Source: Cordia subcordata
Lineage: Eukaryota > Streptophyta > Magnoliopsida > Boraginales > Cordiaceae
NCBI GenBank assembly: GCA_028554755.1
Contig: JAPTOF010000025.1
Coordinates: forward strand, 744,001-808,000
DNA: 64,000 bases
Direction: 5' to 3'
The stretch's first letter is position 1, and the number at the start of each line of letters is the position of its first letter. The notes beneath the pieces are model-generated. The model was not told where the DNA came from. It made no database searches and worked only from the letters and a program-made list of their open reading frames with translations. A program made the translations under genes and the position numbers. Positions 1 through 64,000 of the stretch are shown here, one piece after another.

Positions 1-74
1 GCATAACCCAAGTTTTGGGTACCATCCCAAATGTGCAAAACTGAAGCTAAATCACATTTGCTTTGTGGATGACC
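1..74 (+). pseudogene. T unit U0, RT fragment left of H1
   Basis: This is the RT stretch leading into the FADD box. It ends at the target site of H1. The sequence continues at 4449, where the 13-bp duplicated target is repeated with one C/T difference. Confidence 0.8.
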
Positions 75-82
75 TTTTTTTT

Positions 83-189
83 TTTTGCGAATTAAGTAAG
101 ATTTTTATTAAGCGCAAAATTCGGTGCAACACCATCCAAACCCTCAAACTGAATGATACAACATTACAAAGCAAGACAAGTTTGAGGGT
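83..189 (-). promoter_or_regulatory. 3' UTR two-hairpin module of H1
   Basis: Stem 1: 140-150 pairs with 179-189 over 11 bp (ACCCTCAAACT with its complement) around a 28-nt loop containing TTGTAT when read on the minus strand. Stem 2: 83-89 pairs with 113-119 (TTTTGCG/CGCAAAA), so the element's CGCA terminus and first tail A bases are base-paired. Equivalent structures occur in H2-H5. A role in recognition by a partner RT is inference. Confidence 0.65.
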
Positions 190-263
190 AAGCAAATCAA
201 AACAAAAGGGAAATCCCAAGAAGAAAAACAATAAAGAGAGATCCAATCAAGTCTCGAAACGCA

Positions 264-2604
264 TCAAATGGGGGTAGGATTAGGATGTTCAAGTCTGGTC
301 CGAGAGCCTTCACGTGTGTTCCCAATATTCCCTTCCCATCTATCTTGCTCAACACTCAAGTTATCTTCAATCAATTGCACTTCATTTTGATTTTCATGTT
401 GTTGGACGTCCAAATCAGCAACATATGTGTCATTTTCTTGGATCATGACATTTTCTTCATCACTCTTTATCAAATCATCCTTTACTTTTGATATGCCTTC
501 ATTTGCATTAAGGACCGCAAAACGATTATTTTCCAACTTTTCTTCAACAATAGGGGCTGGATTCTTTGCCAAACTTGGAGCTTGAACCGAATCAACCACC
601 ACATTGGAGAATGGGGTAGGATTAAAATTCTCAACTTTCTTCCACACTCTTCTATTCTTTGCCATTTTCCAACTATCATTCTTCTTTTCAATCACTTTAG
701 GTGCTTGCCTAGGAGCATTTTTTGGGGGACCACTTTGACACATAGAAAGGGAGTGTCCAACAATCTTGCAAGAAGGGCAAACAAGCGGCTTCCATGCATA
801 TTCAATGTCAATTTTGGCCCAATCCCCATTTCTTAATTTCACATAGGTGTGATCAGGGAGAGACTTTGAAAGATCCATTTCCACACACACTCTTGCAAAA
901 CCAACAAAGGTACGTGATTCCGTAAGCTTATCCATTTGTAATGGCATGCCAATAGTACTTGCAATGTAGCTAAGACCTCTTCGAGTGATAAGTGCGCATG
1001 GAACATTTCTAAGTTTGACCCAAAGTGGCACTTTTTCCCATCCAAAGTTTATCATTTGTGCATTAGCATCCCACTTTCTTAATAAGAGAGGCCGGTGATT
1101 AACGTGCCAAAGTTGTTCCATAACTTGATTGCAATACTCATCATTTTTAAACTTAAAAACAAAGAACCCATTCTCAGCCGATTTAATCTCCACCTTGCCA
1201 AATTTTTTCCAATGATTATCAACCATTTTCCTAAGGAGAAAAAATGGGGGAGGCCTATCTAAGAATTGGCCAATGAAGCAATGTTTCCAATGCCCATCAC
1301 CCTCTTCAAAGACATCACTTGGTGGGGCAGCCCTATTCTTCCATTTTCAACAAGAGAATCATGAAAATCAAGTTTAAGAGAATGCATGAGGTTACCTACA
1401 AGATGTTCCTTCCAATCCAAATTTGATGCCCATGCCGAGTGTTGAAGGGGAGCTTGAAATGATGTGCTTGCTGGCTGGGATGTAGAAAAAGTATTTTGCT
1501 GAAGTTGGTCACAAAACTTCCTCCATTTGCTTCATGAATTCCTTGAGAAAAGAGAGGAGTTGAGGTGTAATGATTTCCTTGAAAATGATGCTCTTGACCA
1601 ATTGAAATTGCATGGAGATGTCCATGGGAGAGGACATGATTTTGGTTGATTAAACGCTGAGGAGCTTGCTGGAGGTCATTTCCATTTGGAACTAGTAGAG
1701 AATGACAAGTATTTTTTAAAGAGTCATAAGTGGCAGCAATGTCAAAAGGAGGAGCTGACATGGACGAAGAGGCTGAACGCTTTTGTTGGCCAAAAGAGGA
1801 GCCATTTCGGTATTGATTCTGGGAAGAGCTTTGCTGATTTGTTTGCATAGGTGATGTGGCATCATTAAATGATGTGGCAGCCACATATGTGCCATGTTCA
1901 AAGCCACATGGACCAGCAGATTTGCCACTCTGCTGAATACACAAAAGGGGAAATTCTTCTAGGTTAGCATCAAAAGTGTGATTCAAATTGAGTGGTGGGC
2001 CTCCCACATTGGAATTTGAGAGATGTGCTGTCATATTATGGTGTGGGGAGGCACAAAAGAGGTCCTTTTGGCCTGAAAAAGTAGCCGCAAAATCAGGTTT
2101 GTCATGTACCTTACCAACCGAGAAACCATTGGGTATTAACCAGTTTGCTTTTCCATCTTCTTCAATCGTACCAGAACTTCCGTGGCTGAAATTTTGGGCA
2201 TTTGCAACGAAATTTTCAAGCAAAATAGCATGGTTTTGACCATGAGAAATTGCATTTTGAGTTGGAGAAGAGACAAGCTCGTTTGCAAGATGCATTTCAG
2301 CACAAATAGACGCCGAAGTGTTTTTGCTGATTTGAAGTTCATTTTCGTTCATATTAGAATGATGGAAATCAGATTTTGAAGCATGAGAAATGTTCTCCAC
2401 ATTTTGAAGATGAGAATGAAAATCATCATTTTCTTTTGGCACTAATCTTTCACGACTTTTTCTGGACAAACTTTGCACAAGTTCCTTCTTGGAGATATTG
2501 TATTTTTCCTCAAGGAATTTTCCCAAACCAATTGAGGGGGGGCAAATTTTTCTAGCTTCTTCAATTTTCTTATCCAAATATTCAAAATAAACTTGAGCTT
2601 GAGG
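264..2604 (-). pseudogene. H1 ORF1, middle and C-terminal part
   Basis: Read on minus from 2604 to 264. A low-complexity Ser/Asn/Gln/His-rich middle region is followed by a DUF4283-type domain (WHVNHRPLLLRKW, then SRTFVGFARVC) and an intact knuckle CPSCKIVGHSLSMC at about 730-780. An acidic C-terminal tail ends at 264. The middle region (1396-2577) and the DUF4283 part (264-1226 and just upstream) are in different frames. The expected NAW..LDWKEHLVGN segment near 1390-1450 is readable only after a frame change, so there is at least one indel. ORF1 of L1-type elements is an RNA-binding nucleocapsid-like protein (family knowledge). The N-terminal part is at 3989-4272, beyond H2. Confidence 0.8.
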
Positions 2605-2633
2605 AGATGAATGCTTACTTTTTTTTTTTTTTT

Positions 2634-2744
2634 TTGCGGGTTAAGAAAGTTTAAATTTCAACGCAATTTTGGTACATCCAAATGTTACCCCTCAAACCTA
2701 ATCAAATACAACAATACAAAGAAAAGCACAAAGTTTGAGGGGTA
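2634..2744 (-). promoter_or_regulatory. 3' UTR two-hairpin module of H2
   Basis: Stem 1: 2686-2697 pairs with 2733-2744 over 12 bp (TACCCCTCAAAC and its complement) around a 35-nt loop with TTGTAT on the minus strand. Stem 2: 2634-2638 pairs with 2662-2666 (TTGCG/CGCAA) at the tail. Confidence 0.65.
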
Positions 2745-2857
2745 GAGCAAAAGAAAAAGGGGGTTACAACCCATTACAAATGAATTTTCCTAGCATAAAA
2801 GAAGTGACAAAAACCAAGCAAGGAAACAAAGAAGAAACAAGGAAAAGAAAGAACCAA

Positions 2858-3972
2858 TCAAGTACTCGGGTGGGAAAGTGGTGAATCCAAAGCACCCGAG
2901 GGACCACCATCCCTAAGATCTTCAAATAAACCAAAATTCCCATCCTCAAGTCCATCTTTCTCAACATGTTCTACCGAATCAGCAACTTCAGCCCCAATAT
3001 TCACAAATTGTGTGGTCTTCAAATCCACCTCTATATTTCCTTCATTATGGGCAGCAAGCTCAAAATCTTTACTTGAGACACCATCATCTTTCCTCAATGG
3101 CATATTTCTTTCTTCAACAACACAATTTGACTCTTCATTTGCAATGCTTGTCTCATTATTTTCCTTGCCAAAGCACTCTCCATATGATATGTTGACTTGG
3201 TTAATATTTGCATTTCCTTCATCAGCCCTAAGAGCTTCAAATTGGTTAAGGGAATGTGCACGTGCAATGGTAGACATGGCGCCAATTCGCTGTCGTCTTT
3301 TATCCTCGACCACTTTCCATTCATATTGAGAACGGGGGTTCCTTGCTTCATTTGCTTTCTTCTTATCAAATGGCTTTTGAATCCCCATTAAATTTTTTGG
3401 GCAAGATGCAAGATTGTGTCCAATCACTTTGCAACTAGTGCATTTTAGAGGCTTCCAAGCGTATTCAATATCAATCTTTGCCCAAGAGCCATCTCTAAGT
3501 CGGACAAAGGTGTATTCCGGCAAATCTTTTTCAAGGTTAACTTCAATACAAACTCGAGCAAATCCAACAAAAGTACGTGATTGTGTGAGAGAATCCATTT
3601 GAAGAGGTGTTCCAATTGTGCTAGCAATATAACTAAGCCCCCTTCTAGTCATCAAACTACATGGAACATTTCTTAATTTCACCCAAAGAGGGATTTTATC
3701 CCATTCAAAATTAAAGATTTGAGCATCCAAGTTCCATTTTCGAAGCAACAAAGGCCTAAAATTAACATGCCATAATTGGTCAAGGGCTTTGTCACAAGCT
3801 TCTTCACTTTCGAATTGAAAGATGAAGAGACCATTCAAGCAAGTCTTAATCTCAACATGACCAAATACTTTCCAATGGTTATCAACAAACTTCCTAATCA
3901 AGAAGAAAGGAGATGGTCTTTCAAGAAATTGACCAAGTAAACAATGCTTCCAACAACTATCTCTTTCCTCAA
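2858..3972 (-). pseudogene. H2 ORF1 fragment (DUF4283 and zinc knuckle)
   Basis: An open minus-strand frame of 347 codons from the first Met (3901) to 2858. It continues upstream without a Met to the truncation point at 3972 (residues like LLGQFLERPSPFFLI). DUF4283 landmarks are WHVNFRPLLLRKW, PLWVKLRNVPCSL and SRTFVGFARVC. The knuckle CTSCKVIGHNLASC is intact. The C-terminus is acidic. The reading frame is undamaged but lacks the N-terminal half. It belongs to the same ORF1 lineage as H1, H3 and H5 (shared SRTFVGFARVC). Confidence 0.8.
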
Positions 3973-3988
3973 AGATGAATGCTTACTT

Positions 3989-4272
3989 GCCGCAGCTGAT
4001 TGCTCATTTTGCTTAAAAGATGAGGCCAAAAATCCCATGTTGCTTTGTTGGTTGAGATCCATGCAATAGTTGGTTGAAAACTCCTCTTCCTCCATTAAAG
4101 ATGAAGATGAATGTTCAGCCATGGCATGTGAAGTTTCAGAAAATCCAGCCCCATTTCCTAGTTGTTCATTAAAATTTTGAGAGATTTCTTCATAGGATTC
4201 TTTAAGTTTTTCCTTGATAGCCTTGATCCTAGCACTTTTACGGGAGGAAGTGTGATTTTTCTTCTTAGGCAT
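3989..4272 (-). pseudogene. H1 ORF1, N-terminal part
   Basis: ATG at 4272 opens MPKKKNHTSSRKSARIKAI, a basic N-terminus like the MGKKKRSS.. start of H5 and MGRKKK.. start of C1 and C2. It is cut by H2 at 3973-3988. A low-complexity region follows. The start is chosen from this conserved Lys-rich N-terminus and its position about 70 nt below the leader uORF. Confidence 0.75.
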
Positions 4273-4287
4273 GGTTGAAAGATGAAT

Positions 4288-4344
4288 TTAAGAAGATAAA
4301 GTTTGGAAATTGAGTGTAGTAACTCTAGAGAGAAGGGAGAGCAT
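4288..4344 (-). CDS. Upstream ORF in H1 leader (MLSLLS...)
   Basis: An 18-codon uORF beginning M-L-S-L-L-S lies 15 nt upstream of the ORF1 start. Its start context (AAATATGCTCTCCCTTC) matches the leaders of D1, H3 and H5. Whether it is translated is unknown. The same 5' motif could be a promoter element. Confidence 0.45.
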   Translation of the reverse strand: MLSLLSRVTTLNFQTLSS

Positions 4345-4383
4345 ATTTCTAGAGAGAGAAATTTTTTGATCCAAGAGAGTTAC

Positions 4384-4448
4384 TCCATCCCACAAATTTT
4401 TGGGGAAAACCAAAAGCCAAAAGAGTATTCTCAATGAAGTTCCAATTT
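4384..4448 (-). other. RT fragment joined to the 5' end of H1
   Basis: On minus, about 65 bp encode NWNFIENTLLAFGFPQKFVGW, the RT block that follows KAFDSL in ORF2. It is in the same orientation as H1, lies outside the H1 leader and inside the H1 target duplication. H1 itself has no RT. About 20 nt of unassigned sequence (4362-4383) separates the two. The best explanation is template switching from H1 RNA to an ORF2-bearing LINE RNA during integration. Confidence 0.65.
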
Positions 4449-5022
4449 TTTGCGGATGACCTTTTCATCTTTTGTAGGGGAAACTTGGAGTCCATAAATC
4501 GCATTTTGGAAATTTTGAAGGAGTACCACTGGTTCTGGGGACTCAAGGTAAACAGCAACAAAAGTGATGCATTCTTTGGGGGTGTTTCACAAAATGTTAA
4601 GCAACTCATCCTCGGAAAACTTGACTTTCAAGAAGGTCAATTGCCTATAAGGTACTTAGGTGTGCCTCTGGTCACCCGCAAACTTCGAAAAGGAGATTGT
4701 GGACCTCTCTTGGAAAAAAATTAATGGGAGAATTGAGCAATGGACAACTAAGTGGCTTTCTTATGCGGGAAGACTTCTCCTCATCAAATCCACTCTTCAA
4801 CAAATTTGTGCATATTGGGCTAGAAACTTACTCATACCTAAATGCATCATCAAGGAAATTGAATCAAAGTCTAGTGCCTTCCTTTGGAGAGACACGGGTG
4901 CAGGATTGCTTGGAACAACATTTGTATGCCACAGGATGAGGGTGGCTTGGGAGTTAGATCTCTGGAGAAATCAACCACACTTACTTCATCAAGGTTTTTG
5001 GAGAATGTATGCTCACCGACAC
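4449..5022 (+). pseudogene. T unit U0, RT C-terminal part up to the fusion
   Basis: Resumes with FADDLFIFCRGNLES and continues through the RT thumb to FWRMYAHR, where it is fused to ORF1. A run of seven A at 4714-4720 puts LLEK out of frame with INGRIEQW. The same A7 is present in all T units read, so it predates amplification. Confidence 0.8.
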
Positions 5023-5698
5023 ACTTTGTGTGAAAATGAAGAATGTTCCCCTTTGTCTTTGGTCAAAAAGAGGCTTTAGCTATTTAGGCTCCTTCATTGG
5101 GAAACCAATCCAAATTGATGCTCTTGCGGAATCAAGGAGGAATCTTGAATATGCGAGAATTTGCATTGAGGTTAAGTTGGGGGAAAAATCGCCAAATGAA
5201 ATTTTCCCAAAGTTAAGGGATGGAACAAGAACTCGGGTTTGCATGGAATATGCGTGGAAACCGAGTGTTTGCACTCATTGTAAGATGGTAGGTCACTTGG
5301 TTGATCAATGTCCGACAAGACCAAACTTGCTGCCACAAAAAACTCAAGACACAAAGATGCCTCGAGACTCAAAAACATTGGATACATGGAAAGTGGTTGG
5401 GAAAAGAAAGGGGTCCAAGGAAGGAAGTGATCCACGCTTTGAGAAGCAAGAAGAGATTTCATCTACTTCTAAAGCAAGACAAGATGATGAAGGAGAGTTT
5501 GTTGAGCCATCTCCACCAAGGATGGTACAAAAATAGCAACCAAAAGAATCAAATTCTTTCAAAGCAGTTGAGAAGTTTAAAAGTGGAGAGGATGAAGAAA
5601 TTGAGCAAACAACAAACTATGGCAGCCACTCGGATGAGCAAAATTTTGAAGGCAATGATGCTTTGGACCCGAGGTCCAATCCCCCCTCTTGAGAAATG
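5023..5698 (+). pseudogene. T unit U1 ORF1 fragment (fused after ORF2 of U0)
   Basis: From the fusion at ACTTTG (5023) the frame becomes ORF1: KMKNVPLCLWSKRGFSYLGSF.. SRRNLEYARICIEV, then the knuckle CTHCKMVGHLVDQC, then a charged tail. A TAG at 5534-5536 ends it about 160 nt before ORF2. U2, U3 and U4 share this TAG, but U6 has GAG there. The true ORF1 stop is the TGA overlapping the ORF2 ATG at 5696. The N-terminal half of ORF1 and the first half of DUF4283 are absent from the unit. Confidence 0.8.
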
Positions 5699-6787
5699 AA
5701 TGGTTCTTGGAATATTTGGGGTCTAAACTCCCCTTGCAAACAAAAAGAAGTGAAGGCTTGAATCAACAAGCACAAATTGGATAGTTTTTGTTTTTTGAAA
5801 ACCAAGGTCAATGAGAACAATGCCATTGCCAACTATTTCAGCACCTTGGGTTTTGCCAATCACACGGATGAGAATATAAGAGGAAGCCTTTGGCTCTTTT
5901 GGAGAAATCATCTCAAAATCAACATCCTTGGTGGCACGGAACAAGGTATTCTTTGTCATCTCTCCATTGCTGCAAGTTGCTCTTTTTTCAATGGATTTAT
6001 CTATGGAAAGAACACTCCCTCATCGAGGAGATTGCTTTGGAAAAAGATTAAAATTTGGAGTGATTGGTGTTTGGATGGTCCCCTTTGCATTATGGGTGAT
6101 TTCAATCAAATCCTTCATGATGGGGATAGATCCACTTCCTGGAGTATTCCATCTAGTGCATATGATTTCAAACAATGTGTTGCTCAAGCCAAATTACACA
6201 AAATAAGAGCTTTTGGTCCGCACTTCGCATGGTCCAACCGAAGCTCACTTGGAAACTACATTGCAAGCAAAATCGATCGGGCACTCGTTAATTCACAACG
6301 GATGGGGCACATGGAGAACTCTTTCCTCTTGGTTGACAATCTCGGTATTTTAGATCGTTGCCCTCTCATTTTGCATACCAACTTGATCATGCATTCCTCC
6401 CCAAAGCCATTCAAATTCTACAATGCATGGACATCTCATGAATTCTTTTTACCTTTTGTGGAAAAGCATTGGAGTGCGCGGGTTTTTGGCAGTCCAATTT
6501 TCTTTTTATTCCAAAAGCAAAAGTATCTCGAGAAGGCATTGAAGGAGTTTGATAAGACTTATTACTTTTGCGTGCCACATCAAATTGGTCACCACAAGGA
6601 TAACCTCAGATTGGTGCAAGTTGACATTCTCAACGGGTTTGTTAATGAGTAGAACATTAACCAGGAAAAGGAGATCATGTTGAAGATTGAAGAACCTGAG
6701 AGCATTCATAAACACATGCCACACCAAAAATCTAGACTCCAATGGATTAAGCATGATGACACAAATTCAAGCTTCTTTCACAATGTT
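5696..6787 (+). pseudogene. T unit U1 ORF2, endonuclease part
   Basis: ATG at 5696 gives MNGSWNIWGLNSP. A TGA at 5759-5761 interrupts it, then the frame is open to TAG at 6650-6652 (NGFVNE*). EN landmarks include LKTKV (LETKV in relatives), GDFNQIL, SKIDRALVN and LDRCPLI (SDHCPLI in relatives). WNIRGLN is the usual start motif and R is changed to W here. The TAG after VNE is found in every T unit that covers it, including U6. M1 splits the gene at 6787. Confidence 0.8.
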
Positions 6788-8562
6788 TTTTTTTTTTTTT
6801 TTTTTTTGCGGATCAAGTAGTAAATTTTATTGCTGCAAATCAGATTTGTACAAGTACAAAGATGGTGAAAAACCATCAAAACCTAAACAAGTAAATCATC
6901 AAGTTTCCGCAATTTACAAAGGGATTTGTTCAAATGTGCTGAAGGAAACCTCCTCTTACAAGAAATTTTGACTCTAACATCATTGAAAATTGTGTTACAA
7001 ACAAATTCCTCTGTCTTTGCTTCGTTCTTGAAGATTCTTCTATTTCTTTCCATCCAAATGTGATAGACAGAGCCCAAGAGATGCTTGAGGATTGATGCTT
7101 TCAAGAGTTTATCATGAGCAAATGGAGTGATATAGAAGAAGATAACTTGCCAACAAATAAGGCTTTCCGAACAAGAGTTAAAGACAAGCCAAATCTCCAA
7201 ATACGTCTAGTAAAACTACATTCAAAAAAGAGATGATCTCTAGTTTCACATCCCATATAGCAAAAGATGCAAGTGGTGCTATTGTTAAGCCCCCAAAATG
7301 AAATTCTGAATCTTGTAGCAAGGCGGTCATGATGTGCAAGCCAAACAATAAAATTATGCTTTGGGTTGTGACCCTTGTGCCGAATGATATTATGACCGCT
7401 GAAATGATTTCCTTTGATTCTAATATGCTCCCATGTATGTTTGAAAGAAAATTCACCATTAGGAGAAGGAGTCCAAGCAAAAGAGTCTTGTGAATTCTCA
7501 TCAAGCGCAAAGCGAGGTGCTTCAATAGAGGAGAGTCAGAAGGCCAACTCCAAGAGCCATTGAGAAAAATATCACTAACCTTTGCAAAGATGGATGGGGT
7601 AGGAGAGATGTTGCTCCAATGTTCCAAAAGTGGTCCATCTTTATGCCAATTGTCAATCCAAAAGTGAGTGTTCATACCATTCCCAATGTAGTGCTTGGTA
7701 AAGTTTCTTGCATGGTCACGGCATGAAAGGATAGCCTTGAAAATCCAACTAGTATCATGAGATGCTTGCAAAGTCCAAATGGAAGAATCCTTGATATAAT
7801 TGCAATGAATCCTTTGGCTCCAAAGTGATTCTTTAACAGCATACATTCTCCAAAAATTTTGAGCATAAAAACTTTGTTGATTTCTTCAATTCTTGAATGC
7901 CAAGACCACCTTCATTGAAAGGTAAACAAAGATCTTTCCAAGCAACTTTGGGGCTGCACTCTCCAAAGGAAAGCTTTAAATTTTGATTCAATGGCTGCCA
8001 AGAGACTTTTTGGAAGAAGGATAGCATTTGCCCAATATGCACAAATTTGAATGAGAGTGGACTTGATAAGAACAAGTCTACCCACAAAGGACAGCCAATT
8101 ATTGCACCAAGCATCAAGTCTCGAATTAATCTTCTCCAATAGTGGGTAGCAATCCGCCTTCCAAGCTTCCTGGACACAAGAGGGATGCCTAAATACCGGA
8201 TAGGAAGTTCACCCTCATGGAAGCCCACTCTTCGAATAATGGCATCTTTGTTATCATTAGAAATTCCCCCAAAGAAAATGTCACTCTTGGATGGATTAAT
8301 GTTCAGCCCGGAGAGAGTAGCAAAGGTCTTCAAAGTGTCCATAATGCAATCAATAGATGATAAATCACCTTTGCAAAAAATGAAGAGATCATCCGCAAAA
8401 CAAAGGTGGTTAAGCTTTCATCTTATGCATTTAGGATGAAAGTGGAATCGTGGGTTATCTTCCAGCTTATTCATCATACATGAGAGCACCTCCATACAAA
8501 TGACAAAAAGATAAGGCGAAATGGGATCTCCTTGCCTTATACAATTAATGCTATTATCTTGC
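6788..8562 (-). mobile_element. M1: 5'-truncated LINE tail, minus strand
   Basis: Poly-T at 6786-6807 is followed by the reverse of a CCGCA terminus. The target duplication is 6770-6787 and 8563-8580 (18 bp, one mismatch). Coding remnants on minus (6883-8540) run from GDPISPYLFVICMEVLS through FADDLFIFCKG and the RT thumb to the zf-RVT domain (CIFCYMGCETRDHLFF), in three frames, so it is frameshifted. The 5' junction holds about 22 nt of filler (8541-8562), of which 14 nt match host DNA 50 bp further on. Confidence 0.85.
6883..8540 (-). pseudogene. M1 ORF2 remnant (RT end plus zf-RVT)
   Basis: Open pieces are 7833-8342, 7178-7846 and 6883-7200, in different frames. The RT FADD box is near 8390-8400, the RT thumb (LPIRYLGIPLVSRKL) near 8170-8220, and zf-RVT near 7230-7280. 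It ends with NKSLCKLRKLDDLLV, the typical C-terminus of these ORF2 proteins. Confidence 0.75.
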
Positions 8563-8580
8563 AGCTTCGTTCACAATGTT

Positions 8581-10120
8581 ATAAAAAGAAGGAGAAGCAA
8601 GAGCACTATTAATGCTATTATGAATGATGATGGCACTCTCCTTACCTCTTGTAAGGATATCAAGGCTGAATTCATTTCCTACTTCAAGCATCTCCTTGGT
8701 ACTCCAAAGTCTACACATGCCAATGTGAACACCATCAAAGGTATTCTTGGGAAAACTACTGGGGAGGATCTCTCGGCCAACCTTGCTGCTCCTATCTCCT
8801 TGGACGAGATCAAGAACACTCTCTTCTCCATTAATCCCAACAAAAGTCCGGGCCCGGATGGATTTACCTCACATTTCTATATGAATGCTTGGAATATTGT
8901 GGGTGGTGACGTTCTCAATGCTATTAGCTCCGTTTTCACACCTCCAAGAAGCTCCTTAAAGAGGTAAATGCAGCATACATTGCTCTTGTACCTAAAGTCC
9001 ATAACCCCACAAAGGTTAAAGACTTTAGGCCCATTTCTTGTTGCAATACCATTTACAAATGTATTTCCAAGATCCTTGCAAATAGAATTAAAGCTTGCCT
9101 ACCTTCTATTATTTCCTGAATCACCGCTTTTATTGAAGGAAGGCTCATCAACGAGAACATTCTTGTTGCTCATGACATATTTAGAGGCTATTCTAGAGCC
9201 CATATCTCTCCAAGATGTGCTTTGAAAGTTGACATCATGAAAGCTTTTGACTCTCTTAGTTGGGATTCATTGAAACTACTCTTCATGCTTTTGGTTTTCC
9301 AAGCACCTTTATTGGATGGATTATGGCATGTGTTACCACTCCAAGTTTCTCCGTCTCCGTTAATGGAAGTCTTGAAGGGTTTTGCAAAGGGGCAAATGGA
9401 ATTAGGCAAGGTGATCCTCTCTCCCCCTGTATCTTTGTTATTCGTATGGAAGTTCTTTCATCCATGCTTAACAAGCTTGAGCATAACCCAAGTTTTGGGT
9501 ACCATCCTAAATGTGCAAAACTGAAGCTAAATCACATTTTCTTTGCGGATGACCTTTTCATCTTTTGTAAGGGAAACTTGGAGTCCATAAATCGCATTTT
9601 GGAAATTTTGAAGGAGTACCACTGGTTCTCGGGACTCAAGGTAAACAGCAACAAAAGTGATGCATTCTTTGGGGGTGTTTCACAAAATGTTAAGCAACTC
9701 ATCCTCGGAAAACTTGACTTTCAAGAAGGTCAATTGCCTATAAGGTACTTAGGTGTGCCTGTGGTCACCCGTAAACTTCGAAAAGGAGATTGTGGACCTC
9801 TCTTGGAAAAAAATTAATGGGAGAATTGAGCAATGGACAACTAAGTGGCTTTCTTATGCGGGAAGACTTCTCCTCATCAAATCCACTCTTCAACAAATTT
9901 GTGCATATTGGGCTAGAAACTTACTCATACCTAAATGCATCATCAAGGAAATTGAATCAAAGTCTAGTGCCTTCCTTTGGAGAGACACGGGTGCCAGGAT
10001 TGCTTGGAACAACATTTGTATGCCACAGGATGAGGGTGGCTTGGGAGTTAGATCTACTGGAGAAATCAACCACACTTACTTCATCAAGGTTTTTTGGAGA
10101 ATGTATTCTAACATTGACAC
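8581..10120 (+). pseudogene. T unit U1 ORF2, RT part up to the fusion
   Basis: Starts with HNVIKRRRSKSTINAIMND, continues through FSINPNKSPGPDGFTSHFY, the GIRQGDP block, FADDLFIFCKG and LPIRYLGVPVVTRKL to FWRMYS, then fuses to ORF1 at 10121. Frame breaks occur near 8960, at 9116 (missing bases where other units read SWNQSAFIEG) and at the shared A7 run (9807-9813). Confidence 0.8.
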
Positions 10121-10796
10121 ACTTTGTGTGAAAATGAAGAATGTTCCCCTTTGTCTTTGGTCAAAAAGAGGCTTTAGCTATTTCGGCTCCTTCATTGGGA
10201 AACCAATCCAAATTGATGCTCTTACGGAATCAAGGAGGAATCTTGAACATGCGAGAATTTGCATTGAGGTTAAGTTGGAGGGAAAATAGCCGGATGAAAT
10301 TTTCCCAAAGTTAAGGGATGGAACTAGAACTCGGGTTTGCGGGGAATACGCGTGGAAACTGAGTGTTTGCACTCTTTGTAAGATGGTAGGTCACTTGGTT
10401 GATCAATGTCCGTCAAGACCAAACTTGCTGCCACAAAAAACTCAAGACACAAAGATGCCTCGAGACTCAAAAACATTGGATACATGGAAAGTGGTTTGGA
10501 AAAGAGAGGGGTCCAAGGAAGGAATTGATCCACGCTTTGAGAAGCAAGAAGAGATTTCATCTACTTCTAAAGCAAGACAAGATGATGAAGGAGAGTTTGT
10601 TGAGCCATCTCTACCAAGGATGGTACAAAAATAGCAACCAAAAGAATCAAATTCTTTCAAAGCAGTTGATAAGTTTAAAAATGGAGAGGATGAATAAATT
10701 GAGCATACAACAAACTATGGCAGCCACTCGGATGAGCAAAATTTTGAAGGAAATGATGCTTTGGACCCGAGGTCCAATCCCCTCTCTTGAGAAATG
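10121..10796 (+). pseudogene. T unit U2 ORF1 fragment
   Basis: Same fragment as in U1. A TAG at 10287-10289 (EGK*) and the shared TAG at 10632-10634 interrupt it. The knuckle reads CTLCKMVGHLVDQC. The TGA overlapping the ORF2 ATG at 10794 is retained. Confidence 0.75.
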
Positions 10797-11708
10797 ATTG
10801 GTTCTTTGAATATTTGGGGTCTAAACTCCCCTTGCAAACAAAAAGAAGTGAAGGCTTGAATCACCAAGAACAAATTGGATAGTTTTTATTTTTTGGAAAC
10901 CAAGGTCAATGAGAACAATGCCATTGCCAACTATTTCAGCACCTTGGGTTTTGCTAATCACACGGATGAGATTATAAGAGGAAGACTTTGGCTCTTTTGG
11001 AGAAATCATCTCAAAATCAACATCCTTGGTGGCATGGAACAAGGTATTCTTTGTCATCTCTCCATTGCTGCAAGTTGCTCTTTTTCTAATGGATTTATCT
11101 ATGGAAAGAACACTCCCTCATCGAGGAGATTGCTTTGGAAAAAGATTAAAATTTGGAGTGATTGGTGTCTGGATGGTCCCCTTTGCATTATGGGTGATTT
11201 CAATCAAATCCTTCATGATGGGGATAGATCCACTTCCTGGAGTATTCCATCTAGTGCATATGATTTCAAACAATGTGTTGCTCAAGCCAAATTACACGAA
11301 ATAAGAGCTTTTGGTCCGCACTTCGCATGGTCCAACCGAAGCTCACATGGAAACTACATTGCAAGCAAAATCGATCGGGCACTCGTTAATTCACAACGGA
11401 TGGGGCACATGGAGAACTCTTTCCTCTTGGTTGACAATCCTGGTATTTTAGATCATTGCCCTCTCATTTTGCATACCAACTTGGTTATGCATTCCTCCCC
11501 AAAGCCATTCAAATTCTACAATGCATGGACATCTCATGAATTCTTTTTACCTTTTGTGGAAAAGCATTGGAGTGCACGGGTTTTTGCAGTCCAATTTTCT
11601 TTTTATTCCAAAAGCAAAAGTATCTCAAGAAGGCATTGAAGGAGTTAGATAAGACTTATTACTCTTGCATCCCACATCAATTTGGTCACCACAAGGATGA
11701 CCTTAGAT
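10794..11708 (+). pseudogene. T unit U2 ORF2, endonuclease part
   Basis: ATG at 10794, shared TGA at 10857-10859, then EN with GDFNQIL, SKIDRALVN and LDHCPLI. A 2-nt loss near 11586 shifts the frame. H3 interrupts at 11708. Confidence 0.75.
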
Positions 11709-11732
11709 AAGTGAATTCATCACTAGAGTAAA

Positions 11733-11777
11733 ATGCTCTCACTTCTTACTAACTTGACCACCATCTTCCACCATTGA
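11733..11777 (+). CDS. Upstream ORF in H3 leader (MLSLLT...)
   Basis: A 14-codon uORF (MLSLLTNLTTIFHH) near the 5' end of H3, in the same relative place as in H1, H5 and D1. Confidence 0.45.
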   Translation: MLSLLTNLTTIFHH

Positions 11778-11819
11778 CCACCACTTTTCGACCACCATCC
11801 GCATTTCTTTTCCTCTTTC

Positions 11820-14234
11820 ATGGGCAAAAAGAAATGATCCAGTGCATCCAAAACTAGAAAGAGTGCAAGACTTGCTGCAAAATCTGAACTTTGCAATTAT
11901 GAAGAAGAAGAAGAAGATTACACTTCGGATTCTATTATGGAGCTCCAAAATTCTTGTGACACCATTAACAAAGTCATGTCATGCTCTAATGAAAGGCATT
12001 ATAGTTCGGGTAAGCTCTCTTCCCCTTCTAGTGTTCACGAGCTTGAAAGAAACCTTGATAATGCAAAACGTGAATTAGTGCAAAGCTTAGCTCGTAAGAA
12101 CACTCCCATTTCTAAATCTAGAGCTTCTGTTTGTGGTAGTTCAGCAAGTTCGGGTTTTGGCACTAAAAATTTGCTTGCTAGTAATGATTTCCTTCCTAAT
12201 GAGGTGTGTGATAAGGTTGATGATCCTTTGCTTCAAGAACTTGAACACCAATCAGCAATGGCTGTTCCTATGCCATCTTCCTTTTGTCTCAATGATAAAA
12301 CTCTATCTTTGGGTCACACTTACTTCGAAGTAAAAAATGGTGAATATGGTACTCATAATGATCCTTGTGGCATGGAGAAGAATGTTTTTGCATCCTCTTT
12401 TGATAATCAGCCATCAAATATCCAAGGATCAGTTCCAAAATCACATACGGATGGCTTGGTTTTGGAAGAAATGGCTTGTCAAACACTACCTGGCAGTCCA
12501 TGCTCTTTTTTAGCGGGTAATAACCATATGATAGATTCTTTTTCAGCTCAAAAGTACTCCTATTCAGCCTCTAAAGCTCAGAAGTTGACAACTCATCACA
12601 AGGCATTAATTGGGGATGCTGCTGCCCCTTGGTCCAAGCCGAAGGATAATGTAGCTGCCGGGGAAAAGCTTTATCCACCAAATAACTTGGTCCAGATGCT
12701 TGATGAAGCAAATATTAAAAATGGTAGTGATTTTGAATCTCATTTCCCTCCCTTGCTTGCTCGGTCATGCCCTACATATTTGAGTCAACCTTTCAATAGA
12801 CTATCCCCTCATGATATGGAAGCCAAGTCAGCCCCCTCTCATTTTTATTTTGACGGTAATTTACCTCCAGAAGGTCAACACTTTGCTCATCTGCAACAAG
12901 CTAATCCCATACTAGCTCCTACTAATGATGAGCCACAACAAGCTTGTAATTCCCAATCTACAGCAAATATGGCAAGGAATTTGGACAACAATTGGAAACA
13001 AAAATGCTTTAGAGACTCTTCTCATGGCAATAGGGCAAATTGGAATATTGGTAACCAAGTGTAGCCAAATCAAAATGCTTTTCAACAGCAAGCTTGGAAA
13101 TCAAATAAGGATTGGCAAGGCACTTTTGTTGGTAATCTTTCTCACTCTACTAAGCTCGATTTTGTTGAACCTTTCATTGAAAATGATTTCATTGGAGCCA
13201 TCCCACCCGATGAGGTTTACCTTGAAGGGGATGATTACTACAAACATTGCCTTATAAGCCAATTCCTTGAAAAACCCCCACCCTTCTTCCTTATTCGGAG
13301 AATGGTAGATGTCCATTGGAAATTGTTTGGTAGAGTTGAAATCAAATCAGCTGAAAATGGGCTTTTTGTGTTTAAATTTGAAAATGAAAACTTTTGTGAG
13401 CTTGTTCTTGAGCAAATGTGGCATGTAAATCACCGTCCCCTCTTGCTTAGACGATGGGATTCAAATGCTCAACTTATGCACTTTAGTTGGGAAAAAGTTC
13501 CTCTTTGGGTGAAGCTCCATAATGTCCCTTGCTCCTTGATCACTAGAAGGGGACTTAGTTATGTGGTTAGCACGCTTGGCATTCCTATTCAAATGGACAA
13601 GTTAACGGAATCCCGAACCTTCGTGGGATTTGCTCGTGTTTGCATTGAGATGGATTTATCCAAGAGCCTCCCGGATTTTCCATTTGTAAAACTTAGGAAT
13701 GGAGAATGGGCTAGGATTGAAGTGGAGTACGCAGGGAAACCTGTGGTTTGTCCTTCGTGCAAGATTGTTGGTCATAGTCTTTCTTCACGTCCAAATGCCA
13801 CTCAAGTTAATGTATCCCAACAAAATTCTCGATTTGTTAAGAAAGAGGGTGAATGGAAGAATCCCAAGTCAAAGACAATATGGAGGAAAGTCACGAATGT
13901 GAATCATACACCATTTGCTAGTGTCGTCATCAAGTCTAAAGTTGTTAATGAAGCAAATGAGAAAAACGACTTTCCGAGCACCATGGAAGGAAATAGTTTT
14001 GCTGCCCTTAACACATATGAAAATGGTAATGAAATTGCTTCACTTGAGACTCCAGTTGATGAGGATAACTTGAACAAGAACGAGATTGGAAATAAAGTGA
14101 CTAAAGGAGATGATTTTGATGTTGCTGATTTTGATGTTCAAATTCTTAATAAAGCCAATGAAGTTCATTTGAATGAAGAACAATGGAACGTTGAGCAAGG
14201 CAATAGGGTGGGAAGAATTTCCAGCCATACTTGA
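11820..14234 (+). pseudogene. H3 ORF1 (804 codons, two nonsense codons)
   Basis: ATG at 11820 gives MGKKK, then TGA at 11835-11837 where H5 has Arg. The frame continues through a Lys/Arg-rich N-terminus, a long Ser/Asn-rich low-complexity region and a TAG at 13062-13064. It then encodes DUF4283 (about 13300-13660: WHVNHRPLLLRRW, PLWVKLHNVPCSL, SRTFVGFARVC). The knuckle is CPSCKIVGHSLSSR: the last zinc-binding Cys is replaced by Arg (TGT to CGT) near 13790. An acidic C-terminus follows. Everything is in one frame, so only point lesions separate it from an intact gene. No ATGA overlap or second ORF follows the stop. Confidence 0.85.
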
Positions 14235-14340
14235 TCACACTTGGTTTGTTCTCATTGTACTTTCTTTTTGGAACTTGTTTGTTTGTTTTTGATTAACTTT
14301 TGTTGGTTTGGGAGACTCTCTCCTCTTTGTATTTTCTTGC

Positions 14341-14442
14341 CTCTCAAGCCTTGATTTGATTGAATTGCTGTATCCATGGCTTGAGGGTTTTAAATGGCTT
14401 GTGTCCATATTTGCGATTAATAAAAACTTACTTAATTCGCAA
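14341..14442 (+). promoter_or_regulatory. 3' UTR two-hairpin module of H3
   Basis: Stem 1: 14341-14350 pairs with 14378-14387 (10 bp including one G-T wobble; core CTCAAGCC/GGCTTGAG) around a 27-nt loop containing CTGTATC. Stem 2: 14411-14416 (TTGCGA) pairs with 14437-14442 (TCGCAA), spanning the terminus and first A bases. AATAAA-like sequence lies at 14419-14424. Confidence 0.65.
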
Positions 14443-14449
14443 AAAAAAA

Positions 14450-16184
14450 AGGATAACCTCAGATTGGTACAAGTTGACATTCTCAATGGGTTTGTTAACA
14501 AGTAGAACATTAACCAAGAAAAGGAGATCATGTAGAAGATTGAAGAACCTGAGAGCATTCATAAACACATGCCTCACCAAAAATCTAGACTCCAATGGAT
14601 TAAGCATGATGACACAAATTCAAGCTTCGTTCACAATGTTATAAAAGGAAGGAGAAGCAAGAGCACTATTAATGCTATTATGAATGATGATGGCACTCTT
14701 CTTACCCCTTGTAAGGATATCAAGGCTGAATTCATTTCCTACTTCAAGCATCTCCTTGGTACTCCAAAGTCTACACATGCCAATGTGAACACCATCAAAG
14801 GTATTCTTGGGAAAACTACTGGGGAGGATCTCTCGGCCAACCTTGCTGCACCTATCTCCTTGGACGAGATCAAGAACACTCTCTTCTCCATTAATCCCAA
14901 CAAAAGTCCGAGCCCAGATGGATTTACCTCACATTTCTATATGAATGCTTGGAATATTGTGGGTGGTGACGTTCTCAATGCTATTAGCTCCTTTTTCACA
15001 CCTCCCAGAAGCTCCTTAAAGAGATAAATGCAGCATACATTGCTCTTGTACCTAAAGTCCATAACCCCACAAAGGTTAAAGACTTTAGGCCCATTTCTTG
15101 TTGCAATATCATTTACAAATGTATTTCCAAGATCCTTGCAAATAGAATTAAAGCTTGCCTACCTTCTATTATTTCCTGGAATCAGTCTGCTTTTATTGAA
15201 GGAAGGCTCATCAACGAGAACATTCTTGTTGCTCATGACATATATAGAGGCTATTCTAGAGCCCATATCTCTCCAAGATGTGCTTTGAAAGTTGACATCA
15301 TGAAAGCTTTTGACTCTCTTAGTTGGGATTTCATTGAAACTACTCTTCATGCTTTTGGTTTTCCAAGCACCTTTATTGGATGGATTATGGCATATATTAC
15401 CACTCCTAGTTTCTCCGTCTCCGTTAATGGAAGTCTTGAAGGGTTTTGCAAAGGGGCAAATGGAATTAGGCAAGGTGATCCTCTCTTTCCCTGTATCTTT
15501 GTTATTCGTATGGAAGTTCTTTCATCCATGCTTAACAAGCTTGAGCATAACCCAAGTTTTGGGTACCATCCCAAATGTGCAAAACTGAAGCTAAATCACA
15601 TTTGCTTTGCGGATGACCTTTTCATCTTTTGTAGGGGAAACTTGGAGTCCATAAATCGCATTTTGGAAATTTTGAAGGAGTACCACTGGTTCTCGGGACT
15701 CAAGGTAAACAGCAACAAAAGTGATGCATTCTTTGGGGGTGTTTCACAAAATGTTAAGCAACTCATCCTCGGAAAACTTGACTTTCAAGAAGGTCAATTG
15801 CCTATAAGGTACTTAGGTATGCCTTTGGTCACCTGCAAACTTCGAAAAGGAGATTGTGGACCTCTCTTGGAAAAAAATTAATGGGAGAATTGAGCAATGG
15901 ACAACTAAGTGGCTTTCTTATGCGGGAAGGCTTCTCCTCATCAAATCCACTCTTCAACAAATTTGTGCATATTGGGCTAGAAACTTACTCATACCTAAAT
16001 GCATCATCAAGGAAATTGAATCAAAGTCTAGTGCCTTCCTTTGGAGAGACACGGGTGCTAGGATTGCTTGGAACAACATTTGTATGCCACAGGATGAGGG
16101 TGGCTTGGGAGTTAGATCTACTGGAGAAATCAACCACACTTACTTCATCAAGGTTTTTTGGAGAATGTATGCTCACCGGGACAC
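14450..16184 (+). pseudogene. T unit U2 ORF2, RT part up to the fusion
   Basis: Resumes in VQVDILNGFVNK with the shared TAG. RT then runs through NPNKSPSPDGFTSHFY, KAFDSLSWDFIETTLHAFGF, the GIRQGDP block and FADDLFIFCRG, the shared A7 shift near 15877, and FWRMYAHRDTLC before the fusion at 16185. The stretch 15285-15881 is continuously open. Confidence 0.8.
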
Positions 16185-16659
16185 ACTTTGCGTGAAAATG
16201 AAGAATGTTCCCCTTTGTCTTTGGTCAAAAAGAGGCTTTAGCTATTTAGGCTCCTTCATTGGGAAACCAATCCAAATTGATGCTCTTACGGAATCAAGGA
16301 GGAATCTTGAACATGCGAGAATTTGCATTGAGGTTAAGTTGGAGGAAAAATGACCGGATGAAATTTTCCCAAAGTTAAGGGATGGAACTAGAACTCGGGT
16401 TTGGTGGAATACGCGTAGAAACCGAGTGTTTGCACTCATTGTAAGATGGTAGGTCACTTGGTTGATCAATGTCTGTCAAGACCAAACTTGCTGCCACAAA
16501 AAACTCAAGACACAAAGATGCCTCGAGACTCAAAAACATTGGATACATGGAAAGTGGTTGGGAAAAGAAAGGGGTCCAAGGAAGGAAGTGATCCACGCTT
16601 TGAGAAGCAAGAAGAGATTTCATCTACTTCTAAAGCAAGACAAGATGATGAAGGAGAGT
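16185..16659 (+). pseudogene. T unit U3 ORF1 fragment, left of C1
   Basis: ORF1 from KMKNVPLCLWS to SKARQDDEGE, broken by TGA near 16351 and a frame change near 16400. It is cut by C1 at the sequence ACAA/GATGATG, the same position used by H4 in U4. Confidence 0.75.
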
Positions 16660-16694
16660 CAGCAACATGCACATAAGGGGATTCTCTCTCTACC

Positions 16695-16772
16695 ATGAAA
16701 CTCCTCTTCCTTCTCTCTAAAACTTTCAGCCACCCCCCCATCACCATCCGCCACCTTCTCCTTCTCCTTTGA
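16695..16772 (+). CDS. Upstream ORF in C1 leader (MKLLFLLSKT...)
   Basis: A 25-codon uORF in ACCATGA context. It is conserved at the same place in C2 (one amino-acid change, I for T) and, with a different tail, in B1. Confidence 0.5.
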   Translation: MKLLFLLSKTFSHPPITIRHLLLLL

Positions 16773-16859
16773 AATCTTTCTTCTTTTTCTTCTTTTCCTC
16801 CTTCTTCTTTTCTTCTCCCCCTTGCTGTTTTCTCTTGCCTTTTCTCCCTTTTCTTTTTC

Positions 16860-18931
16860 ATGGGTAGAAAGAAGAAAACTTCTTCTCCTTCACGTCGTAG
16901 TGCAAAGATTTCAGAAAGTAAAAAATCTAAAGTTAGTAAATCTAAATCCATGGCAAAGCCCAGCCATGCTCCTTCTTTAAAGGTTGATTTGGCCTTTTTT
17001 CTTGAGAGTGAAGATGTCTCCTCAACCTCTAGCAAAGTTTTTAGAGAAGTCTATGATGCCCTTGAATCAGGTAAATCATTCCAGCAACTTCATAAGCCAA
17101 ATATCTTGGAGAAAAAAGAGATGGTTCAAGATTTCTTGCAAAAATCTAGTTCTCCACAAAACTCGTGCTTGCAATATGACAAAATCTTACTTGAGAAAGA
17201 TCTTGCTCAGCACCTTTTTGTCTCTCCCCAAAAGAGCTCGAGTCCAATCAGCCCGAGTATGCAAGCTAAACACTTAGAATTTTCTCATAGCTCTTCTAAT
17301 GGAGAATCGACTTTGAGGGATAGAGAAGAAGAAGTTCAAGCTTTACCCGATGGTCAACACCTTTTTTGTTTAGAGGGTAATAGCTTGGCTAAAAAGAAAA
17401 AATCATTTCAGTAAAAAGGTGTGTCAGCTTTGGAAAAATCAAATCAAAACTTGTCACCAAAAAAGTCAAATATGGATCCAAAGTCTGAACCACTTTTTTC
17501 AAAAACCATTGGGCATAAAAATGTTGAGCTTTTCCCTCCACTTCCATCTCAGCCGAAACAAGTTCATCTTGTTGGGAACATACTGCAAACTCAACAAACA
17601 AATCAACAAAACGAAAATGCCACCTCAAATGTTTTCGCCAACTCACCAACTCACCAACTAATGTCAGCAAAGTTCATCTCAGTCATCATGTTTCACAAAC
17701 AAAATCCAATGAACTTCAAGCTCAAGGAGAGAATATCCAAGCTCAACATTCTCTCGGCCAAAGTTATGGAGAAAATGGAGCTCACCAAAATCAGCATAAT
17801 GCTTGGAAAAGACCTCCCAAGCTAAGGTACGAACCTTCTCCACACGAGCCTTCACTTGATTGGGAAAAAGATTTTGCTGGTAATTGTGGTTCTAAATTGA
17901 AACTTATTGAGCATGAAACTAAAATTATTGATGGAGTTAGGGAAGTTATTGACCCCCCGGCTAACATTTATGATAAAGGAGAGGAATTCTGGCTCCATTG
18001 TTTAGTTGGACAAATCCTTGGGGCCCCCCCTCCTTTCTTTCTCATTAAAAATATGGTTGATTTTGCATGGAAGAAATATGGATGGGTGGACATTTTTTCG
18101 AAAGGAAAAGGCTTATTTGTTTTCAAGTTTGAAAAGGAAGAGTATTGCCAAAAAGTCTTGGAACAACTCGCATGTCAATCATAGGCCTCTTTTGCTAAGG
18201 AAATGGGAACCAAACTTGCAATTTGTCAACTTAAAATGCAATAAGATTCCATTATGGGTGAAACTTCGAGAAGTGCCTTTAAGCTTATGGTCGAGAGAGG
18301 GGCTGAGTTACATTGCTTCCTTTATAGGGAGGCCTCTACAAATGGATGCCTTAACTGAATCAAGGAGGAACTTGGAGTTTGCTAGAGTTTGTATAGAAGT
18401 TGATCTTGATGGTCATCTTCCAATTGAAATCTACCCCAAGTTAAGAGATGGTACCAAAACCAAAGTTGAAGTGGAGTATGCTTGGAAACCTTCAAAGTGT
18501 ACAAATTGCAAAATGGTTGGGCATGTGGAAAAATTCTGCCCTCTTCTTCAAAAACCAATAGCTCAACAACAAAGGGCTGCCCCCACTACTACAAAGCTGA
18601 AGAAAAGTGAAGAATGGCATGTTGTGGGGAAAAAAGATTCTTCATTGGATAAGAATGCTCCTAACTTTGAAAGGCATTCTCCATCTTCGCTGGTTTCCAA
18701 AGGAAATGATGATGTTAGAGCAAACAAAAATAAGACTAGATCTCCTAGCCCTCCTAGAAGATCTAGTCCAAGAAGAAACTCGCTTAGCGAAACAAAGAAC
18801 TCCTTTAATGTTCTTGGGAGTGATGTTGATATTGAAGAAGCAAATCAGAATCAAAAGATCTTTTCATGGAAGGAGCCCATCGTCTTTCATTAGTGGAGCC
18901 TCATGCTTCCACCTCTCCACCTCAACAATGA
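16860..18931 (+). pseudogene. C1 ORF1
   Basis: Starts MGRKKKTSSPSRRSAKISES (basic N-terminus), then a Ser-rich region, DUF4283 (about 18050-18410) and knuckle CTNCKMVGHVEKFC (about 18495-18540). Damage compared with C2: a TAA near 17412, an 8-bp duplication (TCACCAAC) near 17655 and a 2-nt loss near 18172. The tail is Arg/Ser/Pro-rich. The final TGA overlaps the ORF2 ATG at 18928. Confidence 0.82.
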
Positions 18932-21900
18932 TTTTTGCTCTTGGAACATAAGGATTCAATTCCCCTAGGAAACAAAAGGAAGTGAAGGTTTTGGTCAATA
19001 AACACAAATTAGATTTCTTCTGCATTTTGGAAACTAAAGTTACAAGCGATGATTGTATTAAGAAGATTGGCTCCACATTTGAAGATTTTGGCTTTTTGAA
19101 CTATGTGAATGATTCCATCAAGGGCGGCTCTGGTTTTTTTGGGAAAAAAATATCAATATTAGCATTGTGGATTCTTTTGATCAAGGGCTGCTTTGCATTG
19201 TTGAAAAGCACATGGTGCATCCTTTTCTTGTGGCATTTGTCTATGGCCGCAATGATCCTCTTAGGAGAAAAGTTGTTTGGAATAAGATTGAAGAATGGAG
19301 TTTCATATGTGGTAATGGGGAACTTTGCGTTTTGGGTGATTTCAATGAAGTCCTTTTCTGTGGTGACAAGTCAAACTCCTCTTCTATTTCTCCTAATGCC
19401 AAAGATTTTGCAAATTGCTTGATCAAAGCAAATCTGAAGGAGTTAAAAGCACACGGTCCACATTTCACTTGGACAAATAAGAGCTCTCTTGGGAACTTCT
19501 TGGCATGTAAACATGATAGGGCTTTGGTCAATGCAAATTGGATTCATAATAAGCAAGACTCATTTCTTTTGGTGGATAGCCCGGGCATATCCGATCATAG
19601 TCCTCTCATTGTCCATTCTTGTAAGTCTTGGATCTCCACTCTAAAACCTTTTAAATTCTACAATGCTTGGTCAAAACACAAGGATTTCTTGAAGCTTGTC
19701 GAGGAACATTGGAGTGTGAGGGTTTTTGGCACTCCTATGTTTTCTCTCTTTCAGAAACAAAAATCTCTCAAGCAAGCACTAAAGTCTTTCAACAAGAAAT
19801 ACTTTACTACCATTCCGAGTTCTCTCTTGAAGCTCCAAAATATCCTCCGTGAAGTTCAGATTGAGACTCTCAATGGAAATATTAGGGCTGATTTGATCGA
19901 AAAGGAAAAGAATTTGCTGAAGAGTATTGATGAATTGGATAACATTTATAAATCTATGCTTTCTCAAAAAGCACGGGTAAATTGGATCAAAGAAGGGGAT
20001 GCAAATTCTAAGTTCTTCCACAACACAATCAAAGGTAGAAGGCATAAAAGCACCATTTGCATGGTCAAGAATGATGAAAATCAAATTCTCACAAATGAGC
20101 AAGAAGTCAAGGCTGAATTTGTTGAGTATTTTAAGAAGCTCCTTGGCACTCCTTCAAGCTCTCTTGCTACTACTGAATTGATCAAAAATATTGTCGGTAA
20201 GACAATTAAAGTTGAAGAAGCAAACTCTCTTTTGGCTCCTATCACTCATGATGAGATTAAGAGTACACTTTTTTCACTCAATCCAAACAAAAGTCCAAGT
20301 CCGGATGGCTTTACTTCTCATTTCTACATGGCCTCTTGGGAAATTATTGGTGAGGATGTTTTGAAGGCTATTACCTCGTTCTTTCAATCTTGCAATCTTC
20401 TTAAGGAGGTAAATACAACTATCATTACTCTTGTGCCTAAAATGCAAAATCCATACATGGTTAAAGACTATAGGCCGATTTCTTGCTGCAATACTATATA
20501 CAAATATATCTCCAAGATTCTTGCAAATAGAATAAAAAATTGCTTACCTCACATCATCTCTTGGAACCAATCAGCATTTCTCAAGAATAGACTCATTAAT
20601 GAAAACATCCTCATTGCTCATGAACTTATGAGAGGCTATGCAAGAAATCACATCTCCTCTAGATGTGCTCTCAAAGTGGACATCATGAAAGCTTTTCATT
20701 CTCTGAATTGGAAATTCATTGAAGTCTCCCTTGTTGCTTTTGGCTTCCCTACAAAGTTTGTGAATTGGATTATGGCTTGCATCACCACCACTAGTTTCTC
20801 TATTGCTATTAATGGTGGACTGGAGGGCTTTTTTCAAGGAGCTAATGGAATTCGACAAGGTGATCCTTTATCACCCTATATCTTTGTCATTTGTATGGAG
20901 GTCCTCACGTGCATGCTAAATAAGTTGAAAGCAGCCCGTATTTTGACTACCACCTAAAGTGCTCATCTTTGAAGCTAAATCACCTTTGCTTTGCGGATTA
21001 TCTTTTCATTTTTTCCAAAGGAAATCTTCAATCTATTACAAGCATCAAGGAAGTTTTGGACCTCTTCTCCACTTATTCAGGGCTCAACATCAATCAAGCT
21101 AAAAGTAATATTTTCTTTGAGGGAGTTTCGGATGCCATAAAGCAAACAATCCTTCAACAATTGGAATTCAAAGAAGGTATTTTTCCCATCCACTACCTTG
21201 GCATTCCTCTTGTCTCAAGAAAACTAAAGAAAGCTAATTGCATGCCTCTCCTTGAAAAGATCAATGCAAAGCTTGAAAATTGGGCAAACAAATGGCTCTC
21301 CTTTGCTGGAAGACTTGTTCTCATCAAATCCATTCTTATGCAAATTTGTTCCTTTTGGGCAAGTGATTTCCTCCTCACAAAAGGTACAATGGCAGCAATT
21401 GAATCAAAATTCAGATCCTTCCCTTGGAGAGGTACCGGGCCAAAAATTACTTGGAAAGATGTTTGCTTACCATTCCTTGAAGGGGGTCTTGGAATTTGAA
21501 GATTGAGTGAGATCAATATCACTTACTTACTCAAAATCTTTTGGAGAATGTATGCCACCAAAGACACTCTTTGGAGCAAGTGGATCCATGCAAATTATAT
21601 AAAGAATAGCTCCATTTGGGCCATACAAATTCCTCATGATGCAAGCTGGATCATAAAGTCTCTTTTGCAAATCCGTGGGGTTGCAAGGAATTTCATCCAA
21701 CATAAACTTGGCAATGGCACAAATACATTTTTTTGGCCGGACAATTGGCATCAAGAAGGTCCTCTTCTCGACCATTGGAGCTCAACCTTCCCTTCACCTC
21801 CTTTGCTTGCCAAGGTTTGCAACATCTATATTAATGGTCAATGGACTTGGCCTTTAAATCTTCTCCATGTCCAGATTCCACTTGTCAATCTTGATGAAAA

Positions 21901-22516
21901 TGTCCATGATTCTTCTCTTTGGCTGCCTTCAAAGAACGGTAATTTTTCATTTAAGCTTACTTGGGATCATATTCATAAGAAGAGTCATACAATTAACTGG
22001 CACAATTTGGTTTGGCACAAAGGTCATAACCCTAGACATGGTTTCATTTGCTGGCTTGTTTTTCATGATCGGCTTTCAACTCTTCAAAAATTATTAAGTT
22101 GGGGACTGATTGCAAACCCACTTTGTATCTTTTGTCACATGGTTTGTGAAACAAGAGATCACCTTTTTTTCGAATGTAGCTTCACACGCAGAATTTGGAG
22201 ACATGGTTTTGCAATCTCCCTTGTTCAAAAGAAGTTGATTTGTTGGGATGAAATTTGTGCCTATCTCAAACCTTTTGCTCTTGAAAATAACTTGAAAGCT
22301 ACTATCCTTAAGCATCTTCTTGGAGCATCCGTTTACCACATTTGGGTTGAAAGAAACCAGCGTATTTTCAAGCAAGAAGCAAAAATGGAGGATCAAATCA
22401 CAAGTACTATCTTCAATGAAGTTAGAACTCGTATTATCTTTGGTAGGAAATTTCCTTCAAATGCGCTGAATATTGCCTTATGTAAATTGTGGAAATTAGA
22501 TGAGATACTTGGTTAG
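18928..22516 (+). pseudogene. C1 ORF2 (EN, RT, zf-RVT)
   Basis: ATG at 18928, one T shorter than C2 just after the start, so shifted at once. EN: LETKV, LGDFNEVLFCGD, KHDRALVN, SDHSPLIVHS. RT: NPNKSPSPDGFTSHFY, KAFHSLNWKFI (H for the usual D), the GIRQGDP block, FADYLFIF (FADD changed to FADY at about 20990-21000, a loss of a catalytic Asp), LPLLEKINAKLENW. zf-RVT near 22120-22200 (CIFCHMVCETRDHLFF). The C-terminus is LCKLWKLDEILG. Frame changes occur near 19130 and 20940. A stop at 21497-21499 is followed in another frame by the last 337 codons. Confidence 0.82.
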
Positions 22517-22593
22517 GTTTCTCCATTCCTTTTTCTGATTCTTGTACTTGAACGTTTCTTTTATGAAATCTTACTTACTCAGCAAAAAAAAAA

Positions 22594-22810
22594 GATGATG
22601 AAGGAGAGTTTGTTGAGCCATCTCCACCAAGGATGGTACAAAAATAGTAACCAAAAGAATCAAATTCTTTCAAAGCAGTTGATAAGTTTAAAAATGGAGA
22701 GGACGAAGAAATTGAGCATACAACAAACAATGGCAGCCACTCGGATGAGCAAAATTCTGAAGGAAATGATGCTTTGGACCCGAGGTCCAATCACTCCCTC
22801 TTGAGAAATG
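22594..22810 (+). pseudogene. T unit U3 ORF1, right of C1
   Basis: Resumes after the duplicated target with DDEGEFVEPSPPRMVQK, then the TAG shared by U1-U4 (22645-22647), to the ORF1/ORF2 overlap at 22808. Confidence 0.75.
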
Positions 22811-23595
22811 ATTGGTTCTTGGAATATTTGGGGTCTAAACTCCCCTTGCAAACAAAAAGAAGTGAAGGCTTGAATCAACAAGCACATATTGGATAGTTTT
22901 TGTTTTTTGGAAACCAAGGTCAATGAGAACAATGCCATTGCCAACTATTTCAGCACCTTGGGTTTTGCTAATCACACGGATGAGAATATAAGAGGAAGAC
23001 TTTGGCTCTTTTGGAGAAATCATCTCAAAATCAACATCCTTGATGGCATGGAACAAGGTATTCTTTGTCATCTCTCCATTGCTGCAAATTGCTTTTTTTT
23101 CATTGGATTTATCTATGGAAAGAACACTCCCTCATCGAGGAGATTGCTTTGGAAAAGAATTAAAATTTGGAGTGATTGGTGTCTGGATGGTCTACTTTGC
23201 ATTATGGGTGATTTCAATGAAATCCTTCATGGTGGGGATAGATCCACTTCCTGGAGTATTCCATCTAGTGCATATGATTTCAAACAATGTGTTGCTCAAG
23301 CCAAATTACACGAAATAAGAGCTTTTGGTCCGCACTTCGGATGGTCTAACCGAAGCTCACATGGAAACTACATTGCAAGCAAAATCGATCGGGCACTCGT
23401 TAATTCACAATGGATGGGGCACATGGAGAACTCTTTCCTCTTGGTTGACAATCCCGATATTTCAGATCATTGCCCTCTTATTTTGCATACCAACTTGATC
23501 ATGCATTCCTCCCCAAAGCCATTCAAATTCTACATTGCATGGACATCTTATGAATTCTTTTTACCTTTTGTGGAAAAGCATTGGAGTGCGCAGGT
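22808..23595 (+). pseudogene. T unit U3 ORF2, endonuclease part
   Basis: ATG at 22808 (MIGSWNIWGLN), shared TGA near 22872, then open EN (LETKV, GDFNEIL, SKIDRALVN, SDHCPLI) until M2 inserts at about 23595. Confidence 0.75.
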
Positions 23596-23667
23596 CTTTT
23601 TTTTTTGCGAGAAAAGTAAGGAAATTCATTCATGAAAGAAACAAAAAATTTACAAATACAAAACTGA

Positions 23668-26600
23668 TCAAAAGAGGATTTCCTCCATCCTCCATAATTT
23701 ACAAATTTTCCTATTCATACTAGAAGGAGTGAAATGTTTTCCAACAATGCATTTTAGTCTAACATGATTAAAGATGGATGAGAAGATTTGCTCCTCCGTT
23801 CTGAAGCTCTTGTGAAATTCACGATGATTCCTTTCAATCCAAATAAAGTAGATTGCTGCCTCTAATAAGTTCTTCAATATAGTAGCTTTGAGATTTTTCT
23901 TGAGAACATAAGGTGTAATAAAAGCAATAATGTCTCCCCAATCGGTCAAAGCATCTTGGATCAAAGTAAGATGAAGTCCTTTCCTCCAAATCCTTCTAGT
24001 GAAACTACAGTTAAAGAAAAGATGGTCTCTAGTTTCACACCCAAAGTTGCAAAAAATGCAAGTGGGATTCAACTCCCTTCCCCAAGTTAGCAATCTGAAT
24101 TTAGTGGAAGGCCGATCATGAATAGCAATCCAAGTAAAAAATGCATGTCTTGGTATATGCCCTTTGAACCAAACAATATAGTGCCAATCAACCTTATTCT
24201 TCTTCCTTCTGATTTCCTCCCAAGTGTGCAAGAATCTGAAGTCACCATTTGGAGAAAGATCCCAAGTAATAACATCCAAATTTTCTTCCACAAGATTGGT
24301 GCTAGGTGGATCAAAATGCAAGAGATGAATAGGCCAAATCCAATTACCAAAAGTGTAAATGTCACAAACCTTAGCATAGTATGGTGGATTGTTGAGAGTG
24401 CCGCTCCAAAAGTTGCTAAGAATACCATGAGTGTGCCATTTGTCATGCCAAAAGTGTGTGTGCTTTCCATTGCCGAGGACATGTGAGATGTGGGCTCTTG
24501 CAAAATTTCGAAATTTGAGGAGATTTTTGAGAACCCAACTATCATCCTTAGATGTGGTAAGTGTCCAAATCGATTTGTCTTTGATGTCGTTACTTTGCAT
24601 CCAATTGCTCCAAAGAGAATCCCTATAAGTATACATTCTCCAAAAGGATTTTAGAAGAAAAGTGCTGTTGATGTCTTCAATCTTCCGAATACCAAGTCCA
24701 CCTTCATCAAGAGGGACACAAATGTCTTTCCAAGCAATCTTTGCCCCAGTATCCTTCCAAAGGAAAGCACAAAATTTGGATTCAATTATTTGAATGATAC
24801 ATTTAGGAATAAGTAATGCACCAACCCAAAAGGAACAAATTTGCAAAAGTGTGGATTTGATAAGGGTTAATCTACCCATGTAAGAGAGCCAAAGATTGGT
24901 CCAGCTTTCAAGCCTTTTATTGATTTTCTCCAAAAGAGGTAAACAATTGGCCCTTCGAAGCTTCTTTGACACAAGAGGAACTCCCAAATATCTTATAGGA
25001 AGATTGCCTTCTTTAAAGTTCATTTTGCAAAGTATGGTCAGCCTTGTTTCATGAGGGACACCACCAAAGAAAATATTACTCTTGGAAGGATTTACTTTAA
25101 GACCCGAGAGAGAGTAAAAATGTTCCAAGACATCCACGATGCATTCAAGTGAATTAATATTTCCTTTGCAAAAGATAAATAGGTCATCAGTAACACAAAG
25201 ATGGTTCAACCTCAACTTTGCACATTTTGGATGAAACCCAAACTTTTGATCTTGTTCCAACTTGTTGAGCATGCATAATTACACTTCCATGAAAATAACA
25301 AAAATGTATGGTGAGCCATCAACAAAAATGTATGGTGAGCATGCATGATAACACTTCCATGCAAATATACAAAAATGTATATTTTGGGGCAGCCATCTAC
25401 CACATTTGGATTGAAAGGAAACAACGCATCCTCAAAAATCAAGCAAGAACTGAGGAGTCCATCTTTGATACTCTCTTTAATGATGTTAGAGTAAAACTCT
25501 CAAGTGGTGGCAAAATTCAATCTTCTCCATTGAACAAAACATTATGTAAAATGTGGAGACTTGAAGATATCATTGTTTAGGTTGTCTTTTTTTCCTTCAT
25601 AATTTTTGTACATGTACATTTTTTCTTGAAGTAATCCAAATTCCTTACTTACTCCATAAAAAAAAAAAACAAAAATGTATGGTGAGAGAGGATCCCCTTG
25701 CCTTATTCCATTTGCCCCTTTGAAAAACCTCTCTAAACTTCCATTGATTGCAACAGAGAAACTTGTTGATGTAATACAAGACATGATCCATTTCACAAAG
25801 AAATTTGGGAAGCCAAACGCATGTAGAGTGCATTCAATAAATTTCCAATTGAGTGAGTCAAAAGCCTTCATGATATCAACTTTGAGTGCACATCTAGGAG
25901 AAATATGAGTTCTAGTATAGCTGTAAGGATATCATGTGCAACAAGAATATTCTCATTGATAAGCCTCCCTTTAACAAAAGCCGATTGATTCCAAGAGATG
26001 ATAGAAGGTAAACACTCTTTGAGCCTATTTGCAAGAATCTTGGATATGCATTTATAAATGGTGTTGCAGCAAGAAATTGGTCTAAAGTCTTTTACCCAAG
26101 ATGGGTTTTGGACTTTGGGAACAAGGGCAATATAAGTAAGCATTTACCTCTTGGAGCAACTTTGAAGAGTAGAAAAAAGACTTTATTGCTTTGTGCACAT
26201 CTTCTCCAACAACCTCCCAAGCATCTTGTAGAAGTGTGAAGTGTAGCCATCCGGCCCCGGCATCTTGTTTGGATTTATGGAGAAAAGAGTTGTTTTGATT
26301 TCCTCTAAGGTGATAGGGGCAGTAAGCTTTGCCAAGCAACTTTCCTCAATGGTTTTTTCAATAATGCCTTTGATGATCTCCACACTAGCAGTTGAATGTG
26401 AGGGAGTGCCAAAGAGATTTTTGAAGTTGGAGATAAATTCAGCTTTTATCTCTTCCTTTGAAGTGATGAGATTCCCTTCATTGTCATTGATGGCAAAGAT
26501 GGAGTTGATGTTTTTCCTTTCACGGATCTTATTGTGGAAGAACTTTGTATTAGAATCTCCATCTTTAATCTAATTTACTCGAGCCTTTTGGTGGAGCATC

Positions 26601-27184
26601 TTTTGTAGGTGTCTTCAAGCTCTTCAATATTCCTCATAATCTCCTTTTCTTTGTTAAGTGCCTCTTCATTAAGATACCCATTCAGCATAGCGAGTTGGAC
26701 TTCCGAAAGAGTTCTCTTGAGATCCTCAACTTGACTTGGAATGAAAGAGAAATATTTCTTATCAAAATCCTTGAGCACTCTTTTGAGAGCTTTTTGTTTT
26801 TGAAAAAGAATGAACATTGGTGTGCCAAAAACGCATGCACTCTAATGTTTTTCCACCTCATGCAAGAAAACAGAATGAGTTGCCCAAGCATTGTAGAACT
26901 TGAATGGCTTTGGTGAAGAAGGCTTGATGATGCAAGTATGAACCACAAGAGGGCAATGGTCCGAAATACCTGGGTTATCAATTAAGAGAGAAGAGTGATC
27001 CAAGTGGTCCATCCAAAAGCTGTTAACCAAGGCTCTATCTAGCTTACTTGCAATAAGATTGCCTTTGGAGCTTCGGTTAGTCCAAGTAAAATGAGGGCCG
27101 ATAGTCTTAATTTCAAAAAGTCTAGCTTGAGAAATGCAATTCTTGAAATCCAAAGCGCTTGGTGCAATAGTGGTAGAGGAAGTT
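23668..27184 (-). pseudogene. M2 ORF2 (partial EN, RT, zf-RVT)
   Basis: Split by M3 at 25298-25686. Right part (25687-27184): EN from KSNKSTSST through TFGPHFTWTNRS-like text, SKLDRALVN and SDHCPLVVH; then NPNKMPGPDGYTSHFY, KAFDSLNWKFIECTLHAF and the GIRQGDP block, with frame changes near 26150-26380 and 26575. Left part (23668-25272) is open for 534 codons: a D-to-V change in the catalytic box (VTDD for FADD at about 25185), RT thumb, and zf-RVT CIFCNFGCETRDHLFFNC. The C-terminus is ICKLWRMEEILF. Confidence 0.8.
25298..25686 (+). mobile_element. M3: short LINE tail inside M2 with target-derived filler
   Basis: A plus-strand 3' fragment (25381-25668) encoding the ORF2 C-terminus GAAIYHIWIERKQRI...LCKMWRLEDIIV (stop 25580), a 3' UTR and poly-A. 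The target duplication ACAAAAATGTATGGTGAG lies at 25298-25315 and 25669-25686 (18 bp). A third copy of it lies at 25322-25339, and 25340-25380 is a diverged copy of M2 target 25270-25309. The 5' junction thus consists of repeated copies of target DNA. Confidence 0.8.
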
Positions 27185-28389
27185 GACTTATTACTCTTGC
27201 ATCCCACATCAAATTGGTCACCACAAGGATAACCTCATATTGGTGCAAGTTGACATTCTCAACGGGTTTGTTAATGAGTAGAACATTAACCAGGAAAAGG
27301 AGATCACGTTGAAGATTGAAGAACCTGAGAGCATTCATAAACACATGCCCCACCAAAAATCTAGACTCCAATGGATTAAGCATGATGACACAAATTCAAG
27401 CTTTTTTCACAATGTTATAAAAGGAAGGAGAAGCAAGAGCACTATTAATGCTATTATGAATGATGACGGCACTCTCCTTACCTCTTGTAAGGATATCAAG
27501 GCTGAATTCATTTCCTACTTCAAGCATCTCCTTGGTACTCCAAAGTCGACACATGCCAATGTGAACACCATTAAAGGTATTCCTGGGAAAACTATTGGGG
27601 AGGATCTCTTGGCCAACCTTGCTGCTCCTATCACCTTGGAGGAGATCAAGAACACTCTCTTCTCCATTAATCCCAGCAAAGGTCCGAGCCCGGGTGGATT
27701 TACCTCACATTTCTATATGAATGCTTGGAATATTGTGGGTGGTGATGTTCTCAATGCTATTAGCTCCTTTTTCACACCTCCAAGAAGCTCCTTAAAGAGG
27801 TAAATGCAACATACATTGCTCCTTTTTCATCTTTTGTAAGGGAAACTTGGAGTCCATAAATCGCATTTTGGAAATTTTGAAGGAGTACCACTAGTTCTCG
27901 GGACTCAAGGTAAATAGAAACGAAAGTGATGCATTCTTTGGGGGTGTTTCACAAAATGTTAAGCAACTCATCCTTGGAAAACTTGACTTTCAAGAAGGTC
28001 AATTGCCTATAAAGTACTTAGGTGTGCCTTTGGTCACCCGCAAACTTCGAAAAGGAGATTGTGGACCTCTCTTGGAAAAAAATTAATGGGAGAATTGAGC
28101 AATGGACAACTAAATGGCTTTCTTATGCAGGAAGACTTCTCCTCATCAAATCCACTCTTCAACAAATTTGTGCATATTGGGCTAGAAACTTGCTCATACC
28201 TAAATGCATCATCAAGGAAATTGAATCAAAGTCTAGTGCCTTCCTTTGGAGAGACACGAGTGCTGGGATTGCTTGGAACAACATTTGTATGCCACAGGAT
28301 GAGGGTGGCTTGGGAGTTAGATCTACTGGAGAAATCAACCACATTTACTTCATCAAGGTTTTTTGGAGAATGTATGCTCACCGGGACAC
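27185..28389 (+). pseudogene. T unit U3 ORF2, RT part with internal deletion
   Basis: Resumes with SCIPHQIGHHKDNL, the shared TAG near 27278, RT start HNVIKGRRSKSTINAI and INPSKGPSPGGFTSHFY. At about 27821 roughly 0.58 kb is missing compared with U2 (from VNATYIA to just inside the FADD box), including the GIRQGDP block. The thumb, shared A7 (near 28077-28083) and FWRMYAHRDTL follow, then fusion at 28390. Confidence 0.78.
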
Positions 28390-28837
28390 ACTTTGGGTGA
28401 AAATGAAGAATGTTCCCCTTTGTCTTTGGTCAAAAAGAGGCTTTAGCTATTTAGGCTCCTTCTTTGGGAAACCAATCCAAATTGATGCTCTTACGGAATC
28501 AAGGAGGAATCTTGAATATGCGAGAATTTGCATTGAGATTAAGTCAGAGGAAAAATCGCCGGATGAAATTTTCCCAAAGTTAAGGGATGGAACAAGAACT
28601 CGTGTTTGCGTGGAAACCGTGTGTTTGCACTTGTTGTAAGATGGTAGGTCACTTGGTTGATCAATGTCCGTCAAGACAAACTTGCTGCCACAAAAAACTC
28701 AAGACACAAAGATGCCTCGAGACTCAAAAACATTGGATACATGGAAAGTGGTTGGGAAAAGAAAGGGGTCCAAGGAAGGAAGTGATCCATGCTTTGAGAA
28801 GCAAGAAGAGATTTCATCTACTTCTAAAGCAAGACAA
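28390..28837 (+). pseudogene. T unit U4 ORF1 fragment, left of H4
   Basis: Fused directly after ORF2 at ACTTTGGGTGAAAATG. DUF4283 remainder to EIFPKLRDG, frame change near 28610, knuckle (CTCCKMVGHLVDQC in the shifted frame), to SKARQ. H4 joins at ACAA/GATGATG. Confidence 0.75.
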
Positions 28838-29240
28838 GGCAAATTGTGATAAAAGATTGTTCTTCATGTTAGGGGGGTCAAAAAAAGACCCATATTGCTT
28901 GGGTGAAGATGAATTTCTTGAAGGCGAGTGTGAGATTGCAGCCATTGTTAAATCTTCTTGCTTTCTTCCAAGAAAATCCTCTCGGCCTTTATTCTCCAAG
29001 GTAGTTCCAAGCCTTGTTAGACCCTTGCATGTTGAGCTTTGGCCAAGAGGTATTTTGCCATCCTCATGGTTTTGTTCAATCCTTTGCAAGCTTGAGCTCG
29101 TTGGAGGGGTATTAGAATGATCCGTAAATGGTGAATAATCAAGCTTGGAGTTCATTGACTTTGGAGAGGAAGATTTCAAGGGTGAGAAACCCATGTTACA
29201 GCAAGCATCATAAGCAAGTTTGAATTCAAGGCTTGAGTTT
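28838..29240 (-). pseudogene. H4 ORF1 N-terminal part, inverted
   Basis: On minus it reads LEFKLAYDACCN, matching EFKEVYDA in the ORF1 N-terminal regions of D1 and C1, then Ser/Pro-rich low-complexity sequence to NLLSQF at the host junction. Sense ORF1 on plus continues from the following residues, so the segment was inverted during insertion. Confidence 0.72.
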
Positions 29241-30965
29241 GCAGCAGCCAAATTCAATGGAAAATGGTGGCATTTTGCTTGGGAATGGGTCGTGCATTGA
29301 GAATGAGGAAGAAAGAGAAAGGTGGTCTTTAACCAATGGTCACTCGGGTAATGTACAAAACTTTTTAGAAAATGAAATGCACTTTCCAGATGCTTTTGCT
29401 GGTCAAAATGACAAGTTTTCAGCAAGTCCTCACACTATTTCGACAGCTCATCTCTCAAATAACAAGGACAAATCTCAGCCATTCACTCAAAAATTGATTG
29501 ATTTTGAAAATTCTGGAGATTTCCCTCCACTTTGCAATCAGCTAAATAGTAGCCATTTTCTTGCACGTGATTACCATGTTAGGCCTGAGATGGCAGCCAA
29601 CTCACCTCATCTTGCCACCTCATCTTTAATGGAAATCAGCAAGCTTTCTTCCACAAGGCTCAACAACGAAAATTTGCACAAGATAATTTTTACAATAGCA
29701 ATTTTGGGAGCTTTGATGCAAACCCAAAATCTACCAATCAAAATCAAGATGGAGGGCAAGCAAGGCGTGCATTTGTTCAAGGAAGAAGAGAATACCCCCT
29801 AAATGCTTGGAAAAAACCTTTTAGACCAAGGTATGAACCTACTACTACTTCACCAAATTCTGATTGGGGTGGCCTTTTTGCTCAACATTGCACTTCTGAT
29901 TTTAAGCTTCAAGGACATATTACAAAAATTGTCGATGGTATTAGAGAGGTTGATGACCCTCCAATCGATATCTATGAAGATGGAGAAAACTTTTGGCAAC
30001 ATTGCCTTGTTGGGCAATTTCTTGGTGCTCTACCTCCTTTCTTCTTGATTAGAAACATGGTTGAACATGTTTGGAGAAGTTTTGGCAGAATGGAAATCTT
30101 TTCAAGCGGGAAAGGGTTATTTCTTTTCAAATTTGAGAGTGAGGAAAATTGCCAAAAAGTATTGGAGCAATTGTGGCATGTTAACCATAGACCACTTCCT
30201 TTGAGAAAATGGGAGCCAAATCTTGAATTTGTTAATCTTACATGTAACAAAATACCAATTTGGGTCAAATTGAGAGATGTTCCCTTGAGTTTGTGGTCTA
30301 GAAGAGGCCTTGGTTATGTTGCATCTTTTATAGGAAATCCACTTCAAATGGATGCATTGACGGCATCAAGAAGAAATCTTGAATTTGCAAGAGTTTGTGT
30401 TGAAATGAATTTGTAAGAAAAGCTACCGGAGGAAATCTTTGTGAAACTAAGGGATGGCTCTAGGGCTAGAGTTGAAGTTGAATATGCTTGGAAACCTTCC
30501 AAGTGTGATCATTGCAAGATGGTGGGGCATGTTGAAGACCATTGCCCATTGAAACCAAAACCCCATCCAATGCAACCTCCTGCTGCCCAAAATGTTCCCA
30601 AGCCTAATGCCAAGGAAGTTTGGATTGAAGTTGGCAAAAAACAAGTCTCTCGGGGTCAAAATGGTTCTTTGATAAATGCAGCAAGCTCTCCAAAAAAGAT
30701 GTTGGAAACAAACCCACAAGTTCAAAGAGATACGTGGCCTCGTTCTCCTAGTAGGTCTCCCCCCATTCAAAATGCTTCTTGCCCGATTATGAAGATTGAC
30801 AATCAATTTGAAGTTCTTGAAGATTCTATTGTCGAAAAGGATGAAGGACCAATTCTTGGAAATGATGGAGAAAATCAAGAATTCCAAGAAAAGGCTCAAT
30901 TTGAAGGAGTACTTGAAGGAACCGGGGGCAATGATGAATCGGAGATTTCCTTCCCTCCAAATTGA
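29241..30965 (+). pseudogene. H4 ORF1, sense part (DUF4283, knuckle)
   Basis: Low-complexity region with FENSGDFPPLCNQ, then a frame change and stop near 29800. DUF4283 (30045-30416: FGRMEIFSSGKGLFLFKF, WHVNHRPLPLRKW, SRRNLEFARVCVEM) ends at an in-frame TAA (30414-30416). The frame then resumes with LRDGSRARVEVEYAWKP and knuckle CDHCKMVGHVEDHC, and ends in an acidic tail at 30965. No ATGA coupling to a second ORF follows. Confidence 0.8.
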
Positions 30966-31045
30966 TTGTTGAGACTACTTTGTTTTGTTGCTTGCTGATT
31001 TGCTTGTTTTCTCATTGATGTATGCTTTGTTTTTCTTTTACTCTT

Positions 31046-31149
31046 CCCCTCAAGCAAAATTTGATTGTTTTATTTGTATTCTAGCTTGAGGGGATTTGTA
31101 GTTGTTGCACTCATTTTGCGATTTATATATTCTTACTTAATCCGCAAAA
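31046..31149 (+). promoter_or_regulatory. 3' UTR two-hairpin module of H4
   Basis: Stem 1: 31046-31055 (CCCCTCAAGC) pairs perfectly with 31084-31093, with a 28-nt loop containing TTGTATTC. Stem 2: 31114-31120 (TTTTGCG) pairs with 31143-31149 (CGCAAAA) at the tail. Confidence 0.68.
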
Positions 31150-31156
31150 AAAAAAA

Positions 31157-31372
31157 GATGATGAAGGAGAGTTTGTTGAGCCATCTCCACCAAGGATGGC
31201 ACAAAAATAGCAACCAAAACAATCAAATTGTTTCAAAGCAGTTGATAAGTTTAAAAATGGAGAGGATGAAGAAATTAGGCATACAACAAACTATGGCAGC
31301 CACTCGGATGAGCAAAATTCTGAAGGAAATGATGCTTTGGGCCCGAGGTCCAATCCCCCTTCTTGAGAAATG
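31157..31372 (+). pseudogene. T unit U4 ORF1, right of H4
   Basis: Resumes with DDEGEFVEPSPPRMAQK, then the TAG shared by U1-U4, to the ORF1/ORF2 overlap at 31370. Confidence 0.72.
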
Positions 31373-33320
31373 ATTGGTTCTTGGAATATTTGGGGTCTAA
31401 ACTCCCCTTGCAAACAAAAAGAAGTGAAGGCTTGAATCAACAAGCACAAATTGGATTGTTTTTGTTTTTTGGAAACCAAGGTAAATGAGAACAATGCCAT
31501 TGCCAACTATTTCAGCACCTTGGGTTTTGCTAATCACATGGATGAGAATGTAAGAGGAAGACTCTGGCTCTTTTGGAGAAATCATCTCAAAATCAACATC
31601 CTTGATAGCATGGAACAAGGTATTCTTTGTCATCTCTCCATTGCTGCAAATTGCTCTTCTTTCATTGGATTTATCTATGGAAAGAACACTCCCTCAACTA
31701 GCATATTGCTTTGTAAAAAAATTAAAATTTGGAGTGATTGGTGTCCTGGATGGTCCACTTTCCATTATGGGTGATTTCAATGAAATCCTTCATGATGGGG
31801 ATAGATCCACTTCCTGGAGTATTCCATCTAGTGCATATGATTTCAAACAATGTGTTGCTCAAGCCAAATTACACGAAATAAGAGCTTTTGGTCCGCACTT
31901 CGCATGGTCCAACCGAAGCTCACATAGAAACTACATTGCAAGCAAAATCGATCGGGCACTCGTTAATTCACAACGGATGGGGCACATGGAGAACTCTTTC
32001 CTCTTGGTTGACAATCCCGGTATTTCAGATCATTGCCCTCTCATTTTCCATGCCAACTTGATCATGCATTCCTCCCCAAAGCCATTCAAATTCTACAATG
32101 CATGGACATCTCATGAATTCTTTTTACCTTTTGTGGAAAAGCATTGGAGTGCGCGGGTTTTTGGCAGTCCAATTTTCTTTTTATTCCAAAAGCAAAAGTA
32201 TCTCAAGAAGGCATTGAAGAAGTTTGATAAGACTTATTACTCTTGCATCCCACATCAAATTGGTCACCACAAGGATAACCTCAGATTGGTGCAAGTTGAC
32301 ATTCTCAACGGGTTTGTTAATGAGTAGAACATTAACCAGGAAAAGGAGATCATGTTGAAGATTGAAGAACCTGAGAGCATTCATAAACACATGCCCCACC
32401 AAAAATCTAGACTCCAATGGATTAAGCATGATGACACAAATTCAAGCTTCTTTCACAATGTTATAAAAGGAAGGAGAAGCAAGAGCACTATTAATGCTAT
32501 TATGAATGATGATGGCACTCTCCTTACCTCTTGTAAGGATATCAAGGCTGAATTCATTTCCTACTTCAAGCACCTCCTTGTTACTCCAAAGTCTACACAT
32601 GCCAATGTGAACACCATTAAAGGTATTCTTGGGAAAACTACTGGGGAGGATCTCTCGGCCAACCTTGCTGCTCCTATCTCCTTGGACGAGATCAAGAACA
32701 CTCTCTTCTCCATTAATCCCAACAAAAGTCCGGGCCCAGATGGATTTACCTCACATTTCTATATGAATGCTTGGAATATTGCGGGTGGTGACGTTCTCAT
32801 TGCTATTAGCTCCTTTTTCACACCTCCAAGAAGCTCCTTAAAGAGGTAAATGCAGCATACATTGGTCTTGTACCTAAAGTCCATAACCCCACAAAGGTTA
32901 AAGACTTTAGGCCCATTTCTTGTTGCAATACCATTTACAAATGTATTTCCAAGATCCTTGCAAATAGAATTAAAGCTTGCTGACCTTCTATTATTTCTTG
33001 GAATCAGTCTGCTTTTATTGAAGGAAGGCTCATCAATGAGAACATTCTTGTTGCTCATGACATATTTAGAGGCTATTCTAGAGCCCATATCTCTCCAAGA
33101 TGTGCTTTGAAAGTTGACATCATGAAAGCTTTTGACTCTCTTAGTTGGGATTTCATTGAAACTACTCTTCATGCTTTTGGTTTTCCAAGCACCTTTATTG
33201 GATGGATTATGGCATGTATTACCACTCCTAGTTTCTCCATCTCCGTTAATGGAAGTCTTGAAGGGTTTTGCAAAGGGGCAAATGGAATTAGGCAAGGTGA
33301 TCCTCTCTCCCCCTGTATCT
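31370..33320 (+). pseudogene. T unit U4 ORF2, EN and first RT part
   Basis: ATG at 31370, shared TGA near 31434. EN has a frame change near 31745 (GCCCTGGATGG), then GDFNEIL, SKIDRALVN, SDHCPLIFH and the shared TAG (32325-32327). RT runs from HNVIKGRRSKST through NPNKSPGPDGFTSHFY, KAFDSLSWDFIE and the GIRQGDP block. M4 cuts it at about 33320. Frame shift near 32845, as in other units. Confidence 0.78.
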
Positions 33321-33869
33321 TTTTTTTTTTTTTTTTGCTGAGTAAGTAAGATTTCATAAAAGAAACGTTCAAGTACAAGAATCAGAAAAAGGAATAGAGA
33401 AACCTAACCAAGTATCTCATCTAATTTCCACAATTTACATAAGGCAATATTCAGCGCATTTGAAGGAAATTTCCTACCAAAGATAATACAAGTTCTAACT
33501 TCATTGAAGATAGTACTTGTGATTTGATCCTTCGTTTTTGCTTCTTGCTTGAAAATACGCTGGTTTCTTTCAACCCAAATGTGGTAAACGGATGCTCCAA
33601 GAAGATGCTTAAGGATAATAGCTTTCAAGTTATTTTCAAGAGCAAAAGGTGTGAGATAGGCACAAATTTCATCCCAACAAATCAACTTCTCTGGAACAAG
33701 GGAGATTGCAAGACCATGTCTCCAAATTCTGCGTGTGAAGCTACATTCGAAAAAAAGGTGATCTCTTGTTTCACAACCCATGCGACAAAAGATACAAAGT
33801 GGGTTTGCAATCAGTCCCCAACTTAATAATTTTTGAAGAGTTGAAAGCCGATCATGAAAGTTCTTTCAT
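33321..33869 (-). mobile_element. M4: short C-family tail, minus strand
   Basis: Poly-T 33321-33336 followed by the reverse of ACTCAGCA(n). The fragment of about 0.54 kb encodes the last 125 codons of a C-type ORF2 on minus (33404-33781: GCETRDHLFFECSF to LCKLWKLDEILG), closest to C1. About 8 bp of host were lost. The 5' junction carries AAGTTCTTTCAT (33858-33869), a copy of host DNA at 33874-33885. Confidence 0.82.
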
Positions 33870-34385
33870 ATGGAAGTTCTTTCATCCATGCTTAACAAGC
33901 TTGAGCATAACCCAAGTTTTGGGTACCATCCCAAATGTGCAAAACTGAAGCTAAATCACATTTGCTTTGCGGATGACCTTTTCATCTTTTGTAAGGGAAA
34001 CTTGGAGTCCATAAATTGCATTTTGGAAATTTTGAAGGAGTACCACTGGTTCTCGGGACTCAAGGTAAACAGCAACAAAAGTGATGCATTCTTTGGGGGT
34101 GTTTCACAAAATGTTAAGCAACTCATCCTTGGAAAACTTGACTTTCAAGAAGGTCAATTGCCTATAAGGTACTTAGGTGTGCCTTTGGTCACCCGCAAAC
34201 TTCGAAAAGGAGATTGTGGACCTCTCTTGGAAAAAAATTAATGGGAGAATTGAGCAATGGACAACAAAATGGCTTTCTTATGCGGGAAGACTTCTCCTCA
34301 TCAAATCCACTATTCAACAAATTTGTGCATATTGGGCTAGAAACTTACTCATACCTAAATGCATCATCAAGGAAATTGAATCAAC
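33870..34385 (+). pseudogene. T unit U4 ORF2, FADD box and thumb
   Basis: MEVLSSMLNKLEHNPSFGYHPKC, FADDLFIFCKGNLES, LPIRYLGVPLVTRKL, shared A7 near 34230-34236, then KCIIKEIES, where D1 joins. Confidence 0.78.
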
Positions 34386-34397
34386 TCTAGAGCCGAA

Positions 34398-34508
34398 ATG
34401 CTCTCCCTTCTCTCTACACACATCGCACTCGGCCACCATTGCACAACCATCCCCAACGCATCTCTCCTCTTCCCCTCTCTTTCTTGTACTTTCCTACTTC
34501 ATTGCTAA
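34398..34508 (+). CDS. Upstream ORF in D1 leader (MLSLLST...)
   Basis: A 36-codon uORF starting M-L-S-L-L-S at the same leader position as in the half-LINEs. It ends 41 nt before the ORF1 ATG. Confidence 0.45.
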   Translation: MLSLLSTHIALGHHCTTIPNASLLFPSLSCTFLLHC

Positions 34509-34549
34509 ACTATACAAATCAGTTTGGTTTCATTCTTGCACTCGTTGTT

Positions 34550-36120
34550 ATGGCCAACAACAAGAAGAAAAAGTCTTCCCCTCCAAGATCTAGTGTAAGA
34601 CTCAATGCACAAAAGGTTCCAAAATCTACTCCACCAAAGCTGAATTCAAAAAAGAAGAATTTTGAGCATGGGGGGTTGAACTAGCCTCTTCGCCCACTTT
34701 GAGTGAAGGTCCTTCTTCAACCTCTTTGGAGTTTAAGGAAGTTTATGATGCCATTAACTCTGGGAAGACTTTTGGCGACTTGGAGGAAGAGCAAAACAAG
34801 ACAAAAGCTACCATTGTTCAAAGCCTTATTCTTGAAGCAAATACTAATGCAGCCATGGAAGAAGCTAAAAGCTTGAAGATGCCATCGGGTGAAGGAGAAG
34901 GAGATCCTAAGGAGCTTATATCTAACGAGCAATGCTTTTGTCCTACGGGTAAAGAAAGCTGTAACCAAGAGACATTGCATCCATCTTTACCACTTGAATA
35001 TTGCATGATGGACAAAGAGGGTGCTTGTACTTTTGCTGAAAAGATGCCACAAAACTCCACTCAAGAGCCGACAACTCACCAACCATTTCCCAAGAATGTT
35101 CAAGACACAAAACTTCAAAGGCATTTTGATTTCCCTCCTCTGCCGGCCACTCATAAAATTCAAAGAGAAGGTCAAATGCAAAATAAGTCAAAGGATGACA
35201 TGGACTCCACTTCACAACCTATTTATACCTCAGCAAAACCCACTCAAGAAGCTTCACACGGCTCCAAGAAGCTTGAAGGCAGCAAACAAAATGCATGGAA
35301 CAAAAGGCCTCTCTTAAGGTATGAACCTTCTTCAAGCACCCCCACTTTGGATTGGAAGCAAGATTTTGGTGAATTCCTGGAAACAAATCTTTATTTGAAA
35401 GATGAATTTCAAGTTTTAACTAATGAAGGAATTAGAGAGGTTGTTGATCCACCACAAGATTTGTATGATGAAGGAGAAAGCTTTTGGTCTCATTGCCTTA
35501 TTGGACAATTTCTTGGTGCTCCACCGCCACTTTATCTCATTAAAAACATGATCTATAATGCTTGGTGGAAATTTGAAAGAGTTGATCTATATCCAAAAGG
35601 AAAAGGTCTATTTATGTTCAAATTTGAGAAAGAAGAATATTGTCAAAAAGTGCTTCAACAACTTTGGCATGTTAGTAATAGACCATTGCTTTTGAGAAAA
35701 TGGCAGCCACAACTTGAATTCATTAACTTCTCTTGTAACAAAGTTCCAATATGGGTGAAAATGAAAGATGTTCCTCTTTGCTTGTGGTCAAAAAGAGGGT
35801 TCAGCTACCTTGCTTCATTCATTGGAAAACCACTACAAATTGATGCTCTTACGGAATCAAGGAGGAATCTTGAATTCGCAAAAGTGTGCATTGAAGTCAA
35901 CCTTGAAGAGAATTTACCAAACGAAATCTACCCAAAGCTTAGAGATGGATCAAGAGCACGAGTTAGTGTTGAATATGCATGGAAACCAAATATTTGTACT
36001 CTTTGCAAAATGGTTAGGCACCTTGAGGATCATTGCCCTTCAAAGCCGAAAACAAGTACTCAAAAGACACTTGATGCAAACAAGGCCAACACATCAAAGA
36101 TCAATGATACTTGGAAAGTT
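34550..36120 (+). pseudogene. D1 ORF1, part left of H5
   Basis: ATG at 34550: MANNKKKKSSPPRSSVRLNA. A one-base indel in the G run at about 34670-34675 shifts the frame. From about 34684 it is open: LEFKEVYDAINSG, low-complexity region, RHFDFPPLPA, DUF4283 (about 35450-35960, WHVSNRPLLLRKW, PLCLWSKRGFSYLASFIG, SRRNLEFAKVCIEV) and knuckle CTLCKMVRHLEDHC. H5 cuts it at NDTWKV (target duplication 36102-36120 and 44486-44504). It continues at 44505. Confidence 0.82.
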
Positions 36121-36128
36121 TTTTTTTT

Positions 36129-36233
36129 TTGCGGATTAAGTGAGTTTATTAAAATCGCAATTTGTAACATGTACAACCCAAAACCCCTCAAGCCAAAGAT
36201 ACAACAAGATAAAGAAAATCACGGCTTGAGGGG
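36129..36233 (-). promoter_or_regulatory. 3' UTR two-hairpin module of H5
   Basis: Stem 1: 36184-36194 (CCCCTCAAGCC) pairs perfectly with 36223-36233 (11 bp), 28-nt loop with TTGTATC on minus. Stem 2: 36129-36133 pairs with 36156-36160 (TTGCG/CGCAA). Confidence 0.68.
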
Positions 36234-36299
36234 CAAGATAATCAAGACAAAAGGGAAAAACCCAAAAAGAAAGACATCAAAGGAAAATTTAAAGACACA

Positions 36300-36603
36300 T
36301 CAAATGGGATCGGGAGAGGGATCTTCAAATCTGGTCCGAGAGTCTTCAATTGTGTTCCCAACATTCCTTTTCCATTTATCTTGCTCAGCCCTCAAATTCT
36401 CTTCATCCAATTGCATTTCATTTTGATTTTCATGTTGGTGGGTGCCCAAATCAGCAACATTTGCTTCATTTTCTTGGATCGTGGCATTAACTTCATCACT
36501 CTTTGTCAATTCATTCTCTTCTTTTGATGTGCCTTCATTTGCATTTAGGGCCGCAAAACGATTATTTTCCAATGTTTCTTCAACAATAGTGGCTGAATTC
36601 TTT
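36300..36603 (-). pseudogene. H5 ORF1, C-terminal acidic tail
   Basis: Minus frame from the B1 target (36603) to 36300: ENNRFAALNANEGTSKEENE... ending EDPSPDPI, closely similar to the C-terminus of H1 ORF1 (ENNRFAVLNANEG...). Its N-terminal continuation is at 42448 and above. Confidence 0.8.
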
Positions 36604-36633
36604 ATGAATGGAAAAGCTCTTTCTCTCTCTACC

Positions 36634-36717
36634 ATGAAAATCCTCTCCCTTCTCTCTAAAACTTTGCAAAACAGCCACCTTACCACCACCACACGCCACC
36701 CCTTCACCCACCTCTAA
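36634..36717 (+). CDS. Upstream ORF in B1 leader (MKILSLLSKT...)
   Basis: A 27-codon uORF in ACCATGA context. Its first codons join the MK of C1/C2 to the LSLLS of D1/H1, so it links the two leader types. Confidence 0.5.
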   Translation: MKILSLLSKTLQNSHLTTTTRHPFTHL

Positions 36718-36768
36718 ACCTCCTTTTCACACATCCCAACCCATCCCTTTGCCCTTCCCCTTGGATCC

Positions 36769-38768
36769 ATGGGAAAGAAAAAGAAGAGCTCATCTCCGTC
36801 AAGGCAAAGTGCAAGAATACTTGCAAAAAAACAAGTGCTGGATGGTTCTTCAAAAGCTCCTTCGGGCAAGAATCTCAATGAGGAGGTGGATTTAGCCTCT
36901 TCTTCCTCTTCTTTTGAGAGAGAAGATGCCTCATCCACCTCTAGCAAGGAATTCAAAGAAGTTTTTGAAGCACTTGAATCAGGCTGCACTTATAAAGATC
37001 ATATAAAAGCTCAAAATAGAGCAAAGGCCGAGTTGGTTTGTAGTCTCACCCATAAATCTCGATCTCGCTCCCCTCCCACTCTTTGTTGAAGAATGGGTTC
37101 AAGCCATTGTTCTACCGAAATGGATCTTGAAGTATCAACCGAGCTGGAGTTCGAACTTAGCAAGAAGGAAAACTCTATAGCATGTGAGATTTCAGCCGAA
37201 AAGGAGGATGGAAAAAACGAGCAGTCTTTATCCAATGGTCCTAGGGCATTGCATGGACCGGTTAATAGGCTTATGTCTGAAAATGCTGAACCATTTACTG
37301 TGCATGGCAGCAATGCTTTGGCCTCATCCAACCACATTTTGACAGCACATAACAACCCTTGGATTTCAAAAGATAACACTCGGCCCAGCTTTGAGGATTT
37401 CCCTCCACTTCTGCCAAGTAAGCAAAATAACGTGGCTGCCAACTTAGAAGGAAATCCCACTCAGCCAAGGAGCACAAGTCAGCACCTCTCACACTTCAAC
37501 TCAAATGTTCCACGATCTGAAGCTTCCCTTGCCAAGGACAACCATTTCTCTTTGAGTACTGATCTTGGCAAGCAAAATAATAGCAAAGCCAACGTGCTCC
37601 AACAAAAAGCAAGGGCTCCTAACCACCAAAATGCATGGACAAAGGCACCTAAACTAAGGTATGAACCCTCCACAAATTCCCCTACTCTTGATTGGGGAGG
37701 TGTTTTTGCTGAACATATGGCTACCAATCTCAAATTTGATGAAATGCATGAGTTTAATATTGTTGATGGGAAAAGAGAGGTTGCTAACCCCCCGGAAGAT
37801 CTTTATGATGAAGGAGATTGTTTTTGGTCACATTATCTTGTGGGACAATTCTTAGGTGCCCCCCCCACCATTCTTCCTCATTAGAAACATGGTTGAGTTT
37901 GCATGGAAGAAATTTGGCAAAATTGATATTCACACCAAAGGAAAGGGCCTTTTTGTTTTCAAATTTGAGAAAGAGGAATTTTGTCAAAAAGTCCTCCAAC
38001 AACTATGGCATGTTAATCATAGACCACTTTTGTTGAGGAAATGGGAACCTAATCTTGAATTCATCAATGTGGCCAGCAATAAAGTTCCCATTTGGGTGAA
38101 ACTTTGGAACGTTCACTGAGCCTCTACTCCAAAAGAGGACTTGGTTATGTTGCTTCATTCATTGGTAACCCAATCCAAATGGATGCTCTTACCGACTCAA
38201 GAAGGAACCTTGAATTTGCTCGAATTTGTGTTGAAGTTGACTTGGAAGGTAGCCTTCCAAATGTCATTTTCCCAAAACTCAAATGGCTCAAGAGCAAGGG
38301 TGGATGTTGAATATGCATGGAAACCAAGCAAGTGCGCCCATTGCAAAATGGTTAGGCATGTTGAAGGAATTGCCCTTTGAAGACTAATTTACATTCCAGC
38401 AAGCAGCCCCAAATGCATTCCACTAGGCACAATCCAAAGATCCATAATGAATGGCAAGTTGTGGGCAAGAAACAAAGTCCATTGAAGGACCCAAAGCCAA
38501 GTAAAGAGCCGCTTGAGAACGACAATGTCACCAAAGCTATGGAAGACAGCATTCGGCCTTCAAGTCCCAAGGTTAACCTTGATCCATCATGCTCCCATAA
38601 TGTCAACTCTAATCCTTTTGGAATACTTGACCATGCTGATGGAAATGAAAATGAGGGTCAAAATCAACTTAAGCATAAGGGGAATGGGGATAAAGTTGAA
38701 GGAAGTAGCCCTAATTCACAAGTAAATCAATATCCGGGGATTGATGATCCCCCCCTACTTCCTTATGA
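36769..38768 (+). pseudogene. B1 ORF1
   Basis: MGKKKKSSSPSRQSARILA start, acidic/Ser region with EFKEVFEALESG, in-frame TGA (37087-37089), low-complexity part with FEDFPPLLP. A shift in the C run at about 37860 falls at the beginning of DUF4283 (WHVNHRPLLLRKW, SRRNLEFARICVEV). Further shifts occur near 38115 and 38280, and the knuckle is damaged (CAHCKMVRHVEGI, with bases missing before the last Cys). Its last codons overlap the ORF2 start as ATGA at 38765. Confidence 0.8.
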
Positions 38769-41700
38769 ATTTTTGCTCGTGGAACATTAGGGGTCTCAAT
38801 TCCCCTAATAAACAAAAAGAAGTTAGGTTGCTGATCACAAAACATCACTTGGATTTCTTTTGCCTTTTGGAGAATAAAGTTGTGGGAAATGATAGCATCA
38901 ACCATATTAGTTCCCGTTTTGACAATCTTGGCTTTGAAAATTATTTGGATGAGTTGACCAAAGGGAGAATTTGGCTGTTTTGGAGGAAGACCATCCAAGC
39001 TACTTATATTGATTCTTGTGAACAAGGCCTTCTTTTCAATTTTGATGACCACCTTCACAAGTCTATTTTTGTTGCCTTTGTCTATGGTAGCAATGAAGCC
39101 TCTAAAAGAAGCATTCTTTGGAGCAAGCTTGAACTTTGGTGCTCTTGGTGTCTTAATAGTGATTTTTGCATTATAGGTGATTTCAATGAAGTCTTGCAAA
39201 GTGGTGACAAATCTAGCACATCAGCCATTCCAAGAAGTGCTAAAGACTTTATTAGATTGGTAGCTAAAGCAAACTTGCAAGAAGCTAAAACTCATGGTCC
39301 CCACTTCACTTGGACAAACAAGAGTAATGAATTAAACTTCTTGGCAAGCAAGATCGATAGGGCATTGGTGAATGCAAACTGGATTCAAAACTATCAACAC
39401 TCTCTCCTTTTGGTGGATAATCCGGGCATTTCCGACCATTGCCCTCTCATCATGCACTCTTGTAAGTCTTGGGAATCTTCCCCTAAACCTTTTAAATTCT
39501 ACAATGCATGGACTTCTCATTCGGATTTCTTGAAGATTGTGGATGAACATTGGAGTACACGGGTTTTTGGTACCCCAATGTTCAAACTCTTTCAAAAGCA
39601 AAAACTTCTCAAGAAAGCTCTCAAATTGTTTGATAAAAGACATTTTGCTTGTATTCCGAACACCATCAAGGAGCTTCGGGAGGAGCTTTGTGCTGTCCAA
39701 AATGCCCTCTATAATGGTGAACACAACAACTATATTTTGGACAAGGAAAGAAGCATTTTGACCAAATTGGAAGAGCTTGAAAGCTCATTTAAATCCATGC
39801 TCATTCAAAAATCCAGAATTGATTGGATCAAAGAAGGTGATTCAAACTCAAAATTTTTCCACAATATGGTACGGCAACGCAGGTACAAAAACTCCATCAA
39901 AGCACTCAAAAATAAGAATGGGCAACTTCTTTTGGAGGATTATGAAGTGAAAGAGGAAATCATTGGTTACTATAAAAATCTCCTTGGCACTAGATCCTAC
40001 TCTCATGTTCATGTGGATTTTTTAAAGGAGATCATTGGAAGACAAATTGATGAAGAATTTGCTGCCAGCACTATTGCACCCATCACAAGAGAGGAAATCA
40101 AATCCACACTCTTCTCCTTAATCCCAACAAAAGCCCGGGTCCCGATGGCTACACTTCCCATTTCTATAAGGTTGCTTGGGAGATTGTTGGAGAAGATGTT
40201 ATTAGTGCAATCAGCTCTTGCTTTGAATTTTGCAAGCTTCTCAAGGAGGTAAACTCTACCATCATCACCCTTGTGCCTAAAGTCCCCAACCCCGCTATGG
40301 TCAAAGACTTTAGACCCATTTCTTGTTGCAATACAATCTATAAATGCATCTCCAAGATCATTGCAAATAGACTTAAACTTTGCTTGCCACAAATTATTTC
40401 ATGGAACCAATCAGCATTCATCAAAAATAGACTTATCCATGAAAACATTCTTATTGCTCATGACATTTTGAGAGGTTACTCAAGAAGGCATATTTCACCG
40501 AGATGCTCCATCAAAGTGGATATCATGAAAGCTTTTGATTCTTTTAATTGGAACTTCATAGAATCCACTCTCCTTGCTTTTGGCTTCCCAAGAAGATTGG
40601 TTGACTGGATTATGGTTTGTGTTTCTACCCCAAGCTTCTCTGTTGCTATTAATGGTGGGTTGGAAGGCTTCTTCTTTGGTGCAAATGGTATTAGACAAGG
40701 TGACCCCATCTCTCCATATATATTTGTTCTTTGCATGGAGGTTCTTTCTTGTCTTCTTAATGGGCTGGACAGCAAGCTTGGCTTTCATTTTCATCCAAAA
40801 TGTGGGGGCTTAAAGCTTAACCATCTTTGCTTTGCGGATGACCTTTTTATCTTTTGCAAAGGGGACTTTAAATCCATTGAATGCATTATGGGTATTTTGG
40901 AAACTTTCTCAAGTATTTCTGGTCTGAAAATCAACAACTCAAAAGTGTGATCTTCTTTGGTGGAGTTAGCAATGATATTAAACTCGCTATCTTGGAGCGA
41001 GTTGGGTTTCAAGAAGGTGAGCTACCAATACGTTACTTGGGCATCCTCTTGTCTCAAGAAAGCTTAGAAAAGCTGATTGCTTACCTCTTTTGAGAAAATT
41101 TCAGCAAGGATTAATACTTGGTGCAATTATTGGCTCTCTTTTGGGAAGACTTGTCTTGATCAAATCCACACTCACTCAAATTTGTGCTTTCTGGGCAAGT
41201 GCCACCCTCCTCCCCAAAAGCGTTGTGTCATCCATTGAATCAAAATTCAAAGAATTTTTATGGAGAGGAACTGGTCCTAAAGTTGCTTGGAGGGATCTTT
41301 GCCTCCCATTTCATGAAGGGGGACTTGGGATTCGTAAAATTGATGAAATCAACAAAGTTTTCTTGTTGAAAACTTTTTGGAGGATGTATGCTGAAAAGAG
41401 CACACTTTGGAGCCAATGGATTCACTCAAATTATATAAAAAACTCCTCAATTTGGACCATGCAAGCCCCCAAGGATGCTGGTTGGATTATTAAGGCACTT
41501 CTGAATTGCCAGGCTGAGGCAAAGAGATTCATTCAACACAACATTGGCAATGGAGCTAATACTTTCTTTTGGATTGATAATTGGCATAAGGAGGGCTCCC
41601 TCTTACAATTTTGGAGCAACACACTCCCAAATCCGCCCCTCCTTGCAAAGGTTAGTGATATTTTCACAAATGGTAGATGGAATTGGCCAATTCACCTTTC

Positions 41701-42342
41701 TCATGTTGAAAGCCCAAGCTTTGTAATAAATGACACTAGCTTGGATAAGATTGGCTGGAATCTCTCACCCAATGAGGAGTTCACCTTCAAGCACACTTGG
41801 GAGCACATTAGAAGGAAGGGAGACAACTTTGAGGCCATAACATTATTTGGCACAAAAAGCACACTCCAAGACATAGTTTCATCGTTTGGCTTGCTTTCCG
41901 CGATCGTCTGAATACAAAATTCAGATTGCTTCATTGGGGATTTAACATCAACCCTACATGCATCTTTTGCTTTATGGGTTGTGAAACAAGAGACCATCTC
42001 TTTTTTGAATGTTGCTTTACTAGAAGAATTTGGAGAAAAGGCCTTCGCATCTCTCTTGTCCCGGAGAATCTGATTTCTTGGAATGAAATCACTTCTTATA
42101 TCACTCCTTTTGCACATGAAAAGCATTTGAAGGCTACCATCATAAAGCACCTATTTGGAGCAGCCATCTATCACATTTGGAAGGAAAGGAATCAGCGACT
42201 CTTTCAAAATGAAGCCAAGACCGAGGAGTACATTTTTAGTTCTATCTTTAATGAAGTTAGAGTTAAGCTTACTAGCTGTAGAAAATTTACTCCCTCCCCC
42301 TTGAACAAAACACTTTGTAAATTGTGGAGGCTTGATTCCTAG
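38765..42342 (+). pseudogene. B1 ORF2 (EN, RT, zf-RVT)
   Basis: MNFCSWNIRGLNSPNKQKEV (canonical EN start). EN: LENKV, GDFNEVL, SKIDRALVN, SDHCPLIMHS. The frame is open to about 40130, where one lost base shifts the conserved SLNPNKSPGPDG block. RT: KAFDSFNWNFI, the GIRQGDP block, FADDLFIFCKGD, then a shift near 40945 and another near 41050-41095. zf-RVT: CIFCFMGCETRDHLFFEC, with a shift near 41850-41910. C-terminus KTLCKLWRLDS. All catalytic motifs are readable, and damage is confined to indels. Confidence 0.82.
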
Positions 42343-42447
42343 AGCCTCCTCCTTTCTCTCACTCTTTTGTTTGTACTTTTACATTCTCTTTGATTTGTGA
42401 AATACAATTACTTTCTTGCTCCGCAAAAAAAAGTGGCTGAATTCTTT

Positions 42448-44365
42448 GCCAAATCTGAATCAACCACCATGTTAGAGAGTGGGGTAGGATTAATATTCTC
42501 CATTTTCTTCCATACTCTCCTATTCTTTGCAATCTTCCAATTATCATTCTTCTTTCCAATCACATTAGGTGCTTGCCTTGGAGCATTTTTTGTAGGACCA
42601 TTTGGACACGTAGCAAGGGAGTGTCCAACTATCTTGCAAGAAGAGCAAACAAGTGGCTTCCATGCATATTCGATGTCAATTTTTGCCCAATCCCCATTTC
42701 TCAATTTCACATAGGTGTGATCCGGGAGTGTCTTTGAAAGATCCATTTCGACACACACTCTTGCAAAACCAACAAAGGTACGTGATTCCGTTAGCTTATC
42801 CATTTGTAATGGAATGCCAATAGAACTTGCAATGTAGCTAAGACCTCTACGAGTGATGAGCGAGCATGGAACATTTCTAAGCTTTACCCAAAGTGGGACT
42901 TTTTGCCATCCAAAATTGATTATTTGTGCATTTGCATCCCACTTTCTTAACAGGAGAGGCCGGTGATTAACGTGCCAAAGTTGCTCCATAACTTGATTGC
43001 AGAACTCATCATTTTCAAACCTAAAAATGAAGAAACCATTTTCAGTCGATTTAATCTCCACCTTGCCAAAGTTTCTCCAATGAATATCAACCATTTTCCT
43101 AAGGAGAAAGAATGGGGGAGGCCTATCTAAGAATTGGCCAATGAGGCAATATTTCCAATGCTCATCTCCTCTTCGAAAACATCACTTGGTGGGGCAGCAC
43201 CTATTCTTCCATTTTCAACAATAGGTTCATGGAAATCAAGTTTAAGAGAGTGCATGAGGTTACCAACAAGATGGTCTTTCCAATCTTTGCAAGAGTTCCA
43301 TGCATTTCGGCTTGATGCTTGATGAAGGTGGCTGGAATCAATTTGATCCTCAAACTTTGAAGCTTCATGATCAATAGGTTGAGAAAGAGGCCGAGATTTA
43401 CCTTGAGATTTGCTTTGCACATGTGGATGCCACGTCATGTTGCTTTGCTGATTTGGAAAAGAAGTTGCTGACCTAGCAAGAAGAGGTGGGAAATTTTCGT
43501 CCAAGTGTGCTTGTCCCATTTCGAAGGCATCAGATTTGGTTTGGGGGGAAAAGCCATGTGCATGTGCTTGCAAATTTAAATTTGGGCTGCCAATGATATT
43601 CCCAATAGGATGAGTTGTTGAGATGTGATTGGAGGGGGTTGAATGGGCGTCCTTTTGGCCAGAAGAAATAGCTGCAAAGTCTGATTTTGTATGTACTTGT
43701 CCAGCCGAAAAACCATTGGGTAATGACCAACATGTATTCCTATTTTCTCCCACCAAAACCGAGCTGCCTTTGTTGGAATTTTTTGCTTTTTCAAGCGAAA
43801 ATAGAGGCTTAGCTACAGATTTTGGTGCAAGAATCTTGTTCTCCTCGCCACTTGGAGCATTTTGACTACCACTTTGCCCAACAAAGTTTTCCATTTCTTG
43901 CATTTTGGCTACCATGGGAGGAGTTTCTTCAAGCTTTTCCTTAGCGAAAAGAGGAGGATTAAGGCCATGTGAGCTTGAAAATGATGGTGAGAGGGCTCCA
44001 TCTTCATCTTCCACAAGAGATTTTCTCCAAGCATTAAGTTGCTGTCCATGGAAGCTTGAAAAGGGAGCGGCCAGATTATTTTCCTTCTTTTCTTGCCATG
44101 CTTGACTCTTCTTGGTGAGGCTATGCACAAGCTCTCTTTTAGCTTCATCAAGGTTCTTCTCGAGCTTTTGCACACAAGGGCTGGAGGGAGAAGAGGATTT
44201 CGAGCTAGACATTGATTTGTTAATGGTTTCACACACTTCTTTGAGCTCCATATAAGTGTCCAAAGTATAGTCGTCTTCTTCTTCATAGTTGCCAAGATCA
44301 TATTTTGAAGCTAACCTTGCACTTTTTCTAGTTTTTGAAGCACTAGACCTCTTCTTTTTCCCCAT
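42448..44365 (-). pseudogene. H5 ORF1, N-terminal through zinc knuckle
   Basis: ATG at 44365: MGKKKRSSASKTRKSARLA. It is open for 412 codons to 43127, where loss of one G near 43170 shifts the frame (EEEMSIGN for the expected EEGDEHWKYCLIGQ). DUF4283 and the knuckle (CSSCKIVGHSLATC) are in the next frame (42448-43094 and just upstream). Joined with 36300-36603 this is a full ORF1 with apparently one frameshift as its main lesion. Confidence 0.82.
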
Positions 44366-44407
44366 AAAGAAGAAGAAGAAGGTGGCTGGAAAGTAAAAAA
44401 GAGGTGG

Positions 44408-44452
44408 TCAATGGTGGTGGAAGATGGTCAAGTTAGAGAGATGTGAGAGCAT
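44408..44452 (-). CDS. Upstream ORF in H5 leader (MLSHLS...)
   Basis: A 14-codon uORF matching that of H3 in length and in most residues (..NLT..FHHH). Confidence 0.42.
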   Translation of the reverse strand: MLSHLSNLTIFHHH

Positions 44453-44504
44453 TTGTTTCTAGAGAGAGAAACGTTCAGCATTGGCCAATGATACTTGGAA
44501 AGTT

Positions 44505-44798
44505 GTGGGAAAGAAAAGGGGCTCTCAAGAAAGGGATGATCCAAATTTTGAAAAGCAAAATGGATTGGAAAAGCCTTCAGCAACAAATACCAAGGGTGAA
44601 AAGGCATTAAGCCTTATTCAAGCAACAAGCAAATTGGATACTAAAGTTGGAAACTCATACAAATCTCTTGAAGTTATTGAAGATTGGGAAGAGGGAGAAC
44701 TTGATCCACAATGGATTGATGGAGTACAAGGAAAAAACCAACATAAGGATGGTAATGATGCCTTGGGCCGAGGGTCCACATCTTTACCAATTGAATGA
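44505..44798 (+). pseudogene. D1 ORF1, C-terminal part
   Basis: Resumes after the H5 duplication with VGKKRGSQERDD and an acidic tail ending PIE. Stop TGA 44796-44798 overlaps the ORF2 ATG at 44795. Confidence 0.8.
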
Positions 44799-46216
44799 TT
44801 TGTGCTTGGAACATTAGGGGATTGAATTCCCCAAATAAGCAAGAAAAGGTGAAAGTTTTGATCAACAAGTACAATGTTGATTGTTTTTGTCTTTCGGAGA
44901 CTAAGGTGAATAAGGAGAATTCCACCACCAATGATTTCAGCACATTGGGTTTTGAAAATTACATGGATGAGAAGATGGAAAGAAGATTATGGCTTTTTTG
45001 GAGAAACCACATCAAAATCAGCATCATTGATAGCATGGAGCAAGGTATTCTTTGTCATTTCTCTATGCCAAGATGTCAATCTTTTTTTCTTGGGTTTGTC
45101 TATGGCAAAAACTCCTCAAATTGTAGGAAATATCTTTGGAAGAAAATCAGATTGTGGAGTGAATGGTGCTGGAATGGGCCGCTTTGTATTATAGGTGATT
45201 TCAATGAAATTCTTCATAGTGGAGATAGATCCACTTCTTGGAGTTTACCCACAAGTGCAAGAGACTTTAAACTTTGTGTTTGTCAAGCGAACTTGCTTGA
45301 AATCAAAACTTTTGGTCCACACTTTACTTGGTCTAATAGAAGCACCCAAGGAAACTTCATTGCAAGCAAAATTGATAGGGCACTCATCAACCTTTATTGG
45401 GAGAAGCATATGGAGAATTCTTTCCTTTTGGTGGAGAATCCAAGCATTTCTGACCATTGCCCTCTTATTTTAAATGTGATGCCGCCCAAGCCCTCCTCAC
45501 CAAAGCCATTCAAGTTCTATAATGCTTGGGCCACACATGCTGAATTTCCCCATTTTATTAATAGACATTGGAGTGCACGGGTTTATGGCACTCCAATGTT
45601 TATTCTTTACCAAAAGCAAAAAGCACCATAAAAAAGCATTGAAAAATTTTGATAAGGAGCACTTCTCTTGCATTAAGCAGCAAATCAGTCAGCTTAAGGA
45701 TAATCTCCATGAAGTGCAAGTTGACATTCTTAATGGGATTATCAACGAGGAAATTCTCAACAAGGAAAAAGATATCCTTGGAAAAATTGAGGAACTTGAC
45801 AGCATTCATAGGCATATGCTTCACCAAAAGTCAAGGCTTCAATGGATAAAGTATGGGGATGCAAATTCAAATTTCTTTCACAATGTTATCAAAGGGAGAA
45901 GAAGGAAAAACACTATCAATGCCATCAAAGATAAAGATGGGAACACAATAACTTCTTATGATGGCATTAAGGAAGAGTTTCTATCCTTTTTCATGAAGTT
46001 AATTGGAACTCCGAAAAGCACCCAAGCTAATGTTGAAGATGTCAAAAGCATTCTTGGCAAAACCATCAAGGAGGAATACTTGGCTGATTTGATTGCTCCT
46101 AACACTCGGGAAGAGATTATGAGTACTCTTTTTTCTCTCAACCCCAACAAAAGCCCGGGGCCGGATGGATACACCTCACTTTTCTACAAAAATGCATGGA
46201 ACGAAATTGGAGAAGA
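44795..46216 (+). pseudogene. D1 ORF2 (EN and RT start)
   Basis: MICAWNIRGLNSPNKQEKV, SETKV, GDFNEILHSGDRSTSW, SKIDRALIN, SDHCPLILN. A frame shift near 45620 in the AAAGCAAAAAGC repeat. The frame then continues HKKALKNFDKEHFSC... SRLQWIKYGDANSNFFHNVIKGRRRKNT, NPNKSPGPDGYTSLFY. Truncated at NEIGED by M5. Where T has the dead TAG (VNE*), D1 reads VDILNGIINEEILN, so the TAG is a T-lineage mutation. Confidence 0.82.
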
Positions 46217-48802
46217 TTTTTTTTGCGGGGCAAGTAAGATGGGATATATTCCAATATTCAAAAAAAAATTACATGAACAAAGGTTGTGGAGAGGTACAAG
46301 AACCTATACAACAACATCATCTAATCTCCACAATTTACATAAAGTTTTGTTCAAAGAAGAAGACTGGAATTTTCTACCATTTGTAAGTTTAACTCTAACA
46401 TCATTAAAGATAGTATCAAATATAAATTCCTCAGTTCTAGCTTGATTTTTGAAGATACGTTGATTCCTTTCAATCCAAATGTAGTAAATGGCTGCCCCAA
46501 GGAGATGCTTGAAAATTGTGGCCTTCAAATGCTTTTCAAGAGCAAAAGGTGTGGAGTACTCGATAATATCATGCCAACAAATCAGATTTTCTGGAACGAG
46601 AGTGAGTTGCAAGCCCTTTCTCCAAATCCTCCTGGTGAAACAACATTCAAAGAAAAGATGCTCCCTAGTTTCACAACCCATGTAACAAAAAATACACGTT
46701 GGGTTAATATGGAGTCCCCAATGCAAGATTCTGAATTTTGTGCTAAGGCGATCACGGAAAGCATGCCAAACAATGAAGCTATGTTTAGGATTATGCCTCT
46801 TGTGACAGATGTAATGATAACCTTCAAAATGAGTGCCCTTCCTTCTAATACAATCCCAAGTGTGGAAGAAAGAGAAGCTTCCACTAGGAGAAAGGTTCCA
46901 TAAAATTTTATCCATGGCTCGTTCAATAGGTTCAAAATCTGGAACATCAACTTGGGAGAGGTGAATTGGCCAATTCCAAACACCATTTGTGAAAATATCA
47001 CTAACCTTTGAATGAAGTGGGGGATATGGAATTGTGTTAGTCCAATGCTCAAGAAAAAGGCCGTCCTTGTGCCAATTGTCAATCCAAAAGAAGGTGCTTG
47101 CTCCATTGCCAATCTTGTGTTGGATATATCTCTTTGCCAAAACACGGCAGCCAAGAAGAGTTTTGAAAACCCAACTAACATCCTTGGGAATATGTAACAT
47201 CCAAATTGAAGAGTCTTTGATATAGTTGGCATGAACCCATTGACTCCAAAGTGAATCTTTAATAGCATAACTCCTCCAAAAAATTTTCAGCATGTATGTA
47301 AGATTAACCTCTTCAATGCTCCGAATACCAAGTCAACCCTCTTGAAAAGGGAGACAAACTTCTTTCCACGCCACCTTTAGACCAGTTCCTCTCCACAAAA
47401 AAGCTTTAAATTTTGACTCAATGGCTGCCACAACACCTTTTGGTAAGAGAAAAGCATTTGCCCAATAAGCACAAATTTGGAGGAGGACGGATTTGATGAG
47501 CACTAGTCTTCCCGCAAAAGAAAGCCAATTATTACTCCATGAATCAAGCTTAGAGTTGATTTTTTCCAAGAGTGAACAGCAATCATTCTTCCTAAGCTTT
47601 CTTGAAACAAGTGGAATGCCCAAGTAACGGATTGGAAGCTTACCCTCTTGAAACCCAATTCTATTCATAATTGCTCTTTTCTCTTCATTTGAGGCCCCTC
47701 CAAGGAAGAACACACTCTTTGCATTATTTACAACCAGCCCTGAATAAGTTGAGAAAGTCTTCAATGTGCTCATGATACAATCAATTAAATACATATCCCC
47801 TCTACAAAACATAAAAAGATCATCCGCAAAACAAAGATGATTAAGCTTGATGCTCCCACACTTTGGGTGAAAGTGAAACCTCGGATTAGAAGCCAAGTTG
47901 TTTAGCATGCATGTAAGCACCTCCATACAAAGAACAAAAATGTAAGGGGAGATGGGATCTCCTTGCCGAATGCCATTTGCACCAAAGAAATATCCTTCCA
48001 ATCCTCCATTTAGGGCAATGCAAAAACTAGGAGTTTTAATGCACTCCATAATCCAGCCCACAAACTTTTTAGGGAAGCCAAAAGCAAAAAGGGTGCATTC
48101 AATGAATCTCCAATTTAAGGAATCAAAAGCTTTCATGATGTCGACTTTAAAAGCACATCTTGAAGTGATATGTCTCCTTTGATAACCTCTCAAAATGTCA
48201 TTTGCCATAAGAATATTTTCATGGATGAGTCTACCCTTCATGAAGGCTGATTGATTCCATGAGATAATGTGTGATAAGCAAGCTTTTAATCTATTTGCAA
48301 TGATCTTAGAAATGCACTTGTAGATAGTATTACAGCAAGAAATAGGCTTATAATCCTTGACCATGGAAGGATTTGAGGTTTTGGGCACAAGAGCAATGAT
48401 AGTGGCATTTACCTCTTTAAGTAGCTTGCTAGAGTCAAAGAAAGATTTGATTGCATTTAGGACATCATTACCCACAATTTCCCAAGCAGCCTTGTAGAAA
48501 TGAGATGTATATCCATCCGGACCTGGGCTTTTGTTTGGGTTGAGTGAAAAAAGTGACTCCTTGATTTCTTCATTTGTGATAGGTGCAATGGTGGTGGCAG
48601 CAACATCTTGATCAATTTGCTTGTCAAAGATATTTCTCAAAAGATCCACATTGATGGTTGTGGAAGAATCAGCACCAAGAAGCTTTTTGAAAAAGCCAAT
48701 GAATTCATCCTTAACTTCAGCTTCTTCAATAAGAATATGACCCTCCTCATTCTTGATGGCATGGATAGTATTTTTGAGCCTCCTACCTTTAACAACATTA
48801 TG
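46217..48802 (-). mobile_element. M5: 5'-truncated LINE, minus strand, bridging D1 and T
   Basis: Poly-T at 46217-46224, reverse of CTTGCCCCGCA(n). It reads leftward from HNVVKGRR at 48802. The left flank is D1 and the right flank is T RT, so the two sides are not the same locus. The right junction shares TTATGG with T. Loss of the D1 3' half and of part of the array accompanied or followed the insertion. Confidence 0.8.
46304..48802 (-). pseudogene. M5 ORF2 (RT, zf-RVT), one nonsense codon
   Basis: One continuous minus frame from HNVVKGRRLKNTIHAIKN to LCKLWRLDDVVV, broken only by TGA at 47333-47335 (GGA to TGA in the conserved EGGLGIR). RT: NPNKSPGPDGYTSHFY, KAFDSLNWRFIE, the GIRQGDP block, FADDLFMFCRGD, LPIRYLGIPLVSRKL. 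zf-RVT: CIFCYMGCETREHLFFECCF. EN is absent through 5' truncation. Confidence 0.82.
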
Positions 48803-49628
48803 GGCATGTATTACCACTCCTAGTTTCTCCATCTCCGTTAATGGAAGTCTTGAAGGGTTTTGCAAAGGGGCAAATGGAATTAGGCAAGGTGATCCTTTCT
48901 CCCCCTGTATCTTTGTTATTTGTATGGAAGTTCTTTCATCCATGCTTAACAAGCTTGAGCATAACCCAAGTTTTGGGTACCATCCCAAATGTGCAAAACT
49001 GAAGCTAAATCACATTTGCTTTGCGGATGACCTTTTCATCTTTTGTAAGGGAAACTTGGAGTCCATAAATCGCATTTTGGAAATTTTGAAGGAGTACCAC
49101 TAGTTCTCGGGACTCAAGGGAAACAGCAACAAAAGTGATGCATTCTTTGGGGGTGTTTCACAAAATGTTTTTTTTGCGGGGCGTGTTTCACAAAATGTTA
49201 AGCAACTCATCCTTGGAAAACTTGACTTTCAAGAAGGTCAATTGCCTATAAGGTACTTAAGTGTGCCTTTGGTCACCCGCAAACTTCGAAAAGGAGATTG
49301 TGGACCTCTCTTGGAAAAAAATTAGTGGGAGAATTGAGCAATGGACAGCTAAATTGCTTTCTTATGCGGGAAGACTTCTCCTCATCAAATCCACTCTTCA
49401 ACAAATTTGTGCATATTGGGCTAAAAGCTTACTCATACCTAAATGCATCATCAAGGAAATTGAATCAAAGTTTAGTGCCTTCCTTTGGAGAGACATGGGT
49501 GCTAGGATTGCTTGGAACAACATTTGTATGCCACAGGATGAGGGTGGCTTGGGAGTTAGATCTTTTGGAGAAATCAACCATACTTACTTCATCAAGGTTT
49601 TTTGGAGAATATATGCTGACCGGGACAC
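48803..49628 (+). pseudogene. T unit U5 ORF2, RT part up to the fusion
   Basis: Begins at ACITTPSFSISVNGSLEGF, then the GIRQGDP block (GDPFSPCIFVICMEV), FADDLFIFCKG, a TAG after KEYH, the 13-bp insertion at 49170, thumb, the shared A7 near 49315-49321, FWRIYADRDTLC, then fusion at 49629. Confidence 0.78.
49153..49199 (-). mobile_element. 13-bp LINE terminus flanked by a 17-bp target duplication
   Basis: GTGTTTCACAAAATGTT occurs at 49153-49169 and 49183-49199. Between them lie only TTTTTTGCGGGGC, the reverse complement of a GCCCCGCA(n) terminus identical to the ends of M5 and M6. The other T units have a single copy of the target here. It is a complete target-primed insertion that stopped after the tail and about 7 nt of element. 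Confidence 0.85.
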
Positions 49629-49916
49629 ACTTTGTGTGAAAATGAAGAATGTTCCCCTTTGTCTTTGGTCAGAAAGAGGCTTTAGCTATTTAGGCTCCTT
49701 CATTGCAAAACCAATCCAAATTGATGCTCTTACGGAATCAAGGAGGAATCTTGAATATGCGAGAATTTGCATTGAGGCTAAGTTCGAGGAAAAATTGCCG
49801 GATGAAATTTTCCCAAAGTTAAGGGATGGAACAAGAACTCGGGTTTGCGTGGGAACCAAGTGTTTGCACTCATTGTAAGATGGTAGGTCACTTGGTTGAT
49901 CAATGTCCCTCAAGAA
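49629..49916 (+). pseudogene. T unit U6 ORF1 fragment, left of E1
   Basis: KMKNVPLCLWSERGFSYLGSFIAKP... SRRNLEYARICIEA, frame change near 49850, knuckle CTHCKMVGHLVDQC. It is replaced by E1 sequence at CAAACT, which both share. Confidence 0.75.
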
Positions 49917-50636
49917 CAAACTACATTAAGAATGAATCAATCTGGACAATTTCTTGCCCAATTGACTCAAGTTGGATCTTAAAGAAGCTTCTCAATTGCC
50001 GAGCTTCAATTAGGAGTCATATCTCACATGTTCTTGGAGATGGAAGAAACACACACTTTTGGCTTGATAAATGGCATAACAATGGTACTCTCCTTGAGCA
50101 TTGGAATGGCTCCTTCAACCATCCACCTCTTCATGCAAAGTTACGAGAAATCTTCTCAAATGGCTCTTGGAATTGGCCAATTCAGCTTATGCATATTCCC
50201 ATCCCAAACGCTGCCATTGTTGAGAATAATATGGATTCTTACTCTTGGAGCCTCTCAAATGATGGGAAATTCTCTTTTAAGCACACTTGGGAGCACTTGC
50301 GTAAGCGAAAAAGCAAGATTGAATGGCACAACGTTATTTGGTTAAAAAACCATACACCAAAGCATGCTTTTATCACTTGGATTGCAATGCATGATAGGCT
50401 CACAACAAAATTCAGAATACTTACTTGGGGTATTGAAATCAACTCAAATTGCATCTTTTGCAACTTAGCTTGTGAAACAAGGGACCATCTCTTCTTCCAT
50501 TGTAGTTTACAAGAAGAATATGGCAAAGGGGACTTGAGTTAACATGCATCAAAGATCCACCGACCTTGTGGAATGAGATTTTCACTTTCCTTACTCCGTA
50601 CGTTCTTGAAGGCAATCTCAAAGCAACACTCATCAA
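49917..50636 (+). pseudogene. E1 ORF2 C-terminal fragment, left of C2
   Basis: NYIKNESIWTIS through HVLGDGRNTHFWLDKWHNNGTLLEHW, then zf-RVT CIFCNLACETRDHLFFHC. A frame change near 50510 (LQEEYGKG for FTRRIWQRG). C2 interrupts at ATLIKY. The remainder is 56558-56800 (KHIFEATIYFIWLEKNN.., shifted near 56612), followed by a short 3' UTR. Confidence 0.75.
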
Positions 50637-50676
50637 ATATTCCAGATACACTCAAGTGACTGATTCTCTCTCTACC

Positions 50677-50754
50677 ATGAAACTCCTCTTCCTTCTCTCT
50701 AAAACTTTCAGCCACCCCCCCACCACCATCCGCCACCTTCTCCTTCTCCTTTGA
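50677..50754 (+). CDS. Upstream ORF in C2 leader (MKLLFLLSKT...)
   Basis: 25 codons, differing from the C1 uORF by one residue. It ends 84 nt before the ORF1 ATG. Confidence 0.5.
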   Translation: MKLLFLLSKTFSHPPTTIRHLLLLL

Positions 50755-50838
50755 AATCTTTCTTCTTTTTCTTCTTTTCCTCCTTCTTTTCTTCTCCCCC
50801 TTGCTGTTTTCTCTTGCCTTTTCTCCCTTTTCTTTTTC

Positions 50839-52905
50839 ATGGGTAGAAAGAAGAAAACTTCTTTTCCTTCACGTCATAATGCAAGGATTTCAGAAAGTAA
50901 AAAATCTAAAGTTAGTAAATCTAAATCCATGGCAAAGCCCAGTCATGCTCCTTCCTTAGAGGTTGATTCGGCCTCTTTTCTTGAGAGTGAAGATGTCTCC
51001 TCAACCTCTAGCAAAGTTTTTAGAGAAGTCTATGATGCCCTTGAATTAGGTAAATCATTCCAGCAACTTCATAAGCCAAATATCTTGGAGAAAAAAGAGA
51101 TGGTTCAAGATTTCTTGCAAAAATCTAGTTCTCCACAAAACTCTTGCTTGCAATATGACAAAAACTTACTTGAGAAAGATCTTGCTCAGCACCTTTTTGT
51201 CTCTCCCCAAAAGAGCTCGAGTCCAATGAGCCCGAGTATGCAAGCTAAACACTCAGAATTTTCACATAGCTTCTCTAATGGAGAATTAACTTTGAGGGAT
51301 AGAGAAGAAGAAGTTCAAGCTTTACCCGATGGTCAACACCTTTTTTGTTTAGAGGGTAATAGCTTGGCTGAAATGACAGAATATTTTCAGCAAAAAGGTG
51401 TGTCAGCTTTGGAAAAATCAAATCAAAACTTGTCACCAAAAAAGTCAAATATGGACCCAAAGTCTGAACCACTTTTTTCAAAAACCATTGGGCAAAAAAA
51501 TTTTGAGCTTTTCCCTCCACTTCCATCTCAGCCGAAACAAGTACATCTAGTTGGGAACATACTGCAAACTCAGCAAACAAATCAACAAAACGAAAATGCC
51601 ACCTCAAATGTTTTTGCCAACTCACCAACTAATGTCAGCAAAGTTCATCTTAGTCAGCATGTTTCACAAACAAAATCCAATGAACTTCAAGCTCAAGGAG
51701 AGAATATCCAAGCTCAACATTCTCTCGGCCAAAGTTATGGAGAAAATGGAGCTCACCAAAATTAGCATAATGCTTGGAAAAGACCTCCCAAGCTAAGGTA
51801 CGAACCTTCTCCACACGAGCCTTCACTTGATTGGGAAAAAGATTTTGCTGGCCATTGTGGTTCTAAATTGCAACTTATTGAGCATGAAACTAAAATTATT
51901 GATGGAGTTAGGGAAGTTATTGACCCCCCAGCTGACATTTATGATAAAGGAGAGCAATTCTGGACCCATTGTTTAGTTGGACAATTCCTTGGGGCCCCCC
52001 CTTCTTTCTTTCTCATTAAAAATATAGTGGATTTTGCATGGAAGAAATATGGATGGGTGGACATTTTTTCGAAAGGAAAAGGCTTATTTGTTTTCAAGTT
52101 TGAAAAGGAAGAGTATTGCCAAAAAGTCTTGGAACAACTTTGGCATGTCAATCATAGGCCTCTTTTGCTAAGGAAATGGGAACCAAACTTGCAATTTGTC
52201 AACTTAAAATGCAATAAGATTCCATTATGGGTGAAACTTCGGGAAGTGCCTTTAAGCTTATGGTCGAGAGAGGGGCTGAGTTACATTGCTTCCTTTATAG
52301 GGAGGCCTCTACAAATGGATGCCTTAACTGAATCAAGGAGGAACTTGGAGTTCGCTAGAGTTTGTATAGAAGTTGATCTTGATGGTCATCTTCCAATTGA
52401 AATCTACCCCAAGTTAAGAGATGGTACTAAAACCAACGTTGAAGTGGAGTATGCTTGGAAACCTTCAAAGTGTACAAATTGCAAAATGGTTGGGCATGTG
52501 GAAAAATTCTGCCCTCTTCTCCAAAAACCAATAGCTCAACAATAAAGGGCTGCCCCTACTACTACAAAGCTTAAGAAAAGTGAAGAATGGCATGTTGTGG
52601 GGAAAAAAGATTCTACATTGGATAAGAATGCTCCAAACGTTGAAAGGCATTCTCCATCTTCGCTGGTTTCCAAAGGAAATGATGATGTTAGAGCAAACAA
52701 AAATAAGACTAGGTCTCCTAGCCCTCCTAGAAGATCTAGTCCAAGAAGAAACACCCTTAGCGAAACAAAGAACTCCTTTAATGTTCTGGGGAGTGATGTT
52801 GATATTGAAGAAGCAAATCAGAATCAAAAAGATCATTTCATGGAAGGAGTCCATCGTCTTTCATTAGTGGAGCCTCATGCTTCCACCTCTCCACCTCAAC
52901 AATGA
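50839..52905 (+). pseudogene. C2 ORF1 (688 codons, two nonsense codons)
   Basis: MGRKKKTSFPSRHNARISES start. Basic N-terminus (about residues 1-35), Ser/Gln-rich region to about 340, DUF4283 about 345-500 (WHVNHRPLLLRKW, PLSLWSREGLSYIASFIG, SRRNLEFARVCIEV), knuckle CTNCKMVGHVEKFC about 546-559, Arg/Ser/Pro tail. Only two lesions: TAG at 51763-51765 and TAA at 52543-52545, both C-to-T changes of CAG and CAA as judged from C1. The final TGA overlaps the ORF2 ATG at 52902. Confidence 0.87.
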
Positions 52906-55900
52906 TTTTTTGCTCTTGGAACATAAGGGGATTCAATTCCCCTAGGAAACAAAAGGAAGTGAAGGTTTTGGTGAATAAACACAAATTAGATTTCTTCTGC
53001 ATATTGGAAACTAAAGTTACAAGCGATGATTGTATTAAGAAGATTGGCTCCACATTTGAAGATTTTGGCTTTTTGAACTGTGTGAATGATTCCATCAAGG
53101 GCCGGCTCTGGTTTTTTTGAGAAAAAAATATCAATATTAGCATTGTGGATTCTTTTGATCAAGGGCTGCTTTGCATTGTTGAAAAGCGCATGGTGCATCC
53201 TTTTCTTGTGGCAATTGTCTATGGCCGTAATGATCCTCTTAGGAGAAAAGCTCTCTGGAATAAGATTGAAGAATGGAGTTTCGTATGTGGTAATGGGGAA
53301 CTTTTCATTTTGGGTGATTTCAATGAAGTCCTTTTCTGTGGTGACAAGTCAAACTCCTCTTCTATTTCTCCTAATGCCAAAGATTTTGCAAATTGTTTGA
53401 TCAAAGCAATTCTTAAGGAGTTAAAAGCACATGGTCCTCATTTCACTTGGACAAATAAGAGCTCTCTTGGGAACTTCTTGGCATGTAAACTTGATAGCGC
53501 TTTGGTCAATGCAAATTGGATTCATAATAAGCAAGACTCGTTTTTTTTGGTGGATAGCCCGGGCATATCCGATCATAGTCCTCTCATTGTCCATTCTTGC
53601 AAGTCTTGGATCTCCACTCCAAAACCATTTAAATTCTACAATGCTTGGTCAAAACACAAGGATTTCTTGAAGCTTGTCGAGGAACATTGGAGTGTGAGGG
53701 TTTTTGGCACTCCTATGTTTTCTCTCTTTCAAAAACAAAAGTCTCTCAAGCAAGCACTAAAGTCTTTCAACAAGAAATACTTTACTACCATTCCAAGTTC
53801 TCTCTTGAAGCTCCAAAATGACCTCCATGAAGTTCAGATTGAGACTCTCAATGGAAATATTAGGGCTGATTTGATCGAAAAGGAAAAGAATTTGCTGAAG
53901 AGTATTGATGAATTGGATGACATTTATAAATCTATGCTTTCTCAAAAAGCACGGAAAAATTGGATCAAAGAAGGGGATGCAAATTCTAAGTTCTTTCACA
54001 ACACAATCAAAGGTAGAAGGCGTAAAAGCTCCATTTCCATGGTCAATAATGATGAAAATCAGATTCTCACAAATGAGCAAGAAGTCAAAGCTGAATTTGT
54101 TGAGTATTTTAAGAAGTTCCTTGGCACTTCTTCAAGCTCTCTTGCCACTACTGAATTGATCAAAAATATTGTCGGTAAGACAATTAAAGTTGAAGAAGCA
54201 AACTCCCTTTTGGCTCCTATCACTCATGATGAGATCAAGAGTACACTTTTTTCACTCAATCCAAACAAAAGTCCGGGTCCGGATGGCTTTACTTCTCATT
54301 TCTACATGGCCACTTGGGAAATTATTGGTGAGGATGTTTTGAAGGCTATTACCTCCTTCTTTCAATCATGCAATCTTCTTAAGGAGGTAAATACAACTAT
54401 CATTAATCTTGTGCCTAAAATGCAAAATCCATACATGGTAAAAGACTATAGGCCGATTTCTTGCTGCAATACTATATACAAATGTATCTCCAAGATTCTT
54501 GCAAATAGAATAAAAAATTGCTTGCCTCACATCATCTCTTGGAACCAATCAGCATTTCTCAAGAATAGACTCATAAATGAAAACATCCTCATTGCTCATG
54601 AACTTATGAGAGGCTATGCAAGAAATCACATCTCCTCTAGATGTGCTCTTAAAGTGGACATAATGGAATTCGACAAGGTGATCCATTATCACCCTATATC
54701 TTTGTCATTTGTTATTGCTTGCATCACCACCACTAGTTTTTCTATTGCTATTAATGGTGGATTGGAGGGTTTTTTTCAAGGAGCTAATGGAATTAGACAA
54801 GGTGATCCCTTATCACCTTATATCTTTGTCATTTGTACGGAGGTCCTCACTTGCATGCTAAATAAGCTTGATAGCAGCCCGCACTTTGACCACCACCCAA
54901 AATGCTCTTCTTTGAAGCTAAATCACCTTTGCTTTGCGGATGATCTTTTCATTTTTTGCAAAGGAAATCTTCAATCTATTACAAGCATCAAGGAAGTTTT
55001 GGATCTCTTCTCCACTTATTCAGGGCTCAACATCAATCATGCTAAAAGTAATATTTTCTTTGGGGGAGTTCCGGATGACATAAAGCAAACTATCCTTCAA
55101 CAATTGGAATTCAAAGAAGGTATTCTTCCCATCCGCTATTTAGGTATTCCGCTTGTCTCAAGGAAACTTAGGAAAGCTGATTGCATGCCTCTCCTTGAAA
55201 AGATCAATGCAAAGCTTGAAAATTGGGCAAACAAATGGCTTTCCTTTGCTGGAAGACTTGTTCTCATTTAATCCATTCTTGTGCAAATTTGTTCTTTTTG
55301 GGCAAGTGCTTTCCTCCTCACAAAACGTACTATGGAAGCAATTGAATCAAAGTTCAGATCCTTTCTTTGGAGAGGTACCGGGCCAAAAATTGCTTGGAAA
55401 TATGTTTGCTTACCATTCCTTGAAGGGGGTCTTGGTATTCGAAGATTGAGTGAGATCAATGTCACTTACTTACTCAAAATCTTTTGGAGAATGTATGCCA
55501 CCAAAGACACTCTTTGGAGCAAGTGGATCCATGCAAATTATATCAAGAATAGCTCCATTTGGGCCATACAAATTCCTCATGATGCAAGCTGGTTCATAAA
55601 ATCTCTTTTGAAAATCCGTGGGGTTGCAAGGAATTTCATCCAACATAAACTTGGCAATGGCACAAATACTTTTTTTTGGCTGGACAATTGGAATCAAGAA
55701 GGTCCTCTTCTCGACCATTGGAGCTCAACCTTCCCTTCACCTCCTTTGCTTGCCAAGGTTTGCGACGTCTATATTAATGGTCAATGGACTTGGCCTTTAA
55801 ATCTTCTCCATGTCCAGATTCCACTTGTCAATCTCGATGAAAATGTCCATGACTCTTCTCTTTGGCTGCCTTCAAAGAACGGTAATTTTTCATTTAAGCT

Positions 55901-56456
55901 TACTTGGGATGATATCCGTAAGAAGGGTCATACAGTTAACTGGTACAATTTGGTTTGGCACAAAGGTCATAACCCTAGACATGGTTTCATTTGCTGGCTT
56001 GTTTTTCATGATCGGCTTTCAACTCTTCAAAAATTATTAAGTTGAGGACTGATTGCTAACCCACTTTGTACCTTTTGTCGCATGGGTTGTGAAACAAGAG
56101 ATCACCTTTTTTTCGAATGTAGCTTCACACGCAGAATTTGGAGGCATGGTCTTGCAATCTCCCTTGTTCTAGAGAAGTTGATTTGTTGGGATGAAATTTG
56201 TGCCTATCTCACACCTTTTGCTCTTGAAAATAACTTGAAAGCTACTATCCTTAAGCATCTTCTTGGAGCATCCGTTTACCACATTTGGGTTGAGAGAAAT
56301 CAGCGTATTTTCAAGCAAGAAGCAAAAACGGAGGATCAAATCACAAGTACTATCTTCAATGAAGTTAGAACTCGTATTATCTTTGGTAGGAAATTTCCTT
56401 CAAATGCGCTGAATATTGCCTTATGTAAATTGTGAAAATTAGATGGGATACTTGGT
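52902..56456 (+). pseudogene. C2 ORF2 (1,184 codons, one frame, four nonsense codons)
   Basis: EN (about 1-240): MIFCSWNIRGFNSP, LETKV, LGDFNEVLFCGD, SDHSPLIVHS. RT (about 430-730): NPNKSPGPDGFTSHFY, the GIRQGDP block, FADDLFIFCKG near residue 680. zf-RVT near 1055-1080 (CTFCRMGCETRDHLFFEC). Nonsense codons: TGA 53118-53120, TAA 55269-55271, TGA 56043-56045, TGA 56433-56435; the three TGA are TGG-to-TGA. At 54662-54712 the KAFDSLNW..FGFP block is replaced by an out-of-frame copy of the GIRQGDP region, without closing the frame. The TAA and several other differences are shared with C3. Confidence 0.87.
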
Positions 56457-56842
56457 TAGGTTTCTCCTTTCTTTTTGCTGATTCTTGTACTTGAACATTT
56501 CTTTTATGAAATCTTACTTACTCAGCAAAAAAAAAAAAAAAAAGCAACACTCATCAAGCACATCTTTGAAGCAACAATTTATTTCATTTGGTTGGAAAAG
56601 AACAATAGGCAATCAGCAAAGGAGCAAAAACGAAAGAGCAAATCTTTTCGTCCATCTTCAACCATGTTCGAATTAAGTGTTCAATTGGAAAGCATTTCAC
56701 TTCTTCTTGTATCAACAAAATTATTTGTAAGAATTGGGGAATTGAGGCCATATTGGATTGAGCTTCCCCTTCTTTTGACTCTCATGTACATCTTTTGTAA
56801 TTAATATAGTGCTTTTCACTTTTCACGCAAAAAAAAAAAAAA

Positions 56843-57597
56843 GGGGTCCAAGGAAGGAAGTGATCCATGCTTTGAGAAGAAAGAAGAGATTTCATCCACT
56901 TCTAAAGCAAGACAAGATGATGAAGGAGAGTTTGTTGAGCCATCTCCACCAAGGATGGTACAAAAAGAGCAACCAAAAGAATCAAATTTTTTTTGCGGGG
57001 CAAGTAAGATTGGATAAATTCCAAAGATCAAAAGTTTACATGTACAAAAGATGTGGAGAAGAACATGAACCTAAACAACAACATCTTCTAATCTCCACAA
57101 TCTACATAAAGTTTTGTTCAAAGGAGAAGACTGAAACTTTCTACCATTTGTAAGTTTAACATCATTAAAGATAACATCGAAAATAAACTCCTCAGTTCTA
57201 GCTTGGTTTTTGAAGATACGTTGATTCCTTTCAATCCAAATGTTGTAGATGGCTGCCCCAAAGAGATGCTTGAAAATTGTGGCCTTCAAATGCTTTTCAA
57301 GAGCAAAAGGTGTGGAGTACTCAATAATATCATGCCAACAAATCAGATTTTTCGGAACGAGAATGAGTTGCAAACCCCTTCTCCAAATCCTTCTGGTGAA
57401 ACAACATTCAAAAAATAGATGCTCCCTAGTTTCACAACCCAAAAGAATCAAATTCTTTCAAAGCAGTTGATAACTTTACAAATGGAGAGGATGAAGAAAT
57501 TGAGCATACAACAAACTATGGCAGCCACTTGGATGAGCAAAATTCTTAAGGAAATGATGCTTTGGACCCAAGGTCCAACCCCCCTCTTGAGAAATGA
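56843..57597 (+). pseudogene. T unit U6 ORF1, right of E1, split by M6
   Basis: GSKEGSDPCFEKKEEISSTSKARQDDEGEFVEPSPPRMVQKEQPKESN: the codon that is TAG in U1-U4 is GAG here. M6 occupies 56989-57438. ORF1 then continues to the TGA overlapping the ORF2 ATG at 57594. The site used by C1 and H4 in other units is intact here (near 56914). Confidence 0.78.
56989..57438 (-). mobile_element. M6: short LINE tail, minus strand
   Basis: Poly-T then the reverse of CTTGCCCCGCA(n). Target duplication CCAAAAGAATCAAATT at 56973-56988 and 57439-57454 (16 bp). It encodes the ORF2 C-terminus on minus (57071-57438: CETREHLFFECCFTRRIWRRG to LCRLWRLEDVVV). Same family as M5 and the 13-bp insertion. Confidence 0.87.
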
Positions 57598-58575
57598 TTG
57601 GTTCTTGGAATGTTAGGGGTCTAAACTCCCCTTGCAAACAAAAAGAAGTGAAGGCTTTAATCAACAAGCACAAATTGGATTGTTTTTGTTTTTTGGAAAC
57701 CAAGGTAAATGAGAACAATGCCATTGCCAACTATTTCAGCACCTTGGGTTTTGCTAATCACATGGATGAGAATATAAGAGGAAGACTTTGGCTCTTTCGG
57801 AGAAATCATCTCAAAATCAACATCCTTGATAGCATGGAACAAGGTATTCTTTGTCATCTCTCCATTGCTGCAAATTGCTCTTTTTTCATTAGATTTATCT
57901 ATGGAGAGAGCACTCCCTCATGTAGGAGATTGCTTTGGAAAAAAATTAAAATTTGGGGTGATTGGTGTCTGGATGGTCCACTTTGCATTATGGGTGATTT
58001 CAATGAAATCCTTCATGATGGGGATAGATCCACTTCCTGGAGTATCCCATCTAGTGCATATGATTTCAAACAATGTGTTGCTCAAGCCAAATTACACGAA
58101 ATAAAAGCTTTTGGTCCGCACTTCACATGGTCCAGCCGAAGCTCACGTGGAAACTACATTGCAAGCAAAATCGATCGGGCACTCGTTAATTCACAACGGA
58201 TGGAGCACATGGAGAACTCTTTCCTCTTGGTTGACAATCCCGGTATTTCAGATCATTGCCCTCTCATTTTGCATACCAACTTGATCATGCATTCCTCCCC
58301 AAAGCCATTCAAATTCTACAATGCATGGACATCTCATGAATTCTTTTTACCTTTTGTGGAAAAGCATTGGAGTGCACAGGTTTTTGGCACTCCAATTTTC
58401 TTTTTATTCCAAAAGCAAAAGTATCTCAAGAAGGTATTGAAGGAGTTTGATAAGACTTATTACTCTTGCATCCCACATCAAATTGGTCACCACAAGGATA
58501 ACCTCAGATTGGTGCAAGTTGACATTCTCAATGGGTTTGTTAATGAGTAGAACATTAACAAGGAAAAGGAGACCA
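57594..58575 (+). pseudogene. T unit U6 ORF2, endonuclease part (open to the shared TAG)
   Basis: MIGSWNVRGLNSPCKQKEVKALINKHKLDCF is open for 318 codons to TAG (58548-58550). It keeps WNVRGLN and a sense codon where U1-U4 have TGA. EN motifs LETKV, GDFNEILHDGDRSTSW, SKIDRALVN and SDHCPLILH are all present. It is the best preserved T endonuclease. E2 inserts at about 58575, and two T remnants follow at 59772-59828 and 63386-63431. Confidence 0.82.
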
Positions 58576-59771
58576 TTTTTTTTTGCGTGAAAAGTGAATG
58601 CACTATATTAATTACAAAAGATGTACATGAGAATCAAAAGAAGGGGAAGCTCATTCTAATATAGCCTCGATTCCCCAATTCTTACGAATGATTTTGTTGA
58701 TACAAGAAGAAGTGAAAAGCTTTCCAATTGAACATTTAATTCGAACATGGTTGAAGATGGATGAAAAGATTTGCTCTTCCGTTTTTGCTCCGTTGCTGAA
58801 TTGTCTATTGTTCCTTTCCAGTCAAATGAAATAAATTGTTGCTCCAAAGAAATGCTTGATGAGTGTAGCTTTGAGATTGCCTTCAAGAACGTATGGAGTA
58901 AAGAAAGTGAGGATTTCATTCCATGATGTTGGTGGATCTTTTATGCATGTTAACTCCAGCCTCTTTGCCAAATTCTTCTTGTAAAGCTACAATGGAAGAA
59001 AAGATGGTCCCTTGTTTCGCAAGCAAAGTTGCAAAATATGCAATTGGAGTTGATTTCAATACCCCAAGTGAGCATTCTGAATTTTGTTGTGAGCCTATCA
59101 TGCATTGCAGTCCAAGTGATAAAAGCATGCTTTGGTGTGTGGTTTTTAAACCAAACAACATTGTGCCATTCAATCTTTCTTTTTCGCTTACGCAAGTGCT
59201 CCCAAGTATGCTTAAAAGAGAATTTCCCATCATTTGAGAGACTCCAAGAGTAAGAATCCAACCTATTTTCAATGATGGCAGCGTTTGGGATGGGGATATG
59301 CATAAGCTGAATTGGCCAATTCCAAGAGCCATTTGAGAAGATTTCTTGTACCTTTGCATGAAGTGGTGGATGGTTGAAAGTGCCATTCCAATGTTCAAGG
59401 AGAGTACCATTGTCATGCCATTTATCAAGCCAAAAGTGTGTGTCTCTCCCATCTCCAAGAATATGTGAAATATGACTTCTAGTTGAAGCTTGGCAATTCA
59501 GAAGCTTCTTTACGATCCAGCTTGAGTCATTTGGGTAAGAGATTGTCCAAATTGATTCATTCTTAATGTAGTTTGAATGAACCCATTTGCTCCAAAGAGA
59601 TTCACGAAAAGCATACATTCTCCAAAAAATTTTTGTGAAGAAAGTATTGTTGATGTCTTCCAAAGATCTAATTCCCAATCATCCTTCATCAAAGAAATTG
59701 AGTCAAAGTTTTGTGCATTTCTTTGGAGAGATACGGGAGCAAAAATTGCATGGAGCAATGTTTGTGTTCCA
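58576..59771 (-). mobile_element. E2: 5'-truncated LINE tail with 5' inversion, minus strand
   Basis: Poly-T at about 58575-58584, reverse of TTTTCACGCA(n). Minus sense from about 59685 down to 58650: MGIRSLEDINNTFFTKIFWRMYAF (preceded by a TGA in DEG*LGIR), zf-RVT CIFCNFACETRDHLFFHC, C-terminus with a shift near 58925. The segment about 59686-59771 is plus-oriented and encodes KEIESKFCAFLWRDTGAKIAWSNVCVPY, the residues immediately upstream, so the 5' part is inverted. A few host bases were lost and no target duplication is seen. Confidence 0.82.
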
Positions 59772-59828
59772 TATTGAAGAACCTGAGAGCAATCATAAAC
59801 ACATGCCCCACCAAAAATCTAGACTCCA
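59772..59828 (+). pseudogene. T unit U6 ORF2 remnant between E2 and C3
   Basis: IEEPESNHKHMPHQKSRL, the T text following the EN part. It ends in TCTAGACTCCA, the C3 target. Confidence 0.75.
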
Positions 59829-62800
59829 CATTTGAAGAAGATTGGCTCCACATTTGAAGATTTTGGCTTTTTGAACTATGTGAATGATTCCATCAAGGGC
59901 CGGCTCTGGTTTTTTTGGGAAAAAAATATCAATATTAGCATTGTGGATTCTTTTGAACAAGGGCTGTTTTGCATTGTTGAAAAGCACATGGTGCATCCTT
60001 TTCTTGTGGCATTTGTCTATGGCCGCAATGATCCTCTTAGGAGAAAAGCTCTCTGGAATAAGATTGAAGAATGGAGTTTCATTTGTGGTAATGGGGAACT
60101 TTGCGTTTTGGGTGATTTCAATGAAGTCCTTTTCTGTGGTGACAAGTCAAACTCCTCTTCTACTTCTCCTAATGCCAGAGATTTTGCCAATTGCTTGATC
60201 AAAGCAAATCTGAAGGAGTTAAAAGCACACGGTCCACATTTCACTTGGACAAATAAGAGCTCTCTTGGGAACTTCTTGGCATGTAAACTTGATAGGGCTT
60301 TGGTCAATGCAAATTGGATTCATAATAAGCAAGACTCGTTTCTTTTGGTGGATAGCCTGGGCATATCCGATCATAGTCCTCTCATTGTCCATTCTTGCAA
60401 GTCTTGGATCTCCACTCCAAAACCATTTAAATTCTACAATGCTTGGTCAAAACACAAGGATTTCTTGAAGCTTGTCGAGGAACATTGGAGTGTGAGGGTT
60501 TTTGGCACTCCTATGTTTTCTCTCTTTCAAAAACAAAAATCTCTCAAGCAAGCACTAAAGTCTTTCAGCAAGAAATACTTTACTACCATTCCGAGTTCTC
60601 TCTTGAAGCTCCAAAATATCCTCCATGAAGTTCAGATTGAGATTCTCAATGGAAATATTAGGGCTAATTTGATCGAAAAGGAAAAGAATTTGCTGAAGAG
60701 TATTGATGAATTGGATGACATTTATAAATCTATGCTTTCTCAAAAAGCACGGGTAAATTGGATCAAAGACGGGGATGCAAATTCTAAGTTCTTCCACAAC
60801 ACAATCAAAGGTAGAAGGCATAAAAGCTTCATTTGCATGGTCAAGAATGATGAAAATCATATTCTTATAAATGAGCAAGAAGTCAAGGCTGAATTTGTTG
60901 AGTATTTTAAGAAGCTCCTTGGCACTCCTTCAAGCTCTCTTGCTACTACTGAATTGATCAAAAATATTGTCGGTAAGACAATTAAAGTTGAAGAAGCAAA
61001 CTCTCTTTTGGCTCCTATCACTCATGATGAGATTAAGAGTACACTTTTTTCACTCAATCCAAACAAAAGTCTGGGTCTGGATGGCTTTACTTCTCATTTC
61101 TACATGGCCTCTTGGGAAATTATTGGTGAGGATGTTTTGAAGGCTATTACCTCCTTCTTTCAATCATGCAATCTTCTTAAGGATGTAAATACAACTATCA
61201 TTACTCTTGTGCCTAAAATGCAAAATCCATACATGGTTAAAGACTATAGGCCGATTTCTTGCTGCAATACTATATACAAATGTATATCCAAGATTCTTGC
61301 AAATAGAATAAAAAATTGCTTTCCTCACATCATCTCTTGGAACCAATCAGCTTTTCTCAAGAATAGACTCATAAATGAAAACATCCTCGTTGCTCATGAA
61401 CTTTTGAGAGGCTATGCAAGAAAACACATTTCCCCTAGATGTGCTCTCAAAGTGGACATCATGAAAGCTTTTGATTCTCTCAATTGGAAATTCATTGAAG
61501 TCTCCCTTGTTGCTTTTGGCTTTCCTACAAAGTTTGTGAAATGGATTATGGCTTGCATCACCACCACTAGTTTTTCTATTGCTATTAATGGTGGATTGGA
61601 GGGTTTTTTTCAAGGAGCTAATGGAATTAGACAAGGTGATCCCTTATCACCTTATATCTTTGTCATTTGTACGGAGGTCCTCACTTGCATGCTAAATAAG
61701 CTTGATAGCAGCCCGTACTTTGACCACCACCCAAAATGCTCTTCTTTGAAGCTAAATCACCTTTGCTTTGCGGATGATCTTTTCATTTTTTGCAAAGGAA
61801 ATCTTCAATCTATTACAAGCATCAAGGAAGTTTTGGATCTCTTCTCCACTTATTCAGGGCTCAACATCAATCATGCTAAAAGTAATATTTTCTTTGGGGG
61901 AGTTCCGGATGACATAAAGCAAACTATCCTTCAACAATTGGAATTCAAAGAAGGTATTCTTCCCATCCGCTATTTAGGTATTCCGCTTGTCTCAAGGAAA
62001 CTTAGGAAAGCTGATTGCATGCCTCTCCTTGAAAAGATCAATGCAAAGCTTGAAAATTGGGCAAACAAATGGCTTTCCTTTGCTGGAAGACTTGTTCTCA
62101 TTTAATCCATTCTTGTGCAAATTTGTTCTTTTTGGGCAAGTGCTTTCCTCCTCACAAAACGTACTATGGAAGCAATTGAATCAAAGTTCAGATCCTTTCT
62201 TTGGAGAGGTACCGGGCCAAAAATTGCTTGGAAATATGTTTGCTTACCATTCCTTGAAGGGGGTCTTGGTATTCGAAGATTGAGTGAGATCAATGTCACT
62301 TACTTACTCAAAATCTTTTGGAGAATGTATGCCACCAAAGACACTCTTTGAAGCAAGTGGATCCATTCAAATTATATCAAGAATAGCTCTATTTGGGCAA
62401 TGCAAATTCCTCATGATGCAAGCTGGATCCTTAAGTCTCTTTTGCAAATCCGTGGGGTTGCAAGGAATTTCATCCAACATAAACTTGGCAATGGCTCAAA
62501 TACATTTTTTTGGCTGGACAATTGGCATCAAGAAGGTCCTCTTCTCCACCATTGGAGCTCTACCTTTCCTTCACCTCCTTTGCTTGCCAAGGTTTGTGAC
62601 ATCTATATTAATGGTTAATGGACTTGGCCTTTAAATCTTCTCCATGTCCAGATTCCACTTATCATTCTTGATGAAAATGTCCAAGATTCTTTTCTTTGGC
62701 TGCCTTCAAATAATGGTAAATTTTCATTTAAGCTTACTTGGGATCATATTCGCAAGAAGGGTCATACAATTAACTGGCACCATTTGGTTTGGCACAAAGG

Positions 62801-63374
62801 ACATAACCCTAGACATGGTTTCATTTGCTGGCTTGTTTTTCATGATCGGCTTTCAACTCTTCAAAAATTATTAAGTTGGGGACTGATTTTTAACTCACTT
62901 TGTATCTTTTGTCGCATGGGTTGTGAAACAAGAGATCACCTTTTTTTCGAATGCAGCTTCACACGCAGAATTTGGAGACATGGTCTTGCAATCTCCCTTA
63001 TTCCAGAGAAGTTGATTTGTTGGGATGAAATTTGTGCCTATCTCACACCTTTTGCTCTTGAAAATAACTTGAAAGCTACTATCCTTAAGCATCTTCTTGG
63101 AGAATCCATTTATCACATTTGGATCGAGAGAAATCGGCGTATTTTCAAGCAAGAAGCAAAAACTGAGGAACAAATCTCAATTAGTATCTTCAATGAAGTT
63201 AGAACTCGTATAATTTTTGGTAGGAAATTTCCTTCAAATGCGCTGAATATTGCCTTATGTAAATTGTGGAAATTAGATGAGATACTTGGTTAGGTTTCTC
63301 CATTCCTTTTTCTGATTCTTGTACTTGAACGTTTCTTTTATGAAATCTTACTTACTCAGCCAAAAAAAAAAAAT
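59829..63374 (+). mobile_element. C3: 5'-truncated C-family LINE
   Basis: Starts in EN (KKIGSTFEDFGFLNY), ends with ACTCAGCC-type terminus and poly-A at about 63374. Target duplication TCTAGACTCCA at 59818-59828 and 63375-63385 (11 bp). The 5' junction repeats CTCCACATTTGAAGA (59825-59839 and 59846-59860). Confidence 0.87.
59832..63293 (+). pseudogene. C3 ORF2 (1,150 codons, one frame, three nonsense codons)
   Basis: Open for 757 codons, then TAA 62103-62105 (shared with C2), TGA 62349-62351 (TGG to TGA) and TAA 62616-62618 (CAA to TAA). EN lacks its first about 40 residues. LGDFNEVLFCGD, CKLDRALVN and SDHSPLIVHS are present. RT: NPNKSLGLDGFTSHFY (two changes in SPGPDG), KAFDSLNWKFIE, the GIRQGDP block, FADDLFIFCKG. 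zf-RVT CIFCRMGCETRDHLFFEC, C-terminus LCKLWKLDEILG. No frameshift. Confidence 0.87.
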
Positions 63375-63385
63375 TCTAGACTCCA

Positions 63386-63431
63386 ATGGATTAAGCATGA
63401 TGACACAAATTCAAGCTTCTTTCACAATGTT
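63386..63431 (+). pseudogene. T unit U6 ORF2 remnant between C3 and M7
   Basis: QWIKHDDTNSSFFHN, cut after CACAATGTT, the same site used by M1 in U1. Confidence 0.75.
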
Positions 63432-64000
63432 TTTTTTTTTTTGCTGAGTAAGTAAGATTTCATTAAAAGAAACGATCAAGTACAAGAATCAGAAACAAGA
63501 GTGGAAAACCTAAACAAGAATCTAATCTAATTTCCACAATTTACATAAGGCAATACTCAGCGCATTTGAAGGAAATTTCCTACCAAAAATTATACGAGTT
63601 CTAACTTCATTGAAGATAGTAATTGAGATTTGTTCCTTAGTTTTTGCTTCTTGCTTGAAAATACGCCGATTTCTCTCGATCCAAATGTGATAAACGGATT
63701 CTCCAAGAAGATGCTTAAGGATAGTAGCTTTCAAGTTATTTTCAAGAGCAAAAGGTGTGAGATAGGCACAAATTTCATCCCAACAAATCAACTTCTCTGG
63801 AACAAGGGAGATTGCAAGACCATGTCTCCGAATTCTGCGTGTGAAGCTACATTCGAAAAAAAGGTGATCTCTTGTTTCACAACCCATGTGACAAAAGATA
63901 CAAAGTGGGTTAAAAATCAGTCCCCAACTTAATAATTTTTGAAGAGTTGAAAGCTGATCATGAAAAACAAGCCAGCAAATGAAACCATGTCTAGGGTTAT
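63432..64000 (-). mobile_element. M7: C-family LINE tail, minus strand, running off the window
   Basis: Poly-T then the reverse of ACTCAGCA(n). On minus it encodes the ORF2 C-terminus (63522-63887 and beyond: GCETRDHLFFECSFTRRIRRHG.. LCKLWKLD*), closest to C3. The C-terminal EILG codons are changed, with a stop after KLD. The 5' end lies beyond the window. Confidence 0.85.

Follow-up and report, generated by a model that had tools for sequence, protein, structure and literature searches.

HAL1, the mammalian half-L1, moves by target-primed reverse transcription. It is a non-autonomous L1 derivative with ORF1 only (PMC5753468). Hairpins near LINE 3' ends have been described in other systems. 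For monocot L1-clade LINEs and SINEs such as ZmSINE2/3, the published outline gives a conserved last 45 nt with a hairpin whose stem is followed by CGAG and whose loop contains UCU (PMC3747384, Ohshima). The tail stem-loops of zebrafish LINEs are recognized through the loop, a swapped stem being functional (at about half the rate in one LINE), and binding of the ZfL2-2 stem-loop by its own ORF2 protein has been demonstrated, according to the account in PMC4176376.

The window analyzed here, a 64 kb stretch of DNA, contains five half-LINEs (H1–H5), that is, ORF1-only retrotransposons. Like HAL1 they encode a LINE ORF1 protein without ORF2, but this ORF1 is of plant type (DUF4283), several diverged half-LINE families are present, and near their 3' ends they bear a covarying hairpin that the sampled ORF2 elements lack. 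HAL1 is not known to have such a hairpin. As far as the monocot L1/ZmSINE system is outlined, it shares with the half-LINEs membership of the plant L1 clade, a 3'-end hairpin with compensatory changes and a poly(A) tail; the half-LINE hairpin differs in spanning approximately -104 to -52 relative to the tail, in its UGUA loop and in being seen in ORF2-less elements only, and no conserved CGAG or UCU was found by eye in the half-LINE hairpin alignment and flanks. The stringent-type elements ZfL2-1, ZfL2-2 and UnaL2 are also described as having an exchangeable stem and a recognition-bearing loop near the 3' end, but there the stem-loop sits on the autonomous element (PMC4176376), whereas none of 29 ORF2-bearing ends in 264 kb of the present genome had the hairpin. 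Celine, a centromeric poplar LINE, resembles the elements of the window in its DUF4283 ORF1, mutually nested LINEs, poly(A) and 10–30-bp target duplications but encodes both ORFs, and the part of its description drawn on here mentions no half-LINE or hairpin (PMC11288735).

Half-LINEs in the window

The five elements and their recognized ORF1 parts are as follows.

75..4448, minus strand: half-LINE H1, approximately 3.0 kb excluding nested H2; no ORF2 seen
2619..3972, minus strand: half-LINE H2, 5'-truncated, nested in H1
11709..14450, plus strand: half-LINE H3, 2.74 kb
28839..31156, plus strand: half-LINE H4, with a 5' inversion covering its first 402 nt when compared with two 96–98% copies
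36119..44485, minus strand: half-LINE H5, approximately 2.5 kb of own sequence, split by a plus-strand ORF2-LINE at about 36603–42432
264..1226, minus strand: H1 ORF1 part, DUF4283 and zinc knuckle (knuckle below Pfam cut-off)
2858..3901, minus strand: H2 ORF1 part, DUF4283
13302..14234, plus strand: H3 ORF1 part, DUF4283

The DUF4283 matches in H1, H2 and H3 had E-values of 6e-27 to 1e-25, and H1, H3 and H5 (2.5–3.0 kb) contained ORF1-type frames only. Target duplications flank four of the five elements, two of them with mismatches: GGTCATCC[A/G]CAAA at 62–74 and 4449–4461 for H1 (one mismatch), AGATGAATGCTTACTT at 2605–2620 and 3973–3988 for H2, a duplication at 11695 and 14451 for H3 (two mismatches), and CTTTCCAAGTATCATTG at 36102–36118 and 44486–44502 for H5. 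A target duplication of its own was looked for in H4 and none was found. Among 27 loci with H1-type ends there were 16 different target sequences (after our merging of 19 groups). The A-tail, the target duplications and the 5' truncation and inversion indicate that the half-LINEs were themselves mobilized by target-primed reverse transcription. The ORF1 dN/dS of 0.16 across H1–H5 shows that the half-LINE ORF1 protein is under purifying selection. Regarding origin, the best tree of a 41-row ORF1 alignment implied three label changes, with a single clade not rejected (p-AU 0.454); a smaller tree placed the five half-LINEs on one side of a branch (68/80), a split lost once the unlabelled sequence P0001 was added.

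A hairpin in the half-LINE 3' UTR

The initial annotation had described a hairpin with a TTGTAT or CTGTAT loop in the 3' UTR of all five elements, and its coordinates, stems and loop sizes were recovered in each. Its description of the stems as perfect or near-perfect also held, with the refinement that the H3 stem includes one G-U pair. The sense strand of H1, H2 and H5 is the minus strand of the window; scores are those of a covariance model.

140..189, minus strand: hairpin H1, 11-bp stem, 28-nt loop with TTGTAT, 63.5 bits
2686..2744, minus strand: hairpin H2, 12 perfect pairs (14 including a G-U), loop with TTGTAT, 62 bits
14341..14387, plus strand: hairpin H3, 10 bp including one G-U, loop with CTGTAT, 61.3 bits
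31045..31094, plus strand: hairpin H4, 11-bp stem, loop with TTGTAT, 60.4 bits
36184..36233, minus strand: hairpin H5, 11 perfect pairs (13 with G-U at both ends), loop with TTGTAT, 73.9 bits

In all five the last base of the 3' arm is the 51st–54th nt before the A-run, and the loop contains UGUAU, with its start between -71 and -75 relative to the tail and its end 6–10 nt ahead of the 3'-arm TTGAG. The pattern CTCAARCY-N20..42-RGYTTGAG occurred four times in the window versus 0.01 expected, H4 not matching it. Shuffling gave p = 0.002 (the floor of the test) for four of the hairpins and 0.018 for H3, with fold z-scores for the hairpin stretch of -2.6 to -7.0. When whole elements were scanned by z in sliding 70-nt windows the hairpin ranked first in H2, H4 and H5 and third in H1, and lay outside the top eight in H3. 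The covariance model, built from the five hairpins, re-found them at 60–74 bits by construction; the best remaining non-antisense match in the window scored 12.8 bits, and matches at the ORF2-LINE ends 56961–56995 (9.1 bits, E 4.3) and 6870–6906 (7.9 bits, E 8.4) were at chance level. No Rfam family matched the window above its gathering score, and no relatives were found in the viral and prokaryote contigs searched. A protein search returned one match.

The stem was also said to differ between elements in a compensated way, and comparison of H1 with H5 bears this out, with three double changes and no breaks. Controls on five sequences were marginal on two measures, 49 of 500 shuffles being as high for double-change pairs and 114 of 500 for further pair types, and the alignment was therefore enlarged. 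Covariation in the 264-kb sample exceeded both shuffled and slid controls: 17 aligned hairpins had 22 cells changed on both sides, whereas shuffles gave 7.6 and the slid controls no more than 5. Parsimony on an ORF1 tree required 14 Watson-Crick swaps in the stem. UGUA was present in 15 of these 17 loops; in this wider alignment the loop motif is conserved whilst the stem, near the 3' end, is variable but paired. With the outermost pair left out, G-U cells numbered 10 and A-C cells 7, counts that do not settle selection on the sense RNA. The hairpin and the tail end form conserved islands beside unconserved UTR. Of the ten pairwise ORF1 comparisons between half-LINEs, nine gave a synonymous divergence (pS) of 0.67–0.83, near saturation, and the hairpin has outlived this near-saturation of synonymous sites. 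Because the elements are all homologous, finding the hairpin in five of them does not amount to five independent facts, and to that extent a functionless inherited sequence or chance palindrome could be considered; the compensated swaps, the islands flanked by unconserved UTR and the controls make such an origin extremely improbable.

Distribution of the hairpin and of other 3'-end features

The sample comprised the window plus 200 kb more of the same 472 Mb genome, 264 kb in total, picked near half-LINE copies. It contained 23 hairpins. The nearest upstream coding sequence was ORF1 in all 19 informative hairpin ends and ORF2 in none, with no ORF2 match between ORF1 and hairpin in these 19; two further hairpin ends showed ORF1 in a separate check. 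Ends lacking the hairpin numbered 31, of which 29 follow ORF2, and the hairpin was found at none of these 29 (approximately six families by our grouping), in agreement with its reported absence from ORF2-bearing elements and far from an equal frequency there (19/20 versus 0/29, Fisher p 1e-12, relatedness not corrected). In L040 (minus strand, end 4935) the end of a half-LINE is missing the 5' arm; this may be a dead copy. These data support a hairpin specific to ORF2-less elements within the 264 kb sampled. Neither outcome that the initial annotation named as refuting its reading, missing covariation or an equally frequent hairpin in ORF2-bearing families, arose in this sample, and its interpretation of the hairpin is supported in part.

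Directly ahead of the A-tail lies a terminal box common to half-LINEs and ORF2-LINEs, with the hairpin at a nearly constant position approximately 50 nt upstream of it.

87..102, minus strand: terminal box H1, ATCTTACTTAATTCGC, directly ahead of the A-tail; same kind in ORF2-LINEs
2636..2651, minus strand: terminal box H2
14425..14440, plus strand: terminal box H3
31130..31145, plus strand: terminal box H4
36131..36146, minus strand: terminal box H5

Since the box is common to both element types, the hairpin constitutes an addition to it that was observed in half-LINEs only. On a possible derivation of the half-LINE 3' end from an autonomous partner, the box and a TGTA near -45 are shared with ORF2-LINEs, and a comparison of the rest of the 3' UTR gave no match to them. 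An alternative idea is that an ORF2-LINE elsewhere in the genome has the hairpin, which its reverse transcriptase reads directly, and that half-LINEs copy this donor's 3' end. Known stringent LINE/SINE pairs are described as operating in this way (PMC3747384, PMC4176376), and upstream coding was classified in 264 kb of 472 Mb, picked near half-LINE copies. However, a genome search with four half-LINE 3' ends gave at least 40 matches each, against no hairpin among the 29 ORF2-bearing ends. As half-LINEs and their putative donors share the box and not the hairpin, simple mimicry of this kind is improbable unless an unseen ORF2-LINE has the hairpin.

Each of the 13 ORF2-LINE ends in the window has a TGTA starting between -41 and -54, which places this motif among the 3'-end signals that such elements use. 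The main rival of recruitment in trans is a poly(A)-signal role, in which the hairpin displays UGUA or protects the RNA, raising half-LINE mRNA level or correct ending with no part in reverse transcription. Plant far-upstream poly(A) elements, as summarized in PMC11245536, lie in a 30–150 nt range and often contain UGUA, and the UGUAU at -71 to -75 falls within that range. Against this, three of the five half-LINEs (H2, H4 and H5, but not H1 or H3) possess another TGTA, at -41 to -49, a stem kept by 14 compensated swaps is unneeded for a far-upstream element, and ORF2-LINEs of the same genome make 3' ends without the hairpin. We regard this role as possible, though somewhat less likely than recruitment in trans.

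Two other candidate structures were rejected. TTGCG is complementary to the terminal CGCAA and invariant in the five half-LINEs of the window; a second stem between them is unsupported because variants seen by eye in the wider sample (TTGTG in L049a and L032a; TTGCA in L037a, L040c and L048a) have no matching change at the end. A general ORF2-LINE equivalent, a hairpin straddling the ORF2 stop codon, looked good by eye and was dropped: the fold test fell below 0.05 in two of 13 window ends (e56997, p 0.006; e42421, p 0.024), the swap test was not specific, and the duplex test fell below 0.05 in two of 29 ends (e56997, 0.016; L034 minus 3351, 0.035), both of one family, with e42421 at 0.309. 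In that family all seven copies gave duplex values of 0.25 or less, and a weak, different, position-equivalent helix may exist in this one ORF2-LINE family.

A candidate role in trans-mobilization

Under cis-preference, as in L1, the enzyme of an ORF2-LINE would bind the mRNA that encodes it while the enzyme is still being made. Half-LINE RNA cannot use this route and so would need a handle. Our best explanation, tentative and held at a little under an even chance, is that these ORF2-less LINEs, which are long-lived, have conserved the hairpin as a cis-acting stem-loop of their 3' UTR RNA, and that it helps to recruit a foreign enzyme. A protein belonging to the retrotransposition particle would bind the stem-loop, the likeliest candidate being the DUF4283/zinc-knuckle ORF1 protein that the half-LINE itself encodes; the particle would then deliver foreign ORF2 protein to the start site of target-primed reverse transcription, at the common terminal box and the A-tail. 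In favor of this explanation are the restriction of the hairpin to ORF2-less ends in the sample, the covariation, the conserved islands, the purifying selection on ORF1, the signs of movement and the common terminal box, with the zebrafish tail stem-loops as a precedent. Several points count against it. ORF2-LINEs with related ORF1s lack the hairpin, so DUF4283 proteins are not in general hairpin-dependent; UGUA in the loop also fits a poly(A) far-upstream element; the G-U and A-C counts leave the selected strand unsettled; and the L040 half-LINE end has no 5' arm. The more specific proposal, that half-LINEs have evolved a dedicated stem-loop, absent from the donors, which their own ORF1 protein binds to pull foreign ORF2 enzyme onto the RNA, is more doubtful. 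If true, a parasite of a parasite would have reconstructed cis-preference in trans, through an element retained across repeated lineage splits and 3'-module exchange.

The hairpin bears on how a LINE enzyme tells its own RNA apart and how enzyme-less elements overcome this. In this genome a like terminal box occurs in both element types and the hairpin only in the sampled half-LINEs, offering one small RNA element that could be added or removed to probe trans-mobilization, and the number of genome matches to each of the four half-LINE 3' ends means that natural variants are plentiful. The hairpin is a testable candidate tag for borrowing another element's enzyme.

Half-LINEs as mobile units

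The window (C18:744001-808000 of an assembly of 472,264,809 bases in 62 contigs) is made up of nested LINEs. ORF1 proteins carry DUF4283, with a weak zinc knuckle in some, and ORF2 proteins carry RVT_1 with a weak endonuclease match; published work treats DUF4283 as a conserved domain in LINEs from diverse plants (PMC11288735), and the host is accordingly taken to be a plant. One ORF2 part occurs in six copies 95–99% alike (window 4578, 9671, 15735, 27940, 34095 and 49179), five followed 440–445 nt on by a 5'-truncated ORF1 fragment; together they make up a satellite-like, head-to-tail array whose unit is a LINE chimera, and other LINEs have inserted into it. The same array sequence, GATGATGAAGGAGAG, follows both H4 (window 31157) and an ORF2-LINE ending at 22583 (window 22594), in different array units, and genome matches to the H1 end on contig C30 are spaced approximately 15.7 kb, consistent with such chimera arrays.

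The five ORF1-only half-LINEs of the window (H1 to H5) are real mobile units. Without nested inserts H1, H3 and H5 measure 3.0, 2.7 and 2.5 kb and their frames are exclusively ORF1-type; frames are broken in H1, H3, H4 and H5. Target duplications were observed for H1 (one mismatch), H2, H3 (two mismatches) and H5, and a search at H4 found none. H2 lies inside H1 and an ORF2-LINE inside H5. The first 402 nt of H4 (window 28839-29240) are inverted relative to two copies 96–98% alike on contigs C24 and C45, 5' inversion being a known feature of L1-type insertion. At least 40 genome matches were obtained to each of the 3' ends of H1 (95–100% identity), H3 (89–100%), H4 (95–100%) and H5 (96–100%). 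When 30 H1-type loci were fetched, the hairpin was seen in 27 by the pattern used, and these formed 19 tail-flank groups, corresponding to 16 different targets once an array site and a repeated flank were merged by hand. The variety of targets indicates that the family moved recently, even with some array duplicates among the H1-type copies.

A base-paired hairpin in the 3' UTR

The initial annotation had placed a hairpin in the 3' UTR of each half-LINE, and all five locations were confirmed. Counting back from the A-run in element orientation, the 5' arm begins at base 100–109 and the 3' arm ends at base 51–54. Folding of a 67-nt stretch against 500 dinucleotide shuffles gave p 0.002, the floor of the test, for H1, H2, H4 and H5 and 0.018 for H3, and a duplex test with 1000 shuffles of the 3' side gave p 0.001–0.004 in all five. 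No Rfam family reached its gathering score anywhere in the window, and ARAGORN detected no tRNA there.

The search was extended to twenty 10-kb pieces from regions of four contigs that are rich in LINEs; these were picked near H1 matches rather than at random and, with the window, gave 264 kb. A covariance model from the five window hairpins (R1, default filters) identified 18 further hairpins at 19.9–61.3 bits, the next distinct match scoring 12.9 bits. A second model (R2), built from 17 hairpins (all five of the window plus 12 of the 18 further ones), recovered the same 23, each scoring higher on the sense strand, with the next distinct match at 16.2 bits (E 0.14); because R2 was itself built from most of these 23, this is a consistency check rather than independent evidence.

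Stem differences had been described as compensated, and the data bear this out. Three double-compensated pairs are the only differences between the 11-bp stems of the closely related H1 and H5; the chance of three complete pairs arising from six randomly placed differences is approximately 0.002–0.006. Across the five window sequences 95% of cells are paired and four pairs show a double change, a count reached by 49/500 shuffles, with the covariation score reached by 3/500. The alignment of 17 hairpins, from which six near-copies were excluded and in which the 3' arm of one row (L048a) is out of register, agrees: 92.5% of cells are paired and 7/12 pairs show a double change (9/500 shuffles as high). 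Double-change cells number 22, against 7.6 (sd 2.4) in shuffles, which do not keep relatedness (0/500 as high), and at most 5 in slid controls, which do. Mapped on the ORF1 tree, the 14 hairpins with ORF1 rows show 3, 1, 1, 5, 3 and 1 Watson-Crick-to-Watson-Crick changes in six columns; this total of 14 is a guide, because the tree was built from proteins, has weak inner nodes and is blurred by 3'-module exchange.

Restriction to elements lacking ORF2

Other LINEs had been said to lack the hairpin. Upstream coding sequence (up to 1.8 kb) was classified by tblastn for 54 ends and recounted by nearest match. Informative upstream sequence was available for 19 of the 23 hairpin ends, and ORF1 was nearest in all 19, although the match is short and weak in pieces L048 and L049; of the remaining four, one (L040 at 8595) has no coding match and three are short, with less than 370 nt of upstream sequence. 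Joining pieces placed ORF1 upstream of two of the three short ends as well. The 31 ends without hairpin comprised 29 after ORF2, one after ORF1 in which the 5' arm is absent (L040, minus strand, 4935) and one with 59 nt upstream, beyond judgement. The claim thus holds in 264 kb, with the hairpin at 0/29 ORF2-bearing ends (19/20 versus 0/29, Fisher p 1e-12, a statistic that ignores kinship among ends).

Outside the window hairpin ends were located via the hairpin and other ends via the terminal box, a detection bias. Box-defined ends alone (n=27) gave nine with hairpin and 18 without, the latter being 16 ORF2 ends, the L040 end and one not judged. Starting instead from 61 ORF1 matches, a hairpin lay 451–658 nt on in 18, an endonuclease domain 504–908 nt on in 24 and neither in 19, many of these fragments and two of them insertion-split H5 and the L040 half-LINE. 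An endonuclease match also follows ORF1 in H4 (954 nt on) and in L039a, a copy from another piece (1390 nt on), in both cases beyond the element's own tail.

Conserved 3' segments and the terminal box

Similarity among H1 to H5 is hardly above shuffled in the 100 nt upstream of the hairpin (0.56–0.67 versus 0.57) and likewise in the short stretch after it (0.40–0.73 versus 0.48), whilst the hairpin (0.63–0.79 versus 0.50) and the last 37 nt (0.65–0.86 versus 0.52) stand out. Synonymous differences (pS) are 0.67–0.83 in 9/10 half-LINE pairs and 0.23 between H1 and H5 (dN/dS 0.16). The terminal box, consensus CTTACTTAATCCGC followed by A, is common to half-LINEs and ORF2-LINEs: CTTACTT with at most one mismatch occurs within the last 17 nt in 10/12 family representatives and 15/18 window ends (background 0.026); ends from the 200 kb of pieces were located via the box and add no support for it. 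TGTA starts at -41 to -54 in 13/13 window ORF2-LINE ends and lies near -45 in 3/5 half-LINEs. Box and TGTA could be parts readable by a common enzyme or 3'-processing machinery.

Several window ORF2-LINE ends have, besides TGTA, an AATAAA-like motif closer to the tail, so that their motifs are arranged like a plant poly(A) signal. TTGCG, complementary to the terminal CGCAA, lies upstream of the tail in all five window half-LINEs (113-117 and 36156-36160, minus strand; 14411-14415, plus strand; same place in H2 and H4); in the wider sample it varies, with no compensating change seen by eye. In one family of ORF2-LINEs a helix may span the ORF2 stop codon, for instance TGTGGAGA paired with TCTCCACA; taken singly, 2/7 copies gave p <0.05 in the duplex test:

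46227-46360, minus strand, window: possible stop-codon helix
56997-57130, minus strand, window: possible stop-codon helix
Pieces L034, L035, L041, L033 and L044: possible stop-codon helix

Evolution of half-LINEs

The ORF1 tree united 16 half-LINEs in one group (100/100) and placed the ORF1s of H4 and three copies from the pieces (L039a, L042a and L040b) beside those of ORF2-LINEs; a single origin was not rejected (p-AU 0.454). H4-type copies and H1 have in common an N-terminal stretch (71–73% over 41 aa), and those of its matches that could be placed go with half-LINEs, bar one pair (C31 3264-3821) approximately 1.8 kb before an endonuclease-linked ORF1. Another copy, L032a (hairpin L032:8249-8300), combines an H5-type 3' end (99/95) with an H3-type ORF1 (100/99) and is apparently chimeric, a mixed ancestry suggesting that 3' modules have probably been exchanged. 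The only protein match to half-LINE ORF1, P0001 from a 959-base ENA contig, groups with the ORF1s of H1, H2, H3 and H5, so that a further species or sample may also harbour half-LINEs.

Possible function

The hairpin is a selected, base-paired element near a shared terminal box, seen in this sample only in ORF2-less elements. The literature search, covering few subscription journals and so supporting no claim of absence from print, found no hairpin of this kind in a plant half-LINE. For human L1 and Alu, a stem-loop conserved in the 3' UTR is described (PMC5135761), and related systems are treated elsewhere (PMC3747384; PMC4176376; PMC5753468). The loop contains TGTA in 15/17 hairpins (not L048a or L038b) and TGTAT in 12/17, and this UGUA is the best argument for a rival reading, a role in polyadenylation: plant far-upstream elements are reported 30–150 nt before the cleavage site, often with UGUA inside (PMC11245536). 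On the preferred reading, the hairpin would be bound by a protein of the retrotransposition machinery. That the ORF2-LINEs sampled lack it speaks against plain donor mimicry and for a need peculiar to trans-mobilised RNA. The first-choice candidate binder would be ORF1p, because the half-LINE keeps its ORF1 protein under selection, with ORF2p second.
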